Below are positions 1-64,000 of a stretch of DNA of 64,000 bases, piece by piece. Made by a program: the position numbers and the translations under genes. The notes beneath the pieces are model-generated. The model saw nothing but the letters and a program-made list of their open reading frames with translations. It was not told where the DNA came from and did no database searches. The stretch is from an uncultured Ulvibacter sp. (GTDB lineage Bacteria > Bacteroidota > Bacteroidia > Flavobacteriales > Flavobacteriaceae). Numbering within the stretch: the first letter of the stretch is position 1; each line of letters opens with the position of its first letter. The DNA is taken from NCBI GenBank assembly GCA_943789105.1, contig CALSSW010000001.1, positions 310,001 to 374,000 on the forward strand, in the 5' to 3' direction.

Positions 1-15
1 GCATGGTGGTATGAT

Positions 16-456
16 TTACTTAATGAAACCTTCTAGTTCAACAATATACTCTTGAGGGGTTTTTTTGGAATAGCTCGTTTGTCCTAAAACTCGGCCATCT
101 TTGTTTAATACAACAACAAAAGGAAAAATACCCCCTTTATTATATTGTTCTGCCAAGGCATTGTTGTGGGTTTGTAATTCTGGGCTTAAGGCATTTTTTT
201 TACGTCTTGGAAAATCTGCTTGTAGCATTATAAAATGATCTTTTGCATAGGTTAAAAAGTGTGCTGTCTCAAATATATCTCTGTTTAATTTAATACACGG
301 AGCGCACCAGTCGCTCCCTTGAAAGACCAGTAGTATTGTTTTTTCTTGTGCTGCAGACAACTCCTTAGCCTCCTGGAAACTAGTAAGCCATTGTTGGGCA
401 TGTAGTTGGGTAAAGCCCGCTAGACAAAAAATAAAAAACATTAGATATTTATTCAT
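16..456 (-). CDS. secreted thioredoxin-family protein
   Basis: This is a small periplasmic thioredoxin-fold protein of about 146 residues. An N-terminal signal peptide ending near LHAQ is followed by a thioredoxin-like region with the redox motif WCAPC in the context GSDWCAPCIKL. Proteins of this type act as periplasmic disulfide reductases or oxidases; the partner cannot be told from here. An upstream in-frame GTG at 477 would add seven residues, but the ATG at 456 begins directly with a typical signal-peptide n-region and is preferred. The gene is divergent from ctlX. Confidence 0.85.
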   Translation of the reverse strand: MNKYLMFFIFCLAGFTQLHAQQWLTSFQEAKELSAAQEKTILLVFQGSDWCAPCIKLNRDIFETAHFLTYAKDHFIMLQADFPRRKKNALSPELQTHNNALAEQYNKGGIFPFVVVLNKDGRVLGQTSYSKKTPQEYIVELEGFIK

Positions 457-630
457 AAGGTTTAAATTAATAGGCACTCATTATGTTTTATATAGTATCA
501 ATGTATGTAAAAATTTTTAAAATGTAAACTAAATTACTAAAGCATCTCTATAATTTATGCAAGGCCCTTAGTGTGGTGCTGGAAATTATTTTTTAATTTA
601 ATATGATACAAGAGAAAGCTGTTTTAAAGA

Positions 631-662
631 TTGTAATTGATACTACTAAAAGAGTACCTTTG
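631..662 (+). promoter_or_regulatory. Bacteroidetes-type promoter of ctlX
   Basis: TTG at 631-633 and TACCTTTG at 655-662, separated by 21 bases, match the Bacteroidetes -33 (TTG) and -7 (TAnnTTTG) elements. The element lies 28 bases before the ATG at 691. It overlaps the longer possible reading frame that opens at 637, which argues that translation starts at 691. Confidence 0.6.
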
Positions 663-690
663 CGCTTTATATTTTCACGTATTTATACCA

Positions 691-1635
691 ATGAAGCAAA
701 TTACCAACACCATATTAATGATTCGCCCTGTTGCATTTAGAATGAATGAACAAACCAAGGTGAATAATTATTTTCAAGAAGATCTTGATTTAAAATACTC
801 AGAAATTAATGCAAAGGCCCAGCAAGAATTTGACACTTTTGTAACAAAACTAAGTGGTGTAGGTGTGGAGGTAATTGTTGAAGACGATATCATGGGTCTG
901 GACACCCCAGATTCTATTTTCCCAAACAACTGGGTTAGCTTTCATCAAAATGGAACTGTTGCCCTATACCCTATGTTTGCTCAAAACAGACGTCGTGAAA
1001 GACGTGAGGAGATTATCACTAGACTAGAAAAAGAAGGGTTTGTTGTAGAAGGCTTCATGGATTATACCCAGGCAGAGGAGCAAGGATATTTCTTAGAAGG
1101 AACCGGTAGTTTATTATTGGACCGTAAAAACGGGAAGGCATATTGTGCCATCTCCCAGAGAGCCCACGAGGAGCTTATCGTAGAGTTTTGTGAAGATTTT
1201 GAGATGGACCCTGTAATTTTCACGGCAAATCAAACTGTCTATGACCAACGTAAGCCTATTTACCACACCAATGTTATGATGGCCTTGGCTGAGAATTTTG
1301 TGGTTATTTGTCTTGACGCCATTGATGATAAGCATGAAAAGAAACAAGTACTCAAGCATCTCAAAGAAACCAAGAAAGAAGTCATAGCAATTACAGAGGC
1401 TCAGATGCATCAATTTGCAGGAAATATGCTACAGGTCTTGGGAGCAGACAATCAAAAATACATGATCATGAGTGAGGCAGCTCGCTCCAGCCTAAGAAGT
1501 GATCAGGTAAAGGCAATCCAAAAGCATTGTAAAATTTTAAGCAGTGATTTAACAACCATAGAAACCTGTGGTGGAGGAAGCGCTAGGTGTATGATGGCTG
1601 AGGTATTTTTACCTAAGGCCTTGACAAAGGCATAA
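691..1635 (+). CDS. ctlX: citrulline utilization hydrolase CtlX-type protein (arginine deiminase-related)
   Basis: This 314-residue protein belongs to the guanidino-group-modifying (arginine deiminase/amidinotransferase) superfamily and resembles the CtlX subfamily. The N-terminus carries the MIRPVAF segment typical of that subfamily. The C-terminus has the glycine-rich segment GGGSARCM, whose cysteine is at the position of the superfamily catalytic nucleophile. The start at 691 is chosen over the in-frame ATG at 637 because family members begin here and because a promoter-like element sits at 631-662. The exact substrate (citrulline or another ureido/guanidino compound) is not settled by sequence. 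The gene is convergent with the next gene, with only 5 bases between them. Confidence 0.85.
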   Translation: MKQITNTILMIRPVAFRMNEQTKVNNYFQEDLDLKYSEINAKAQQEFDTFVTKLSGVGVEVIVEDDIMGLDTPDSIFPNNWVSFHQNGTVALYPMFAQNRRRERREEIITRLEKEGFVVEGFMDYTQAEEQGYFLEGTGSLLLDRKNGKAYCAISQRAHEELIVEFCEDFEMDPVIFTANQTVYDQRKPIYHTNVMMALAENFVVICLDAIDDKHEKKQVLKHLKETKKEVIAITEAQMHQFAGNMLQVLGADNQKYMIMSEAARSSLRSDQVKAIQKHCKILSSDLTTIETCGGGSARCMMAEVFLPKALTKA

Positions 1636-1640
1636 GCCTG

Positions 1641-3066
1641 TTACTGCTGTGCAATGCGCTTTATCATGCCATCAAAAATAAAATAATGAAACGGCAACAT
1701 GATATACCAATAGGCTCTACCTAGTAGGCCCTTTGGCCTAAAAGTTGCTGTTTGATGCAATACATTGTCTTTATCTATTTTAAATTCTAGCCAGGCTTCT
1801 CCCGGCACTCTCATCTCGGCAAAAAGTAGCAATCTTTTTTGGGTTTTATCTGCCAAGATTACGCGCCAAAAATCAAGGGCGTCTCCTTCATTGATGGTAT
1901 TTGAATTGGTTCTTCCTCTTCGAAGACCAACACCACCAAATAGTTTATCTACCCCTCCTCTTAAACGCCATAGCCAGTTTGCGTAATACCAACCACGCTT
2001 ACCACCTATAGACCATATATTGTCTAGTGCCTTTTCTGGATTTTGAAGTACGATGCTTTGTTTGTCTTTCACGCAACCATTTACCGGGACTTCTATATAT
2101 TTTTTAAGATCATTTCTAAAACGGCCACTAATCATAGAGTCTTTCCAGCTTGAGACCACTTGGTTTTGTTTTATTTTTTTAAAAGCTAATTCTATGGCTT
2201 TTTGGTATGAGATAGATTCAATTTTTAAAATATCTTTAAGTCTAGTATCACTTGTTATTACCTCTATGCGCATACTGTCTACTAGATTAAGGGCTAGCTT
2301 GTAGGAGGTTGAGGTAACAAAGTAAAGCCAGTAGCTTGATATTTTGGGAGACAAAAAGGGTAGGGTGACAATGGTTAAGTTTAATTTTCTAAAACGGGCA
2401 TATCCCTCCATCATTTCTCTGTAACTCAGCACATCAGGCCCGCCAATATCAAAACTTTCATTGTAACACTCTTTGTTGCCAAGCACCCCTGTAAGGTAAT
2501 TAAGTACATCTCTTATGGCTATGGGTTGACACTTTGTTTTAACCCACCGAGGGGTTACCATTAAAGGTAGTTTTTCACACAAATCTCTAATGATTTCAAA
2601 AGAGGCGCTACCACTACCCACAATTATTGCTGCTCGTAAAACCGTTACTGCAGCGCTACCTTGGTATAAAATATTTTCTACATTTTTGCGAGACCAAAGA
2701 TGCTTGGAAAGGCTTTGCTCATTGGCAATACCTCCAACATAAATTACTTGCTTGCAATTTGTTGGCTCCAGGTAGGTGTTAAAGTTTTTTACAGCGCGTT
2801 CTTCTTTTTCATCAAAATCACTTGTAGAGGAGCTCATAGAGTGAATTAAATAGTAGGCCGCGTCTATGTCTTTTGGTAGCGCATCTGGTTTTCACCTCTT
2901 GCAGAAAGTCAATAACTACTATTTCAATTTGTTTTTTTAAATCTTCAGAAATAGACAACCTATTAGGATCTCTTACAGAACAAACCACCTGGTGCCCTTG
3001 GTCTAATAATAGCGGGAGTAAGCGCATGCCTATGTATCCGTTTGCTCCTGTAAGTAATATTTTCAA
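1641..3066 (-). pseudogene. SDR-family oxidoreductase with C-terminal DUF2867, frameshifted
   Basis: The gene encodes an atypical short-chain dehydrogenase-like protein of about 475 residues when repaired. The N-terminal part (from 3066) has the Rossmann motif TGANGYIG of NAD(P)-binding NmrA/SDR-a proteins. The C-terminal part continues in another frame as a DUF2867-type domain ending near 1641. The frame changes at the T run 2889-2892: removing one base joins FLQEVK to PDALPKDIDAAYYLIHSM, giving a continuous protein of normal length. Both halves are well conserved, so this is either a recent break or, more likely, a sequencing error. Related proteins are annotated as NAD(P)H-binding SDR family; the substrate is unknown. 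Confidence 0.8.
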
Positions 3067-3228
3067 ATCAGTTGTTTTTTTTAAAGATACGCAGTACTTC
3101 TTAAAGGATAAAGCCTTATTAGGGTATTAACGTGAGTTTAAGTTTTAGTATATCTGGTAATAAGAACAGTCCTGTTTTGAAATTGTTTTTCAAAAAATAG
3201 TATCTTCATGCTTTAAAAATTCGATAAA

Positions 3229-3396
3229 ATGAAGGTATTAAAGTGGGTGCTACTTCTTGGGGGCATTGTTGTTTTTTGTTTTGGAATATACTTCTTTTTT
3301 CAGCCTCAAAAAACACCTGTAAACCAACTCTTTGGTATGATAGGTTTAGCTCTTGTGGGAGTTGTGACAGGTCTTGCCATAAAAAACAAGCCTTAG
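3229..3396 (+). CDS. small two-helix membrane protein
   Basis: A 55-residue open reading frame starts with ATG at 3229 and ends with TAG at 3394-3396. It has a hydrophobic helix at about residues 5-24 (VLKWVLLLGGIVVFCFGIYF), a short polar loop, and a second hydrophobic helix at about 34-50 (LFGMIGLALVGVVTG), ending in a lysine-rich tail. The arrangement suggests a small inner-membrane hairpin protein. No function can be assigned. It is convergent with the following hypothetical gene, 3 bases away. Confidence 0.6.
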   Translation: MKVLKWVLLLGGIVVFCFGIYFFFQPQKTPVNQLFGMIGLALVGVVTGLAIKNKP

Positions 3397-3399
3397 TTG

Positions 3400-3831
3400 T
3401 TATATATCTTCTATTCTATGGCCACTTAAGTGTGTTTTTGCTTTTAGTACTTTTTGCACAAAGCGATGAATGTCTTTGTCTTTTGCGCGCGCCTGTATTT
3501 TAATAAAATAGTTGTCTTTGTAGATAGAATACTCTTCTGCCTTCCCTTTGTACAATACTAGTTTATGGTAGGGGATAACCAGTGCATAGCTCTCTAGCAG
3601 TGATCTAAAACCAACAATAATGCCATTGGGTCGCATCTCTATATTGCACTGATTTCTGTTATTGTCTAAAATCAGTAGGTTGTGAATTTGCAGACTTGTT
3701 TGAGTGATAATAAGCTTAGGTGACCCAATACCTTTGAGCTTAAAACGCTCTGGTAGAGAATAGGGTTTTCCAACTTGCTGGTCAATCTTATTGTCTATTT
3801 GTTTGTTGTTGTAAGAAACGTTTACCAGCAT
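3400..3831 (-). CDS. conserved hypothetical protein
   Basis: This 143-residue protein has no signal peptide or membrane segment. It is rich in beta-strand-like segments (LIITQTSLQIHNLLIL, YALVIPYHKLVLYKG) and ends in a lysine/aspartate-rich region (FIKIQARAKDKDIHRFVQKV). Its balanced composition and full-length frame suggest a real cytoplasmic protein. I do not recognise the family. It is divergent from argS with a 250-base spacer. Confidence 0.6.
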   Translation of the reverse strand: MLVNVSYNNKQIDNKIDQQVGKPYSLPERFKLKGIGSPKLIITQTSLQIHNLLILDNNRNQCNIEMRPNGIIVGFRSLLESYALVIPYHKLVLYKGKAEEYSIYKDNYFIKIQARAKDKDIHRFVQKVLKAKTHLSGHRIEDI

Positions 3832-4081
3832 ATAATTTTGATTTTAATCTAGTTGAAATAGTTGCTATTAACTTCGTCTTGTTTTAACGCAGTACAAAAA
3901 TAACAAACCAAGAGCTTAAAAAAAGACTTTAGCAGCCTCAATCTTATACAACATCATTTCTTCTGTTAATGACACCTGTTTTTCTAATTTATTGAGGTAT
4001 GACTACGCCCATTTTAAAGAAACAAATAACTGTACCAAAAAAGCCTTAAAAAAACTATCTTTACACCTTTAAAATAAATCC

Positions 4082-5857
4082 ATGACCCTACAAGATATCC
4101 TTAGTCAGAAAGTTAAAGATGCTATCAAAAGTCTTTATAATACCAGCCTAGAAACCGTAGAGTTTCAAGCCACTCGTAAAGAGTTTGTGGGTGATATTAC
4201 TGTAGTGGTGTTTCCTATGTTGCGAGTTGTCAAGGGAAACCCTGTAGCAATTGGCCAGGCAATTGGTGGCTATTTACAAGAACATGTAGCTCATGTAAGA
4301 GGTTTTAATGTTGTAAAAGGGTTTTTAAACATCGTTATAAGTGATGAGTATTATTTAGATTTTTTCAGAAGCACACCTACTTGGAATACTTTTGGCACCC
4401 TAGCCCCCGGTAATGATGCTATGATGGTAGAGTTTGCCTCTCCAAATACAAACAAGCCACTTCATTTAGGGCATGTACGCAATGTATTGTTGGGATATAG
4501 TGTAGCGCAGATAGTGAAAGCCAGCGGTAAAAAAGTTTACAAAACACAAATTATAAACGATCGAGGTATTCATATTTGTAAAAGTATGCTAGCTTGGCAA
4601 CGATACGGTAAGGGAGAAACTCCTCAAGCATCAGGAAAAAAGGGTGATAAATTAGTGGGAGACTACTATGTGCGTTTTGATAAAGAGTATAAAAAAGAAA
4701 TCGCTGATTTAATAGCCCAAGGGGTTTCAGAAGAAGATGCAAAAAAGCAAGCCCCTATAATTCTGCAGGCGCAGCAAATGTTACTGCAGTGGGAGGCTGG
4801 AGACAAAGAGGTGGTTTCACTATGGGAAACTATGAATGGTTGGGTCTATGATGGTTTTAATCAAACCTACACAGATATAGGCGTAGATTTTGATAAAAAT
4901 TACTACGAGAGCAACACCTATTTACTAGGGAAAGAATTTATCCAAGAAGGCCTCTCTAGTGGGGTCTTTGTGAAAGACCCAGACGGCTCTATTTGGTGTG
5001 ATCTTACCGATAAGGGACTAGACAGAAAAATTGTTTTACGGGCAGACGGTACTGCTGTTTACATGACTCAAGATATAGGAACTGCCATACAGCGTGTTAA
5101 AGATTACCCAGATATAAACGGTATGATTTACACCGTTGGAAATGAGCAGGATTATCATTTTCAGGTACTATTTCTAATACTACAGAAATTAGGATTTGGG
5201 TGGGCGAAAAATTTATTTCACCTAAGTTATGGCATGGTTGATTTACCAGGGGGTAAAATGAAATCTAGAGAAGGTACGGTAGTTGATGCAGATGATTTAA
5301 TAAAAGACATGACTGCTACTGCCTGCAGTATTTCTGAGTCTCTGGGTAAGATTGATGATTTTACTATTCAAGAAAAACAAACCCTTTACTCCACCATAGG
5401 TCTTGGGGCTTTAAAATATTATATTTTAAAGGTGGATCCAAAAAAACGCATCTTATTTAATCCAGAAGAGAGTGTAGATTTTCAAGGAAATACAGGGCCA
5501 TTTATTCAATACACCTACGCGCGTATTCAATCAATTTTAAGAAAGGCTTCAGGGAATGCTCAACAATCTATGGAGGGTCTTGTCTCTCTTGATCCTAAAG
5601 AAAAACAAGTACTTAAAACGCTGCAGTTGTTTCCTGAGACAATCCAACTAGCTGCCCAGCATTATAGCCCAGCACTCATAGCAAATTACACCTATGATTT
5701 GGTAAAGGAGTTTAATTCTTTTTATCAAAACGTGCCCATTTTTGCTGCTCAAAACACCACAGAAAAAGAATTTAGAGTGGCACTTTGTGGCGCAGTTGGA
5801 GCGGTTATAAAAACAGCATTTTCATTGTTAGGGATACAAGTTCCGGACAGGATGTAG
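4082..5857 (+). CDS. argS: arginyl-tRNA synthetase
   Basis: ArgS charges tRNA-Arg with arginine in the cytoplasm. The 591-residue length fits class I bacterial ArgS. The N-terminal Add-1 domain (about 1-85) recognises the tRNA. The HIGH signature appears as HLGH at residues 128-131, within NKPLHLGHVRN. The KMSK-like loop is KMKS at 392-395, in GGKMKSREGTVVDADD. The C-terminal DALR anticodon-binding domain (about 465-591) includes FQGNTGPFIQYTYARI. The gene is convergent with the TonB receptor gene, 4 bases away. Confidence 0.97.
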   Translation: MTLQDILSQKVKDAIKSLYNTSLETVEFQATRKEFVGDITVVVFPMLRVVKGNPVAIGQAIGGYLQEHVAHVRGFNVVKGFLNIVISDEYYLDFFRSTPTWNTFGTLAPGNDAMMVEFASPNTNKPLHLGHVRNVLLGYSVAQIVKASGKKVYKTQIINDRGIHICKSMLAWQRYGKGETPQASGKKGDKLVGDYYVRFDKEYKKEIADLIAQGVSEEDAKKQAPIILQAQQMLLQWEAGDKEVVSLWETMNGWVYDGFNQTYTDIGVDFDKNYYESNTYLLGKEFIQEGLSSGVFVKDPDGSIWCDLTDKGLDRKIVLRADGTAVYMTQDIGTAIQRVKDYPDINGMIYTVGNEQDYHFQVLFLILQKLGFGWAKNLFHLSYGMVDLPGGKMKSREGTVVDADDLIKDMTATACSISESLGKIDDFTIQEKQTLYSTIGLGALKYYILKVDPKKRILFNPEESVDFQGNTGPFIQYTYARIQSILRKASGNAQQSMEGLVSLDPKEKQVLKTLQLFPETIQLAAQHYSPALIANYTYDLVKEFNSFYQNVPIFAAQNTTEKEFRVALCGAVGAVIKTAFSLLGIQVPDRM

Positions 5858-5861
5858 TTTT

Positions 5862-8438
5862 TTAAAACAATAGCTGTAAAGATATATTGGGTGTAAAGCC
5901 CAGAGAAAACTGCGTAATTGTATTGATGTAATTTTCTTCTTGGAGGTTTGTCTGTAATTGGTAATATCTTCCCAACTCATTTTTTGTATCAAACAAATTA
6001 AGTAATGAAAGATTTACAACCGCATTAAATGTATCGTCTAAAGGGGTCTTGTATACCGCAGATATGTTTGTTCTAAAATAATGTTTTAATGTTTGGTTGT
6101 TAGGGCTGTTGTATTGTATTTGAGGGCCGTTGTTGGTGTTTATTATAGCACCTTGATTAACTGTTGTGGTATAGGGTAGCCCAGAATGATAATTAGTCCC
6201 TGCAGAAATAGTAAAATCTTTTAAAGTATAGGTTGCAATAGCATTTACACAATGGGTAACATTAAAATTGTTTGGAAATCCTACAGGGCTAAGGGTTTTA
6301 AATTCGTAGTTGCTATCGATGTAGGTATAGCTTAACCAACTAGTGAGGTTTTTAAGTTTTTTTCCAACAGATATTTCAAGGCCTTGACTTGTATAGTTGC
6401 CAATGGCTTGGGTGTTTTGAAGTTGGTTTCTAAAACCTAGATTACGTGTGTTTATACCGTCTACTTTCTTGTAAAAAACTTCTGCATTTAGAGTCCAACT
6501 TTTTAGGGTATACTCTGTTCCAAATGATGCCTGACTACTTTTTAACAAAGGATTTTGAACTCCATCTGCTAGGATCCATTGTTTGTTTTGTATGCCTAAC
6601 AATTGATTTTCATTGGCTATAAACTGCAATACATTTTGGTGTTTTTTCTCGCCAGAGAGAAATACATTCCAATGTTTTTTTAACGCATGTGAAATGGTAA
6701 TTCTTGGTTCTATCTGCATCTCAAAATTAGATAGATTTGTTGCTCTTGCCCCTAGGGTTAATGTAGTTTTATCATCAAATAGTTGGGCAGTTGTTTGGGC
6801 GTAAAACCCATTGGTTATTCCTGTTTTTGAGCTGCTTTGAATAGGATTGGTGTCTTCTGTGCTATCTATAGTAGTGCTCGTGTATTGATAGCCAGCCTCT
6901 ATGGAGAAGTTATCATTTATACTATAGCTTGTGTCAAACTTTAGGGCTTGTTCTGTTACTTGATTTTTTTTAAATTCTTGACTTGCTTGTTCAAGTTGGG
7001 TATTTTGTGTTTTGGCCTTATAGGTGCTATTGCTATAATGTAACCCTGTAGTGAGTTTCTGGTTCCAGTTTCTTTGGTAATTAAAACCGCCCAATAGTGT
7101 GTTTTGCTCTATTTCATTAAAACTAGCCGTTGAAATACCACCGGTAAACAAACGCTCGTTAAATTCAAGCCCATTGTTAATGGTCATAAAGTGGTAGTTT
7201 AGTTTGTCTTTTGTTGAGATGTTCCAAAGTGCAGAGATACTAATGTCAAAGAAATTAAAATCCTCGTCTGTTGTTCTAACTACCTCTGGCTGTGTGTTGT
7301 TGGGGTTTGTTACTTCTGTGTTTTGAAAGGTTCTTTTAAAAAATGATGTGTAAATAGGATTGCCCACCCCACTGTTAATTGAGGTTCTGCCCGATGCAAC
7401 AATAGCAAAGGAGTTTGTTATAGGTATTTTTACAAAAGCATTGGTGCTTGCTAAATTTATGCCCACGCCCCCTGTTACCTGTGGATCAATGCTGTTTGTT
7501 GGATAGATGTGTAATACCCCAGAGACGCCCTCGCTGTATCTGGGATGCGTTCCGTTTTTATAGATAACAACATTGTCTATAAGGTTTGGATTCAGTGCAG
7601 ATATAAGTCCAAAAAAATGGCCTGTTTGGTACATTCTAATATCGTTCCACAAAATGTTTACCTCATCACTACCACCCGCTCTTATGTTGATGTTCGAGGC
7701 TGTTTCATCATAGCTTTGTATGCCGGGAAGCACTTGAGCAATTTGTAAGATATCTGGCTCGGTGAGCGAAGGTAAAATTTCAAAGTCATCGTTTTTAATT
7801 GTAACCGCTCCTTTTTTTGTTTTTTCAATCCCTTTTGCAATGTAGCCAGAGAGCGTGATGGTGGGTAACTTGTTGATATTCTCTGGGGTAATAAATAGCA
7901 AAGGGCAGCGGCCTTTTGTATTTGCTATTGCTTTATAAATAACTAGCTGTTTGATAAATTGACCCTGAGAAAATAGTTCCAGTACTTGGTTATCTGCAAT
8001 GCTGTCTATACTTAAAACACCACCACTGTTACTGGTGTATGTTTTGTTTGCTGAAATAGCGGTAATAAGTACTGGTTTTGCTGTTTGAGTATCAATAAAT
8101 GTAGCGCAAAAAGACACCATTTTTTTTGGAAACTGAACTGTTATATAACGGCTACTAATGGGGGTGAAGTTAATGTTCTCTTTGTCAGAAAATATTCTTA
8201 ATGTTTGGGTAAGTGTTTGGTTTGTGTTTGGGGTAGAGACCCTAAATCTCTTTGCCGTGTTACTGTTATAAGAAAACTTAACATCAAACACCGTTTCTAT
8301 TTGAGAGATTGCCTGCTCAAAGGCTATGGTCTTTTCGGTGTTTTGTGCAAGACAACAATGAGTCCAAAAAAACAATAAAAAACAGAAGTATATAAGGCTA
8401 TACTTATTGTTTTTTAGGGTCATAAATTTGTACTTCAT
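5862..8438 (-). CDS. TonB-dependent receptor with N-terminal STN signalling domain
   Basis: This 858-residue outer-membrane receptor has a signal peptide ending at LAQ, then a secretin/TonB short N-terminal (STN) domain (about residues 35-105) that normally contacts a FecR-type anti-sigma factor. A carboxypeptidase-D-regulatory-like region follows (about 110-180), then the plug (about 200-320, with NINIRAGGSDEVNILWND) and a beta-barrel ending in an aromatic residue (LQLLF). It overlaps the end of the fecR gene by 35 bases (the alternative ATG at 8423 overlaps by 20), so the two are translationally coupled. No SusD gene follows, so a small ligand such as a metal chelate or vitamin is as likely as a glycan; the ligand is unknown. 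Confidence 0.88.
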   Translation of the reverse strand: MKYKFMTLKNNKYSLIYFCFLLFFWTHCCLAQNTEKTIAFEQAISQIETVFDVKFSYNSNTAKRFRVSTPNTNQTLTQTLRIFSDKENINFTPISSRYITVQFPKKMVSFCATFIDTQTAKPVLITAISANKTYTSNSGGVLSIDSIADNQVLELFSQGQFIKQLVIYKAIANTKGRCPLLFITPENINKLPTITLSGYIAKGIEKTKKGAVTIKNDDFEILPSLTEPDILQIAQVLPGIQSYDETASNINIRAGGSDEVNILWNDIRMYQTGHFFGLISALNPNLIDNVVIYKNGTHPRYSEGVSGVLHIYPTNSIDPQVTGGVGINLASTNAFVKIPITNSFAIVASGRTSINSGVGNPIYTSFFKRTFQNTEVTNPNNTQPEVVRTTDEDFNFFDISISALWNISTKDKLNYHFMTINNGLEFNERLFTGGISTASFNEIEQNTLLGGFNYQRNWNQKLTTGLHYSNSTYKAKTQNTQLEQASQEFKKNQVTEQALKFDTSYSINDNFSIEAGYQYTSTTIDSTEDTNPIQSSSKTGITNGFYAQTTAQLFDDKTTLTLGARATNLSNFEMQIEPRITISHALKKHWNVFLSGEKKHQNVLQFIANENQLLGIQNKQWILADGVQNPLLKSSQASFGTEYTLKSWTLNAEVFYKKVDGINTRNLGFRNQLQNTQAIGNYTSQGLEISVGKKLKNLTSWLSYTYIDSNYEFKTLSPVGFPNNFNVTHCVNAIATYTLKDFTISAGTNYHSGLPYTTTVNQGAIINTNNGPQIQYNSPNNQTLKHYFRTNISAVYKTPLDDTFNAVVNLSLLNLFDTKNELGRYYQLQTNLQEENYINTITQFSLGFTPNISLQLLF

Positions 8439-9321
8439 TTTTTGAATCTTTGCTAAAAGAAAGGTTAAGTGGTAATGTTACAGTTTGTAGCGCCTGGTCA
8501 AGGTTTGTGTGGGTAAAACTACCAGTATAACGTAAAGTTACATCAATATTTTTAGTTGTGATGGTAACTTTGTAATGTTTTTCAATTTCCATCAATACTG
8601 CGTCTAGAGGTACGTCTACAAAACTACTTTCATTAAAAATCCAAGTTGGTTTTGAGGTGTAGATTTTATTGTTAACCACCATAGGAGCAAAGCTAAAGGA
8701 GTCACCGGGGGTTACCAGGGTGTCAATACCGTTAGCATTAACAGATACAAGACCTTCAAAACAAGAAACAATTAAAATATCATTTTCTGTTTTTACATTA
8801 AAAGCGGTGCCAAGTACACTTACACTTCCATTTGGTGTGCGTACCGTAAAAGTATTGCCTTTAGCCACCTCAAAATAAGCTTCTCCCTCTAGGGTTACTT
8901 CTCTATTGTAGGGCCAGCCATATTTTTTGTATAAAATACGGGCGTTTTCTTTTAATGTTATTTTTGAGCTATCTGGTAATTCAATGGTTTGTATACTGGC
9001 AACAGGCGCCTGTATGTTTGTAGGTAGGGTAGTTACAAATACAGTAGATCCTGCTAATAGTACAAAAATTGCTGCTATTTTTAAAAGCATTGGCATTGTA
9101 ACTACCTTGCCGCTTTTTTGTTTTTTTGGCATGTTAAATAAAGGTGTATCTCTCAGTGCCTTTATTCCAGATGTTGTATCATGAGTAGGCAATTCCATAC
9201 GTTTCGTATGGGCATCTATTTTTTTGTAGGAGTCAAATTCTGGCCATGCGTTAAGTACCTGCATATCTGCGGGGGTTGCATCATTGTTGAGCCATTTTTC
9301 TAATGCTAGTTTTGTTTCCAT
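8404..9321 (-). CDS. FecR-family anti-sigma factor
   Basis: This is a 305-residue inner-membrane anti-sigma/sigma-regulator protein. The cytoplasmic N-terminal part (about 1-75) would hold the ECF sigma factor, a single transmembrane helix lies at about residues 77-97, and the periplasmic part carries the FecR domain (about 105-215, with IELPDSSKITLKENARI and VTLEGEAYFEVAKG) and a C-terminal DUF4974-like domain (about 230-300). It sits between the sigma factor gene and the receptor gene in the standard order for cell-surface signalling. Confidence 0.9.
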   Translation of the reverse strand: METKLALEKWLNNDATPADMQVLNAWPEFDSYKKIDAHTKRMELPTHDTTSGIKALRDTPLFNMPKKQKSGKVVTMPMLLKIAAIFVLLAGSTVFVTTLPTNIQAPVASIQTIELPDSSKITLKENARILYKKYGWPYNREVTLEGEAYFEVAKGNTFTVRTPNGSVSVLGTAFNVKTENDILIVSCFEGLVSVNANGIDTLVTPGDSFSFAPMVVNNKIYTSKPTWIFNESSFVDVPLDAVLMEIEKHYKVTITTKNIDVTLRYTGSFTHTNLDQALQTVTLPLNLSFSKDSKNEVQIYDPKKQ

Positions 9322-9376
9322 CTACTTGCTTGTTACTTTATAACAGTTTAATTGTTATTTTACCACCTTAGGGGGT

Positions 9377-9886
9377 TTATAAATTTTCTATAGTCTCTCT
9401 AAGTTTCTCTAGAGCATCCAATACTCGCTTGCCTGCAGCTTTTTCTGAAATGTTATATATGGCAGCAATTTCTCTATATTTTTTACCCTCTACTCGGCTT
9501 AGTAAAAAAGCAGTGCGTTGTAATTGGGTGAGACTATCTAGTGCTTTTTGTAATTTTTGCCCAAATTCTTTTTCTTCTAATAGAAACTCTGGTGAGTTGT
9601 TGTCTTGAGATTTTTTTACACCTTGAGTGAATTTAAATTGGACTTTTCTGTGAGCTACGGTATTTAAAAAAAGATTGTTTGCCGTTGTAAAGAGATAACT
9701 CTTGGCTTTACTGGGTGAAACTTTACCGCAATTTTGCCATAATTTTAAAAAAGCTTCTTGTACCAAATCATAAGAGGCGTCTGTGTCCTTTGTTTTAAAG
9801 AACATAAAATTACGTAATGATTGTGCCTGGGCTTTATAGACCTTATTAAAGGCATCTTCTTGGCAAATGTTGGGTTGTTTCTCCAT
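9377..9886 (-). CDS. ECF RNA polymerase sigma factor (FecI-like)
   Basis: This 169-residue sigma-70 family factor has region 2 at about residues 15-80 (DLVQEAFLKLW) and region 4 at about 115-165, a helix-turn-helix with KYREIAAIYNISEKAAGKRV. It lacks sigma regions 1 and 3, as expected for an extracytoplasmic-function factor. The FecR gene lies 55 bases downstream and the receptor gene follows, so it presumably drives transcription of the receptor when ligand is bound. Confidence 0.92.
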   Translation of the reverse strand: MEKQPNICQEDAFNKVYKAQAQSLRNFMFFKTKDTDASYDLVQEAFLKLWQNCGKVSPSKAKSYLFTTANNLFLNTVAHRKVQFKFTQGVKKSQDNNSPEFLLEEKEFGQKLQKALDSLTQLQRTAFLLSRVEGKKYREIAAIYNISEKAAGKRVLDALEKLRETIENL

Positions 9887-10059
9887 AATTTAATACTGTA
9901 AAACTATGAATAAAAATTAGTTTTTATGCCCTTGTGTTTTGGAAGTTGTCTTGTGGTTTCTCTATTTGTATTTGTAACTCGTTTTATTCTTGGTCTTATG
10001 GGGTGTGACGCTATAAATTTCAGCATAAAAAAAAGACTGTTTTTAATAGTGGCGCTACT

Positions 10060-10089
10060 TTGAAACTCTCCAATCAATTAGTATATTTG
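10060..10089 (+). promoter_or_regulatory. Bacteroidetes-type promoter of ffh
   Basis: TTG at 10060-10062 and TATATTTG at 10082-10089 are 19 bases apart, matching the -33/-7 consensus. The element lies 53 bases upstream of the ffh start codon in the 256-base divergent gap between the sigma factor gene and ffh. Confidence 0.65.
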
Positions 10090-10142
10090 TGGTTAAATCT
10101 TTTGAGATTTCTTAGTAAGATTTTGTATAAAATGTATTCCCT

Positions 10143-11471
10143 ATGTTTGATAATTTAAGTGATAAGTTAGATAAAGCCCTTCATGTGCTCAAAGGCCATG
10201 GAAGCATTACAGAGGTAAATGTTGCAGAAACGCTAAAAGAGGTGCGTCGTGCCCTTTTGGATGCCGATGTTAATTTTAAAATAGCCAAAGACTTTACCAA
10301 GACAGTAAAGCAAAAAGCGCTTGGTCAAAACGTGTTGACATCCCTACAACCTAGCCAGTTAATGGTTAAGATAGTAAAGGATGAGCTTACAGCCCTAATG
10401 GGTGGAGATGCCTCTGGTATTAATTTAAAAGGGTCTCCAAGTGTTATTTTAATGTCTGGTTTGCAGGGAAGTGGTAAAACTACATTTTCTGGTAAACTGG
10501 CCAATTATTTAAAAACTAAAAAAAGCAAGAATCCTTTACTGGTTGCCTGTGATGTATACCGTCCTGCAGCAATTAATCAACTTCATGTTGTTGGAGATCA
10601 AATAGGGGTTGAGGTATTTAGTGAACAGGGTACTATGGATCCTGTTGCTATTGCTACAAAGGCTGTTGCGCATGCAAAAGCAAACGGTTTTAACGTTGTG
10701 ATTATAGATACTGCTGGACGTTTGGCCGTAGATGAGCCAATGATGCAAGAAATAGAAAATGTACACAAAGCAATTTCTCCAAGTGAGACCTTATTTGTTG
10801 TAGATGCTATGACGGGTCAAGATGCTGTTAATACTGCCAAAACGTTTAACGATAGGCTTAATTTTGATGGGGTTATCCTTACCAAGCTCGATGGTGATAC
10901 TAGAGGTGGTGCCGCACTGTCCATAAAAAGTGTTGTAAACAAGCCTATTAAGTTTATTGGTACGGGCGAGAAGATGGATGCAATTGATGTATTCTATCCA
11001 GATCGTATGGCAGATAGAATCTTGGGTATGGGAGATGTTATTTCCTTGGTAGAAAGAGCCCAAGAGCAATTTGATGAAGGCGAGGCAAGAAAATTACAAA
11101 AGAAAATTGCCAAAAATCAATTTGGTTTTGATGATTTCTTAAAACAAATCAATCAGGTAAAGAAAATGGGAAGCATGAAAGATCTGGTTGGGATGATACC
11201 AGGTGCTGGAAAAGCCATGAAAGATGTAGATATAGATGATGATGCCTTCAAGCACATAGAAGCCATTATTCATTCCATGACACCATTAGAGAGAAGTGTT
11301 CCTGCAACTATCGATACAAGTCGTAAAAAACGAATTGCAAAAGGGAGTGGTACTTCTGTGCAGCAAATTAACCAATTACTCAAGCAGTTTCAGCAAATGA
11401 GTAAAATGATGAAGATGATGCAAGGTGGCGGCGGTAAAAAGATGATGCAGATGATGGGAAATATGCGCTAA
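10143..11471 (+). CDS. ffh: signal recognition particle GTPase Ffh
   Basis: Ffh binds 4.5S RNA and signal sequences and delivers ribosomes to FtsY at the membrane. The 442-residue protein has the N domain (about 1-90), the G domain with P-loop GLQGSGKTT beginning near residue 106 and the SRP GTPase motifs DTAGR and TKLDGDTRGG, and a methionine-rich M domain (about 325-442) ending in MSKMMKMMQGGGGKKMMQ. folD follows 43 bases later and is probably co-transcribed. Confidence 0.97.
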   Translation: MFDNLSDKLDKALHVLKGHGSITEVNVAETLKEVRRALLDADVNFKIAKDFTKTVKQKALGQNVLTSLQPSQLMVKIVKDELTALMGGDASGINLKGSPSVILMSGLQGSGKTTFSGKLANYLKTKKSKNPLLVACDVYRPAAINQLHVVGDQIGVEVFSEQGTMDPVAIATKAVAHAKANGFNVVIIDTAGRLAVDEPMMQEIENVHKAISPSETLFVVDAMTGQDAVNTAKTFNDRLNFDGVILTKLDGDTRGGAALSIKSVVNKPIKFIGTGEKMDAIDVFYPDRMADRILGMGDVISLVERAQEQFDEGEARKLQKKIAKNQFGFDDFLKQINQVKKMGSMKDLVGMIPGAGKAMKDVDIDDDAFKHIEAIIHSMTPLERSVPATIDTSRKKRIAKGSGTSVQQINQLLKQFQQMSKMMKMMQGGGGKKMMQMMGNMR

Positions 11472-11514
11472 ACACTATTACATTATTTTAGGTAAGAAAT
11501 ACAAAACAAAGGCT

Positions 11515-12402
11515 ATGACAATTTTAGACGGAAAAAAAGTATCAAACGATATAAAAAACGAGATTGCAGCAGAGGTTAAAAAGATGAAAGATGCTGGAGA
11601 AAAGGTACCTCATTTAGCCGCTGTAATAGTTGGGGATGATGGCGCGTCTCTAACCTACGTTGGCAGTAAAGTTCGCTCCTGTGAGCGTGTTGGTTTCGAG
11701 TCTACCATGGTGCGAATGTCTCACACCACAAGTGAGGTGGAGTTATTAGATAAAATTAAGGAGCTAAACCACAATGATGCAATTGATGGTTTTATTATCC
11801 AGCTGCCATTGCCTCCACAAATAAACACCCAGCGGGTTTTAATGGCGGTAGACCCAAGTAAAGATGTAGATGGTTTTCATCCAGAAAATTTTGGAAGAAT
11901 GGCCTTAGATATGTCCACCTTTATACCTGCCACTCCTTTTGGAATTTTAGAATTACTAGAGCGTTATAATGTAGACACAAAAGGGAAGCATACTGTTGTT
12001 ATTGGTAGAAGCCATATTGTAGGAAGGCCAATGAGTATTTTGATGAGCCGCAAAGGCTGGCCAGGAAACTCTACTGTAACCCTAACTCACAGCAATACAA
12101 AAAACATAACACAAATAATTTCTCAAGCAGATATTGTGATTTCTGCCCTAGGGGTTCCTAATTTTTTGAAAGCAGAAATGGTCAAAGATGATGCGGTTAT
12201 TATAGATGTAGGAATTACACGTGTAGATGATGCCTCTAGACCTAAAGGATATAGAATTGTTGGTGATGTAGATTTTGATGGGGTGAGCAAAAAGGCAAGT
12301 TTTATAACTCCAGTTCCTGGCGGTGTAGGGCCAATGACTATTGCCATGTTGCTAAAAAACACCCTGCTAGCCAGAGAGCAGCGTGCTATATCTAAAAACT
12401 AG
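11515..12402 (+). CDS. folD: methylenetetrahydrofolate dehydrogenase/cyclohydrolase FolD
   Basis: FolD interconverts 5,10-methylene-, methenyl- and 10-formyl-tetrahydrofolate using NADP. The 295-residue length is typical. Visible signatures are YVGSKVRSCERVG with the substrate-site tyrosine and lysine, GFIIQLPLP, DVDGFHPENFGR, the nucleotide-binding segment VVIGRSHIVGRPM, and the C-terminal TPVPGGVGPMTIAML. It lies downstream of ffh in the same direction and is followed by a strong terminator hairpin. Confidence 0.97.
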   Translation: MTILDGKKVSNDIKNEIAAEVKKMKDAGEKVPHLAAVIVGDDGASLTYVGSKVRSCERVGFESTMVRMSHTTSEVELLDKIKELNHNDAIDGFIIQLPLPPQINTQRVLMAVDPSKDVDGFHPENFGRMALDMSTFIPATPFGILELLERYNVDTKGKHTVVIGRSHIVGRPMSILMSRKGWPGNSTVTLTHSNTKNITQIISQADIVISALGVPNFLKAEMVKDDAVIIDVGITRVDDASRPKGYRIVGDVDFDGVSKKASFITPVPGGVGPMTIAMLLKNTLLAREQRAISKN

Positions 12403-12422
12403 AACACCTCTACAGTACTATT

Positions 12423-12457
12423 AAAAAGCCCTTTAGAAGATACCTAAAGGGCTTTTT
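12423..12457. terminator. bidirectional rho-independent terminator
   Basis: Perfect 14-base arms AAAAAGCCCTTTAG (12423-12436) and CTAAAGGGCTTTTT (12444-12457) enclose a 7-base loop, with A and T runs on opposite sides. It lies between folD (+) and the convergent VOC gene (-) and can serve both. Confidence 0.9.
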
Positions 12458-12512
12458 TTATGTGTTTTATTGAAATTAGGGCTGTATATCTATACAGGCT
12501 CTCTTTAACTTT

Positions 12513-12935
12513 TTAACTAGCAAATAGCTGGCTTGGATCTGCAAATGCTTTAAACTCTAGTGCATTTGCGCTAGGGTCTTTAAAAAACATGGTTGCTTGT
12601 TCTCCTACAAGGCCTTTAAATCTTGTGCAGGGTGCTATGATAAACTCGACGTTTTTTTCTTGAAGTTGTTTTGCCAGCTCATTGAAAGTATCCATATCAA
12701 GCACCACACCAAAATGAGGGATGGGAACCTCTTTTCCATCTACTGTATTTGTTGGAGCTTTGGGTCGTGTGTCCTGTTTTAGATGAATAACAAGCTGGTG
12801 TCCAAAGAAATTAAAATCTACCCAATGCTCACTGCTTCTTCCTTCTTTGCAGCCTAGGGTATCTCTGTAAAATGTTCTGCAACTTGCTAAGTCATTAACG
12901 GGGATGGCTAGATGGAAAGGCGAGGGTGTGTGCAT
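12513..12935 (-). CDS. VOC-family (glyoxalase/bleomycin-resistance-like) protein
   Basis: This is a 140-residue cytoplasmic protein with the paired beta-alpha-beta-beta-beta fold of the vicinal oxygen chelate superfamily. The first module starts HLAIPVNDLASCRTFYRDTLG and the second carries HFGVVLDMDTF and FFKDPSANALEFKAF. Histidine and glutamate at the ends of these strands are candidate metal ligands. The substrate is unknown. The next gene upstream on the same strand, encoding a lipoprotein, ends 32 bases before this start. Confidence 0.88.
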   Translation of the reverse strand: MHTPSPFHLAIPVNDLASCRTFYRDTLGCKEGRSSEHWVDFNFFGHQLVIHLKQDTRPKAPTNTVDGKEVPIPHFGVVLDMDTFNELAKQLQEKNVEFIIAPCTRFKGLVGEQATMFFKDPSANALEFKAFADPSQLFAS

Positions 12936-12967
12936 AGCTTTAAGATCTATATTAAAAGTTTACGTTG

Positions 12968-13528
12968 TTACTGACCCTCCCAGGCAATCATAAAGTACTT
13001 AAAGGTAGCGCTTTGTGGTATTTGAGATGCTTCAATGGTTACGTTAGGATTATATCTTAGGTTTTCTGGTAGTTGTTTTTTGTCTATGGTGATAAACACA
13101 TCACTATCTTTTAAAAAGATAACAACAGCATCTATACTTGTTTGGAGTCCAGAAACTTCATAGTTGTCTTTAATGTCTTTAAAGGTGCTATTTATAGATA
13201 GCCCTTTGCTTGTTTTATATCTAGGGTCATACACTCTTAGGGTGTTTATGGTTGCATCAGGACTGTTCAGGTTGTCTGGAGATAACCCTAGTAGTTTGCT
13301 GCCATCTTTTGAAAACACTTCTACTTCGCCTTGAAGGGCATCACCTGGGCTACTATTTGAGAGGGGTACAATACTGTCATTTGCAAAGACAGTTTTTAGT
13401 TGTTTTAGGGTAGTTTGGCTTGTGAGTGTCCCAATAGCACCATTGGTTATAGTAAAGGCGTCTTTTTTATTTGTGCATTGTACAGATAGTAAAGCGGCTA
13501 GGGCTGTTATAATAATAGCTTTTTTCAT
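12968..13528 (-). CDS. hypothetical lipoprotein
   Basis: This is a 186-residue protein with a lipoprotein signal peptide whose lipobox cysteine is in LLSVQC (residue 18). The rest is a soluble domain of alternating strands, such as FTITNGAIGTLTS and GDALQGEVEVFSKDGSKLLG, and is expected to sit in the periplasm attached to a membrane. I do not recognise the family. It precedes the VOC gene on the same strand and may be co-transcribed with it. Confidence 0.7.
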   Translation of the reverse strand: MKKAIIITALAALLSVQCTNKKDAFTITNGAIGTLTSQTTLKQLKTVFANDSIVPLSNSSPGDALQGEVEVFSKDGSKLLGLSPDNLNSPDATINTLRVYDPRYKTSKGLSINSTFKDIKDNYEVSGLQTSIDAVVIFLKDSDVFITIDKKQLPENLRYNPNVTIEASQIPQSATFKYFMIAWEGQ

Positions 13529-13757
13529 TATTTGGTTTTGGTTGTTTATGAGTTAATCTGGTAGTTGGTTGAGGTGAGTACTTTTAATTTTTTATAAAAA
13601 TAACAATTGTATCCTGTCTTGTAAAACAATATAGTCTTTAGTTTTATGGCAAAGTATAATAGGTTGTTTTAATGTGCCAATTTAAAGAGAGGTACTCCTG
13701 TTTTGACTTGAACATATGTGTACCCATCGTTGATAATTATACTATCTTTGCTCGCGT

Positions 13758-14387
13758 ATGCAAAAAGAGATTCAAGAGCAAGTAAATAAAGGTATGATGC
13801 TTCCACTTATGGAAGAGTTTTATACCATTCAAGGAGAGGGATATCACAAAGGTACTGCAGCTTATTTTATTAGAGTTGGAGGCTGTGATGTAGGTTGTCA
13901 TTGGTGTGATGTAAAAGAAAGCTGGAACCCTGAGAGCCATCCCCCAACGGCCATTAAGGCTATTGCGCAAAATGCAAATAAATACTCCAAGACTATTGTT
14001 ATAACTGGTGGAGAACCCCTCACCTGGGACATGGGCCCTCTCACATCCCTGTTAAAACAAAAGGGCATGAATACCCATATAGAAACCTCTGGAGCCTACC
14101 CTTTGTCTGGCTCTTGGGATTGGATTTGTTTGTCTCCAAAAAAAATGAAGTTACCTACCCAACAGGTTTACAAGGCAGCTCACGAGTTAAAAGTAATTAT
14201 ATATAATAAAAACGATTTCAAATTTGCCGAAGAGCAAGCTGCAAAGGTAGGGGGTGATTGTATTTTATACTTGCAGCCAGAATGGAGTAAAAGGGAAACT
14301 ATGATTCCTCAAATTGTAGACTATGTTATGGCAAACCCCAAGTGGATGGTGTCTTTGCAAACTCACAAGTATTTAAATATTCCGTAA
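13758..14387 (+). CDS. queE: 7-carboxy-7-deazaguanine synthase QueE (radical SAM)
   Basis: QueE converts 6-carboxytetrahydropterin to 7-carboxy-7-deazaguanine in queuosine biosynthesis. The 209-residue protein has the substrate segment FYTIQGEGYHKGTAAYFIRV, followed by the radical-SAM iron-sulfur motif CDVGCHWC (CxxxCxxC) and the SAM-binding segment ITGGEPLTW. A -7-like TATCTTTG at 13743-13750 ends only 7 bases before the ATG, so the mRNA may have almost no leader; no well-spaced -33 element was found. Confidence 0.93.
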   Translation: MQKEIQEQVNKGMMLPLMEEFYTIQGEGYHKGTAAYFIRVGGCDVGCHWCDVKESWNPESHPPTAIKAIAQNANKYSKTIVITGGEPLTWDMGPLTSLLKQKGMNTHIETSGAYPLSGSWDWICLSPKKMKLPTQQVYKAAHELKVIIYNKNDFKFAEEQAAKVGGDCILYLQPEWSKRETMIPQIVDYVMANPKWMVSLQTHKYLNIP

Positions 14388-14388
14388 G

Positions 14389-14631
14389 CTATTTTTCTTG
14401 GTATAATTGCCCTCTGTGTGGTTTAAGACGCTCTTTTAAATCATCCATGTGTTTTTTCTCTACCACCAAATAAGCAATATGGTGCATATCATGAACATTC
14501 TCTAGACCACAAAGTGTGTTTTCTAGTTTTTCTGAACGCGAAAATTCTTCCAGGTGTATGATATGGTGCGCCGCAGTTTGAGAGGCGTTAGGGCCTTTAA
14601 AGTCCCAAATTAATTTAATGCGTTGATTCAT
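14389..14631 (-). CDS. conserved hypothetical protein, 80 residues
   Basis: This small soluble protein is rich in histidine (AAHHIIHLEEF, VHDMHHIAYLV), suggesting a possible metal site, though this is inference. It has no signal peptide. It is convergent with queE, with only one base between the stop codons, and divergent from the PPIase operon. I do not recognise the family, but the compact placement and a full-length frame bounded by neighbours suggest a real gene. Confidence 0.6.
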   Translation of the reverse strand: MNQRIKLIWDFKGPNASQTAAHHIIHLEEFSRSEKLENTLCGLENVHDMHHIAYLVVEKKHMDDLKERLKPHRGQLYQEK

Positions 14632-14724
14632 GTTTTACTGGTTCAAATACCCTTGCAAAGTTACTTCTTTTTTTAAAGGCTTTTGTATGCACTTTAATAG
14701 CTAGTATTGCGTTATTAATTTGAT

Positions 14725-14754
14725 TTGTTTACTAGTGGCAAATTGTTATTTTTG
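14725..14754 (+). promoter_or_regulatory. Bacteroidetes-type promoter of the PPIase operon
   Basis: TTG at 14725-14727 (within TTTG) and TATTTTTG at 14747-14754 are spaced by 19 bases, matching the -33/-7 consensus. The element lies 60 bases before the start of the first parvulin gene. Confidence 0.65.
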
Positions 14755-14814
14755 TTTGCGTAGTTACTCTGTAAATTTTTTAGAAAAACACATTTTAAAA
14801 CACTCTCTTTTTTT

Positions 14815-16776
14815 ATGAAAAAAATCATTCTTGTTTGCGCATTACTCTCCTTTGTGTTTGCAGCACAATCTCAATCTAAAAGAGATATTATTCTTACCAT
14901 TGAGAATACTCCTGTTTACAAACAAGAGTTTTTAAGGGTGTATAAAAAAAACCTAGATTTGGTAAAGGACTCTTCTGAGAAATCTGTGGATGGTTATCTA
15001 GAGTTGTTTGTAGACTATAAATTAAAAGTGCGGGAGGCCTATGCTCAAAAACTCGATCAGGGAAAAGCATACAAAAAAGAATTTGAAAAATACCGTGCTC
15101 AGTTATCTAGAAATTATTTGTTTGAACAAAAAATTGAAGAAGACATGGCCCTTGAGGCTTATGAGCGCTCTAAAGAGCAGGTAAATGCGCAGCATGTTTT
15201 AATTATGGTTGGCTATGACGCTTTACCTCAAGACACACTTGTGGCATACAATAAGGCTGTAGAGGTGATGCAAAAGGCAAAAAATGGTGAGGATTTCACA
15301 GAATTAGTGCTTCAGTACTCTGAGGAGCCAAACACTAAAGAACAAAAAGGCAATCTAGGTTATTTTTCTGCTTTTGCGATGCTATATCCTTTCGAGAACG
15401 CTGCCTATAATACCAAAGTAGGTGATATTTCTGATATTACAAGAACCAGTTATGGCTATCATGTTATTAAAGTTTTAGACAGAAGACCAACAGGAAATGA
15501 AATTATAGTCTCACATATTATGGTTTCTAATAAAAATGACAACCCTAATTTTGATCCTCAAGAGAGAATAAACGAATTATACCAATTACTAAATCAAGGA
15601 CAGAAATTTGAAGACTTGGCCAAGCAATTCTCTGAAGATAAAAACTCTGGTGTCTCTGGAGGCAAACTAAAGCCTTTTACAAGAGGAAAGTTAAGAGCCC
15701 CTAAGTTTGAGAAGGCTGCCTTTGCATTAAGTACCCCCGGAGATATTTCTAAACCTGTTGCCTCTTCTTTTGGGTGGCACATCATACGTCTGGAGGCGAT
15801 CAGTGAACCAAAAACTTTTGAGCAGCAAAGAGATAGGCTTTTAGCTCAAGGCAATAGAGGAGAAAGATTAATGGCTGTGACCTCAGAAATAAGAAGTAAA
15901 ATAAAAGATAAATACGGTTACACAAATGATCCTGCCTATGCTAGCTTTTTTAATCAATTTGTAGATAAAGAAATTTTCAATAGAAGGTGGAGCTATGATA
16001 CCCTAAACCCTACACTTGATAATGTAATTTTTACAATTGGAAACACAAATTTTTACTACAGAGATTTTGCAGCGCATTTGGCAGTTAGACAAAAAAGACC
16101 GTTACCAACATCTGTAAAGACTATAGAAAGCAGTGTAAGGTACATATATGATGATTTTGAAACCGTAGTGCTACAAGATTATTTTAGAGATAAACTAGAA
16201 GAAGAAAACCTTGACTACGCCGCTGTGATTAGTGAATATAGAGATGGTCTGCTTATTTTTGATGTGATGGAAAAAAACATCTGGAGTGCTATAAAAACAG
16301 ATACCCTAGCCCTGCAAAACTATTACCAGAAAAACAAAGCTAGCTATCTTTGGCAAGATAGAGTGAGCGCTACTATTTTAACAAGTAACCAAAGAGCAGC
16401 ACTTGATGAGTCTAAGGCTTTGCTAGAGCAAGGAAAAACACCTCTAGAGGTAAAAGAACTGCTCAATAGCGATGCTACTTTAAGAGTTTTACTCTCCGAA
16501 GGGACCTTTGAAAAAGGAGATAAACAACTGCCAGAAAATTTTGAGTTTGTTGCAGGTGTATCAAAAATTTATAAAGATCAAGGGGGCTATGCTTTGGTGC
16601 AAGTAGACGAGGTATTACCTGCTAGCGAAAAATCTTTTAAAGAGGTAAGAGGCAGTGTGATGAGCAAATACCAAGTAAAACTCGAAGCCTCTTGGATGCA
16701 AAGTCTTAGAGATAAGTACCCTGTTGTGGTACATAAAAAAACACTTAAAAAAATCAAAAAAGAACTTAAAAAATAA
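14815..16776 (+). CDS. periplasmic peptidylprolyl isomerase with two parvulin domains
   Basis: This is a 653-residue secreted foldase with a signal peptide ending at AQSQ. Two consecutive PpiC/parvulin rotamase domains lie at about residues 115-220 (AQHVLIMVG ... YGYHVIKVLD) and 225-330 (VSHIMVSN ... FGWHIIRLE). The long C-terminal part (about 330-650) is helical and ends in a lysine-rich tail. By analogy with SurA/PrsA proteins it probably assists outer-membrane or secreted protein folding. It is the first of three overlapping genes; its TAA shares a base with the next ATG. Confidence 0.87.
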   Translation: MKKIILVCALLSFVFAAQSQSKRDIILTIENTPVYKQEFLRVYKKNLDLVKDSSEKSVDGYLELFVDYKLKVREAYAQKLDQGKAYKKEFEKYRAQLSRNYLFEQKIEEDMALEAYERSKEQVNAQHVLIMVGYDALPQDTLVAYNKAVEVMQKAKNGEDFTELVLQYSEEPNTKEQKGNLGYFSAFAMLYPFENAAYNTKVGDISDITRTSYGYHVIKVLDRRPTGNEIIVSHIMVSNKNDNPNFDPQERINELYQLLNQGQKFEDLAKQFSEDKNSGVSGGKLKPFTRGKLRAPKFEKAAFALSTPGDISKPVASSFGWHIIRLEAISEPKTFEQQRDRLLAQGNRGERLMAVTSEIRSKIKDKYGYTNDPAYASFFNQFVDKEIFNRRWSYDTLNPTLDNVIFTIGNTNFYYRDFAAHLAVRQKRPLPTSVKTIESSVRYIYDDFETVVLQDYFRDKLEEENLDYAAVISEYRDGLLIFDVMEKNIWSAIKTDTLALQNYYQKNKASYLWQDRVSATILTSNQRAALDESKALLEQGKTPLEVKELLNSDATLRVLLSEGTFEKGDKQLPENFEFVAGVSKIYKDQGGYALVQVDEVLPASEKSFKEVRGSVMSKYQVKLEASWMQSLRDKYPVVVHKKTLKKIKKELKK

Positions 16777-17630
16777 TGGCTAGACTTCTTTTTATATTGA
16801 TTTTATGTATGGGGGTAATTGGGTGTGATTTTTTGGAGCCTAAGAGCCTCAAAGAACCAGTAGCTAGAGTAAACAACACCTATTTATACCAAGAAGATAT
16901 ACAGGCATTAATTTCAGAAAACACCACAAAACAAGATAGTATTAGTATAGTTGCCAACTATATCCAACGATGGGCCACGCAACAGCTGCTTATAGATCAA
17001 GCAAACATTAACCTGCCCCAGCAGCAAATAGATGACTACCAGGGTATGGTGGAGGAGTATAGAAACGATTTGTTTGCAGAGGCCTACAAAGGCGCTATCG
17101 TATCTAAACTTTTAGACAGTACTATAACCCGGGAAGAGTACTCCTTGTTTTACCAACAAAATAAAGCGAACTTCACGCTAAAGGAAGAAATTTTTAAGTT
17201 GCGATACATACATCTGGATGCTAGTTTTCCCTCTATTTCTGAAACAAAGCAAAAATTGCGTCGTTTTAATACTGAAGATGTTGCAGCTCTGCAGGGCAGT
17301 AGTTTAGAGTATAAGGGAGCTAACTTTAATGACTCTGTTTGGGTTAAAAAAGAAACCTTGTTAAGGCAGCTCCCCGTAATTAGAACCAAAGAATCTAAGG
17401 TTCTAAAAAAAGCAACTTTCTCACAATTAGAAGATTCATTAGGAGTATATTTGCTCAAAATTGAAGACGTGCTATCTCCCAATCAAACACCACCTTTGCA
17501 ATACATTAAACCTATAATTAAAGAAATTATTTTAAATAAAAGAACCCTAGAGCTTGTCAAGGAGCTAGAAAAAGACATTACTAAAGATGCAGTTAAAAAC
17601 AAAAACTTTGAAGTGTATACCCAAAAATAG
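16776..17630 (+). CDS. SurA-like periplasmic lipoprotein without clear rotamase domain
   Basis: This 284-residue protein has a short signal peptide with lipobox-like MGVIGC (cysteine 17), so it is probably membrane anchored. The N-terminal half (VARVNNTYLYQEDIQALI) resembles the SurA N-terminal chaperone region, while the remainder lacks an obvious complete parvulin domain. It starts by a one-base overlap with the previous stop and overlaps the next gene by 44 bases, so the three are translated as a unit. It may be a partner chaperone rather than an active isomerase; that is inference. Confidence 0.75.
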   Translation: MARLLFILILCMGVIGCDFLEPKSLKEPVARVNNTYLYQEDIQALISENTTKQDSISIVANYIQRWATQQLLIDQANINLPQQQIDDYQGMVEEYRNDLFAEAYKGAIVSKLLDSTITREEYSLFYQQNKANFTLKEEIFKLRYIHLDASFPSISETKQKLRRFNTEDVAALQGSSLEYKGANFNDSVWVKKETLLRQLPVIRTKESKVLKKATFSQLEDSLGVYLLKIEDVLSPNQTPPLQYIKPIIKEIILNKRTLELVKELEKDITKDAVKNKNFEVYTQK

Positions 17631-19062
17631 TATTGCAATACTTTTGTTACTGTGTGCTCAAACCTTTATGGTTGGCCAAGAGGTAATTGCTGTAGATAGT
17701 ACAGGGGTTGCCAGAGAAAAGCCATTATTAGAAATTACCAGCACCCCAAAACAAAGTGATTCTGTACTGCCTTTTAAACCCTACAAGGCAGAAGGAGTTT
17801 CTGCAGTTATTGGTGGCTATGTGGTTTTGGACAGTGATATAGATAAGAGTTATCTAGAATTCAAGCAAAATGGTGTCTCTGTGGAGGAGATAACCAGATG
17901 TGAGCTACTAGGTAAGTTAATGGAAGATAAATTATACCTCCATCAAGCAAAGCAGGATAGTATTACTATTTCTGACGCAGAGATAAACCCGCAAGTAGAT
18001 CAGCTAGTGCAATACATGGTTGGCCAACTTGGGAGTGAAGAAAAGGTAGTTGCCTACTACCGTAAAGATAATTTATTTCAGCTTAAAAGTGATTTACTGA
18101 AAGCCAAAAGAGAGATAGAACTGGCAAAACGTATGCAGGCTAAAGTGGTAGAAGTGGTTGAGGTAACTCCAGAGGAGATCTCTGTGTTTTTTAATAGTAT
18201 ACCTCAAGATGAGCGTCCAGTATTTAGTGCAGAGGTTGAGGTGGCTCAAATTGTTGTGGAGCCTAAATTTTCTAAACAAGCCACACAAGGGGTTTTAGAT
18301 AGACTCAACGAATTGAGAGAAGATATTGTGGAGGGAGGTTCTAGTTTTGCTACAAAGGCTGTTTTGTATTCTAAGGATGGGGCTGCCTCAAGAGGAGGAT
18401 TACTGCCAAGTATGCGCCGAGGTGATCCTTATTCTAAGATTTTTAAAGATGTTGCCTTCTCATTACTTGAAGGTGAAGTAAGTGAGCCGTTTGAGTCAGA
18501 ATTTGGATTTCATATCCTTAAGGTAGACAAAATTCGTGGACAAGAAATAGATGTACGTCATATCATTTTATTTCCAGAATTAACCAATGCTGCTATTAAT
18601 GAGGCAAAAGACCGAATAGAAAAAATTAGAACCAGTATTATCAATGACAGCATATCCTTTGGTAGAGCTGCTCGTCTATACTCTGATGATACCAACACTC
18701 GTAACAATGGAGGGCAGTTAGTGAACCCTTCTAACCAAGATACCCGTTTTGATTTAACAAAGATGGATCCAACCCTAAGTGCTCAGGTATACAATCTAGC
18801 TGAAAATGAAGTTTCAAAAATATTTGTTGACCAAGATAGAACCGGTAAAAAGACCTACAAGTTTTTAACGGTAACAAAAAAGTACGAAGAGCATCCTGCA
18901 GATTTCATAAAAGACTACGAGAAAATTAAATCTCTAGCCCTGCGTCAAAAACAAATCAAGACCATTGAGCAGTGGCAAGAACAAAAAATCAAAGAAACCT
19001 ACATAAATGTAAATAAGGATTACAGAGAATGTGTTTTTGCAAGTGATTGGGTAAAGAAATAG
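17587..19062 (+). CDS. SurA-like periplasmic peptidylprolyl isomerase
   Basis: This 491-residue secreted protein carries a signal peptide in the first 31 residues (ending near FMVGQ). It has an N-terminal SurA-like chaperone region (AVIGGYVVLDSDIDKSYLEF), and two PpiC rotamase domains at about residues 215-315 (FGFHILKVDKIRGQ) and 317-435 (VRHIILFPEL). This is the classical SurA layout and suggests a role in outer-membrane protein assembly. The start inside the previous gene is kept because a later start would remove the signal peptide. Confidence 0.88.
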   Translation: MQLKTKTLKCIPKNSIAILLLLCAQTFMVGQEVIAVDSTGVAREKPLLEITSTPKQSDSVLPFKPYKAEGVSAVIGGYVVLDSDIDKSYLEFKQNGVSVEEITRCELLGKLMEDKLYLHQAKQDSITISDAEINPQVDQLVQYMVGQLGSEEKVVAYYRKDNLFQLKSDLLKAKREIELAKRMQAKVVEVVEVTPEEISVFFNSIPQDERPVFSAEVEVAQIVVEPKFSKQATQGVLDRLNELREDIVEGGSSFATKAVLYSKDGAASRGGLLPSMRRGDPYSKIFKDVAFSLLEGEVSEPFESEFGFHILKVDKIRGQEIDVRHIILFPELTNAAINEAKDRIEKIRTSIINDSISFGRAARLYSDDTNTRNNGGQLVNPSNQDTRFDLTKMDPTLSAQVYNLAENEVSKIFVDQDRTGKKTYKFLTVTKKYEEHPADFIKDYEKIKSLALRQKQIKTIEQWQEQKIKETYINVNKDYRECVFASDWVKK

Positions 19063-19139
19063 CGCTCACTGGTAAAAAGGTATTTTTTGATCTTGTTTTT
19101 TACTCGAAATTAACCTAAGATAAATTTATTTTATAGCAT

Positions 19140-20093
19140 ATGTCAGACGTAGCATTAGTGCAGCAACTCGTTTCAAGGTATGAAGCCTTGCGCCAAGAAA
19201 TTAAAAAAGTAATTGTAGGCCAGGATGCGGTTGTAGAAGAGGTTTTACTGTCTGTATTCTCTGGAGGGCATGCACTTTTAATTGGGGTTCCTGGACTTGC
19301 TAAAACATTACTAGTAAATACAGTTTCTCAGGCCCTAGGTCTTGGGTTTAAGCGTATACAGTTTACTCCAGATTTAATGCCTAGTGATATTCTAGGGTCT
19401 GAAATTTTAGATGAGTCTCGTAATTTTAAGTTTATAAAAGGGCCTATTTTCTCTAATATTATATTAGCAGACGAAATTAACAGAACACCACCAAAGACCC
19501 AGGCGGCACTTCTGGAGGCTATGCAGGAGCGCAGCGTAACGGTTGCAGGCCATAATTACAAACTTGATTTGCCTTATTTTGTATTGGCCACTCAAAACCC
19601 AATAGAGCAGGAAGGGACCTATCCTTTGCCAGAAGCCCAGTTAGACCGTTTTATGTTTGCTATTAATCTTGATTACCCAAGCTTTGCAGAAGAGGTTGAG
19701 GTGGTAAAGGCAACGACCTCTGGAACTCCGCAAAAAGTAACCCCACTTTTTACGGCTCAAGAAATTATAGATTTCCAGGAGCTTATTCGCCGCATACCTG
19801 TGGCAGATAATGTTATAGAATATGCTGTTACACTTGTGGGTAAAACTAGACCAAAGAGCCAAAGTGCTCCAGATTTGGTTAAAAAATATATAGATTGGGG
19901 AGCGGGTCCAAGGGCATCTCAAAATCTTATCTTGGCTGCCAAAACACATGCAGTACTTAGGGGTAATTTTTCTCCAGATATTGCAGATGTGCAAAAAGTA
20001 GCGATAGGTATACTTCGCCATCGTTTGATAAAAAACTACAAGGCAGAAGCCGAAGGACTTTCTATAGAAGACATAATTACAAGTTTGTTATAG
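19140..20093 (+). CDS. MoxR-family AAA+ ATPase
   Basis: This is a 317-residue cytoplasmic AAA+ protein of the MoxR class. Walker A appears as GVPGLAKT near residues 49-56, Walker B as ILADEINR, and sensor 1 near LATQNPIEQEGTYPLPEAQLDR. The C-terminal lid domain includes WGAGPRASQNLILAAK. MoxR ATPases act as chaperones, often with von Willebrand factor A proteins; no such partner gene is adjacent here. The gene follows the SurA operon after 77 bases. Confidence 0.93.
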   Translation: MSDVALVQQLVSRYEALRQEIKKVIVGQDAVVEEVLLSVFSGGHALLIGVPGLAKTLLVNTVSQALGLGFKRIQFTPDLMPSDILGSEILDESRNFKFIKGPIFSNIILADEINRTPPKTQAALLEAMQERSVTVAGHNYKLDLPYFVLATQNPIEQEGTYPLPEAQLDRFMFAINLDYPSFAEEVEVVKATTSGTPQKVTPLFTAQEIIDFQELIRRIPVADNVIEYAVTLVGKTRPKSQSAPDLVKKYIDWGAGPRASQNLILAAKTHAVLRGNFSPDIADVQKVAIGILRHRLIKNYKAEAEGLSIEDIITSLL

Positions 20094-20159
20094 TAATTGC
20101 ACCTTGTTTTTTACTCCAAAGCAGAATAAAACCAAATTTATGATGGTTTACATATTTTT

Positions 20160-20195
20160 AAATCGATAATTTTCATACCCTGAAATTATCGATTT
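20160..20195. repeat. 13-bp perfect inverted repeat between the moxR-type gene and aconitase
   Basis: AAATCGATAATTT (20160-20172) and its reverse complement AAATTATCGATTT (20183-20195) flank a 10-base loop. It is AT-rich and lies 67 bases after the moxR-type stop and 164 bases before the aconitase start. It could be a terminator for the upstream gene or an operator for aconitase; sequence alone does not decide. Confidence 0.7.
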
Positions 20196-20358
20196 CGCTA
20201 TTTTTAATGACAATTGTTGCTTATTGTTGAATAATGTATAATTTAAAATCAATTTTGTTGTGTAATTTTAAATAATTCATATTTTTTGTATCTTCGCAGC
20301 ACTTGTAAATAAAGGGTTTACCGATACTTATTGTATACATAATTTAAAACCAGATAGT

Positions 20359-22631
20359 ATGGCGTTTGATATAGAAATGATTAAAAAGGTGTACGGGCAA
20401 ATGGCTCAGCGAATTGATGCTGCGCGCAAGGTTGTTGGAAAACCATTAACACTCTCAGAAAAAATATTATACAATCACCTTTGGGATGGCGCTGCCACTT
20501 CTGCCTTTACAAGAGGTGAAGACTACGTAGATTTTGCTCCAGACCGTATTGCGTGCCAGGATGCAACGGCTCAAATGGCACTATTGCAGTTTATGCAAGC
20601 AGGAAAGCCTAAAGTTGCAGTACCCACTACGGTACATTGTGATCATTTAATCCAAGCAAAGCAAGGAGCCAAAAAAGATTTAAAGCGCGCCAATCAGGTA
20701 AGTAATGAAGTGTTTGATTTTTTAGGTTCTGTATCTAATAAATATGGTATTGGTTTTTGGGCACCAGGAGCGGGTATTATACATCAAGTAGTGTTAGAGA
20801 ATTATGCGTTCCCTGGAGGTATGATGATTGGTACAGATAGCCACACAGTAAACGCTGGTGGACTGGGTATGGTTGCCATTGGAGTAGGTGGAGCAGATGC
20901 TGTAGATGTAATGGCAGGTATGGCTTGGGAGCTTAAATTTCCGAAGTTAATAGGAGTACGTTTAACAGGAAAATTATCTGGCTGGACAGCCCCTAAAGAT
21001 GTTATTTTAAAAGTTGCCGAAATTTTAACTGCCAAAGGTGGTACGGGAGCTATTGTAGAATATTTTGGACCTGGAGCCACCGCGATGTCTTGTACTGGTA
21101 AAGGAACTATTTGTAACATGGGTGCAGAAATTGGCGCAACCACATCTACCTTTGGGTATGACGCATCTATGGAGCGTTACCTGCGTGCTACAGATAGAGC
21201 AGATGTTGCAGATGCAGCCAATGAGGTTAAAGAACATTTAACTGCAGACCCGCAGGTGTATGCAAACCCTGAGCAGTATTTTGACCAAGTAATAGAAATC
21301 AACCTATCTGAGCTAGGACCACTTTTAAACGGCCCTTTTACTCCAGATTTATCTACCTCGGTAGGGGCAGATATGACGGCAAAAGCCACCAAAAACGATT
21401 GGCCACTTGATGTGGAGTGGAGTTTGATAGGATCTTGTACAAATTCATCCTACGAGGATTTATCAAGAGCCGCTTCTATTGCCCAACAAGGACTTGATAT
21501 GGGGCTTTCTATAAAAGCTGAACTTGGTATTAATCCTGGATCTGAGCTAGTGCGTTATACCACAGAGCGTGATGGTATCTTGAGTACCTTTGAAGATTTA
21601 GGGGCAAAAATATTTACCAATGCTTGTGGCCCTTGTATTGGGCAATGGGCGCGTTATGATGACCCGAAAAACGCACCAAAAAACAGTATTGTACATTCTT
21701 TTAACAGAAACTTTGCAAAGCGCGCGGATGGGAACCCTAATACCCATGCTTTTGTGGCATCACCAGAGCTTACGGCGGCCATCGCTTTTGCGGGACGTCT
21801 AGATTTTAACCCATTGACAGATACCCTTACAAATGATAAAGGAGCGCAAGTAAAATTCTCTGAACCAACAGGGTGGGAATTACCTCCAAAAGGATTTGAA
21901 GTTGAAGAGAATGGTTTTGTAGCACCGCTTGCAGATGGATCTGGGGTAGTGGTAAGTGTGAGTGAGAGTAGTGAGCGTTTACAATTGCTTACTCCATTTA
22001 CACCAATTAAGGATAGCGATCTATCTAGCGCAAAGCTGTTAATCAAAGCCTTTGGTAAGTGTACCACAGACCACATTTCTATGGCGGGGCCTTGGCTGCG
22101 TTACAGAGGGCATTTAGATAATATTTCTAACAACTGTTTGATTGGAGCTGTAAATGCTTTTGGCAAGAAAACAAACTTTGTAAAAAACCAATTGGATGGT
22201 GAGTACGGCGGTGTTCCAGACACGGCAAGAGCCTACAAGGCAGCCGGTGTGATGACTGTGGTAATTGGAGATCATAATTATGGAGAGGGATCTTCAAGAG
22301 AGCATGCAGCAATGGAGCCAAGACATCTTGGAGTAGCGGCTGTGATTGTGAAATCTTTTGCGCGTATTCATGAAACAAACCTTAAAAAACAAGGGATGTT
22401 AGGGTCTAACATTTGCCAATGAGGCAGATTACGATCTTATCCAAGAAGATGACACCTTTAACTTTACAGATATTGCAGATTTTAGCCCAGGAAAGCCATT
22501 AACTATTGTTTTAACGCCATGGCGATGGTAGTGAAGATACCATTGTGGTTAATCATACCTATAACGATGCTCAAATAGAGTGGTACCGTAAAGGATCTGC
22601 GCTTAATTTAATCAAAGAGCAAAACGGTTAA
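20359..22631 (+). pseudogene. aconitate hydratase, interrupted by two single-base frameshifts
   Basis: Aconitase isomerises citrate and isocitrate in the TCA cycle and binds a [4Fe-4S] cluster. The first 687 codons form a mitochondrial-type aconitase: [13 protein letters not shown] holds the first cluster cysteine and [10 protein letters not shown] the other two. The swivel domain carries [17 protein letters not shown]. The frame then breaks at 22402-22405 and again at 22515-22518; deleting one base at each place restores [16 protein letters not shown] and [19 protein letters not shown] and an ending at TAA 22629-22631. The repaired product is 756 residues, the family length. Since the enzyme is central, the indels are probably base-calling errors. 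Confidence 0.9.
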
Positions 22632-22648
22632 TAGTTTAATATTTCATT

Positions 22649-22680
22649 AAAAAAGCTTCCATGAAAATGGAAGCTTTTTT
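22649..22680 (+). terminator. rho-independent terminator after aconitase
   Basis: Arms AAAAAAGCTTCCAT (22649-22662) and ATGGAAGCTTTTTT (22667-22680) enclose a GAAA tetraloop and run into a T tract, 17 bases after the repaired aconitase stop. The rest of the gap up to the next small gene at 22967 holds no gene that I can see. Confidence 0.92.
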
Positions 22681-22966
22681 TGGTTTAAGATTATCTGTTA
22701 TATCCAAGAATTGTTAGGCCATAGTAAGCCAGAAACCACTATAATATACACCCATGTTACCCAAAAAAGTCTCAGAGATATAAAAAGTCCTTAAGATACT
22801 TCTCTAAATAATTTATCTTTACGTAATAACAACAACAATACATCACTTTTATACTGATCAAGTTAACGTATAACAGCTATAAAGATCATCATATAACACG
22901 TTGGTGGTAATTAAACCTTTGATAAATTTTAAAGTCAAAAAAGAAAAAATAATTATGATATCTAAT

Positions 22967-23116
22967 ATGAAAGCATTTCTAACACTTATAATTACTCTAT
23001 TTATAGTAAGTACAGGTAAATCTCAAATTGATACAATCGATTTGTCTTCATTAGCTCCTAATATTTATATTTTGAATATTAAAAATCAGTCGATTAAGCT
23101 AGTAAAAACAAAATAA
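22967..23116 (+). CDS. 49-residue secreted microprotein ending in a T9SS sorting tail
   Basis: The protein consists of a signal peptide (MKAFLTLIITLFIVSTGKSQ) followed directly by about 27 residues that look like the last strands of a T9SS type A C-terminal sorting domain: IDLSSLAPNIYILNI and a final KLVKTK. The same pattern ends the three T9SS proteins of this window (for example LNLGHLSPGVYFMQV). There is no cargo domain between the two. It is either the remnant of a larger T9SS gene after an internal deletion or a genuine microprotein. An in-frame ATG at 22955 is an alternative start. Confidence 0.55.
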   Translation: MKAFLTLIITLFIVSTGKSQIDTIDLSSLAPNIYILNIKNQSIKLVKTK

Positions 23117-23228
23117 AAATCCATAACAAAGTGTATTGTGCACAGCACCCTTTTTAGGGATTACGATACCTGTACTTTGCGTTATTTATTACTTAAAAGT
23201 ATAACCGCTATAAATACGTAATACAAAC

Positions 23229-23852
23229 ATGAAAAAAAACCATAAGCATTTTATTTATTTACCCTTACTTATACTATTTATAACGGGTTGTCAAAGTTCT
23301 TATAGGTTTACAGAAAATGAGAAATCTCTTATCAACATGGCAGAGAGTATGACCCCGATGAGAGTTTTAAAAATCACAAATACTCAGGACTCTTTGCTTT
23401 TAAGAACAAAAAGTTTTCCTGTCAAGGTTGATACAACCAATCAAGTTTTAATGACATTTATTGATAGATTATATGCTACCGTTAGAGATAGTATATCTCT
23501 TGGTGTTGGTATAGCTGCCCCGCAGGTAGGTATCCAAAAAAATATCATTATAGTGCAGCGCTTTGATAAAGAAAATTTTCCATTTGAAGTTTACTTCAAT
23601 CCAGAAATAATTGAATACTCAAATAAAAAACAACCTTGCCTAGAAGGTTGCTTATCTATACCAAAAAGAAGAGATACTACCTACAACCGGTCCCAGACAA
23701 TCATGATAAAATATGATCAATTAAATAAAAAACGTGTAAAAGAATATGTGTCTGGATTTACTGCTGTTATTTTCCAACATGAAATTGATCATCTAAATGG
23801 AATACTTTATTTAGATCATCTTATACAAGAGAGAAACCAGCATAAAAATTAA
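23229..23852 (+). CDS. lipoprotein peptide deformylase homologue
   Basis: This 207-residue protein has the three peptide deformylase motifs: GVGIAAPQVG (motif 1), EGCLSIP with the metal cysteine (motif 2) and QHEIDHLNG with the HExxH metal site (motif 3). Deformylase normally removes the N-formyl group from nascent proteins in the cytoplasm. Here a signal peptide with lipobox FITGC (cysteine 21) precedes the domain, so the enzyme is predicted to lie outside the inner membrane. All catalytic residues are kept, so it is probably an active amidase or deformylase with a non-standard substrate. It is convergent with the carotenoid operon. Confidence 0.85.
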   Translation: MKKNHKHFIYLPLLILFITGCQSSYRFTENEKSLINMAESMTPMRVLKITNTQDSLLLRTKSFPVKVDTTNQVLMTFIDRLYATVRDSISLGVGIAAPQVGIQKNIIIVQRFDKENFPFEVYFNPEIIEYSNKKQPCLEGCLSIPKRRDTTYNRSQTIMIKYDQLNKKRVKEYVSGFTAVIFQHEIDHLNGILYLDHLIQERNQHKN

Positions 23853-24033
23853 ACCAGTGAGCCTCTTAAAAGCTCTCTTGGTGCGGTGAGGCTATACCCA
23901 TGAAGTTATATGCAAAAGCACACTTCAAAAATAACCCTTTTACTGATGTATTCTGTACTAAAGAAAGTTACACCAACCCCCTTTGAACTTAGAAAACCAC
24001 TTCAAGACAGTATATTATAAAAATCAATAAGTT

Positions 24034-24732
24034 TTAGTGTTTTTTATCTAGCTTTTTAGCCTCAAAATGTTCCAGTAAAACAAACACAGTAAGTAACATA
24101 CTAAGGGCATATATAGTGTCTTCAACGGGTATAGTAAACATCCTGATATTTAGGTTTTCTGCATTGTTATACCACACAACTTCATTTTCAATAAAGCTAC
24201 CGGTAAGTACTCCATTAACTATAAAAAAAGGGATAAGTGTAATAAAGAAACTTGGTAAGAACCTTCCAAGAATCTTCGGGTTTTTATTATACACAAGCCC
24301 TAGCAAAATAATTGCATATCCAAAACATACAAGGGTGTACCACCTATCATAGTTATACCAAAGTGTTATTATTAATATGCACAGTAGTGCTACATAAAAT
24401 ACAGAGGTTGCTTTTTGAGAAAGCGTAAAATTTGGAAAGAAATAGTTTAATGAATAATGGGTAAACAAACAGGCATAAGGTATGCATATAAAAAACAGCC
24501 ATTCTTCTATTGGTAGGTTTGCTACTTTAAATCCATTGATATATTGGTCATTAAACCCCCAAATGCCATTGTTGGTAAAAATTACATCCCAAGAAATGAA
24601 AAAAGCCATCATGATAAAGATGGCAGGAAATAGTGATTTCCATTTTTTATAAAACTGAAATTTAGGATAAAAACTAAAAATAAAAGGAATGAGAAAGGAT
24701 CCTATGTTTAGATATAGGTAAAGATTTTTCAT
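24034..24732 (-). CDS. lycopene cyclase (fused CrtYc/CrtYd-type membrane protein)
   Basis: This 232-residue polytopic membrane protein has about seven hydrophobic helices and two lycopene-cyclase-domain repeats; PIEEWLFFICIPYACLFTHY in the first half and PVEDTIYALSMLLTVFVLLE in the second show the internal duplication. Such proteins convert lycopene to beta-carotene and equal fused heterodimeric cyclases of actinobacteria. It is the last gene of the carotenoid operon, 3 bases after crtZ. Confidence 0.88.
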   Translation of the reverse strand: MKNLYLYLNIGSFLIPFIFSFYPKFQFYKKWKSLFPAIFIMMAFFISWDVIFTNNGIWGFNDQYINGFKVANLPIEEWLFFICIPYACLFTHYSLNYFFPNFTLSQKATSVFYVALLCILIITLWYNYDRWYTLVCFGYAIILLGLVYNKNPKILGRFLPSFFITLIPFFIVNGVLTGSFIENEVVWYNNAENLNIRMFTIPVEDTIYALSMLLTVFVLLEHFEAKKLDKKH

Positions 24733-24735
24733 GTC

Positions 24736-25185
24736 CTATTTTTTAAAATATTTCAGTGGGGGGGCTAACATTCCAAAACATTCTCCATCACCTTTACCCA
24801 GGTGCTTGTGATGTATTTTATGGGCTCTTCTTATTCCTTTTGCATACCAATTATTTGCTTTTCTAAACATTTTGAAGCGTTGGTGTATAAAGATGTCATG
24901 TACCATAAAATAAGCAACACCGTAGGCAAATATGCCAAACCCTATGGGCAGTCCAGCCCAGAACCCATAATATTGCCAAGCTATAAAACATGCAATACTC
25001 ACTGCTGCATAAAATATAAAAAACAAGTCATTACGCTCCCACCAGCTTTTGTGGTCTTTATGATGATGATCTTTATGCACACTCCACAAAAAACCATGCA
25101 TAACATATTTATGTGTTGCCCACGCCATAAATTCCATGGCAGAAAAAGTTCCGATAAAGGTTAAAATCCAAAGCAGTGTTGTCAT
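24736..25185 (-). CDS. crtZ: beta-carotene hydroxylase CrtZ
   Basis: CrtZ hydroxylates the beta-ionone rings of beta-carotene to give zeaxanthin. The 149-residue membrane protein has the di-iron histidine clusters HKYVMH, HKDHHH, HDIFIH and HKIHHKH in the usual order, with hydrophobic helices between them. It lies between crtB and the cyclase in the same operon. Confidence 0.93.
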   Translation of the reverse strand: MTTLLWILTFIGTFSAMEFMAWATHKYVMHGFLWSVHKDHHHKDHKSWWERNDLFFIFYAAVSIACFIAWQYYGFWAGLPIGFGIFAYGVAYFMVHDIFIHQRFKMFRKANNWYAKGIRRAHKIHHKHLGKGDGECFGMLAPPLKYFKK

Positions 25186-25218
25186 TTTTTTTAATTTAAA
25201 TAATTGGTAACAGTAAAA

Positions 25219-26061
25219 TTACCGTACAAGTTTTAATTGGTACTTTACATAGCTTCTGGTTAGGAGTCCAAATTTCTCGTAAGCAGGAACCCGTATTCTA
25301 GTATTTTTAATTTCTAATGCAGGAGTTTTGTGTAATTTTTTAAGCAACCTTCTGTAATAACGATAGGCCATAAATACGCCAAATTTGGCTTCTGTAGGTA
25401 ATTTTAATATGCCCTGATAGCCTCTTTGGAAATCTTCTTCAATGTCTGCAATAATTTGTTGTTTAGAGTCCTCATCTAAAGCTTCTAGATTTGTGTTAGG
25501 AAAATAGGTTCTACTCAGACCCTCAAAATCTGCTTTTAGATCTCGTAAAAAATTAACTTTTTGAAAGGCAGACCCGAGTGCCATTGCAGATTCTTTAAGA
25601 AGGCTGTATTGTTTTGTATCACCTCTCAAAAAAACATGAAGACACATAAGTCCAACCACATCTGCTGACCCGTATATATATTCTTTGTATTCCTGCTCTG
25701 TTAGGTACTCTGTTTTGGATAAATCCAAACGCATACTTTTCATAAAGGAGGCTATAAGGCCTCTTTCAATATTGTATTTATGAACCGTTTCTTGAAAAGA
25801 ATTTAAAATTGGGTTTAGACTAATTTTTTCTTCCAGTGCAAATTCAAGGTCTTTTTCAAAACGATTAAACAAGACACTTTTATCATATTCATGAAAGGTA
25901 TCTACAATTTCATCAGCAAACCTTACAAAGCCATAGATGTTATATATGTCTTGGCGTATGGTAGGAGACAGCATTTTTGTAGCTAAAGAGAATGAAGTGC
26001 TGTACGCATTAGTTACGCTTTCACTGCATTGTCTTGATACTATGTCAAAAAGTTCTTTCAT
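25219..26061 (-). CDS. crtB: phytoene synthase CrtB
   Basis: CrtB condenses two geranylgeranyl diphosphates into phytoene. The 280-residue protein has the first aspartate-rich region FVRFADEIVDTFH, the segment YIYGSADVVGLMC, and the second aspartate-rich region QKVNFLRDLKADFEGLSRTY. Its start overlaps the crtI stop by one base, implying translational coupling. Confidence 0.95.
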   Translation of the reverse strand: MKELFDIVSRQCSESVTNAYSTSFSLATKMLSPTIRQDIYNIYGFVRFADEIVDTFHEYDKSVLFNRFEKDLEFALEEKISLNPILNSFQETVHKYNIERGLIASFMKSMRLDLSKTEYLTEQEYKEYIYGSADVVGLMCLHVFLRGDTKQYSLLKESAMALGSAFQKVNFLRDLKADFEGLSRTYFPNTNLEALDEDSKQQIIADIEEDFQRGYQGILKLPTEAKFGVFMAYRYYRRLLKKLHKTPALEIKNTRIRVPAYEKFGLLTRSYVKYQLKLVR

Positions 26062-27527
26062 TAGTTGTTCTTTTTTGCGATTAAACCTGCTACTAGTTTT
26101 CCAGAGATAAGTGCTGGAGGAACTCCCGGTCCAGGAACGCTTAATTGTCCAGTGAAAAATAAATTTTCTACTTTTTTACTTTTTAATTTTGGTCTTAAAA
26201 ATGCAGTTTGAAGTAATGTATTTGCCAAACCATAGGCATTCCCCTTATAAGAGTTATACTCAGAGATAAAATCATTTACACAAAAAGACTTCTTAAATAT
26301 AACATGTTTTTTTATTTCCTGTCCAGTTAGGGTTTCAAAACGAGACATTATTTTTTCATAATAAGTGTCTCGCAACTCCTGAGTGTCTTCCAATCCTGGC
26401 GCTATTGGTACAAGAAAAAAACCAGTTTCTTTACCATCAGGAGCAAGCTCTGGATGTGTTATTGAAGTGAAATTTGCATAAAAAAGTGGGCTTGTTGGCC
26501 ACACAGGTGTATCGTAAATTTCTTTAGCATGCTGCTCAAAATCAACATCAAAAAACAAGGTGTGATGTGCTACGTTTTTAATTTTCTTGTCAAAGCCTAT
26601 GTAAAATAATAAGGAGGAGGGAGCAAAGGTTCTTTTTTCCCAATACGCATCGGTGTATTGTCTGTATTTTTTTGGAAGTAGTGTTTCCGTGTGGTGGTAA
26701 TCTGCACCGCTAAGAAGGGTGTCTGTGGCAAAAAATGTACCATTAGATACAATTCCTTTAACCTTGTTTTTCTCCACCACAATCTCTTCTACATTTTGCT
26801 CTGTTTTTATGACCACTCCCATAGACTCGGCGAGAGTTTTCATCCCAAGAATTACACTGTACATGCCTCCCTTTGGTTGGAAGGTTCCTAGACCGAAATC
26901 TGCATAATTCATAAAACTGTAGAAAGATGGAGTTTTCGAAGGCTTTGCACCCAAAAACAATACAGGAAATTCTAGGATAGATACAAGCCTTGGGTTTTTA
27001 AATTCTCTGCGCACATCTCTACTTATGTTACTAAAAAATTGTCCTACCCTTTTTGCCGTAGCAGGGGTAACGAGTTCAAGAGGGGATACCCCAGGTCTAT
27101 AGACCAAATCTTTAATTGCGATATTGTAGTTTTGCTGTGCTGAGGCAATAAATTCTCGAAGTTTTTCTGAGCTTCCTGGTTCTTCTTTTTCAAAGGTTGC
27201 ACAAATTTTATCTAAGGTGTCTTCAATGGTGATAAAATCATTTTCACCAAAGTACACGCTATATGCAGGGCTTAGTTTTTCTAAAACATAAAAGTCTGAA
27301 GCTTTTTTCCCAAAATCGTTGAAAAACCTTTCAAAGACATCTGGCATCCAGTACCAGGAAGGACCCATATCAAAGGTAAATCCTTGTTTTGTAAATTGTC
27401 TAGCACGTCCTCCTATGGTTTTATTTTTCTCTAAAACAGTGACACTATAACCGTCTTTTGCTAGATATGCAGCAGCAGCTAGAGAGGAGAACCCAGAACC
27501 AATAATTGTTATTTTTTTGTTTGCCAT
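26061..27527 (-). CDS. crtI: phytoene desaturase CrtI
   Basis: CrtI desaturates phytoene to lycopene. The protein has an FAD-binding Rossmann motif at the N-terminus (IIGSGFSSLAAAAYLA ... VTVLEKN) followed by IGGRARQF and GFTFDMGPSWY, and the C-terminal carotenoid dehydrogenase signature near NLFFTGQLSVPGPGVPPALISG. The ATG at 27527 gives 488 residues beginning directly at the nucleotide-binding strand; an upstream TTG at 27560 would add 11 residues and is less likely. Confidence 0.95.
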   Translation of the reverse strand: MANKKITIIGSGFSSLAAAAYLAKDGYSVTVLEKNKTIGGRARQFTKQGFTFDMGPSWYWMPDVFERFFNDFGKKASDFYVLEKLSPAYSVYFGENDFITIEDTLDKICATFEKEEPGSSEKLREFIASAQQNYNIAIKDLVYRPGVSPLELVTPATAKRVGQFFSNISRDVRREFKNPRLVSILEFPVLFLGAKPSKTPSFYSFMNYADFGLGTFQPKGGMYSVILGMKTLAESMGVVIKTEQNVEEIVVEKNKVKGIVSNGTFFATDTLLSGADYHHTETLLPKKYRQYTDAYWEKRTFAPSSLLFYIGFDKKIKNVAHHTLFFDVDFEQHAKEIYDTPVWPTSPLFYANFTSITHPELAPDGKETGFFLVPIAPGLEDTQELRDTYYEKIMSRFETLTGQEIKKHVIFKKSFCVNDFISEYNSYKGNAYGLANTLLQTAFLRPKLKSKKVENLFFTGQLSVPGPGVPPALISGKLVAGLIAKKNN

Positions 27528-27585
27528 CTTGTCAAACAAAAGTAGGTTATATTTAAACAAAACACTTGTTAAAAATTCCTAAAAG

Positions 27586-28497
27586 TTAGTTGCTTAAGGT
27601 ATTTACTTTCTCCACAAAACTTTTTACACTATCAAAACAAACAATACTAGAATCTGTGTTGTGTTTTTGTACTTCAGTATATTTTTGACCCAATATCCAA
27701 AGAGGGTATTTCTCTTTTTTGCAAACAATTTTTTGGTAAGAATCTAGGTAAGATTTAACACTTTCTTTGTCTGGCTTTGTGGTAAAGAATGTTAAAAAGA
27801 TTAAATCTTCATCGGTGTAACATTGTTTGGTTAAACTCTCTAATGGTATGTTTGGCCCAAGGTAGGTAGTTTTAATTCCAGATTTTTCTAGAAGATAATT
27901 TGCATAAATCAAACCAATATCATGAATTTCATCAAAGGGAAGAAATAAACAAACTCTAGTTTTGTTTTTGTATTTAGATACTCTGGAGGCATATAAACTA
28001 ATGTGTTCAATAGTTTTTCTTTTAATGAGTTCAGAAACAAATCGCTCATGAGAAACATCTATAGTGCCTATGTGCCATAGCACACCAATTTCGTGCAGAA
28101 AAGGAATGAATACATTCTCAAATACCTGTTCAAAAGTTTTTGTTTTTAAAAGCTGCGAAAATATTTTATTGAATTGTGTTGTACTGAAATCAAACATGGC
28201 ATTTTTAAAACCATTAATTGCGAAATGTTCTTTATGATCAACTGCATTTTCAAGAATTACATTTTTTATTTTCTCTGGACTAAATGTAGCGATCTTAGAA
28301 ATTTTTATTCCTTGGTTGTAAATAAAAGTAACGTCCAATAATTTTTTAAAGCTGGAAAGATTGTATTGCCTAATATTGGTGTCAGTTCTTTGAGGAGAAA
28401 ATAGACCATAACGTTTTTCCCAAATACGAATAGTATGAGCTTTAACCCCACTTAGGTTTTCTAAATCTTTTATGCTGAAATGTGTTTTAACACTCAT
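27586..28497 (-). CDS. MerR-family regulator with cobalamin-binding domain (CarH/LitR-like)
   Basis: This 303-residue regulator has an N-terminal MerR helix-turn-helix (about residues 5-72, with KAHTIRIWEKRYGLF). A four-helix B12-cap region follows (about 85-175) and then a B12-binding Rossmann domain (about 180-300) with EIHDIG, whose histidine matches the lower cobalt ligand of DxHxxG-type domains. CarH/LitR regulators use adenosylcobalamin as a light sensor and repress carotenoid genes in the dark. The W-x9-EH motif of CarH is present as W-x9-ER (LWHIGTIDVSHERF). It heads the carotenoid operon, 58 bases before crtI, so regulation of these genes is likely. Confidence 0.85.
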   Translation of the reverse strand: MSVKTHFSIKDLENLSGVKAHTIRIWEKRYGLFSPQRTDTNIRQYNLSSFKKLLDVTFIYNQGIKISKIATFSPEKIKNVILENAVDHKEHFAINGFKNAMFDFSTTQFNKIFSQLLKTKTFEQVFENVFIPFLHEIGVLWHIGTIDVSHERFVSELIKRKTIEHISLYASRVSKYKNKTRVCLFLPFDEIHDIGLIYANYLLEKSGIKTTYLGPNIPLESLTKQCYTDEDLIFLTFFTTKPDKESVKSYLDSYQKIVCKKEKYPLWILGQKYTEVQKHNTDSSIVCFDSVKSFVEKVNTLSN

Positions 28498-28528
28498 TGG
28501 CTGCCGTGTAATTCTTTGAGAGTAAGTT

Positions 28529-28545
28529 ACACAAAATAAATGTGT
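28529..28545. promoter_or_regulatory. candidate operator upstream of the MerR gene
   Basis: ACACA-N7-TGTGT is an exact dyad lying 32 bases before the regulator start codon. Its place and symmetry suit autoregulation by the MerR protein, but dyads of this size are common in AT-rich DNA. Confidence 0.3.
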
Positions 28546-28688
28546 TTGTTTTTAAGTCACAAGATTATTAGTTGCTTTTAAATAAATAAAACTATTTTGG
28601 ATTTTTAATTTTAACAGTTGTTGCGTAATTTTTTTAAAAAAAAGCTATCTAACTATTAACAACATATCAATCGAAAACAAAACAAAAA

Positions 28689-28727
28689 AAAGAAGAAGAT
28701 GATCGTTTTACAATCAGCTTCTTCTTT
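28689..28727 (-). terminator. rho-independent terminator of the 802-residue T9SS protein gene
   Basis: Arms of AAAGAAGAAG and CTTCTTCTTT pair over 10 bases, then after one mismatch over 4 more (TGAT/ATCA), around a 9-base loop. Read on the minus strand it ends in a T tract, 60 bases after the stop at 28787. The remainder of the gap to the MerR gene holds no gene. Confidence 0.8.
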
Positions 28728-28786
28728 ATAGAAACATCCTTTGAAAATTGTTCTTTAAATATTCTTGAAAGATTATTATTGGTTAA

Positions 28787-31195
28787 TTATTTGATAATTA
28801 CTTTCTTGGTAATAACTTGGTTTCCAGATTTTATCTGTACAACGTACAAACCACTTGCCAGGTTCTGGGTAGATACTCTCTGAGTTGCAGTTGTAGTGTT
28901 TAATAGAGTTTGTTTTACTACAACTCCTAACATAGAGAAAAGCCTAACATCTAGTTGCTGTAAATCTGGTGTGATTCCAGCTATAGTGACAAAGCTATCT
29001 GTATTTGCTTTGTATACATTTAGCGTATTTATACCAAGGGTGTCTCCACTAGATAGTACGCTATTGTCCTTAAAGACAATAAAGAATCTATCTGCTCCGC
29101 TAAGATTACTTTGCGCCGTTAGCTCAAAGTCTCCGTCTTTTAGTGAAGTAAGGGTACCGTTTAGGGTATCTTCTAGATATACAGAGATATCTTGAGGCAG
29201 TTCTATATCTGAAATACTAATAGTAAAGGCCTGTCCTGCATTTTGCCGTATCTCTAGAGGCACTCTAGTGTTTTGCAAATCATCAATATCCATAGCATTT
29301 ATAGCAAATGCTGTTTCTTGGCTTCCTTGGGCCAGTCTTGAATTTAGTTTTGTTGACTGGTTGTATGCTGCTGCATCGTATCCAGGATCAAGACCTAGGG
29401 TAAGACCATCTCTAAAGTAGAAATTGGTCGCTGCTCTTTCTATCTCACCATTGTAAAGCTTTAATCCTACATTGTAAGTAAGTAGCTGTGGTCCTTGAAT
29501 AAAATCTCCAGTTCCTATAGAAGTACGCATAGCAGCTGTAAAATTAAGAGCGGCATCTGATGTGCCTGCTGCAGCTACCCAAAACCCTTGACCAGGAGCT
29601 ATTGAAAAACCACTTGCAAGTTCATTGTAAATATCGTAATCAGAGCCATTCCAACCATATACAGCCAAGAACTCACTATCAATAACAGAACTGTTTGCAT
29701 CTATAAAGTTAGTAACTCCTGCAGCAGTATTTCCTGATATATATGAAGGAAAAGGGTTTGATACCAAATTCCACCTTCTACCTCCAGCGCCGTTTGCATG
29801 GTTGTTAACAATATTGATACTTTGATCTGTTGTCTGCAAAGCACCAGCGAAGGCTACTGTGGTTCCAGGTACGCCACCTGCTGGAGGTGGGGGCAGATCA
29901 CCTTGCGCCATTGCCAATGCATACCCTTGCGCAGGTGTAAAGCTTCCTGTGTCTGTGTCTGTGGCATATCTAGTATACTGTCCAGTTGCATTATCATACT
30001 GGGCAAATGCATAATCATCACCAAGTACTTGTATGTTGGCTCCATTTGCCGTTATAAAATCTTCAATTGTCATGCCGGTAGGGGCTCCTACAAAATCCCA
30101 ACCACCACCATCGAGGTCGTCATATACATTTACAAATCTATTGTAAATGACATCTCCACTAGCAGTTCCTTCCACAATTAAAGAAGAAAAATCATCTGCT
30201 GTAGAATTTAAAGTAACACTACCACTGTTTGTAAAATCTCCAGAAACTGTCAAAGAAGATGTTTCGTCTATGGTTAAACTACTTGCTGATGATAAAGTAA
30301 TATTATTGGCTATGGCTGCTGTGGTGTTTCCAGCTTCAATTGTTTGTCCAGCTGTTATGGAAACATCTGTGTATGATGATGGCACTTTACCCGAATCCCA
30401 GTTGGCAGCAGTTGACCACTGATTATCACTGGTTGTATTAGTGAAAATGCTTGGAAATAATGTATCTTCATCTATCAATTTAACACTTGATACCGAAAAA
30501 CTTTCTGTAGTGGTCGCATCACCATCTTGAAGGGTAACTGTTCTGAAAAAACCATACAAATTACCATTAACAGCCCCATTGTAAACACTTGTACTTTCAA
30601 TCCCATTTTGGTCAAATGCAGCATCAGTATATTCTCCGGTTGTTCTATTGATTAGCTTTGCTGTTACAGTAGAGGTTGATGCACTATTACCCAATAAAAA
30701 AGATACTTTAACAGTCAAATCCTCATTTTTCCATGTATCGATAGTCCAGCCCTCAATATAAGCAGGTGTGGATGATAGGTTACCCCCTGCACGCCTCTCC
30801 ATTTTTAGTTTACCGTTAGTTAGTGCTTTTAAGTAAATAAATTGTCTGTCGCTACCCCCTGAAGATGTTGTTCCTCCTGCGTTAAAACCAATTTGTGCAA
30901 TAAATGTATTACCAGTATATCCAAGATCACCTCCAAATTTCATATCAACCTCAAAAGTAATTGTTTCACCTTCCGATATTGATTGAGATTGCCCCCAAAA
31001 AGCATCAGCAGTATTAGACTGAGTAGCTACACTTTCATTTGTCGTGTTAACATAAAAAAACTGACCACCCCAATTTGTATTGTTGCTCAGTAAACCATCG
31101 GCATAACCTTCTGCAGATTTAAAGTTTGTTGTAGTTTGAGCAGTTAAAAAACTTGTCGTTATGATAAGAAATATCAATGTATAAATAGTTTTCAT
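28787..31195 (-). CDS. T9SS-secreted protein with the shared N-terminal module
   Basis: This 802-residue secreted protein has a signal peptide ending at LTAQ, and then a module (about residues 21-250) that resembles the N-termini of the larger GH86 enzyme and of the 308-residue protein further along (NFKSAEGYADGLL ... NWGG; ITFEVDMKFGGDL; LTVKVSFLLGNSAS; VYNGAVNGNLYGFF). The middle (about 255-700) is a long beta-rich region (NQWSTAANWDSGKVP, FVGAPTGMTIEDF) seen in many Flavobacteria surface proteins. The last 70 residues are a T9SS type A sorting domain ending GLYVVQI and KKVIIK. No catalytic motif was found. It is divergent from the GH29 gene and likely belongs to the PUL as an adhesin or binding protein. 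Confidence 0.75.
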   Translation of the reverse strand: MKTIYTLIFLIITTSFLTAQTTTNFKSAEGYADGLLSNNTNWGGQFFYVNTTNESVATQSNTADAFWGQSQSISEGETITFEVDMKFGGDLGYTGNTFIAQIGFNAGGTTSSGGSDRQFIYLKALTNGKLKMERRAGGNLSSTPAYIEGWTIDTWKNEDLTVKVSFLLGNSASTSTVTAKLINRTTGEYTDAAFDQNGIESTSVYNGAVNGNLYGFFRTVTLQDGDATTTESFSVSSVKLIDEDTLFPSIFTNTTSDNQWSTAANWDSGKVPSSYTDVSITAGQTIEAGNTTAAIANNITLSSASSLTIDETSSLTVSGDFTNSGSVTLNSTADDFSSLIVEGTASGDVIYNRFVNVYDDLDGGGWDFVGAPTGMTIEDFITANGANIQVLGDDYAFAQYDNATGQYTRYATDTDTGSFTPAQGYALAMAQGDLPPPPAGGVPGTTVAFAGALQTTDQSINIVNNHANGAGGRRWNLVSNPFPSYISGNTAAGVTNFIDANSSVIDSEFLAVYGWNGSDYDIYNELASGFSIAPGQGFWVAAAGTSDAALNFTAAMRTSIGTGDFIQGPQLLTYNVGLKLYNGEIERAATNFYFRDGLTLGLDPGYDAAAYNQSTKLNSRLAQGSQETAFAINAMDIDDLQNTRVPLEIRQNAGQAFTISISDIELPQDISVYLEDTLNGTLTSLKDGDFELTAQSNLSGADRFFIVFKDNSVLSSGDTLGINTLNVYKANTDSFVTIAGITPDLQQLDVRLFSMLGVVVKQTLLNTTTATQRVSTQNLASGLYVVQIKSGNQVITKKVIIK

Positions 31196-31575
31196 AATTT
31201 TTGTTTTAGTTATAAATCACCTTAGTTTTTTAATTTTCATTTTATATTGCGTTACACAAAACTACTTTTAGTCAATTTTTTTTGAAAATGTTATATAAAG
31301 TATAAGCTAATAGAAAAAGATGTCTAGATTTTAATTTAAATATCTAAAACAAAAAAAACAATAATTATAATAACAGATTGTCAATAATGTGCTTTTTAAT
31401 ACAACTTATATTCAATTTTAAACTATTATTTTTATCAAAAATTCAATCAGCCATGTAAGCAAAAATTAAAAAAATAGATCTTTTGAGTTAAAAAATCAAT
31501 TTATTGTATAGTTCAGAACATCTCAATAAAAAGACCATAATAGATTTAACTTAATTTGTTTAAATAATTTAAATT
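31196..31575. other. 380-base AT-rich divergent intergenic region
   Basis: This gap separates the minus-strand T9SS protein gene from the plus-strand GH29 gene and should hold both promoters. On the minus strand TAGTTTTG (31258-31265) matches the -7 element about 63 bases before the T9SS gene, without a good -33. I found no ORF, RNA gene or strong hairpin in it. Confidence 0.5.
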
Positions 31576-32937
31576 ATGAAAAAAATAATCTGTTTAGTTA
31601 TTTTCTGTTCGATGACATTAAATACTTTGGCACAAATAAATTCAGAAACAAAATCTGAAAAAATGGAACGGATGGAGTGGTGGACAAAAGCGCGCTTTGG
31701 AATGTTTATCCATTGGGGGCTATATGCTCTTCCAGCTAGACATGAGTGGGTAATGAGTAATGAAAAAATGTCAAAGAAAACATATGAAAAATATGCTAAT
31801 TATTTTGACCCCGATTTATACAATCCAACACAGTGGGCCAAATTAGCGAAAAAAGCAGGGATGAAATATGTGGTTTTCACTGCAAAACATCATGACGGGT
31901 TTACGATGTATGATTCAAAATATACAGACTATAAAGTAACCAACACGCCCTACGGAAAGGATGTTATGAAAGAACTAGTTGACGCTTTTAGAGCAGAAGG
32001 AATTCGTATTGGGTTATACTATTCTCTCATTGATTGGCACCATCCTGATTTTCTAGTAAAAGACCCCATTCATCCAGAAAAAAACAATAAAAAAGAACTA
32101 GCAAAAGACTCAAGTCGAGACCTTAAAAAATTTCAAAAGTATTTAAAAAATCAATTAACAGAAATTCTCACAAATTACGGACAAATTGATATTTTATTTG
32201 CCGACTTTTCTTATCCGCAAAAAGAAAACGGAAAAGGAAAATCGTATTGGAATTCAGAAGATTTGTACAAACAAATTAGAAAGCTCCAACCGCAAATTAT
32301 AATAAATGACAGACTCGATTTAAGAGAAGAAGGTGGATGGGATTTTATGACTCCCGAACAATTCATGCCCAAACAATGGGTTACCTATAAAGGGGAAAAA
32401 GTACCTTGGGAAACATGTCAAACTTTTTCTGGATACTCTTGGGGATATCACAGAGACGACCGCTCATGGAAAAGCACAGAACAAACTATTGTAATGCTGA
32501 TTGAAACAGTTAGCAAAGGGGGTAATTTATTACTCAATGTGGGACCAACCGCCAGGGGTATAATACAAGCGGATGCTGTCGATAGGCTTGAAGCTACACA
32601 CCAGTGGATGAAATATCACGATCGTTCTATTTATGGTTGCACAGCGGCCCCTGAGGAGTTCAAAAAACCAGATAATTGTTTATTAACATATAATCCTGAA
32701 ACAAAAAGGCTTTATGTACATGTACTAGAATGGCCGTTTAAAACAATTTATCTTCCTGGCTTAGCCGATAAAGTTGCTTATGCACAAATATTAAATGATG
32801 GTTCAGAACTAAAACTGAAGACAAAAAAAGGGGCTTGGCTTGACGATGTGAAAAGTGATGATAATGGCCTAACAATTACAATCCCTGTTACAAAACCAGA
32901 TGTAGAAATACCTGTTATTGAAATTTTCTTGAAGTAA
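31576..32937 (+). CDS. GH29 alpha-L-fucosidase/alpha-L-galactosidase
   Basis: This secreted 453-residue exo-glycosidase has a signal peptide ending near NTLAQ and the GH29 barrel signatures FGMFIHWGLYALPARHEWV, KYVVFTAKHHDGFTMY and IGLYYSLIDWHHPDF. Asp210 in IDILFADFSYP sits where the family nucleophile is found. GH29 removes terminal alpha-L-fucose; members in red-algal galactan loci, such as that of Bacteroides plebeius, act on alpha-L-galactose. With sulfatases and GH86 around it, L-galactose is the more likely substrate here. It starts the plus-strand run GH29-sulfatase-sulfatase-GH2. Confidence 0.9.
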   Translation: MKKIICLVIFCSMTLNTLAQINSETKSEKMERMEWWTKARFGMFIHWGLYALPARHEWVMSNEKMSKKTYEKYANYFDPDLYNPTQWAKLAKKAGMKYVVFTAKHHDGFTMYDSKYTDYKVTNTPYGKDVMKELVDAFRAEGIRIGLYYSLIDWHHPDFLVKDPIHPEKNNKKELAKDSSRDLKKFQKYLKNQLTEILTNYGQIDILFADFSYPQKENGKGKSYWNSEDLYKQIRKLQPQIIINDRLDLREEGGWDFMTPEQFMPKQWVTYKGEKVPWETCQTFSGYSWGYHRDDRSWKSTEQTIVMLIETVSKGGNLLLNVGPTARGIIQADAVDRLEATHQWMKYHDRSIYGCTAAPEEFKKPDNCLLTYNPETKRLYVHVLEWPFKTIYLPGLADKVAYAQILNDGSELKLKTKKGAWLDDVKSDDNGLTITIPVTKPDVEIPVIEIFLK

Positions 32938-32955
32938 TTTTTATTTCTTATTTGT

Positions 32956-34401
32956 ATGAAAAATAGACTTGGAATTATACTGTTTATTGCTTTGTTGACC
33001 TTCTTGGCATGCAAGGATAAAACTTCAAAAAACAGTGATTTCAAAAGCGGTAATGATAAGCCAAATATCATACTTATTTTAACAGACGATCAAGGCTATG
33101 GTGATGTAGGGTTTAATGGCTCAAAAGATATTCTTACACCTCACATAGATAACATTGCAAAAAAGGGTGTTGTATTTTCTGACGGTTATGTTTCCCATCC
33201 TTATTGTAGTCCCTCCAGGGCTGGATTAATGACTGGGCGTTATCAACAACGCTTTGGGCATGAGCACAATGTTCCCTTTGCTCCACAAGACTCAACAATG
33301 GGAACACCAAAAAACGAAGTATTTCTTTCTAAAAAATTGAAAGAAGCAGGTTACAAAACCAGCGCCATTGGCAAATGGCATTTGGGTAATTATCCTAGTT
33401 TTTTACCTCCACAAAGAGGTTTTGATCATTGGTTCGGGTTTTCAGGTGGAAACATGAATTACTGGGGCTATCCATCTGGCAAAAATAAAACCATGCATAT
33501 TCAACGCAATGGTGAAAATGTAGATCATAATGAGCTTACCTACCTAACGGATGACTTTACTAATGAAGCCTTGTCTTTTATTAAACAACAAAAAGACACT
33601 CCATTTTTTATGTATTTATCTTACAATGCTCCCCATAGTCCAGACCATGCCACAAAACAATATTTGGAAAAAGCAAATCACATAGAAAATGGAATTAGAA
33701 GTGTGTATGCAGCAATGATTACTGGGTTAGATCAAGGCGTTGGCAGAATAGACTCCCTACTGACAAGATTAGGGATTCGTGAAAATACACTAATCATCTT
33801 TTTGAGTGATAACGGTGGACGCCTGGATGCGGCCAACAATGGTCAATTTAGAGGTCATAAAGGAATGTTATTTGAGGGGGGAATTAGAGTCCCCTTCACT
33901 ATGTCTTGGCCGGCTAAATTACCCCAAAACACAAGGTATAACCAACCGGTTACATCACTTGATATTTTCAGCACCTGCTTGGCTGCAGCAAATTTAAAAC
34001 TCAATGATAGTCTTCGTTTAGATGGAAAAAATCTATTACCATTCCTTAAAAATAATCTATCAGAGGCTCCACACCAAGCACTGTTTTGGAGAGTTGCCAA
34101 TGGTGAAGAATATGCAATTCGAAAAGGAAATTACAAACTCATAAAAAGTGCCTACAAAAATAAAACGATGCTTTTTGATTTAAGTGAAGATGAAATGGAG
34201 ACCCGCGATATTTCTTCGTTAAAACCAGAAATATTTAATGATTTAGAAAAACTTTATACAAATTGGAGTAAAGACTTAGCTGAACCTCTTTGGACAGACC
34301 CACACATACAAAATGTGAAAAAAGAAGAACAAGATGTTCAAAACACAAGATTTAAAAGTCTATCAAAAAAAGAAAAAGAAGATTATGAATTTAACCACTA
34401 G
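32956..34401 (+). CDS. S1-family sulfatase, lipoprotein
   Basis: This 481-residue type I sulfatase has a lipobox near LTFLAC, so it is likely membrane anchored. The formylglycine signature is CSPSR at Cys84 (CSPSRAGLMTGRY). Calcium-site aspartates occur in LTDDQGYGD and LSDNGG. Other family features are IGKWHLGN and FRGHKGMLFEGGIRVPF. It follows GH29 by 18 bases. In porphyran-type loci a sulfatase paired with GH29 removes the 6-sulfate from L-galactose; that role is inferred. Confidence 0.92.
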   Translation: MKNRLGIILFIALLTFLACKDKTSKNSDFKSGNDKPNIILILTDDQGYGDVGFNGSKDILTPHIDNIAKKGVVFSDGYVSHPYCSPSRAGLMTGRYQQRFGHEHNVPFAPQDSTMGTPKNEVFLSKKLKEAGYKTSAIGKWHLGNYPSFLPPQRGFDHWFGFSGGNMNYWGYPSGKNKTMHIQRNGENVDHNELTYLTDDFTNEALSFIKQQKDTPFFMYLSYNAPHSPDHATKQYLEKANHIENGIRSVYAAMITGLDQGVGRIDSLLTRLGIRENTLIIFLSDNGGRLDAANNGQFRGHKGMLFEGGIRVPFTMSWPAKLPQNTRYNQPVTSLDIFSTCLAAANLKLNDSLRLDGKNLLPFLKNNLSEAPHQALFWRVANGEEYAIRKGNYKLIKSAYKNKTMLFDLSEDEMETRDISSLKPEIFNDLEKLYTNWSKDLAEPLWTDPHIQNVKKEEQDVQNTRFKSLSKKEKEDYEFNH

Positions 34402-36100
34402 AAAAAGAAGAGTATTTAATTTATTGTCAAATTTATTTTTGGTAATTATTGTACAGCTAATTTTTTTAAACCATAGTTTTGCTCAAACAGATTCAAAAGA
34501 AAAGCCAAATTTCATATTCATTTTAACAGATGATCATCGGTATGATTTATTGGGGTCATCGGGAAATGAGCTTGTTAAAACCCCTCATTTAGACCAACTT
34601 GCACAAGAAGGCATATTGTTTGAAAATGCACATGTTACAAGTGCTATCTGTACTCCTAGCAGAATTTCTATCCTTTTAAGCCAATTTGAGAGAAAACATT
34701 CGGTGAATTTTAACTCTGGAACGAGTGTATCAGAAGAAGCTTGGAATGAATCATATCCTGTAGTTATGAAAAACAATGGATACTACACGGGTTATGTAGG
34801 TAAAAATCACGCTCCAATTGGAGATGGGGGCTATCAATCTGGACTTATGGATACATCTTTTGATTATTGGTATGCCGGACATGGACACCTTTCTTTTTAT
34901 CCAAAAGATCGACATGAAATATTTGCAGCAGCAAAACAAAATACTCAGATAGAAATAATGGATGAAGGTGTTTCTGATTTTTTTAGCAATGAACATAAAC
35001 TAGAGGGAGCAAAACACTTTTTAAATCAACGTCCAAAAGAACAACCATTTTGTCTTAGCATTGCATTTAATCTGCCACATGGCGCGAGTACAACTACGAT
35101 GAAAATGTTGGATACAGACCCTGAAACATACAAATCCCTTTATAGAGATAAAGAAATTCCACTTCCTGCAGATTATATTTCAAAAAAAGACATAAATACT
35201 CCAAAATTACCACCAGAGGTACTTCATGTTGATGACAGACAGGATATCTATGATTTTGTGGACAACGAGACAGACTTAAAGGAACGAATTATTCGTAATA
35301 TGCAAGCTGTTACAGGTATTGACATGCTAGTTGGCAATTTACGAGCTACTTTAAAACAACTTAACTTAGATAAGAACACCATTGTTATTTTTACTTCTGA
35401 CCACGGAATATTTTGGGGGGAAAATGGATTGGGAGGCAAAGCCTTGTGTTATGAAATTTGCACTAAAGTACCCATGATTATTCACAACCCTATGAGTACA
35501 GAAAATAAAAAAGGTATTGTTACTAATGAATTGGTTCAAACCATTGACATCGCACCAACAATGCTTCAGTATGCAGGTATTAATATTCCAAACTCATATC
35601 AGGGGAAGCCGTTAAATGATATGATAGAAGGTAATAATGAGCCTATTAGAGATTATTTATATACAGAAAATTTATGGTCCACACACTTTGGCAACCCCCG
35701 TTGCGAATCTGTTCAGAGTAAAGAATGGAAATACATTCGTTATTACAAAAATGAAAATATTTCTTCTAAAAATGTCATGGCAATTGCAAAAGAACATAAT
35801 ATTAATCTTACCAAATTGTTGTACGGAAATCACGATCCGCAAATAGCAGTTTATCAAACTTATATAGAATCATCTGTAAATGGTGAGCCTGCTGTTTATG
35901 AGGAATTGTTTCACTTAAAAACAGACCCACAAGAACAAAAAAATCTTATAAATAATCCTAATTACACTAAAGAATTAAAAGATTTGAGGTTGGCATGGAG
36001 AGAAAAAATCAATTATGCACGTGGAGAGGGCAAAGCAAAAATTTTGAGATACACAATTGACAGTAAAGTAGAAAAAGGAAATATTTCGATGCCTGAGTAA
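34385..36100 (+). CDS. S1-family sulfatase, secreted
   Basis: This 571-residue sulfatase starts at the ATG at 34385, 17 bases inside the previous gene, which gives a normal signal peptide ending FAQ. An earlier in-frame ATG at 34334 would add a lysine-rich stretch before the signal and is rejected. The formylglycine signature is CTPSR at Cys89, and the metal sites are LTDDHRYD and TSDHGIFWGENG. It is longer than the first sulfatase and only distantly similar, so it probably removes sulfate from a different position. Confidence 0.9.
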   Translation: MNLTTRKRRVFNLLSNLFLVIIVQLIFLNHSFAQTDSKEKPNFIFILTDDHRYDLLGSSGNELVKTPHLDQLAQEGILFENAHVTSAICTPSRISILLSQFERKHSVNFNSGTSVSEEAWNESYPVVMKNNGYYTGYVGKNHAPIGDGGYQSGLMDTSFDYWYAGHGHLSFYPKDRHEIFAAAKQNTQIEIMDEGVSDFFSNEHKLEGAKHFLNQRPKEQPFCLSIAFNLPHGASTTTMKMLDTDPETYKSLYRDKEIPLPADYISKKDINTPKLPPEVLHVDDRQDIYDFVDNETDLKERIIRNMQAVTGIDMLVGNLRATLKQLNLDKNTIVIFTSDHGIFWGENGLGGKALCYEICTKVPMIIHNPMSTENKKGIVTNELVQTIDIAPTMLQYAGINIPNSYQGKPLNDMIEGNNEPIRDYLYTENLWSTHFGNPRCESVQSKEWKYIRYYKNENISSKNVMAIAKEHNINLTKLLYGNHDPQIAVYQTYIESSVNGEPAVYEELFHLKTDPQEQKNLINNPNYTKELKDLRLAWREKINYARGEGKAKILRYTIDSKVEKGNISMPE

Positions 36101-36143
36101 TTATAATGGCTGTCAATTACAAAATAATATAAATTTTAATAAA

Positions 36144-38639
36144 ATGATACAAAATCTCATCAAGTTTCTCTGGTTAATTTTAGTGTTCATGGTCTCTTGC
36201 AACACGGTCATAGAAAATACAGAGCCTGTTAGTTTTAATGAAGGATGGAAATTTTACAAGGGTGAAGCTAGTAATGCACAATACCTAAGTTTTGATGATT
36301 CTAGCTGGCGAAATCAAAATTTACCACACGATTGGGCCATTGAAGGGCCATTTGATATCCAATACAATGCTAGATGTGGAGGATTACCATTTCATGGAGA
36401 AGGCTGGTATAGAAAGTCTTTTAATATTTCTAAAAATGCAAAAGGGAAACACGTAACACTTCATTTTGATGGTGCTATGTACAATGCTAAGATATGGCTA
36501 AATGGAGTTTTAATTGGTCATCGACCAAATGGTTATATAGGGTTTTCTATAGACTTGAGTGAACACCTAAGTTACGGGGGAGAAAATCTCATTGCAGTTC
36601 AATTAACTCCAGAAGATTTATCTTCTAGGTGGTACCCTGGTGCAGGAATCTATCGAAACACATGGTTAGAAATAAACAACCCTGTTCATGTTGCTAAATG
36701 GGGAACATTTATTACAACCCCTAAAATTACAGATGAATTAGCCAATATTAATATTCAAACTGAAATTGAAAATACCACATCAATAAATAAAACTATTACG
36801 ATTGAGACCCAAATTTTTTCTAAAGAAAATCAAGAGTTGAGTTCTGTTTCTGAAACTATTTCTGTGAAAAAAAATGAAATATCCATTGTTAACCAAAGTT
36901 CCGAAATAGTAAACCCAAAATTATGGGGCTTACAATCGCCCTACCTCTATAGAGCTGAAACTAAACTATTTGAAAAAGGCAATTTAATTGACACCTACAA
37001 TACCACATTTGGTGTTCGGACAATTGAGTATGGAAGTGACTTTGGATTTAAACTAAATGATGAACCTACTAAATTTCAAGGGGTGTGTCTTCATCATGAT
37101 CTTGGGCCTTTGGGAACTGCTGTAAATAGAAGAGCTACAGAGCGTCAACTAGAAATCATGCAAGAAATGGGGGTTAATGCCATTCGTACCAGTCATAATC
37201 CACCATCGCCAGAACAGGTGCAACTTTGTGACCAAATGGGATTGATGATTCAAGTCGAGGCCTTTGACATGTGGAAAAAACCCAAGGTTGAAAATGGCTA
37301 CAGCAAATTTTTTAACCAGTGGCACGAACAAGATTTAAGAGATATGATTCGTGCTTTTAGAAACAGTCCTTCTGTTGTTATGTGGAGCATCGGCAATGAA
37401 ATTTTAGAACAAAGTGATAAAATTAATGGAGCAGTCATAGCAAATGAATTAGCATTAATTTGTGAAGAAGAAGATCCAACCCGACCCACCACAGCAGGTT
37501 TTAATTATTATCCAGCCCCTATTAAAAATGGTTTAGCAGACGCTATTGATTTAGTTGGTTGGAATTATAAACCTAGAAAATATAAAGAAATTATTGATCA
37601 GCAACCAGATTGGATTATTTACGGATCAGAAACATCAAGTACTGTAAGTAGTCGAGGAGTGTATCATCTCCCAATTGAAAAATACGAACTTCATGAATCA
37701 CTTCAAATTACAAGTTATGATTTAATTGGTCCTCCCTGGGCCTACCCCCCAGATATTGAGTTTGAATCTTTAGAAAATAATCCAAATAACTTAGGAGAAT
37801 TTATTTGGACAGGATTTGATTATTTAGGAGAGCCAACCCCTTTTGGTGGCAAGGACAACTCTACTAACGGCTACTGGAATGGTGATTGGCCAGCAAGAAG
37901 TTCCTACTTTGGGGCGGTCGATCTGTGTGGTATACCAAAAGACCGATTTTATCTTTATCAAAGCCAATGGACTACAAAGCCAATGGTTCATGTACTTCCT
38001 CATTGGAATTGGAAGGGTATGGAAGGAAAAGAGATCCCTGTTTTTTCATATACCAATTGTGATGAAGTAGAATTATTTGTAAATGGTAAATCTTATGGAA
38101 AAAAAATTAAAGGAATTGACAAAACACCTATTCCAATTAATTTTATTGATTGGGAAGGTGGCCGATACCAAGGCGATTTCATGTCACCCTACAGGTTACA
38201 TTGGAATGTTCCCTATCAAGCAGGCGAAATTAAAGTGGTAGGATTTATTGATGGAAAAAAAGTTACAGAGAAACTAATAAAAACTGCTGGAAAACCTGCT
38301 AAAATAGAACTCATTGCAGATCGTGAGCTCATCAAATCTGATGGTGAAGACATGGTATTTGTAACCGTACGTGTAGTGGATAAGGAGGGTAATTTGTGTC
38401 CAAATTCAGACAATCTTATAAACTTTGAGATTGAAGGGCAGGGCGCCATAGTTGCTGTGGGAAATGGTAATGCAGCAACCACAGAGCTCTTTCAATCTAA
38501 CAAACGAAAGGCTTTTAGTGGCCAATGTATGGTTTTTATCAAAGCTTCTAGAGAGGCTGGACACATCAACTTAAAAGCAACATCAGAAGGGCTCACTAAA
38601 GCACAAGTTCAAGTACAAACCAAAAGGGTAATCAATTAA
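36144..38639 (+). CDS. GH2 beta-galactosidase-like lipoprotein
   Basis: This 831-residue glycoside hydrolase has a lipobox near VFMVSC. It shows the GH2 sugar-binding jelly roll (about 25-200, with LPHDWAIEGPF and GEGWYRKSF), the immunoglobulin-like domain, and the catalytic barrel with acid/base Glu419 in WSIGNEILE and candidate nucleophile Glu496 in IIYGSETSS. C-terminal beta-sandwich domains follow (YTNCDEVELFVNGKSYGK). In a galactan PUL it most likely releases D-galactose from oligosaccharide ends. Its stop overlaps the convergent regulator gene by 8 bases. Confidence 0.9.
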   Translation: MIQNLIKFLWLILVFMVSCNTVIENTEPVSFNEGWKFYKGEASNAQYLSFDDSSWRNQNLPHDWAIEGPFDIQYNARCGGLPFHGEGWYRKSFNISKNAKGKHVTLHFDGAMYNAKIWLNGVLIGHRPNGYIGFSIDLSEHLSYGGENLIAVQLTPEDLSSRWYPGAGIYRNTWLEINNPVHVAKWGTFITTPKITDELANINIQTEIENTTSINKTITIETQIFSKENQELSSVSETISVKKNEISIVNQSSEIVNPKLWGLQSPYLYRAETKLFEKGNLIDTYNTTFGVRTIEYGSDFGFKLNDEPTKFQGVCLHHDLGPLGTAVNRRATERQLEIMQEMGVNAIRTSHNPPSPEQVQLCDQMGLMIQVEAFDMWKKPKVENGYSKFFNQWHEQDLRDMIRAFRNSPSVVMWSIGNEILEQSDKINGAVIANELALICEEEDPTRPTTAGFNYYPAPIKNGLADAIDLVGWNYKPRKYKEIIDQQPDWIIYGSETSSTVSSRGVYHLPIEKYELHESLQITSYDLIGPPWAYPPDIEFESLENNPNNLGEFIWTGFDYLGEPTPFGGKDNSTNGYWNGDWPARSSYFGAVDLCGIPKDRFYLYQSQWTTKPMVHVLPHWNWKGMEGKEIPVFSYTNCDEVELFVNGKSYGKKIKGIDKTPIPINFIDWEGGRYQGDFMSPYRLHWNVPYQAGEIKVVGFIDGKKVTEKLIKTAGKPAKIELIADRELIKSDGEDMVFVTVRVVDKEGNLCPNSDNLINFEIEGQGAIVAVGNGNAATTELFQSNKRKAFSGQCMVFIKASREAGHINLKATSEGLTKAQVQVQTKRVIN

Positions 38640-41600
38640 ATCTATTTTTTTGTTTGATGAACTCTGTAGGAGTCATTTTAAACAAAACTTTAAAAGATTG
38701 TGAGAAATAAGAAGGAGTGTTAAAGCCTGTCTTATACATAGCTTCTTTAACGCTGTAGCCTTTTGATAAAAATTGTGCTGCTAATTTCAATCTATAATTT
38801 CTTAAAAACTCAGTTGGCTTTAGCCCAGTAATTGATTTTACTTTATTAAAAAAAGTAGTTCTACTCATGCCACTTAGATTGGAAAACTCTTGGACTGTAA
38901 AATTTGAGTTATCAATATTATCTTTAATGATGTTAATGATATTCTCTACAAAAACTTCATCCATAGATGAAATCTCAATTTTTGAAGGCTCAAAATTTAG
39001 GTTTTTAAATTCATTGTGTATTATTTTTCGGTTATTCAATAAAGAGGTCAATTGTGTTTTCAAAACTTCGAGACTAAAAGGCTTTGTCAAATAAACATCA
39101 GCACCAGATTTCAAACCTTCAATTTTAGATTCATCATTGGCTCTAGCCGAAAGCAAAATAATTGGAATATGACTGGTTTTAATATTATTCTTTAGGGTTT
39201 TAGAAACTTCAATTCCATTAGTGCCGGGCATCATAATATCGCTGATTATAATATCGGGAAGTTTTTCAAAAGCTAAGTCAATACCTTGCTTACCGTCAGT
39301 GCTGCCCATAGTCAAATAATGCTGACTTAGTTCTGAGGTTAAATAATGATATATTTCAAGGTTGTCTTCAATAATTAGCAAGCTCGGCTTGTTTTTATGA
39401 CCAAAAGTATCCTTTTGCTGGTCGTTAACCAGATCTAAATTATCATGGTGTTCTACTTTAGAAACAATAATTTCATTATTTTCTATCATCTGCTCATTTG
39501 ATAGATGTGAATTACCTAAAGGGATTAAAAGCGTGAAACAGCTCCCTTTTTTGAGCTGGCTTTTCACTTTAATTTCTCCACCATGAAGCTTAGCAAGGTT
39601 TTGGGAAAATGAAAGACCAATTCCAAAACCTTCATTTTTTTTATTTTGATTATCCGATTGATAAAAACGATTAAAAATAGTCTTTACATCGGATGATGCA
39701 ATTCCTATACCGTTGTCTTCTATTTGTATTTCTATATGTCCTTTTGGATAAATAGATTTATGGAGACTAATTTCTCGGACACCTATGGTTATGTTTCCAC
39801 CTTTTGGAGTGAATTTTATTGCATTTGAAAGTAAGTTATGGAGTATCTTTTCTATTATAGTAGCATCAATCCATGCAAATATCTTTTTCTTATTGAAATC
39901 ATAGTTTAAATTAAGTTTTTCTTGTTCAGCCTTGGTTTGAAACTGTTCTGTTACTTTTTGAATTAAGTTTACCAAATTGATGTGAGTACATTTTAATTTG
40001 ATTTCGCCCTGTTCTAATTTCCTAAAGTCTAAAAGTTGTTTTATCAATCCTAAAATATAATCAGAATTGCGCTGCATTGTTCTGTAAAGCCTGAGTTTCT
40101 CTTTTTTCTGAAGCTTTTCACCTTGTTTTATTAACTTTTCGGCAGGGCCTAAAATAAGAGTTAATGGAGATCTGAGTTCATGAGATATATTAGTAAAAAA
40201 CTCTAATTTTACTTTATTAATTTCTTTTTCTTTTTCTTTTTCTAGTCGATTAAATTCTAAATTTCTTTTTCTTTTAGTCTGAATAACAGAAATCCTTGTT
40301 AGTAGGTAAAATATAAGTATAAATGATAGAAGATATAATGTTTTTGCCCACAGTGTAAAATACCATGGTGGTAACAAGGTTAAGTTTACTTTTGCTGGTT
40401 TTTCTGACCAGACCCCTTTATTATTGCTCCCATATACTTTAAACACATAATCGCCTGGCTTTATATTGGTATACTTTGCAACGCGAAAGTCGGAGTTGGT
40501 TTCTATCCAGTTTTTATCAAAACCCTCTAGAATATATTTGTATTTATTAAATCTAGAATCATTGAAATGAAGAGATGAAAAACTAAAAGAGAAATTATTG
40601 ATATTGGCATCCAAGGTAATATGATCTGTATGAGCTATACCTTGATCTAAAATCACTTTATTATTAATTACTTGCAGAGGCTTTACCGGCTCATACATAA
40701 TACTAAAATCAGTAATTAAAGTCTGAGGAGCAATGTTACTTTTTTTATTGTATTCTGAAGAAAAAACATTAATTCCATTTACCCCACCAAAAACTAACTC
40801 TCCGTTTTTTCTTTTCAAAGCTGAAATTTCACTCATCTCTGGGTTTTGAAGCTCATTTGTTGAATACGTCTCAAAGCTTTCTTTTTTTGGATCAAACTTA
40901 ACCAAACCTGTATTGGTGCCTACCCACAAAAAACCATTGTCATCCTCTTGTATAGAGTTAATAACATCATTGGGGAATTGCTTGTTTTGGGTATTGTATC
41001 GTTTAAAACCAACAACACTTCTCTCTTTATTTCTAATTAATTTATTTAGCCCACCGCCAATGGTTCCGATCCATAGGGTTTTATTTGTGCTTTCAAAAAT
41101 TTGTAAGGTGTAATCGCTTCCAATACTATTGTCATTGGAAGAATCATATCTGTATGATTTAAAATAACTTTTAGTAATATCTGTACTGTTTTCAATTAAT
41201 TTATTTAAACCATTGTTTGTAGTAATCCAAAGAACTCCAGAGGCATCTCTGTATATATCTCTAATAATTTTTCCTGGAAATTGAATTTTTTTATCGTCAG
41301 GATTTATAAATGAAAAATACGGCTTGCTTTCAGGTGTATCCCACTCTGCTAGGCCAAGGCCAGATCCATAGTATCCAATCCATAACCTATTTTTACCCTC
41401 ACTAAATATCGAATGAATCGCTAAGGTTTTTACATTACTACCATCATTAACAGGATTATTAAATTTTTCAAATTTGAAATCTTTTGATGCATCATTTTTA
41501 TTAATGACTAATTTATTCAATCCACCACTTTCAGTCGAAAACCACAAAATAGAGTGGTTTTCATCAATGATGTTTTCAGAAATTGAAAAAATATTGTTAG

Positions 41601-42810
41601 ACGTTAAGCCATTTTCATTTTTGGAAAAAGTAAATGACTCAAATGTATTGTAATTGGGGCTAGATTTTGATAAGAAGTTTAAACCTCCAAGCTCTGTACC
41701 TATCCATAAATTTCCAAACTGATCCTCATGTAAACTTCTAATTTTATTGCTACTTAAACTACCCTTGTAATTTTTTTTTCTAAAATGCTTAAACTGATAG
41801 TCATTGTTTGTTTTTTTATAAATTCCTCCTCCATTAGAGCCAACCCATAAATTACCAGTTCTGTCAACAAACACAGAATTAATAGAATTATTTTTAAGAC
41901 CTACAAATTCCAATTTTTCAAAATCAATAGTCTTTACAATAAGAGCCTCTCCACTTTTGGAAACATTAGTAAGTTTTTCATCAATTACACACCACAAATT
42001 ATTATTGCGATCCAATACTCCAAAACGATTTGATAGATTATTTATATTTTTTGTGAGGTTTAATTTACTATTGTCTTTATAAATAATTTTACCTTTATGA
42101 AGTTCCCAAACCTTACCATTGGGTCCTGAAAGTTGGGAAATAAAATTTGTGCTTTTTGTTGGTGTAAAATTAAGAGCTGTGATTTGACCCTCTATTATTT
42201 TGTAATTTAAAGAATATAAAACTTGAGAACTTAAAAAAAACACATCCTTCTGTTTTATCAAAATTCTATTTCCCAATTTTTCAACTGGGCTTTCTAAATC
42301 TTCAGTCAAAAGAACATGAAATTCCATTTCATTTACATTTTCTTTAAGAACAGCATAACATGTTTTTTGTTTAAACTGAACCCATAAAATTCCATCATCT
42401 GAGATTGTTACATCATTTACATAATTTCCAAATTGACTAAGTTTTTCACTAAAGTTAAAAAAGATTTCTTTTTCTAAATTATAATAGTTCAATCCACCAT
42501 CCAAGGACGCGATCCATAAGTTGCCATAATAATCTGACTCAATTTTCTGGATAATTCTCCCTGAGATGCTATTACTTGTTTTTTTTGAGGGTCTATAAAT
42601 CTTAAAATTATAGCCATCATATTTATTAAGACCATCATTAGTTCCAAACCACATGAACCCATCATTATCTTGAATAATACAATTTACATCATGTTGTGAT
42701 AACCCATCTGCTGAATTAAAATTTTTAAAAATTAGCTCCTCATTAAATATAAAGCTTGATGCTATCGATAAAATTAAAAATAGTAAACCAGCTCTATATA
42801 GGTGTCTCAT
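38632..42810 (-). CDS. hybrid two-component system regulator (HTCS)
   Basis: This 1392-residue one-protein sensor-regulator has a signal/anchor segment, then a periplasmic two-propeller region made of repeats such as GFMWFGTNDGLNKYDG and NLWIGTELGGLN (about 25-740), a Y_Y_Y domain (about 750-815), and a transmembrane helix at about 825-845. Inside the cell come the histidine kinase with His877 in FTNISHELRSPL, an ATPase domain with IGIGLSFSQNLAKLHGG, a receiver domain with Asp1191 in IIISDIMMPGTNG, and an AraC-type DNA-binding domain. It is divergent from susC and presumably induces the PUL on binding an imported oligosaccharide. Confidence 0.95.
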   Translation of the reverse strand: MRHLYRAGLLFLILSIASSFIFNEELIFKNFNSADGLSQHDVNCIIQDNDGFMWFGTNDGLNKYDGYNFKIYRPSKKTSNSISGRIIQKIESDYYGNLWIASLDGGLNYYNLEKEIFFNFSEKLSQFGNYVNDVTISDDGILWVQFKQKTCYAVLKENVNEMEFHVLLTEDLESPVEKLGNRILIKQKDVFFLSSQVLYSLNYKIIEGQITALNFTPTKSTNFISQLSGPNGKVWELHKGKIIYKDNSKLNLTKNINNLSNRFGVLDRNNNLWCVIDEKLTNVSKSGEALIVKTIDFEKLEFVGLKNNSINSVFVDRTGNLWVGSNGGGIYKKTNNDYQFKHFRKKNYKGSLSSNKIRSLHEDQFGNLWIGTELGGLNFLSKSSPNYNTFESFTFSKNENGLTSNNIFSISENIIDENHSILWFSTESGGLNKLVINKNDASKDFKFEKFNNPVNDGSNVKTLAIHSIFSEGKNRLWIGYYGSGLGLAEWDTPESKPYFSFINPDDKKIQFPGKIIRDIYRDASGVLWITTNNGLNKLIENSTDITKSYFKSYRYDSSNDNSIGSDYTLQIFESTNKTLWIGTIGGGLNKLIRNKERSVVGFKRYNTQNKQFPNDVINSIQEDDNGFLWVGTNTGLVKFDPKKESFETYSTNELQNPEMSEISALKRKNGELVFGGVNGINVFSSEYNKKSNIAPQTLITDFSIMYEPVKPLQVINNKVILDQGIAHTDHITLDANINNFSFSFSSLHFNDSRFNKYKYILEGFDKNWIETNSDFRVAKYTNIKPGDYVFKVYGSNNKGVWSEKPAKVNLTLLPPWYFTLWAKTLYLLSFILIFYLLTRISVIQTKRKRNLEFNRLEKEKEKEINKVKLEFFTNISHELRSPLTLILGPAEKLIKQGEKLQKKEKLRLYRTMQRNSDYILGLIKQLLDFRKLEQGEIKLKCTHINLVNLIQKVTEQFQTKAEQEKLNLNYDFNKKKIFAWIDATIIEKILHNLLSNAIKFTPKGGNITIGVREISLHKSIYPKGHIEIQIEDNGIGIASSDVKTIFNRFYQSDNQNKKNEGFGIGLSFSQNLAKLHGGEIKVKSQLKKGSCFTLLIPLGNSHLSNEQMIENNEIIVSKVEHHDNLDLVNDQQKDTFGHKNKPSLLIIEDNLEIYHYLTSELSQHYLTMGSTDGKQGIDLAFEKLPDIIISDIMMPGTNGIEVSKTLKNNIKTSHIPIILLSARANDESKIEGLKSGADVYLTKPFSLEVLKTQLTSLLNNRKIIHNEFKNLNFEPSKIEISSMDEVFVENIINIIKDNIDNSNFTVQEFSNLSGMSRTTFFNKVKSITGLKPTEFLRNYRLKLAAQFLSKGYSVKEAMYKTGFNTPSYFSQSFKVLFKMTPTEFIKQKNRFN

Positions 42811-42873
42811 AATGCAAAATTCGGTTTTAGAATTAAAGTCTAAACTTACAAATAATAATATTTATTGATAGGG

Positions 42874-42903
42874 TATGTTAACATATGTGGTGTATTTTAA
42901 CAC
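42874..42903. promoter_or_regulatory. candidate HTCS binding site between regulator and susC
   Basis: The perfect 12-base palindrome TATGTTAACATA (42874-42885) is followed by GTGTATTTTAACAC (42890-42903). TTAACA occurs at 42878 and 42897 as a direct repeat with 19-base period, about two helical turns, a spacing suited to an AraC-type dimer. The site lies in the 171-base divergent gap. Confidence 0.45.
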
Positions 42904-42981
42904 ATTTGAGTAAACAAAAAATAATGATATAAATTAACTTTAAAAATTATTATACTTTTTAACTTTCTTATTTTAAATTTT

Positions 42982-45900
42982 ATGACAGATAAAAATAATT
43001 TTAAATTAAATGTATGCTATAGTTTTTTTAAGCATGTTGTGCTTATGAGTATACTATTACTGAGTTTAAAAGTTTCCAGTCAATCCCCAGCTGTCAAAGG
43101 GACTGTTCTTAGCGAAGAAAGCGGTCAACCAATACCTGGCGTTACAGTAATCATAAAAGGAACCTCTACAGGCACCACCACAGATTTTAATGGTCTTTAT
43201 ACGATAGATGCTGCCTTAGAGACTATTTTAGTATTCAGCTATGTTGGTTTAGAAGAAGTAGAGCTTACCGTAACTAAACCAATACATAATATTTTGATGA
43301 AAGAAAACCTTACAGGTTTAGATGAAATCGTTGTAGTGGGATATGGTACTGCCAAAAAACGCGAACTAACAGGAGCAATTTCTTCAGTAAAGTCTAAAGA
43401 CTTAAACAAAACTGTTACTTCAGATTTTGCTACTGCTATTCAAGGAAGAATGGCTGGTGTGAGTGTCAGACAAGGCAATGCTGCTCCTGGAGAAAATGCC
43501 AATATTACCATTCGTGGAATAACCTCTTTTCAAGATGGAGGCTCAGGGCCCTTATATGTTGTTGACGGGGTTACATACATTGAAAATCCAAATATTACCC
43601 CTCAAGAAATAGAATCAATAGAAGTTTTAAAAGATGGTGCTTCAGCGGCAATTTATGGCTCTCGAGCATCTGGAGGTGTCATTTTAATTACAACAAAAAA
43701 AGGAAAAGAAGGACAGATGAAAGTGAGCTTGGATTCGTATTACGGAGTTCAAAACATTACTTCGGGACTTCCTCTGGCAAATACCTTAGAAGCATTGTAT
43801 ATTAATGATTTACAGTACAGGTATGATGAAGATTTTAATTACCCTGATAATTACCCTAACCCGCTAGATCAAAATCCAGACGGATTAGAATACAATACAG
43901 ATTGGATGAACTTACTTCAGGTTGATTTAGCGCCTATTGAAAACCACTCTCTTAATGTAAGTGGTGGAAAAAATGGGTTAACATACAGCGTGATTGGAAC
44001 ATTTTTTAATCAAACTGGTGCACTTATTAATTCTGAATACAAAAAGCAATCTTTAAGAAGTAATACAGGTTTTAAAAAAGGTAAATTTACAGTACAGGCA
44101 AATTTAAGCACGAATTTTAGTGAGCAAAAAAGAGAACCCTACGGCATCATTTATGATGCAATTAGACTACAACCCTACAGGCCACCTTTTGACATTACTT
44201 CAGATGTTTTTCAAACCAACTTTGATAATGATGATCAAAATACACTGAGAATTTCAAATTTTGCCGGGAAAACTCAAGCAAGAAAGTTCTAATAAAATAA
44301 ATAATTTCAATGCCAATATACAGCTTGCATATGAAATAGTTGAAGGGCTAACAGCGCGAGCAAATATTGGACGATCCTTTTACAACAAAAAAGATCGATT
44401 TTTTCAGCCAAGTTTCCAGATTTTGAGAGAAAACGGAGAAATTAACCTTGGCGCTAGTAATTTAAATGCGCAACTTAGATTAGGAGATGCCACAAGCACC
44501 AGAAGTATAGATGAATTTACATTAAACTACACCAAGAGCCTCAAAAAACACAATTTTAAATTTTTATTTGGCAATACTTACGAATCTTCTACATATGAAT
44601 TCTATAGAACTGGCGCTAACAATATTACAAGCAACCTCACACCTGTATTAGGGAATGGTGATCCCATCGTTGGCACTCAAACCATTAACAAAACAGAGCG
44701 TATTTCTTACATTGGTACGTGTCAATTACAATTACAACTGGAAGTATCTATTAAGTGTGGTAGTCAGAAGAGATGGGTCAAGTAATTTTGGTAACCAAAA
44801 GTATGGAACCTTTCCATCTATCTCTGCAGGATGGACTTTTTCAAATGAACCTTTTTTTAAAAATTTAAAAAACACTATTTCCTTGGCAAAATTGCGACTT
44901 GGGTATGGTACCACGGGTAGTGACAGGATACCACCTTATAGTTACAGTCCAATCGTGATTGCAAATGTAGATTACATACTTGGAGAACAGCCTAATTTAA
45001 TTTCGGGTATGACACAACCAGGCTATGTTGATCCTAATTTAAAGTGGGAGACTAACATAAGTAAGAACATTGGTTTAGACTTTAAATTTAAAGGTGGTAA
45101 AGCTGGGCTCGAAATCGATCTTTATGAACAAAACAAGAAAGATATGCTGCTTGCAATTACAACACCAATTTCTGCAGGATCAACGCCCGTAAATGGAGAA
45201 ACCTATGACCGTTTTTTGACCAACATAGGAGATTTAAGAAATAGAGGTGTTGAAGTCAGTGCTCATTACAATCACAAATTTGGACCAGTGGGTTTAAAAT
45301 TTAGTGGAAACTTTACCAAGAATAAAAATACAGTTGTTAGTCTTTCTAGAGAAGGAGAAATAATCTTTGATGGGTATCCTAATATCATCAGAGTAGATCA
45401 AAATGAACCTGTTGCAGTGCTTGAAGCTGGTCTGCCTGTTGGTGCTTTTAAAGTCTATCAAACAGATGGAACTATAAAAACAGACCAGGAGTTAGAAATT
45501 TATCAACTTTTAGACCCCAATGCTCAAAAAGGGGACCTAAGATATGTTGATACCGATGGAAACGGCGTGTTAAATAATAATGATAAAGTATATAAAGGGT
45601 CCTATCAGCCAGATTTTGAAATTGGTTTTAACCTGTAGATGCTAATTACAAGAATTTTGATTTTTCTGCTCAATTCTATGGTGTTAGTGGTAACACTATC
45701 TATAATGGACAGAAACAATATGCTTACAGTACAAAAAGACATAGAGATTTGGTTAACAGTTGGAGCGATGAAAACCCTACATCAAACATACCAACACCGC
45801 GGTCAGGTATCGAACACCCTAATGTAAATACCGCAACAGATTATTTTCTAGAAGATGGTTCCTTTTTAAGATTGCGAAACATTATACTTGGATACTCTTT

Positions 45901-46096
45901 GCAAAATAATTTACTTGATAAAATTGGGATAGAAAATTTCCGAGTTTATATTAACGCCCAGAATGCTATCACCTGGACCAATTACAGTGGATTTGATCCA
46001 GAGGTTGGAAGCAGCAATCCTTTTAACGGAGGGCTAGATAGAGGAAACTACCCAGTAACTGCAACATACAGTGCAGGTGTCTCAATTACATTTTAA
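42982..46096 (+). pseudogene. SusC-family TonB-dependent transporter, interrupted by three frameshifts
   Basis: The repaired protein of about 1037 residues is an outer-membrane SusC importer. It has a signal peptide, a carboxypeptidase-regulatory-like domain (VKGTVLSEESGQPIPGVTV), the plug with NITIRGITSFQDG and PLYVVDGV, and a long barrel ending in an aromatic residue (VSITF). Frame changes occur at about 44262-44285 (FAGKTQ to SSNKINNFNANIQL), at about 44717 (SYIG to RVNYNYNWKYLLS) and at about 45635 (IGFN to DANYKNFDFSAQFYG). Each needs a single-base correction, and the family sequence is intact between them, so sequencing error is more likely than decay. It would import galactan oligosaccharides with the SusD partner. 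Confidence 0.9.
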
Positions 46097-46116
46097 TTCT
46101 TTTAATTGCAAAAAAA

Positions 46117-47760
46117 ATGAAACGAAATAAATTACTTATACTACTAATAGCTACTCTCACTGTACTATGCAGTTGTAGCTATGATCAATTAAATATTGAA
46201 AACCCAAATAATCTTCCTCTAGATAATTTTTGGTCATCAGAAGAAGATATTCAAAAAGGTTTAATAGCAACTTATGCAGCTTTACAATTGGATGGTTTAT
46301 TTGGTGGGGCTAGCTCAACACAACATCCAGTAAGGTCTGACACAGGTAGGCCAAACAATTGGAATGCAAATGCCCAAGGATTAAGCAGATTAGCTTTTAA
46401 TGAAAACTCGGATATTGTTAAAAAGCGATGGAGAGATTGTTACATAGGTGTTTTTCGTGCCAACCAAGTCCTTGCCAATTTATATACTATAGATTTAAGT
46501 GAGCAGACAAGAACTCAAATAGAAGCGGAGGCTAGGTTTTTGAGAGGTTTTTTTTACTACTCGTTGTACCGCGGTTACAATGGAGGTAGTGTAATAATAC
46601 ACACAACTCCACCCCAGTCTAGTGAAGATTTTTATAAGTCACCATCGCCTGCCAATGAGGTATTTAACCTAATCAAATCCGATCTAGAATTTGCTTACAC
46701 TAATTTGCCCCAGCAATATGAAAATAGTCAAGATTTAGGACGAGCTACATGGGGCGCAGCTACAGCAATGCTCGGGAAATTACATATTAATGCCCGTAAT
46801 TATGATCTTGCGAAGATGAAATTCAAAGAAATTCTTGACAGTAACTTGTATAGCCTTACAGCCAACATTGGAGATAATTTTGATGAAGAGCATGAGATGA
46901 ATAGCGAGTCTATTTTTGAAGTTGCATTTTCTACTGAATTTAGTCAAGGCACCTCTGGCAGCGCTGCAGATGGACCCCTTGGCTCAGAAGCCACATCAAG
47001 AGCAAGAACGTTAGCACCAGATGAGGGCGGTGGTTATAGAACCATCATGCCCTCATACTACATGACCATGCTATTTAAAAAAGACACCATGGATATAACA
47101 AATCCAATTAACAGCAACAGAACAGGCGCTGCAAACTATTCCATTAGAACTTCTATGTCAATCGCCATAGCAGACGACGACAATACTACAATATACCAAA
47201 TACCATCAGATAGTTTGCGATATAATAATAATGAAGCCTCTTATTTAAAAAAATTCCAAAACTGGACACTTTTAAGAGAGAGTGATCAATCTATTTCTGG
47301 AATTAATGAACGTGTGATAAGACTCGCTGATGTTATGTTACTCTATGCAGAATGTCTACTTCAAACAGGGGGGGCATATACTGAAGCATTAGATTTAATT
47401 AATGAAATTAGATACAGGGCAGGAGTTGTCTTACTAGAGCCAGCAGATTATGATAATAGCAGTACAATGGAGCACATTATGTGGACAGAACGCCCACTTG
47501 AACTAATGTTTGAAGGACACGATACTCGTTGGGAAGACTTGACAAGATGGGATAAAGTACAGGAACAATACGATCGTTTGGCATTAAAAAGTTATGTTCT
47601 AGTTTCTAAAAACTTGTACGAATTTGACCCCGCTATTCACAATGAAGATAAAAAGCTCATAGAGTTTGAAAGTGCAGCAACATCATACCAGAGTGCTATA
47701 CACAACTATTTTCCAATCCCATCAACAGAACAAAATTCTAATCCTGGCCTTTTTAATTAA
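46117..47760 (+). CDS. SusD/RagB-family nutrient-binding lipoprotein
   Basis: This 547-residue surface lipoprotein has a lipobox in LTVLCSC and the SusD helical repeat architecture. It includes EARFLRGFFYYSLYRGYNG near residue 145 and the C-terminal segment MWTERPLELMFEGHDTRWEDL. SusD caps the SusC channel and binds the oligosaccharide. It starts 20 bases after susC, forming the core importer pair of the PUL. Confidence 0.95.
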   Translation: MKRNKLLILLIATLTVLCSCSYDQLNIENPNNLPLDNFWSSEEDIQKGLIATYAALQLDGLFGGASSTQHPVRSDTGRPNNWNANAQGLSRLAFNENSDIVKKRWRDCYIGVFRANQVLANLYTIDLSEQTRTQIEAEARFLRGFFYYSLYRGYNGGSVIIHTTPPQSSEDFYKSPSPANEVFNLIKSDLEFAYTNLPQQYENSQDLGRATWGAATAMLGKLHINARNYDLAKMKFKEILDSNLYSLTANIGDNFDEEHEMNSESIFEVAFSTEFSQGTSGSAADGPLGSEATSRARTLAPDEGGGYRTIMPSYYMTMLFKKDTMDITNPINSNRTGAANYSIRTSMSIAIADDDNTTIYQIPSDSLRYNNNEASYLKKFQNWTLLRESDQSISGINERVIRLADVMLLYAECLLQTGGAYTEALDLINEIRYRAGVVLLEPADYDNSSTMEHIMWTERPLELMFEGHDTRWEDLTRWDKVQEQYDRLALKSYVLVSKNLYEFDPAIHNEDKKLIEFESAATSYQSAIHNYFPIPSTEQNSNPGLFN

Positions 47761-47798
47761 AACTAATTTTTAGATACATAGTCATTAAATTAAGTATT

Positions 47799-49279
47799 AT
47801 GAAAGCATACATTAACAAGATAGCAACCATCGGTATTGTATTTTTAGTAATCATTGCCTGTCAAAAAGACGATGCGATCCCGCAATACAATTTCTCAGAT
47901 GCCATAGCAACATCTGGTGATAAAAGAATTCAAAGAGACGATTTTGCTTCTTTTGCGGATTTATCTAAAGGAGTTATTAGCAGAACCTGGACCATACCAC
48001 AATCAGCATCAATAATTAACCTTGAAGGAAGAGACCCCTCTGAAATGGATCTTATTCAAGTGCTATTTGTAGAACCCGGTCAGTTTGAAGTCAATTTAAA
48101 AGATGAATTTATAGATTCTGCAGTAGAGCTCGATACAACTTTCAATGTAACTGTTCTGGATTATATTCAAACAAATTTTGATGTTATTTCCATAGATTCT
48201 GATTTTTATGAAGAAACTCCAACTCAAATAACAATGTATGAAGGTGGCACCATTACATTTCAAGACGTCTCTTTAGGTAATCCAAACAGACGAAAATGGA
48301 CACTGCCTGGTGGTGATCCTTCCTCTGCAGGTGGAATAAGCATTGAAGAAGATGATCAAGTTAGCACCATTGCCGTAAATTATGCCACAACCGGAACCTA
48401 TGATGTAGAGTTAATTTCTTGGAGACAATACCCTGAGGGGGCTGCTGATACCTTACGAATTCCCAATTATATCAATATAGTTGAAGCACCAGAACCCTAC
48501 CAATTATAAATAGCATAAATGAAAAAATTAATGGAGAAATCCATTTAAAGTATAATGTCGAATTACAATCTTCAAGTGATTTAACTTCTTATTTTAGCTT
48601 AAAATTTGATGATCAGGACATAGAAATATCAAGTGTAGAGATACACCCTGATGACAATACTATTTTAAAAATTATACCAGACACCAATTCTTCATCTGGA
48701 AGCACAAGGCCAATACTCTCTGTTGCGTTACTTACCTATAACGGCGAGGGAGATTTGTCAAAATTAAACAATCCAAATGTCGAAGTTCCCGCATTTATTG
48801 ATATGGAGGTTTCACACGAAATATATGGCTTTGAAGATGGTGGCCTGGGCTGGGATGTAGCATGGCAATGGGATAATGTTGGAGAAATCACTTACCCAAC
48901 CAATAATCCTGCTACGGGCAAATACAGCATGAAGATGGAAGCTACTTCAGACCAAAGATGTAGAGCATACAACAAAGTATCTGGGTCTTATTTCAATTTG
49001 GATAGTAGCAAGAGCTATACTATTGAATTTAAAATATGGATTGACTCAAACTACACCGATACTAATATTTTTCCAGAGGTAATTCTCTCAGATCAGTGGG
49101 TAGGAGAAGGGTTTTGGACTTCTGTCGAGGGTTTACCCAGAGACCAGTGGATAACAGTAAATAAAGAAGAGACAAAAATATGGAACCCTGATGTATCTGG
49201 AGAATATTTCTTTTCTTTTAGATTCCAAAAAATTGGAATTGCTTTTATTGATGATATCAAGATTTATGAAATAGAGTAG
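47799..49279 (+). pseudogene. PKD-containing surface glycan-binding lipoprotein, one frameshift
   Basis: The gene follows susD and encodes about 493 residues when repaired. It has a lipobox (LVIIAC), two PKD-like domains (RTWTIPQSASIIN and RRKWTLPGG), a linker, and a C-terminal beta-sandwich resembling carbohydrate-binding domains (YGFEDGGLGWDV ... GKYSMKMEA ... AFIDDIKIYEIE). The frame changes near 48497-48503: NIVEAPEP continues as IINSINEKINGEIHLKYN in another frame. The position after susCD and the layout fit a surface glycan-binding protein (SusE/F-like function). Confidence 0.75.
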
Positions 49280-49311
49280 TCTATAATAGATATATAAAGC
49301 CCTTTAAGTAT

Positions 49312-51117
49312 ATGAATTTTAGCCTGAAGATTTTTCTTTTAGTAATCATAATAGCATCAAACAATAGCCTATGTGCTCAGGTAAACGTTGTACTAGTTGA
49401 GCCAACGGTTAAAAAATTTATAGGGGATGTTTCTGAACTTGATAGATCAAAATATTTTAATATACATGCGCCAGGTAAAACACCATTACTTGAATCGTTT
49501 TATGAACAATATAATGTTGAACAGTCAGGAAGAGGATTTTATGGACCTGGTATAGATGCCAAAAAACTAATGGGAGAAGTTGGGTTATATCCTAAATCAA
49601 ATAACAAAAAAAGTAATAAACCCAGACCCATAAGTAGATATGTAGCTACAGAACACCCCAGAAATATTTATAAAGAGGGAATAGATATAGAAGCTGCCGC
49701 TAAGTGGGCGGTGAGCTATTTTAAAAATACAAAACAAGGCAATACTCCATTGTGGTATGAACCAATGAACGAGCCGTTTGTTCACGCAAAAGATTTTTAT
49801 GAAGAAAAAGATTGGGACCCTGTAGCAGAGCTCAGAGTTAAAACAGAGATGTCTCAGCTATTTAGAGCATTGGCAGAAAAAATTCATGCAGATCCTGCTT
49901 TAAAAAATATTAAAGTTATGGGCTATGGAGCTGCTTGGCCATCTTTCGAGCTAAAGGATTTTCAAAATTGGGAAACCAATATGGGTCTTTTTTTAGATAT
50001 TGCCGGTGATCAACTCGATGCGATTTCCTATCATCTATATGATGGTATCAACCAAGTTGGGCAAGAAAACAAACGCTCTGGAAGTAACAATGATGCCATT
50101 ATGGACCTTGTCGAGACATACAGTTACCAGCGCTGGGGCATAATCAAACCGCACGCCATCACAGAATACGGTGGTATAGCCAAAAAAGAATTCTCATTAA
50201 TCAGTAATATGCAATCGATCCGTTCACAAAATGCTATGATATTTGGACTGTTGGATCGTGAAGATCGACTAGAAATTTCCATTCCTTTTACAACAGATAA
50301 TGCCAAATGGCACATTACTAAAGCAAATGATTATTTACCCTATAAGGCTGTTTTGTGGAGGGCAGAAAACATGGGTGTACCAAAAAATCAAATTACAGGT
50401 TGGGTCTATACCAATAGGATACAATTTTATGAGTTATGGAAAGCGGTAAGGGGAGAAAGGGTTTTCGTATCAACATCAAATCCAGATATCCAAGTCCAAG
50501 GCTTTTTAGATGAAAAAAAATTATTCGTTGCGCTAAATAACCTAGACGATAATGCACAACAAGTTGCATTAGATCTTAGCTCCATAAAATCTAATGTTAA
50601 AGATTTATTGGTAAAATCATTAACCATTTACAAGGAGGATTTTCCTCTATATTATGAAAAAACTATAAGCAGTATCCCTGAAGTATTTTCTATAGATCCT
50701 GCACAGACAATAGTTCTAGAGTTTAATTTAAATAATACCATTTTATTCAAGAACCAAATTAAATCTAATCGGTACTATAGTAGTAATTACCTAATTCCAA
50801 TTAAAGCAGATAAAGAGTTGGTATTTGAATTTAATGATGTTGACCTCGGAGTTGGTTTTGCAAAATTGAGCATGAGTTTAGGAAGAGAACATGATTTATC
50901 AAAAGCTCCAGAGGTTCTAGTCAATGGAGAAAAAGTTGAGGTACCATCAAACTGGAAAGGATATGACCAAGCCAATAGAAAAAAGTTCTTTGGTGCAATT
51001 GAAATCCCAATTCCAATGGATTTTATCGTGAAAAACAATACTGTTAAAATTTATTTTCCAGATACTGGGGGACATTTAAGTTCTCTAATTTTGGATATAG
51101 AAACAATTATAAATTAG
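49312..51117 (+). CDS. GH86 beta-agarase/beta-porphyranase (periplasmic form)
   Basis: This 601-residue glycoside hydrolase has a signal peptide ending near LCAQ and no sorting tail, so it is probably periplasmic. Family GH86 features include DRSKYFNIHAP, catalytic acid/base Glu154 in WYEPMNEPFVHA and nucleophile Glu285 in HAITEYGGI. The C-terminal part (about 400-600) forms the beta-sandwich domains usual in GH86. GH86 enzymes are endo-acting on agarose or porphyran; which one cannot be settled from sequence. It has a paralogue immediately downstream, 11 bases away. Confidence 0.92.
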   Translation: MNFSLKIFLLVIIIASNNSLCAQVNVVLVEPTVKKFIGDVSELDRSKYFNIHAPGKTPLLESFYEQYNVEQSGRGFYGPGIDAKKLMGEVGLYPKSNNKKSNKPRPISRYVATEHPRNIYKEGIDIEAAAKWAVSYFKNTKQGNTPLWYEPMNEPFVHAKDFYEEKDWDPVAELRVKTEMSQLFRALAEKIHADPALKNIKVMGYGAAWPSFELKDFQNWETNMGLFLDIAGDQLDAISYHLYDGINQVGQENKRSGSNNDAIMDLVETYSYQRWGIIKPHAITEYGGIAKKEFSLISNMQSIRSQNAMIFGLLDREDRLEISIPFTTDNAKWHITKANDYLPYKAVLWRAENMGVPKNQITGWVYTNRIQFYELWKAVRGERVFVSTSNPDIQVQGFLDEKKLFVALNNLDDNAQQVALDLSSIKSNVKDLLVKSLTIYKEDFPLYYEKTISSIPEVFSIDPAQTIVLEFNLNNTILFKNQIKSNRYYSSNYLIPIKADKELVFEFNDVDLGVGFAKLSMSLGREHDLSKAPEVLVNGEKVEVPSNWKGYDQANRKKFFGAIEIPIPMDFIVKNNTVKIYFPDTGGHLSSLILDIETIIN

Positions 51118-51128
51118 CTTTGTACTGA

Positions 51129-53870
51129 ATGAAAACAAAACTTATCAATTTCCTAATAATTTTTTTAGCGACAAGCCTCATTTGTGTTTATGGACAAAAC
51201 GTAGTTAACTTCACATCAGATGAGGGTTTTACTAATGGCCCTCTTTATAGTCAAGCCAATTGGGATGCAAATTTTCAATCTACAACTTGGATGGTTGATG
51301 CCAACCAAGGATTAGTTACTACCTCTGGCGAGTGGAAAAGAGCAGCTTGGGAGCAAGGATTTTCCTTGTCTGGAGTTGGGGATAAAATTACCTTTAGAGT
51401 TGATTTAAATTTGTCTGGAGAGCTTGTTGCTCAAAACAATCCATTAATAAAAATTGGTTTTAGTGCCTCAAGTGATGTTGGAAGTTCTAGCCCAGCGACA
51501 GCTACTGTGTTTCTCTCTACAACAGCCGATAACGAGGATAACCCTGGGGGATCTCTTCAGCTAAGAAATAACAATAATACTCAGCCATTGAGTATAGAAA
51601 CCTCTCTACCACTGTCTGATTGTCAAGGACCTAATGGAATATCAGATGATCTGTCGGTTATTGTCTCACTTACTTTGGGGGAAAACGCAAGTTCCTCTAT
51701 AATTTCTGCTAGACTTGTTAATGTGACTGACGGTACTTCTTCAAGTCTTGGGAGTTATAATGGGATAGACAATCAAGTATATGATGCAGCAACATCCAAT
51801 ATGTTTGGATATTTTCATGCACAATCTTTTAAATTAGGAAATACATTATCCTCAATCAATGTAAAAAAAGTAAGCATATCCACCAACATTGATATCTTTC
51901 CAAAAATCAAACGAATGATTGGAGATATTTCAACTTTAGATCGTAGTAAATATTTTAATATTCATTCAGGACCTGATGACGTTGAACCTGGCTTCTACAC
52001 AGATTATAATGTGAGCCAAAGTGGAAGACAATTTTGGTCACCAGGGTCAGCTGCCATACAAATTACGGGAGAAGAAGGAGTTGGCAACTACCCACCCCCG
52101 CTTTCTGGAGATACAGAATTACGCGAAGTTAGGAGGTATATAGCCACTGATCATCCCTATAATGTTTATGAAGAAGGGTTAGACCCAATACCATTTGCTG
52201 ATTGGACTGTTGAATATTTTAAGAATTATGTAAATACATTTTTAAGGCCAGAATATTACGAGCCTATGAATGAACCTTTTGTAAATGCAAGAAATTTTTA
52301 TGAAGAACCGGATTTTGATCCTATCGCAGAGGCTAGGGTGAAGCTAGAAATGACTCAATTTTTTAAGTATGTTGCACAAAAAATTCATGCTGCTCCAGAG
52401 TTAGATAATATGAAAGTACTAGGGTACGCTGCAGCATTTCTATCATTTGAAAAGAATGATTTTTCTATTTGGAATCAAAATATGAAGATGTTCATGGATG
52501 AAGCTGGTCAAGACATTGATATTTTTTCAACCCACATTTACGACGGAATTAATCAGATTGGGCAGGATACTAGAAGATCTGGAAGTAATATGGAAGCTAT
52601 ATTAGATTTAATTGAAACCTACAGCTATTTTAAATGGGGAGTTATTAAACCACACGCCATTACAGAATTTGGTGGAATTGTAAATGGAGATTATACCGAT
52701 ATAAATAATATTCAATCGATACGTTCTCAAAACTCGATACTTTTTGGACTTTTGGAAAGAACCGATCGAATGGAAATTGCAATGCCATTTACAACTGGGA
52801 AATCCACATGGCATATTACAGAAGAAAATAATTATATGCCCTACAAGGCTATACTATACAAGCCAATACCAATTGGGGTTCCATTAGACCAAGTTACCGG
52901 TTGGGAATACACTAGCAGAATACATTTTTATGATTTATGGAAGGATGTGCATGGTGAGAGAATTTTGATTCGCTCAGACAATATGGACGTCTTGGCCCAA
53001 GGTTTTATTGATGCAAATAAATTATACGTGGCTTTAAACAACCTAGATGATTTTGAACAGCCCATTAATTTAAATTTCAATGGATCTTTACCTGATATAT
53101 CAGAGTTGAAAATTAAATCTTTAATCGTAAACCCCAATACCAGTGCTGAATATACTACTCAAAACTATACAGAACGTCCAGAAACCTATTTGCTAAAAAA
53201 AAATGAAACAGTTGTAATTGAGTTTACCTTCTTAGAGCCTATAATGAGTGAAAACCTGATTCAAAAACAGCGATATTACAGTGTAAATCATATGCAGCCC
53301 ATACAAGCTAATAATTCAATTAATTATAACTTTAGTAACATTAACTTGACTGGAGACTCTGGATTTGCAACTCTTTCAATGAGTATTGGAAGAAAACATG
53401 ATCGTTCTAAATCTCCTAATATTATTGTAAATGGCGTATCTATTAACGTACCAAGCAACTGGAAAGGATATGACCAAAGTGAAAGAGATGATTTTTTTGG
53501 AACTATAGAAATTCCTGTTCCCATTGGTATTATCCAAGAAAACAATACGGTTTCGATCACATTTGATGATTCGGATGGGTATCTAAGTTCTTTAGTGCTA
53601 ACGATTGAAACCTATGATTCATCAATACTAGGAATTGATTCAAATCAAACAAACATCAAAAACATTAAACTATACCCCAATCCCACAACTGGTAAATTAA
53701 ATATCTTAAATGCTGAAATAAATAGTTTAATTTCAATCTACTCAACATCAGGAGTAAGAGTTTTTACAGGAAAATACAAGGGCTTTCCTATCAACCTAGA
53801 ACAACTCACTGATGGACTTTATTTTATTAAAATAAATAATACCACCCTAAAGGTGATCATCAAACATTAA
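51129..53870 (+). CDS. GH86 enzyme with novel N-terminal module and T9SS sorting tail
   Basis: This is a 913-residue secreted enzyme. After a signal peptide (ending VYGQ) comes the shared module (about 24-250, with NFTSDEGFTNGPL and LTLGENASSS), then a GH86 catalytic part (about 258-835; DRSKYFNIHS, acid/base Glu382 in YYEPMNEPFVNA, nucleophile Glu513 in HAITEFGGI), and a T9SS type A C-terminal domain (about 845-913; LYPNPTTGKLNI, DGLYFIKI). It should be exported to the cell surface or medium and make the first cuts in the chain. The catalytic region is clearly paralogous to the upstream GH86. Confidence 0.92.
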   Translation: MKTKLINFLIIFLATSLICVYGQNVVNFTSDEGFTNGPLYSQANWDANFQSTTWMVDANQGLVTTSGEWKRAAWEQGFSLSGVGDKITFRVDLNLSGELVAQNNPLIKIGFSASSDVGSSSPATATVFLSTTADNEDNPGGSLQLRNNNNTQPLSIETSLPLSDCQGPNGISDDLSVIVSLTLGENASSSIISARLVNVTDGTSSSLGSYNGIDNQVYDAATSNMFGYFHAQSFKLGNTLSSINVKKVSISTNIDIFPKIKRMIGDISTLDRSKYFNIHSGPDDVEPGFYTDYNVSQSGRQFWSPGSAAIQITGEEGVGNYPPPLSGDTELREVRRYIATDHPYNVYEEGLDPIPFADWTVEYFKNYVNTFLRPEYYEPMNEPFVNARNFYEEPDFDPIAEARVKLEMTQFFKYVAQKIHAAPELDNMKVLGYAAAFLSFEKNDFSIWNQNMKMFMDEAGQDIDIFSTHIYDGINQIGQDTRRSGSNMEAILDLIETYSYFKWGVIKPHAITEFGGIVNGDYTDINNIQSIRSQNSILFGLLERTDRMEIAMPFTTGKSTWHITEENNYMPYKAILYKPIPIGVPLDQVTGWEYTSRIHFYDLWKDVHGERILIRSDNMDVLAQGFIDANKLYVALNNLDDFEQPINLNFNGSLPDISELKIKSLIVNPNTSAEYTTQNYTERPETYLLKKNETVVIEFTFLEPIMSENLIQKQRYYSVNHMQPIQANNSINYNFSNINLTGDSGFATLSMSIGRKHDRSKSPNIIVNGVSINVPSNWKGYDQSERDDFFGTIEIPVPIGIIQENNTVSITFDDSDGYLSSLVLTIETYDSSILGIDSNQTNIKNIKLYPNPTTGKLNILNAEINSLISIYSTSGVRVFTGKYKGFPINLEQLTDGLYFIKINNTTLKVIIKH

Positions 53871-53873
53871 AAA

Positions 53874-55265
53874 ATGTCTATTAGGTCTTTTTTTGCGTCC
53901 TTTTGTATATTCGGATTCATTTTTTTTAATTTACAAGAACTGAATGCCCAACAAAAGACTTCTAAAACTTTTAAAAGTGGAGATACTGTTTGCTTTTTAG
54001 GAGATAGTATCACTCACGGTGGGCAGTTTCATGAATTTCTGCAACTTTTTTATGCAACTCGGTACCCAAACATAGCGCTAACTTTTTTTAACTGTGGTAT
54101 CTCCGGAGATAACGCAGAAGGTATGAGTTACAGATTTAAGGATGATGTACTTATGCATAATCCAAGTCATGTATTTTTTATGACTGGCATGAATGATGTG
54201 ATACGAACACTCTATTTTGAGGGTCAAGCTTCTGATGAGGTTATAATAAAGCGAAAAAATGCGCTAGCTGTGTATAAACAAAACACGGATATATTAGCAA
54301 GTATATTTGGAGCATCTCAGATAACTCCAATCTATCTTACCCCACCAATTTATGACCAATACTCGAAAATTGAAAAAGAAAATAACTTTGGTTGCAACGA
54401 TGCCCTTATAGAATGCTCTAACCATATTAAATCAATTGCCAATCAGTATGATGCAACTGTTGTTGATTTAAATACTCCAATGAAAAAAATTATGGATCGA
54501 GAGCTTAAAAATGATTCATTGTTCACCATAATTGGCCAAGACCGAGTGCATCCAAAAACAACAGGACATTTCATTATGTTTCATGAAATTTTATCCACTC
54601 TTGAAACTCCAAGTGTTGTAGCTCAAATTTTAATTAATCTGAATCAAAATAATCGTATTAAAACAACGAACTGCTCTGTAAATGAGCTACAAGTTTCAAA
54701 AGAAAATATTCTTTTTAATTGCCAAGAAAACAGTTTGCCGTTTCCCTTTACTAAAGCATTTGATACAGCGCTTCGATTAGTTCCTTTTCAAAAAAAGTTT
54801 AACCAAGAAATCCTTCAAGTTATTGGGCTTGATAAGGGTAGCTATGATTTATTTATTCAGGATAAATTAATCAATACTTTTTCTGCCAAACAGCTTAATG
54901 AGGGTGTTAATCTTTCCAATGAGTTCAATACCCCGCAATACATACAGGCTAAAGAAATCATGAATCTTTGTCAAGAGTACCGAAAAACAGGCTATCAATT
55001 AAGAGCGGTTCCGTTTATAGCCTTTAAATACCTTCGCGATTATAATGGCCCAGATACGTTAAAAAACAAAAAGATATTTTTAGATAATCAACTCAAAAAA
55101 ATTGAAGGCCAACCTTTCTATAATTATATAAAAAAAAGTGTACATAAATATTATCAGACACTTCCAATACTTGATTCATTAAAAACTAGATTAAATCAAA
55201 TTGAGCATACTATATACAAAAAAAATAAGCCTAGAGCTATGAATTGGTCTATTGTCAGAAGGTAA
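53874..55265 (+). CDS. SGNH/GDSL hydrolase, probable carbohydrate esterase
   Basis: This 463-residue secreted hydrolase has a signal peptide ending LNAQ. All SGNH blocks are present: nucleophile Ser45 in FLGDSITHGG, the oxyanion residues in CGISGDN and TGMND, and the Asp223-x-x-His226 pair in DRVHPKTTGH. The domain ends near residue 240, and about 220 further residues of unrecognised sequence follow, longer than a normal GDSL esterase. It begins 3 bases after the second GH86 gene, so it is co-expressed with it. A role in removing acyl groups from the galactan is inferred. Confidence 0.82.
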   Translation: MSIRSFFASFCIFGFIFFNLQELNAQQKTSKTFKSGDTVCFLGDSITHGGQFHEFLQLFYATRYPNIALTFFNCGISGDNAEGMSYRFKDDVLMHNPSHVFFMTGMNDVIRTLYFEGQASDEVIIKRKNALAVYKQNTDILASIFGASQITPIYLTPPIYDQYSKIEKENNFGCNDALIECSNHIKSIANQYDATVVDLNTPMKKIMDRELKNDSLFTIIGQDRVHPKTTGHFIMFHEILSTLETPSVVAQILINLNQNNRIKTTNCSVNELQVSKENILFNCQENSLPFPFTKAFDTALRLVPFQKKFNQEILQVIGLDKGSYDLFIQDKLINTFSAKQLNEGVNLSNEFNTPQYIQAKEIMNLCQEYRKTGYQLRAVPFIAFKYLRDYNGPDTLKNKKIFLDNQLKKIEGQPFYNYIKKSVHKYYQTLPILDSLKTRLNQIEHTIYKKNKPRAMNWSIVRR

Positions 55266-55368
55266 AATTATTTTTAGAATTGATGATTTAAAATACAAAT
55301 TAGAACATTTGTAATATTTATTTACACCGTCTTGTTGTAATTTGGATTAAAATTAAATACAAAAAATT

Positions 55369-56295
55369 ATGAAAAAAATTTACACTTTATTATTTGTAAC
55401 CTCAATAATGTGCGTAATGAGTGCGCAAACTACAGTTGACTTTACTCTAGAGGAAGGTTACGTTCAAGGACCTCTTGATTCTAATCCAGACTGGGGAGGT
55501 GAAAACTGGTTTGTCAATCCAACACCTGGTACAGAAAGAGCAGAGACAACCGCTGGTTATTCATGGGCAAGATGGGGTAGTCCATTTATTGTTTCTGACA
55601 CTGAAATTAGTTTTGAAGTTCATTTCAAGTTTAATGTTGACTTACCAGCAGGTAAATTAATTTCGAGATTTGGTTTTAATGATAATGGTTCCAGTTCTGG
55701 TACCATTGCTAACATACAACTTTCTACACTAAATGATGGCTCCCTTTCTATCAGAAAACAAGGAAATACTCCTGTTGATAGTGGTTCTGCAGGATTAACT
55801 GACTTCCAGCAAGATGATTTAGTTATAAACATGGTACTAACTCTAGGCGCTGATGCCGCAAGCTCAAGCATGTCCTCAACTATTACAAATGTTACAGATA
55901 ACATTAACTCGGGTGTAGCTGTCGTTAATGGAATCCCTGCGGCTGTTTTTAATGCTGCAACTTCTGGAGGTATTTCTGGTTTTATTCATGCTCAAGATAA
56001 CATTGGTAACACAAGAAGTTTTTTGGTTGATAAAGTTGTCATGACACAAGGAAGTACTTTAAATGTAGATTCTCATAGACTTCCAACATTTAACTTATCA
56101 CAAAATCCAATTCAAGATATTGTAAAGCTCAATGGAGTTACTACAGGAAGTGAAATTTCTATTTATACCGTTACGGGAGCTAAAGTAAACAATTATGTTT
56201 ATGATGGTAATCAATTAAACTTAGGACATCTAAGTCCTGGAGTTTACTTTATGCAAGTGCCTGGGTATATAACTCAAAAACTAATAAAGAAATAA
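55369..56295 (+). CDS. T9SS surface protein made only of the shared module
   Basis: This 308-residue protein has a signal peptide ending MSAQ, the shared module at about residues 21-235 (VDFTLEEGYVQGPL, NPDWGG, ISFEVHFKFNVDL, LTLGADAASSS, GFIHAQD) and a T9SS type A sorting domain at about 240-308 (FNLSQNPIQDIVKLNG, SPGVYFMQV). It contains no enzyme domain, so the module must have its own function, most simply polysaccharide binding on the cell surface. It lies between the esterase genes of the PUL. Confidence 0.75.
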   Translation: MKKIYTLLFVTSIMCVMSAQTTVDFTLEEGYVQGPLDSNPDWGGENWFVNPTPGTERAETTAGYSWARWGSPFIVSDTEISFEVHFKFNVDLPAGKLISRFGFNDNGSSSGTIANIQLSTLNDGSLSIRKQGNTPVDSGSAGLTDFQQDDLVINMVLTLGADAASSSMSSTITNVTDNINSGVAVVNGIPAAVFNAATSGGISGFIHAQDNIGNTRSFLVDKVVMTQGSTLNVDSHRLPTFNLSQNPIQDIVKLNGVTTGSEISIYTVTGAKVNNYVYDGNQLNLGHLSPGVYFMQVPGYITQKLIKK

Positions 56296-56328
56296 TAGTA
56301 ATTAGTTAATAAATTATTTTTTTAGATC

Positions 56329-56353
56329 AAGGCCACCATAATACGGTGGCTTT
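56329..56353 (+). terminator. probable terminator after the 308-residue protein gene
   Basis: AAGGCCACC (56329-56337) pairs with GGTGGCTTT (56345-56353) over 9 bases with one G-T pair and a 7-base loop. It lies 34 bases after the stop codon; the following T run is short, so it may be weak and let the next gene be read through. Confidence 0.55.
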
Positions 56354-56383
56354 GTATGTTTTAATCTATTTGTAAAAGTCAAT

Positions 56384-57289
56384 ATGAAACTATGTATTAG
56401 CCTTTGTATGTGTGTTTTCATATGGGGAAATGCCCAAGAAATAATAACGCTTTACCCCCAAGGCATTCCATGTAACAGTAGTGAAACATCTACAGAACCA
56501 TTGACAATACAAAAAATAAACAAGCAAATAACCAATCCACAATTGTGGTATTATCCAGCAGCCGTTTCTAAAGAGAATGTTCCTGCAATTCTAATAATTC
56601 CAGGGGGTGGCTACAAAAACTTGGCTTTTGAACACGAGGGCGTTAAGGTGGCAAAATGGTTAAATACCCTCGGGGTTCATGCATTTGTATTAATGTACAG
56701 AACACCCAACTGGGAGTATGGAGCTTGTAAAAGTAACGTTGCTTTGTTAGATGCACAACGGGCAATTCAAATAATAAATAACAAGGCAAAAAAGTGGGAT
56801 ATAGATACCTCTAAAATTGGTGTCATAGGTTTTTCGGCTGGCGGACATCTTTCTGCTACACTTTCTAATCAGTATGATTTTAATAGCTCTAATGATGGTA
56901 TACAAAAAATCAATTTTAAGCCAAATTATTGTATGCTATTATATCCTGTTATTAGTATGCAAGATGAACTTACACACTTGGGCTCCAGAATTAGTTTGTT
57001 AGGGCACAATCCCAAACCAAAAGACATCAATTTTTTTTCCAATGAATTACAAGTCAGAAATGATACACCTCCCACTTTATTAATACATGCTGAAGATGAC
57101 AGTATAGTTAACCCTAAAAACAGCATCATATACTTCAACGCTCTACAAAAAAACAATATTCCCTCAAAACTACATCTTCTAAAAAATGGTGGCCATGGTT
57201 TTGGAATAACCTCTACACAAAAGCCAACACAATTATGGTTAGAGCTAGCAAAAAATTGGTTGATTCAGCGTGGTGTAATTGCTGATTAA
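56384..57289 (+). CDS. secreted alpha/beta hydrolase (acetylxylan-esterase-like)
   Basis: This 301-residue hydrolase has a signal peptide ending near GNAQ. The nucleophile elbow is GFSAGG with Ser151, the oxyanion region is IIPGGGYKNLAF, and the catalytic histidine is likely in GGHGFGI, with an acidic partner near HAEDDSIV. The family includes esterases acting on acetylated or other acylated polysaccharides. Its stop overlaps the convergent sulfatase gene by 4 bases. The ester removed from this galactan is unknown. Confidence 0.83.
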   Translation: MKLCISLCMCVFIWGNAQEIITLYPQGIPCNSSETSTEPLTIQKINKQITNPQLWYYPAAVSKENVPAILIIPGGGYKNLAFEHEGVKVAKWLNTLGVHAFVLMYRTPNWEYGACKSNVALLDAQRAIQIINNKAKKWDIDTSKIGVIGFSAGGHLSATLSNQYDFNSSNDGIQKINFKPNYCMLLYPVISMQDELTHLGSRISLLGHNPKPKDINFFSNELQVRNDTPPTLLIHAEDDSIVNPKNSIIYFNALQKNNIPSKLHLLKNGGHGFGITSTQKPTQLWLELAKNWLIQRGVIAD

Positions 57290-58824
57290 TCAAATTTTAA
57301 TTTACTTGTTTTTTTATACGTATCACCAACAATAGCTTCAAATGCTCTGATCATCTCATCTCTTTTTTCGGGCATCGTATCTGCTAGGTTATTTTGCTGT
57401 GAAACATCTTTTTCTAAATTATAAAGTTGAAATTCTTCGCCATTGCCAGTTTCTATTCCTTTAGTTAAAAACATCTTAGGCCCGGGATAAGGGGGTATTA
57501 ACACCCAATTTCCCTCTCTATAGGCTGTCCGTGATGTGGCTTCTAAAATTATATTAGATCTTCCCTCTTTCACTTTTCCTAACAAAAAATCCATATGATT
57601 TTCACTGTCTAAATTCTTTATGGGTTTGTTGACCATATTTGATAGTGATGCCAACCAATCAACTTGAGAAATAATGTTATTAGAAACACCAGCTTCAATA
57701 TTTCCTTTCCAGTAAGTAATGAATGGAACTCTGGTTCCAGCCTCATAAAGACTATACTTGCCACCTCTTAGGCCTCCTGTTGGACTATGCTTGCCTAATT
57801 TTTCTATGGCATCATCTACGTAACCATCGTCCAATACAGGGCCATTGTCACTGGATAAAAAAATCAAAGTATTTTCTAACAATCCTTCTTTTTCTAGGGT
57901 TTTAATAAGTTCTCCAACACACCAATCAGCCTCAGCAATCACATCGCCTCTTGGACCAAGTGTTGTGGCGCCTACAAAGCGTTGATGTGGGGTTCTTGGC
58001 ACGTGCGGTTGTTGCAGACCATAATAAAGAAAAAACGGTTGTTCTTTCTTGTTTTGAACATAGGCTTTTACCTCATCTGAGAAAACGTCTGCCATATCCT
58101 CATCTACCCATCTAGCAGTCTGCCCCCCTTTCATGTGTCCAATTCGAGGAATCCCATTGACAATTGTTCTATTGTGTTGCGCATCGGCTTTCATTTTCAA
58201 CAAATGTGGGGAATCCTCTCCAGTGGGTTCACCAGAAAAATTTTTCTTGTAATCAATTTCAATAGGGTCATTGGGATCATGGTTAAAAACATCTCCATTT
58301 TTAATATAAACGGTTGGCACTCTGTCTTGGGTTGCAGCCATAATAAAACTATAATCAAAACCAACTTCGTTAGGTCCAGGAGAAATATGAGTATTCCAAT
58401 CTACATTTCCTGTTCCAAGTCCAAGATGCCACTTTCCAATAACTGCGGTTTTATAGCCATGATTGCGTAACATTTTTGGAATTGTAATTTGAGCTGTATC
58501 AATGAGAAGTGGTGCTGTACCTGGAAGTATTTTTGCATCTCTATTTCGCCAAGGATATTGTCCTGTGAGAAGCGCATATCTACTTGGTGTACAGGTTGCA
58601 GAAGTGGCGTAACCATTGGTGAACTTAAGTCCATTGTTTGCTAAAAAATCAATGTTGGGGGTATTTAATTCTGTAGCCCCGTAGGAACTAACATCACCAT
58701 AACCCAAATCATCAAGATAAATAAAAATAATATTTGGATTAGACTGTTCTGTTGTTTTATTTTTTTCGTGATTACAAGAACTCATCACTAAAAAAGTTAT
58801 CACTAGTAATACATATTTCATCAT
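57286..58824 (-). CDS. S1-family sulfatase, lipoprotein (third of the locus)
   Basis: This 512-residue arylsulfatase-type enzyme has a lipobox in FLVMSSC. The formylglycine signature is CTPSR at Cys78 (CTPSRYALLTGQYPWR); metal-binding residues lie in YLDDLGYGD and LSSDNGP, and VIGKWHLGLG and QPHVPRTPH are family features. It lies on the opposite strand from the GH86 operon and precedes no other gene on its strand before 57286. The sulfate position cannot be inferred. Confidence 0.92.
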   Translation of the reverse strand: MMKYVLLVITFLVMSSCNHEKNKTTEQSNPNIIFIYLDDLGYGDVSSYGATELNTPNIDFLANNGLKFTNGYATSATCTPSRYALLTGQYPWRNRDAKILPGTAPLLIDTAQITIPKMLRNHGYKTAVIGKWHLGLGTGNVDWNTHISPGPNEVGFDYSFIMAATQDRVPTVYIKNGDVFNHDPNDPIEIDYKKNFSGEPTGEDSPHLLKMKADAQHNRTIVNGIPRIGHMKGGQTARWVDEDMADVFSDEVKAYVQNKKEQPFFLYYGLQQPHVPRTPHQRFVGATTLGPRGDVIAEADWCVGELIKTLEKEGLLENTLIFLSSDNGPVLDDGYVDDAIEKLGKHSPTGGLRGGKYSLYEAGTRVPFITYWKGNIEAGVSNNIISQVDWLASLSNMVNKPIKNLDSENHMDFLLGKVKEGRSNIILEATSRTAYREGNWVLIPPYPGPKMFLTKGIETGNGEEFQLYNLEKDVSQQNNLADTMPEKRDEMIRAFEAIVGDTYKKTSKLKFD

Positions 58825-58842
58825 TTTACAATTTATGATTAA

Positions 58843-59955
58843 TCAATTTTTATTATTTATATAGTTATCACTCCATTTAATGTGCTGATCTATGAATTTA
58901 ATCAAACTCTCAGACATTTGCTGATGATGTGAAATTGAGGGGTGGCCTTTTGAATTGTTGTAAGGCAAATAATGCGTTAAAATTTTTTTGTCTCCCATAT
59001 TACGAACCGCCAAGTCAATAAAGCCCTTCCACTTTGATCCGTTCTTAACAGCATCCATACTACCAAGTGTACAAATTATAGTAGCTTCAGGATAATGATT
59101 TCGAATTTTAGAAACAAATGTTTCATACATCTCAACAAAATACTCATCCGGTGGTGTTTTGGAACCAAATCTTTTTTTAAACTCTTTATGCTCTGGTAAA
59201 TTGATAAGCCAAGAATCATTTTGAAATAAATTAATGACTACTATATCGGGCTGATACCTTGAAAAATCCCACTGACTTTCTGCATTAGTAGGTAGTAATC
59301 TGCTGTGCAATTCATCCATAGTGAATGGGTGCCAACTTACTGCTATTCCCGTGCCACTTTTACAAATGCATTGATAATCTGCGTTATAGTGTCTTGCAAC
59401 TAAAGCAGCATAGCTTAGATAATTATTAGTGTTCATGCCAAGAGGAGAATCTGCTCCTGAGGAGTCTTCATTAGCATAACCTACAGTCATGGAATCTCCA
59501 TAAAATTCTATTTTTTTGTTAGTAGATTTTGACTTGGGTAAAAGCTTTGGACGATTATTAATATTAAATCCAAAAAACTGAGTTTTACCTCTATTCCAAT
59601 CATTTCTTTTAAATAATTCTACCCTGTGCTTTCCTTTTGGCAAATTGGAGGCTAGAGTGTACGTTTTTTTTAATGTGTCTGGCTTAATAATTTTTTCTAA
59701 ATTATTATTGACAATAACATTAAAATAATTGTTTCCGGTTTCATCTTTTAAGACCGCACTAACACCTTCCCCCTCAAAATTCATTTTTATAGAAGTCCCT
59801 GTCCAAAAAATTTCTGCTACCTCATTGTCCAAAAAATGTACTCTACCAGTATAATCAAGCTCTGGATTTGAGAAATTCACGAATATCTGTTTATCTTCAA
59901 AACAACTGATGAACATTAGAGATAGAAACAATAAAAAGTAAAATTTATATGTCAT
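58843..59955 (-). CDS. CE2-like SGNH esterase lipoprotein
   Basis: This 370-residue protein has a lipobox (LMFISC, cysteine 18), an N-terminal jelly-roll (about 25-135) as in carbohydrate esterase family 2 (NEVAEIFWTGTSIKMNFEG), and a C-terminal SGNH domain with nucleophile Ser155 in EFYGDSMTVGY, the glycine/asparagine blocks CKSGTGIA and NLFQND, and a C-terminal GHPS motif. CE2 enzymes deacetylate sugars. It is the second SGNH enzyme of the locus. It is followed on the same strand by the sulfatase gene after 18 bases. Confidence 0.85.
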   Translation of the reverse strand: MTYKFYFLLFLSLMFISCFEDKQIFVNFSNPELDYTGRVHFLDNEVAEIFWTGTSIKMNFEGEGVSAVLKDETGNNYFNVIVNNNLEKIIKPDTLKKTYTLASNLPKGKHRVELFKRNDWNRGKTQFFGFNINNRPKLLPKSKSTNKKIEFYGDSMTVGYANEDSSGADSPLGMNTNNYLSYAALVARHYNADYQCICKSGTGIAVSWHPFTMDELHSRLLPTNAESQWDFSRYQPDIVVINLFQNDSWLINLPEHKEFKKRFGSKTPPDEYFVEMYETFVSKIRNHYPEATIICTLGSMDAVKNGSKWKGFIDLAVRNMGDKKILTHYLPYNNSKGHPSISHHQQMSESLIKFIDQHIKWSDNYINNKN

Positions 59956-59961
59956 TCCATA

Positions 59962-60099
59962 TTAGACGTTTAGTTTTTCAATACGTGATTGTTTGTTACC
60001 CTTTTCTATTTCTGGCCAAATATTTCTATGATATTCTTGGTGCTGCTCAATAAGTTGTATATCATTTTTTATATCTAAAAGGAAAAAATGCGTAACCAT
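59962..60099 (-). pseudogene. truncated sugar mutarotase (RhaM/DUF718-like) N-terminal fragment
   Basis: A 45-residue frame starts at the ATG whose A is also the last base of the fucP stop codon (TAATG), and ends at TAA 59962-59964. Its sequence (HFFLLDIKNDIQLIEQHQEY, then HRNIWPEIE) matches the first third of the intact mutarotase at 62667-63011 (YCLALDLKK, YHQNVWPEI). About 65 residues of the normal 105-114-residue protein are missing. It is probably a decaying second mutarotase gene still coupled to fucP. A small functional peptide is less likely. Confidence 0.6.
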
Positions 60100-61397
60100 T
60101 ATATATATACTTTTAATGTTCTATACCCATACACTGCAATGAAACAAAAACAAACAAAAGGAAGAATAAAAGAAAAGTTAACACCAGAAAAAGGACCAAT
60201 TTTGTCCATGTCAATCATTAACCCTTGTAAAATAGGCATTAAAGCACCACCAACAATTGCCATCACTAAACCTGCAGCACCCAAAGTAGTGTCTTCTTGG
60301 TTTAAACCATTTAATGCAATACCATAAATAGTAGGAAACATTAAAGACATAAATGCAGAAGTTGCTACTAATAAATACAAGCCTGTTAGGCCTTCAATTA
60401 AAATTACACCAGAGATGGTAACCATTGCACAAAGTGCAAAAATCATTAATAATTTTTTTGGGTTTATATATTTCATTAAAAAAGTACTCATAAATCGACT
60501 TGCTAAGAATATTGACATAGCAATAATATTATAGTTTTGTGCTTCTGCTTTAGAAATCCCCAAGTTGCCTGCGTATTGAATAATAAAAGTCCAGCACATA
60601 ATTTGAGCAGCAACATAAAACAATTGTGCTAAAACTCCTTCTTTGTATTTTCCGTTTTTAAACAATCTTTTAAAAGATTCAGTTGCACTAGAATATGAAG
60701 TTGTATTTGTTCTTTTAGGCATTTTAGTAACTGCAATTAAAACTAACATTGCAATAACTACAAAACCAAGAATTACATAAGGATTTCTGATAATAGATAA
60801 ATCATGTGTTCTAATAATTGTTTTTTGAGCTTCATCTAAGGTCTTAAAAATTAATTCACCTGCTTCATTTCTTTTATCAGAATCTAAGGCTGCTAAAATA
60901 AATTTTGATGCTACAAACATTCCAAATAAAGAACCAATTGGATTAAATGCTTGTGCTAAATTTAAACGTTGGGTTGCGGTTCTTTGGTCTCCCATTGATA
61001 GAATATATGGGCTTGCTGTCGTTTCTAAAAAAGCCAAGCCAAATGTTAAAATGTACAACGAACCTAAAAAGAATCCGAATACCTCAAATTGAGCAGCTGG
61101 AAAAAATAATAATGCACCAATGGCATATAAAGTTAAACCTAATAGTATTCCTTTCTTATAACTATATTTTCTAACAAATAACGCAGCAGGTATTGCCATA
61201 GTTGCATAACCTCCGTAAAAAGCAAGTTGAACTAAAGCAGCTTTTGCAGTAGAAATTTCCATAACAGTGCCAAAAGCAGCAACCATTGGGTTTGTAATAT
61301 CATTTGCAAAACCCCATAGAGCAAATAATGATGTAATAATTATAAAAGGCAGTAAAAACTCCTTTGAAACTACTGGTACTAATTTTGAATTTGTCAT
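60099..61397 (-). CDS. fucP: FucP-type sugar/H+ symporter (MFS)
   Basis: This 432-residue major facilitator protein has about 12 hydrophobic helices and strong FucP-family features: FALWGFANDITNPMVAAF in helix 1, QLAFYGGYATMAIPAA in helix 2 and LAFLETTASPYILSMG in helix 4, the glutamate of which matches the proton-coupling position of FucP. The family imports L-fucose and also takes L-galactose and D-arabinose in E. coli. The PUL context makes L-galactose the likely cargo. It heads the short minus-strand group ending in the truncated mutarotase. Confidence 0.9.
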   Translation of the reverse strand: MTNSKLVPVVSKEFLLPFIIITSLFALWGFANDITNPMVAAFGTVMEISTAKAALVQLAFYGGYATMAIPAALFVRKYSYKKGILLGLTLYAIGALLFFPAAQFEVFGFFLGSLYILTFGLAFLETTASPYILSMGDQRTATQRLNLAQAFNPIGSLFGMFVASKFILAALDSDKRNEAGELIFKTLDEAQKTIIRTHDLSIIRNPYVILGFVVIAMLVLIAVTKMPKRTNTTSYSSATESFKRLFKNGKYKEGVLAQLFYVAAQIMCWTFIIQYAGNLGISKAEAQNYNIIAMSIFLASRFMSTFLMKYINPKKLLMIFALCAMVTISGVILIEGLTGLYLLVATSAFMSLMFPTIYGIALNGLNQEDTTLGAAGLVMAIVGGALMPILQGLMIDMDKIGPFSGVNFSFILPFVCFCFIAVYGYRTLKVYI

Positions 61398-61508
61398 AAT
61401 TTAAAAATATTGAGTTCAATAATGGTTTTGATGCCATTTATTATACTTTCTGCAGAACTACACAATGAAATATTAAATGTATCTAACACAAAAACTGTAT
61501 GTGTTAAC

Positions 61509-62660
61509 TCATGATTTAACTAACTTATCTTTTAAGTCATATACATCAGCACAACTAAGCTGTTCCATCACTTGATTAAGCTGAGCCTTTAACATTGCAA
61601 TAGTATGATTCCCTCCTTGCTTACCTAAAGCAGAGACTCCATACATGAAGGTGCGGCCCATGAACGTAAAGTCTGCACCGTGAGCCATCACTCTTGCAAC
61701 ATCTGCCCCTCCTCTAATTCCACTATCCATCATTACTTTAAGTTTATTTTTATAAATTGGCGCAATAGATTTTAAAGAATCAATGGTAGCTTGTCCAACG
61801 TCCACCTGTCTTCCACCATGATTTGAAATAATTACACCGTCTAATCCCAAGCGATAGGCTATTTCAACATCATCAATGGACTCTGCACCTTTCAATACTA
61901 ATTTCCCTTTCCACAGGTCTCGAATACGCTTTATTTTATCTTCATCTAAACGACCAGAAAAAGTTGCATCCATGAATGTCGCTAATTGATTTAAATTCAA
62001 ATTTTTTGGCATATAAGGCTTTAATGTTTCAAAACTTGGTTGGCCATTAATTAAAGTGTTTAGTGCCCAATGAGGTCTTTTCATTGCAGATACAATATTA
62101 GATACTGTCATTTTTGGTGGCATCGATAAGCCGTTGCGTATGTCTCGTGGGCGATACCCAAAAGAAGGAACATCGGCTAAAATAACAAGGACAGGACACT
62201 GTGCTGCTTCAGCTCTTTTCAAGATATCTTTTGTCACACGTTCTTCGGCAGGGTGGTATAGCTGGAACCATGCACGGCCTTCTGTTATTTCCGAAATGGA
62301 CTCTATACTAGCTGTTGTAACTGTACTTAATACAAATGGAATATTGTGATCAAATGCAGCTTTTGCAAGTATTTCCGGAGACTTTGGCCACATTAGCCCT
62401 TGTAACCCTATTGGTGAAATTCCAAAAGGAGCATCATATTGATGTCCAAAAAGCTCAGTCTTTAGAGTAGCAGGTGTATAATCGACCAAGTATTTCGGCT
62501 TGAGTTCTACATCTCTTATACGAGAGGTGTTTTTTTTCAAGTTTACATCGTTATTACATCCACCATCTAAGTATTCAAATGCGAATTTTGGAATTTTAGC
62601 CTTGGCCCGACTTCGTAAATCGTCCACTGATGGATACTTGTAATTTATCTGTTGTTTCAT
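61509..62660 (-). CDS. FMN-dependent alpha-hydroxy-acid oxidase/L-lactate dehydrogenase
   Basis: This 383-residue FMN TIM-barrel enzyme has the family active-site sequence SNHGGRQVD containing the catalytic histidine, plus FAFEYLDGGCNND, VILADVPSFGYRPRD and DSGIRGGADVARVM. Members oxidise L-lactate, glycolate or related hydroxy acids. L-fucose oxidation by the fuconate route yields pyruvate and L-lactate, whereas L-galactose by the same route would yield L-glycerate, so either acid could be the substrate. It lies 6 bases after the mutarotase gene in one catabolic operon. Confidence 0.9.
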   Translation of the reverse strand: MKQQINYKYPSVDDLRSRAKAKIPKFAFEYLDGGCNNDVNLKKNTSRIRDVELKPKYLVDYTPATLKTELFGHQYDAPFGISPIGLQGLMWPKSPEILAKAAFDHNIPFVLSTVTTASIESISEITEGRAWFQLYHPAEERVTKDILKRAEAAQCPVLVILADVPSFGYRPRDIRNGLSMPPKMTVSNIVSAMKRPHWALNTLINGQPSFETLKPYMPKNLNLNQLATFMDATFSGRLDEDKIKRIRDLWKGKLVLKGAESIDDVEIAYRLGLDGVIISNHGGRQVDVGQATIDSLKSIAPIYKNKLKVMMDSGIRGGADVARVMAHGADFTFMGRTFMYGVSALGKQGGNHTIAMLKAQLNQVMEQLSCADVYDLKDKLVKS

Positions 62661-62666
62661 ATATTC

Positions 62667-63011
62667 CTATTCATTTAAATCATAAATTTTGTCCATCAAA
62701 ACCCATTTCTCGTTTGGATTACTGTTGGGAAGCGCTTGTTGGAAACTCCACATCAATGTTTCCCATTGTTGAACTTTTGAATTTTTAGCATCCATTTTTG
62801 CTTTTTTTTCAAACGTAAAAGAGCTGTCAACTTCTAAAATCATAAATAAGCGATTTCCTGTATTGTATATTTCAGCATTCTTAATACCAGAATCTTTCAA
62901 ACTTTTTTGAATTTCGGGCCAAACATTTTGATGGTATTTTTTATACGTAGCAATTTTATCTACATTTTTTTTTAGATCTAATGCTAAACAATATTTATAC
63001 GTTTTACTCAC
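62667..63011 (-). CDS. L-fucose/L-rhamnose mutarotase (RhaM-like)
   Basis: This 114-residue cytoplasmic protein belongs to the RhaM/DUF718 family of sugar mutarotases, which speed interconversion of sugar anomers. Family features are LDLKKNVDKIATYKKYHQNV followed by WPEIQKSL, the central EIYNTGNRLFMILEVD strand pair, and the C-terminal WETLMWSFQQALP. It is placed between the SDR and the hydroxy-acid oxidase, as expected for supplying the right anomer to a sugar dehydrogenase. Confidence 0.88.
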   Translation of the reverse strand: MSKTYKYCLALDLKKNVDKIATYKKYHQNVWPEIQKSLKDSGIKNAEIYNTGNRLFMILEVDSSFTFEKKAKMDAKNSKVQQWETLMWSFQQALPNSNPNEKWVLMDKIYDLNE

Positions 63012-63021
63012 TTTATTTAAA

Positions 63022-63814
<793 letters not shown>

Positions 63815-63818
63815 ACCA

Positions 63819-64000
63819 TTAAAGATTATATATTTTTATTGCATTTTTACCTAAGATATTATTTTTCACCTCAATGGATTGGTTTTCTAAATAATCATTT
63901 ACAATCTTTAACACTTTATCATAGTTTGCAGCTAACAAACAAACGGGCCAATCCGAACCGAACATAATTCGGTCAGGGCCAAAAGCTTTAAAAATAACAT
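63819..64000 (-). CDS. amidohydrolase-2 family lactonase, C-terminal part only (runs off the window)
   Basis: The visible 59 residues are the end of a TIM-barrel metal-dependent hydrolase: FGPDRIMFGSDWPVCLLAA, whose aspartate in GSDWP is the last metal ligand, followed by a short helical tail. The gene continues beyond 64000. L-fuconolactonases and L-rhamnonolactonases of this family open the lactone made by the neighbouring SDR; the stop lies 4 bases before that gene, so they form one operon. Confidence 0.75.
   Translation of the reverse strand, partial: VIFKAFGPDRIMFGSDWPVCLLAANYDKVLKIVNDYLENQSIEVKNNILGKNAIKIYNL

Follow-up and report, generated by a model that had tools for sequence, protein, structure and literature searches.

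Among described systems, the porphyran PUL of Bacteroides plebeius (BpGH86A/B, BpGH29, BpGH2C and BpS1_11) combines GH86, GH29 and GH2 enzymes with a sulfatase and SusCD, and a gene set resembling the GH86, GH29, GH2 and sulfatase genes treated here belongs to a characterised porphyran pathway (excerpts of PMC12316285). Bloom Flavobacteriia carry PULs of this kind, with putative porphyran (GH29-GH86) PULs in North Sea Aurantivirga and a porphyran-predicted PUL in a Prosiliicoccus MAG (excerpts of PMC10108472); these resemble our locus by name, through the GH29-GH86 or porphyran label, and the excerpted descriptions do not include the module that is our subject. Binding domains are described as well: the table in PMC11122601 gives CBM99 as porphyran-binding with an unknown fold and CBM101 as agarose-binding with a beta-sandwich, and a porphyran-binding CBM16 (Mei et al. 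2024) is cited in an excerpt of PMC11678492. CBM99 and CBM101 share the expected ligand class with our module and are likened to it by table description, not by sequence; CBM16 shares the expected ligand, but the module profile matches no Pfam CBM model.

The window analysed here is a stretch of 64,000 nt, positions 310,001-374,000 of the forward strand of contig CALSSW010000001.1 (assembly GCA_943789105.1), from an uncultured Ulvibacter sp. (Flavobacteriaceae, Flavobacteriales, Bacteroidota); in comparisons between loci it is labelled W, and its P308 module protein W_P308. Its PUL is like that of B. plebeius in GH86, GH29, GH2, sulfatase and SusCD content and in addition features a T9SS-tailed GH86, a stand-alone module protein and an SGNH hydrolase, which is not to deny equivalents in B. 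plebeius. The relevant features are as follows.

28787-31195, minus strand: whole gene of T9_802, an 802-residue T9SS protein
28787..30475, minus strand: remainder of T9_802, a stalk of about 490 residues and a T9SS type A sorting tail (TIGR04183 at 735-802)
30476..31138, minus strand: module copy 1, T9_802 residues 20-240 (homology; profile match at residues 20-243; AF2 pLDDT 87.5)
31576..32937, plus strand: GH29 alpha-L-fucosidase-family enzyme adjoining T9_802 (PF01120)
36144..38639, plus strand: GH2 family enzyme
49312..51117, plus strand: second GH86, without the module, upstream of the GH86 fusion (PF18206 match at window position 50485; synteny)
51195..51890, plus strand: module copy 2, residues 23-254 of the 913-residue GH86 enzyme (homology, profile match)
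51891..53870, plus strand: GH86 catalytic region, accessory domains and T9SS tail (Porphyrn_cat_1, BPA_C)
53874..55265, plus strand: SGNH/GDSL-type hydrolase between the GH86 fusion and the stand-alone gene (PF13472 in the L026 ortholog)
55369..55425, plus strand: signal peptide region of P308 (by sequence reading, compared between loci)
55426..56070, plus strand: module copy 3, residues 20-234 of the 308-residue P308 (homology, profile match; AF2 pLDDT 90.1, pTM 0.89)
56095..56292, plus strand: T9SS C-terminal sorting domain, the last 66 residues of P308 (TIGR04183, 27.2 bits)
57286..58824, minus strand: sulfatase downstream of the stand-alone gene (PF00884 in the L026 ortholog)

The best PDB sequence match of the 913-residue GH86, beginning at its residue 259, is 4aw7, the BpGH86A beta-porphyranase; the first-pass annotation rightly had one module fused to an agarase-family enzyme and another standing alone, in P308. 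TIGR04183 identifies T9SS type A tails on T9_802, the GH86 and P308 (43.8, 34.1 and 27.2 bits, cut-off 23), and the P308 tail scores 26.9 bits against PF18962 (cut-off 27). P308 does not look like a SusE/F or SGBP lipoprotein, as its start, MKKIYTLLFVTSIMCVMSAQTT, has no lipobox evident by eye and it has a T9SS tail. The SGNH/GDSL-type hydrolase holds the same slot in 8 loci (synteny), and the sulfatase has about 80% identity to its counterparts in related PULs.

T9_802, the GH86 enzyme and P308 share a discrete, homologous module. Pairwise identity is 30-35% (E 6e-18 to 3e-21), with blastp giving 29.8% over 238 columns for T9_802 versus GH86 (E 5.9e-18), 30.9% over 223 columns for T9_802 versus P308 (E 7.6e-20) and 35.3% over 232 columns for GH86 versus P308 (E 3.5e-21). 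Smith-Waterman scores for the same pairs (212, 224 and 247) far exceed the maxima from 1000 shuffles per pair (69, 76 and 79), which, together with the E values, rules out chance similarity. The first-pass annotation had proposed this homology, had put the module directly after the signal peptide, where it indeed lies, and had bounded the three segments correctly to within about 30 bases. Its landmarks (F-x3-EG[YF]-x2-G-x-L, W at 23, I-x-F-x-V-[DH], L-x-L-G..A-S and G-[YF]) can be seen in the alignments in the order it gave, but they are approximate in single copies: the fourth reads FLLGNSAS in T9_802 and the last GFI in P308. When the window's ORFs (ATG start, 80 aa or longer) were searched with a profile, the three known copies came back and no fourth, and no further copies were found elsewhere in the genome bin.

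No believable match to the module was found in Pfam-A, NCBIfam or the PDB sequences. In Pfam-A, 15 module sequences searched at a maximum E of 10 returned two implausible matches and nothing else: Ig_ZP2 in 3 members (best E 0.061) and Astro_capsid_N in one (E 0.0013). No named CBM or lectin/LamG family passed its curated cut-off; the module profile matched no PDB sequence at E up to 10. The modules of P308 and T9_802, which share about 31-33% identity, were modelled with pLDDT 90 and 88 and have like predicted folds. Since both predicted models are concanavalin-A-type jelly rolls, the fold may be taken as known, though the family is unnamed in the libraries searched. Foldseek gave 172 and 110 PDB matches at E <= 0.001, and the best 50 listed were mostly L-type lectins (best E among those listed, 1.4e-7 and 2.0e-7). 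The predicted jelly roll is thus that of a carbohydrate-recognition fold, as in the legume lectins and ERGIC-53/VIP36, and would place the module in the concanavalin-A-like superfamily. Unlike these lectins, the module has only 6-15% identity to the listed matches, no Pfam lectin match, and a setting in T9SS-tailed, partly GH86-fused proteins of marine Flavobacteriaceae. A weaker fold match is TtX122B, the X122 domain of Teredinibacter turnerae (PDB 8q2a, titled a domain of unknown function; E 1.7e-5, TM 0.46, 11% identity). LamG is a member of the concanavalin-A-like superfamily; the claim that the module is not LamG holds at the sequence level, but its predicted fold is of that superfamily.

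The concanavalin-A fold is also used by lyases, which counts against a binding role, and one might ask whether the module is an active or degenerate enzyme of this fold (PL7-, GH16- or lyase-like). PL7 alginate lyases and an ulvan lyase do stand among the listed PDB fold matches, and the viral ones (BFVD) include proteins named alginate lyase. We consider such an enzyme very improbable: no PL7 or GH16 profile matched, and query-normalised TM is 0.28-0.43 to lyases against 0.42-0.59 to the listed lectins and their relatives. Residue conservation is what leads us to reject it, as an 18-row alignment contains no invariant acid, base or histidine, and among the acidic positions E10, D130 and D131 alone reach 80% conservation or more. 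Near-invariant positions are aromatic instead (F6, Y/F12, W23, aromatic 28, W/Y50 and F84). The viral matches do not indicate a viral origin either, as they share the broad fold alone and no viral or phage sequence relative was found: searches gave no module relatives in viral contigs (P308 module; alignment A1), phages (P308 module) or plasmids (GH86 module).

Relatives of the module are rare, and most lie in one conserved porphyran-type PUL, where the module is found fused to GH86 and also as a T9SS protein of its own. The module is N-terminal of GH86 in 7 records and stands alone in 10 (one partial). Computation links 17 of 20 distinct copies to this setting: 7 GH86 fusions, 9 stand-alone copies in GH86 loci and one (L044) on a truncated contig that carries downstream genes of the porphyran-type PUL; the stand-alone genes occupy one PUL slot across related loci (synteny). 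In a family-level draw of 397 genomes from 237 genera the module occurs in 5, all within the 21 that bear GH86 (uncorrected hypergeometric 2.5e-7, or 4.8e-6 without the window's own genome; both optimistic, as related genomes and co-transferred PULs are counted as independent). GH86-negative genomes in this draw were covered by single-sequence search and the 21 GH86 genomes also by profile search; one match at E 0.59 (G019) was discarded as noise. GH86 function does not depend on the module, since 16 of the 21 genomes with GH86 are without it, and the GH86 of the L027 PUL, which has none, likewise argues that it is not essential to the enzyme. Profile searches found it in 2 of 395 genomes across the order (the window's own and G429) and 1 of 395 across the phylum (the window's own), so the family is rare, G429 being the only addition. 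A scan of genome contigs with one 10-residue pattern found relatives in 7 loci; six of them have MAG titles and the seventh is titled 'Polaribacter sp. isolate AH-660-K13'. The N-terminal landmark written as a DNA pattern matched nothing, but that pattern was too strict to be informative.

This distribution bears on whether the module belongs to a CAZy-listed CBM family outside the searched libraries, with CBM99 (porphyran) and CBM101 (agarose) as the obvious candidates. Their substrate class, as tabulated in the source, matches that of the window PUL, but no cultured founder bearing a close copy is in evidence, an indirect argument drawn from how few relatives the one-pattern scan and the family draw gave, and we regard this identity as unlikely.

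Two outlying copies should be kept in mind. L015, a distant case, has a stand-alone module adjoining GH86, with GH16, two sulfatases and a CBM6 protein, and the divergent L012_861 joins the module to a bacterial surface Ig-like domain and has GH10 and GH43 genes as neighbours. Because this copy sits among xylan-type enzymes, the proposal that the module serves red-algal galactan only was too narrow. The same copy also suits a structural or adhesive domain, that is, a generic surface lectin or spacer for attachment to algae or particles without specificity for the PUL substrate, as does the stalk of T9_802, which recurs in other genes of the window's genome with other, unrelated N-terminal heads. 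We doubt such a generic role, since those 17 copies are tied to GH86 loci or to that PUL's downstream genes.

We therefore favour, with fair but not full confidence, a non-catalytic, concanavalin-A-like glycan-binding domain that resembles a CBM and serves as an enzyme anchor in GH86, a surface lectin in P308 and a stalked adhesin in T9_802. Like a CBM in the functional sense, it is a discrete domain on an enzyme, its non-catalytic nature being suggested by residue conservation. It probably binds carbohydrate and grips algal polysaccharide, and we infer that the ligand in the window locus is a porphyran- or agar-type galactan. Copy 2 would anchor the GH86 porphyranase/agarase to the polysaccharide; P308 would be exported by the T9SS as a surface lectin and pass captured chains to the SusCD importer of its own PUL; and T9_802 would be a surface adhesin with a like recognition head borne on a stalk. 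The low pI of the modules (4.05-5.05) is a point against a sulfated polymer as ligand, although acidity is common in marine proteins.

In related bacteria, the module of the stand-alone protein appears to have been replaced while the T9SS tail was kept, as indicated by tree conflict and DNA mosaicism (proteins compared in all 28 pairs of 8 loci, DNA in 8 chosen pairs of the 28). In the clearest pair, L023 and L024, the signal peptide is kept as well: identity is 89% in the signal peptide, 71% in the tail, 84% in the neighbouring GH86 and 71% in SGNH, but 40% in the module. Between L025 and L043 the GH86 (83%) and SGNH (86%) are similarly close and the module is at 34%, and the P308-type tail is kept between several loci despite differing modules. 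This exchange, like the reuse of the T9_802 stalk, lay beyond what the first-pass annotation could see. A clade of the L023 and L024 stand-alone modules is rejected (AU p 7e-51); p is 1.5e-5 for a clade of all eight stand-alone modules and 0.0036 for one of L021, W, L023 and L027.

Mere fast divergence of one ancestral module could mimic this, as binding domains can outpace sorting tails in evolution. The modules of L043 and L021 are long branches in the second tree, and support for placing the L024 stand-alone module near the GH86 modules is moderate to weak, at 89/92 in the first tree (all 20 copies) and 76/68 in the second (which omits the long L015_sa and L012_861 and the partial L044_234). 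We nevertheless think it improbable, because heads and tails point to different relatives. The L023 stand-alone head is 70-72% identical to those of W and L027, whose GH86 enzymes are less similar to that of L023 than L024's is, yet 40% identical to the head of L024, although GH86 and SGNH make these two loci sisters; the L024 head is 61% identical to the GH86 module of its own locus, and its tail matches the stand-alone tails of W and L023 at 71% identity against 44% for the GH86 tail; and in L021 the head has 48% identity to that of T9_802 whereas the tail has 61% to W_P308's and 36% to T9_802's.

Such exchange of heads may tune ligand specificity. A possible, still tentative extension is that, within one family of porphyran PULs, the stand-alone gene is a recombining cassette in which lectin-like heads of the T9SS protein are swapped, so that a population could switch the algal galactan variant its cell surface grips with the PUL unchanged. 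The swapped segment would lie ahead of a constant sorting tail and, for L023 and L024, after a constant signal peptide; donors would be related to the neighbouring GH86 head (L024) or the stalked-adhesin head (L021), and in parallel the genome would mount various heads on the multi-copy stalk.

Should the module prove to bind porphyran or agar, it would offer a lectin-fold probe for red-algal galactans and help to account for the recognition of sulfated galactans by planktonic Flavobacteriaceae. Head exchange in a fixed PUL gene would make the evolution of glycan recognition testable, as gradual change of a single protein against swaps of ready-made heads, and the pairs L023/L024 and L025/L043 are natural experiments in which similar neighbouring enzymes accompany dissimilar heads.

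Directly after the signal peptide, three secreted proteins of the window carry a segment of shared ancestry, with the following boundaries.

Module copies in the window
Residues 20-240 of 802: T9_802, a module on a stalk with a T9SS tail
Residues 23-254 of 913: the GH86 fusion
Residues 20-234 of 308: P308, the stand-alone protein

The three pairs are 29.8, 30.9 and 35.3% identical across 223-238 columns, with E values of 6e-18 to 3e-21. Their alignments score roughly threefold higher than the best among 1000 shuffles, which bears out the homology proposed in the first-pass annotation. Each protein terminates in a T9SS type A sorting domain (that of P308 slightly below the Pfam cut-off) and is probably exported by that system. 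The genome bin to which the window belongs, 2.1 Mb in size and 83% complete, yielded no fourth copy, and a genus-level search recovered the module in one of 11 genomes, the window's own.

Profile searching placed the module in no named family: no Pfam-A or NCBIfam model gave a believable match, and a profile of 15 members found nothing among PDB sequences at E up to 10. AlphaFold2 models of the P308 module (pLDDT 90.1, pTM 0.89) and the T9_802 module (pLDDT 87.5, pTM 0.88), which are not independent because both were built on the same 15 sequences, have among the matches listed the legume lectins and their relatives and the ERGIC-53/VIP36/Emp47 lectins (best E 1.4e-7 and 2.0e-7, TM 0.42-0.59, identity 6-15%). 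Those listed for the T9_802 module also include PL7 lyases, an ulvan lyase and, from Teredinibacter, a domain of unknown function (8q2a). Lectin-type fold matches without a named sequence family point to a predicted concanavalin-A-like jelly roll, of a family unnamed in the libraries searched. The earlier statement that the module is not LamG holds for the sequence; LamG belongs to the same fold superfamily. The conserved aromatics (F6, Y/F12, W23, aromatic 28, W/Y50, F84) and the lack of any invariant acid, base or histidine in the alignment favour binding over catalysis, and the module probably binds a ligand. Among the open-licence papers listed by the literature searches, none dealt with the module or its exchange.

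Among 397 genomes of the Flavobacteriaceae, five have the module, each of them also among the 21 with GH86 (PF18206); searching these 21 by profile returned the same five and one match in G019, rejected as noise. In a small-genome genus the module occurs in 4/17 genomes, with GH86 present in three of these four and absent from the remaining 13; the contig of the fourth, G1102, starts inside the module. Drawing 395 genomes each from the order and the phylum brought in G429 alone, and a pattern scan of genome_contigs gave 18 matches, resolving to 7 loci. The 20 distinct copies comprise seven GH86 fusions, ten stand-alone proteins (one partial), two of T9_802 type and one 861-residue protein. A 21st copy, L069 in G1127, matches the L026 GH86 fusion at 100% over 710 residues and lies on a contig of <4 kb. 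The contig of L020 (G429) is likewise under 4 kb and is 98% identical to the GH29 protein of the window. Both contigs come from genomes of a different genus or family and are either misbinned or very recent transfers.

Within each fetched stretch, the window and loci L021, L023, L024, L025, L026 and L027 share one order: HTCS - SusC - SusD - PKD protein - GH86 - [module-GH86] - SGNH - [module alone] - esterase - sulfatase. The assignments of GH86, SGNH, PKD (weak), sulfatase, GH29 and GH2 come from typing these genes or their orthologs; HTCS, SusC and SusD are putative labels given from the sequences. The esterase is absent in L024 and short in L021. In L043 the run GH86-SGNH-stand-alone is preserved, with a GH86 truncated where the contig ends, and L027 has a GH86 without the module, yet retains the stand-alone gene. 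A third GH86 match (G1099:C37:40149-40466, in a 772-aa frame) lies outside the conserved PUL, on a contig exactly as long as that of L026. In the window, SusC (42982-46093) is broken into four frames and the PKD/SGBP protein (47799-49255) into two; in relatives each is one uninterrupted frame, of 1026-1031 and 493-524 aa respectively. These breaks are probably assembly indel errors, and SusD is intact. Genes at 24034-27560 (minus), which we take to be lycopene cyclase, hydroxylase, phytoene synthase and phytoene desaturase, give the region a carotenoid-type border.

The nearest PDB sequence to the window GH86 is the beta-porphyranase BpGH86A (465 bits); a beta-agarase and two further related glycoside hydrolases score 250-287 bits. 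The GH29, GH2 and sulfatases of the region resemble the characterised porphyran pathway of BpGH86A, BpGH29, BpGH2C and BpS1_11 (PMC12316285). GH29-GH86 PULs of bloom Flavobacteriia are termed putative porphyran PULs and, in the text consulted, do not figure among the PULs that their MAGs notably expressed (PMC10108472). The window region also holds three different esterase-type genes.

Esterase-type genes
53874-55265, plus: SGNH
56384-57289, plus: BD-FAE-like alpha/beta hydrolase
58843-59955, minus: with CE2_N domain

Acylation is not a feature commonly ascribed to porphyran; the natural substrate may carry esters.

The proposed role on red-algal galactan agrees with the GH86 context, including a distant relative (L015) whose stand-alone module adjoins GH86, GH16 and two sulfatases, and would make such a galactan the presumptive ligand. 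L012 (8839-11421, G342) speaks against a purely galactan role: there, a divergent module is part of a T9SS protein of 861 residues that also has an Ig-like domain and neighbours GH10, GH43 and a GH59-like protein; the family is therefore not limited to galactan loci.

Eight stand-alone proteins of the same PUL slot (28 pairs) reveal mosaic genes, most clearly in L024 and L021. L023 and L024, both titled Polaribacter, share 84% identity in GH86, 71% in SGNH, 89% in the signal peptide, 71% in the tail and 40% in the module; in 45-column DNA windows, the leader and signal peptide are 61-88% identical, the module 35-64% and the tail 73-91%, with one later window at 55%. They are sisters in the GH86 (support 100/99) and SGNH (91/93) trees. 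The tests rejected a clade of their modules (p-AU 7e-51) and one uniting all eight stand-alone modules (p 1.5e-5), values that are only indicative because the groups were chosen once the first tree had been seen and some branches are long. The L024 module is 61% identical to that of its own GH86 and falls near GH86 modules with moderate to weak support (89/92 in the first tree, 76/68 in the second); its tail is 71% identical to those of the stand-alone proteins in the window and L023, and 44% to that of the GH86. The L021 module groups with that of T9_802 (48% identity; 100/99), its tail being 61% identical to that of P308 and 36% to that of T9_802. L025 and L043 (GH86 and SGNH 83-86%, module 34%, tail 52%) could, on these identities, reflect replacement of the whole stand-alone gene. 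By Fisher tests, module identity was lower than tail identity at p <0.01 in 15 of the 28 non-independent pairs; module and tail did not differ in pairs such as W-L025, W-L026, L024-L025 and L024-L026 (W, the window copy), and it was the tail that was less similar in W-L027 and L025-L026 (p 0.015 each). The signal peptide is well conserved in two pairs only, L023/L024 and L025/L026 (89%); the remaining pairs share 21-58%. Module exchange presumably brings some benefit.

The part of T9_802 that follows the module matches 11 places in its own genome, itself included, some being pieces of one gene. Stalk and T9SS tail span ~490-525 residues (28787-30475 in T9_802); this unit is also multi-copy in G1121 and G1116, of the same genus, and, at ~30-36% identity, in G045. 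Six stalk proteins have aligned stretches 63-88% identical to T9_802, and a seventh (L053 9062-9913) is 47% identical.

N-terminal heads of the six
L054: glycosyl-hydrolase catalytic core
L055 (split): reprolysin-like protease
L051: lamin-tail domain (LTD)
L051, second gene: fn3/MAM
L052: 1534-residue protein, N-terminal region without domain assignment
L053: almost headless

Since the stalk recurs under unrelated heads, T9_802 reads as the PUL's recognition module mounted on a reused surface stalk. The module would act as a glycan-binding head in a CBM-like manner, and one head would have three mounts: an enzyme, a stand-alone lectin and a stalked adhesin.
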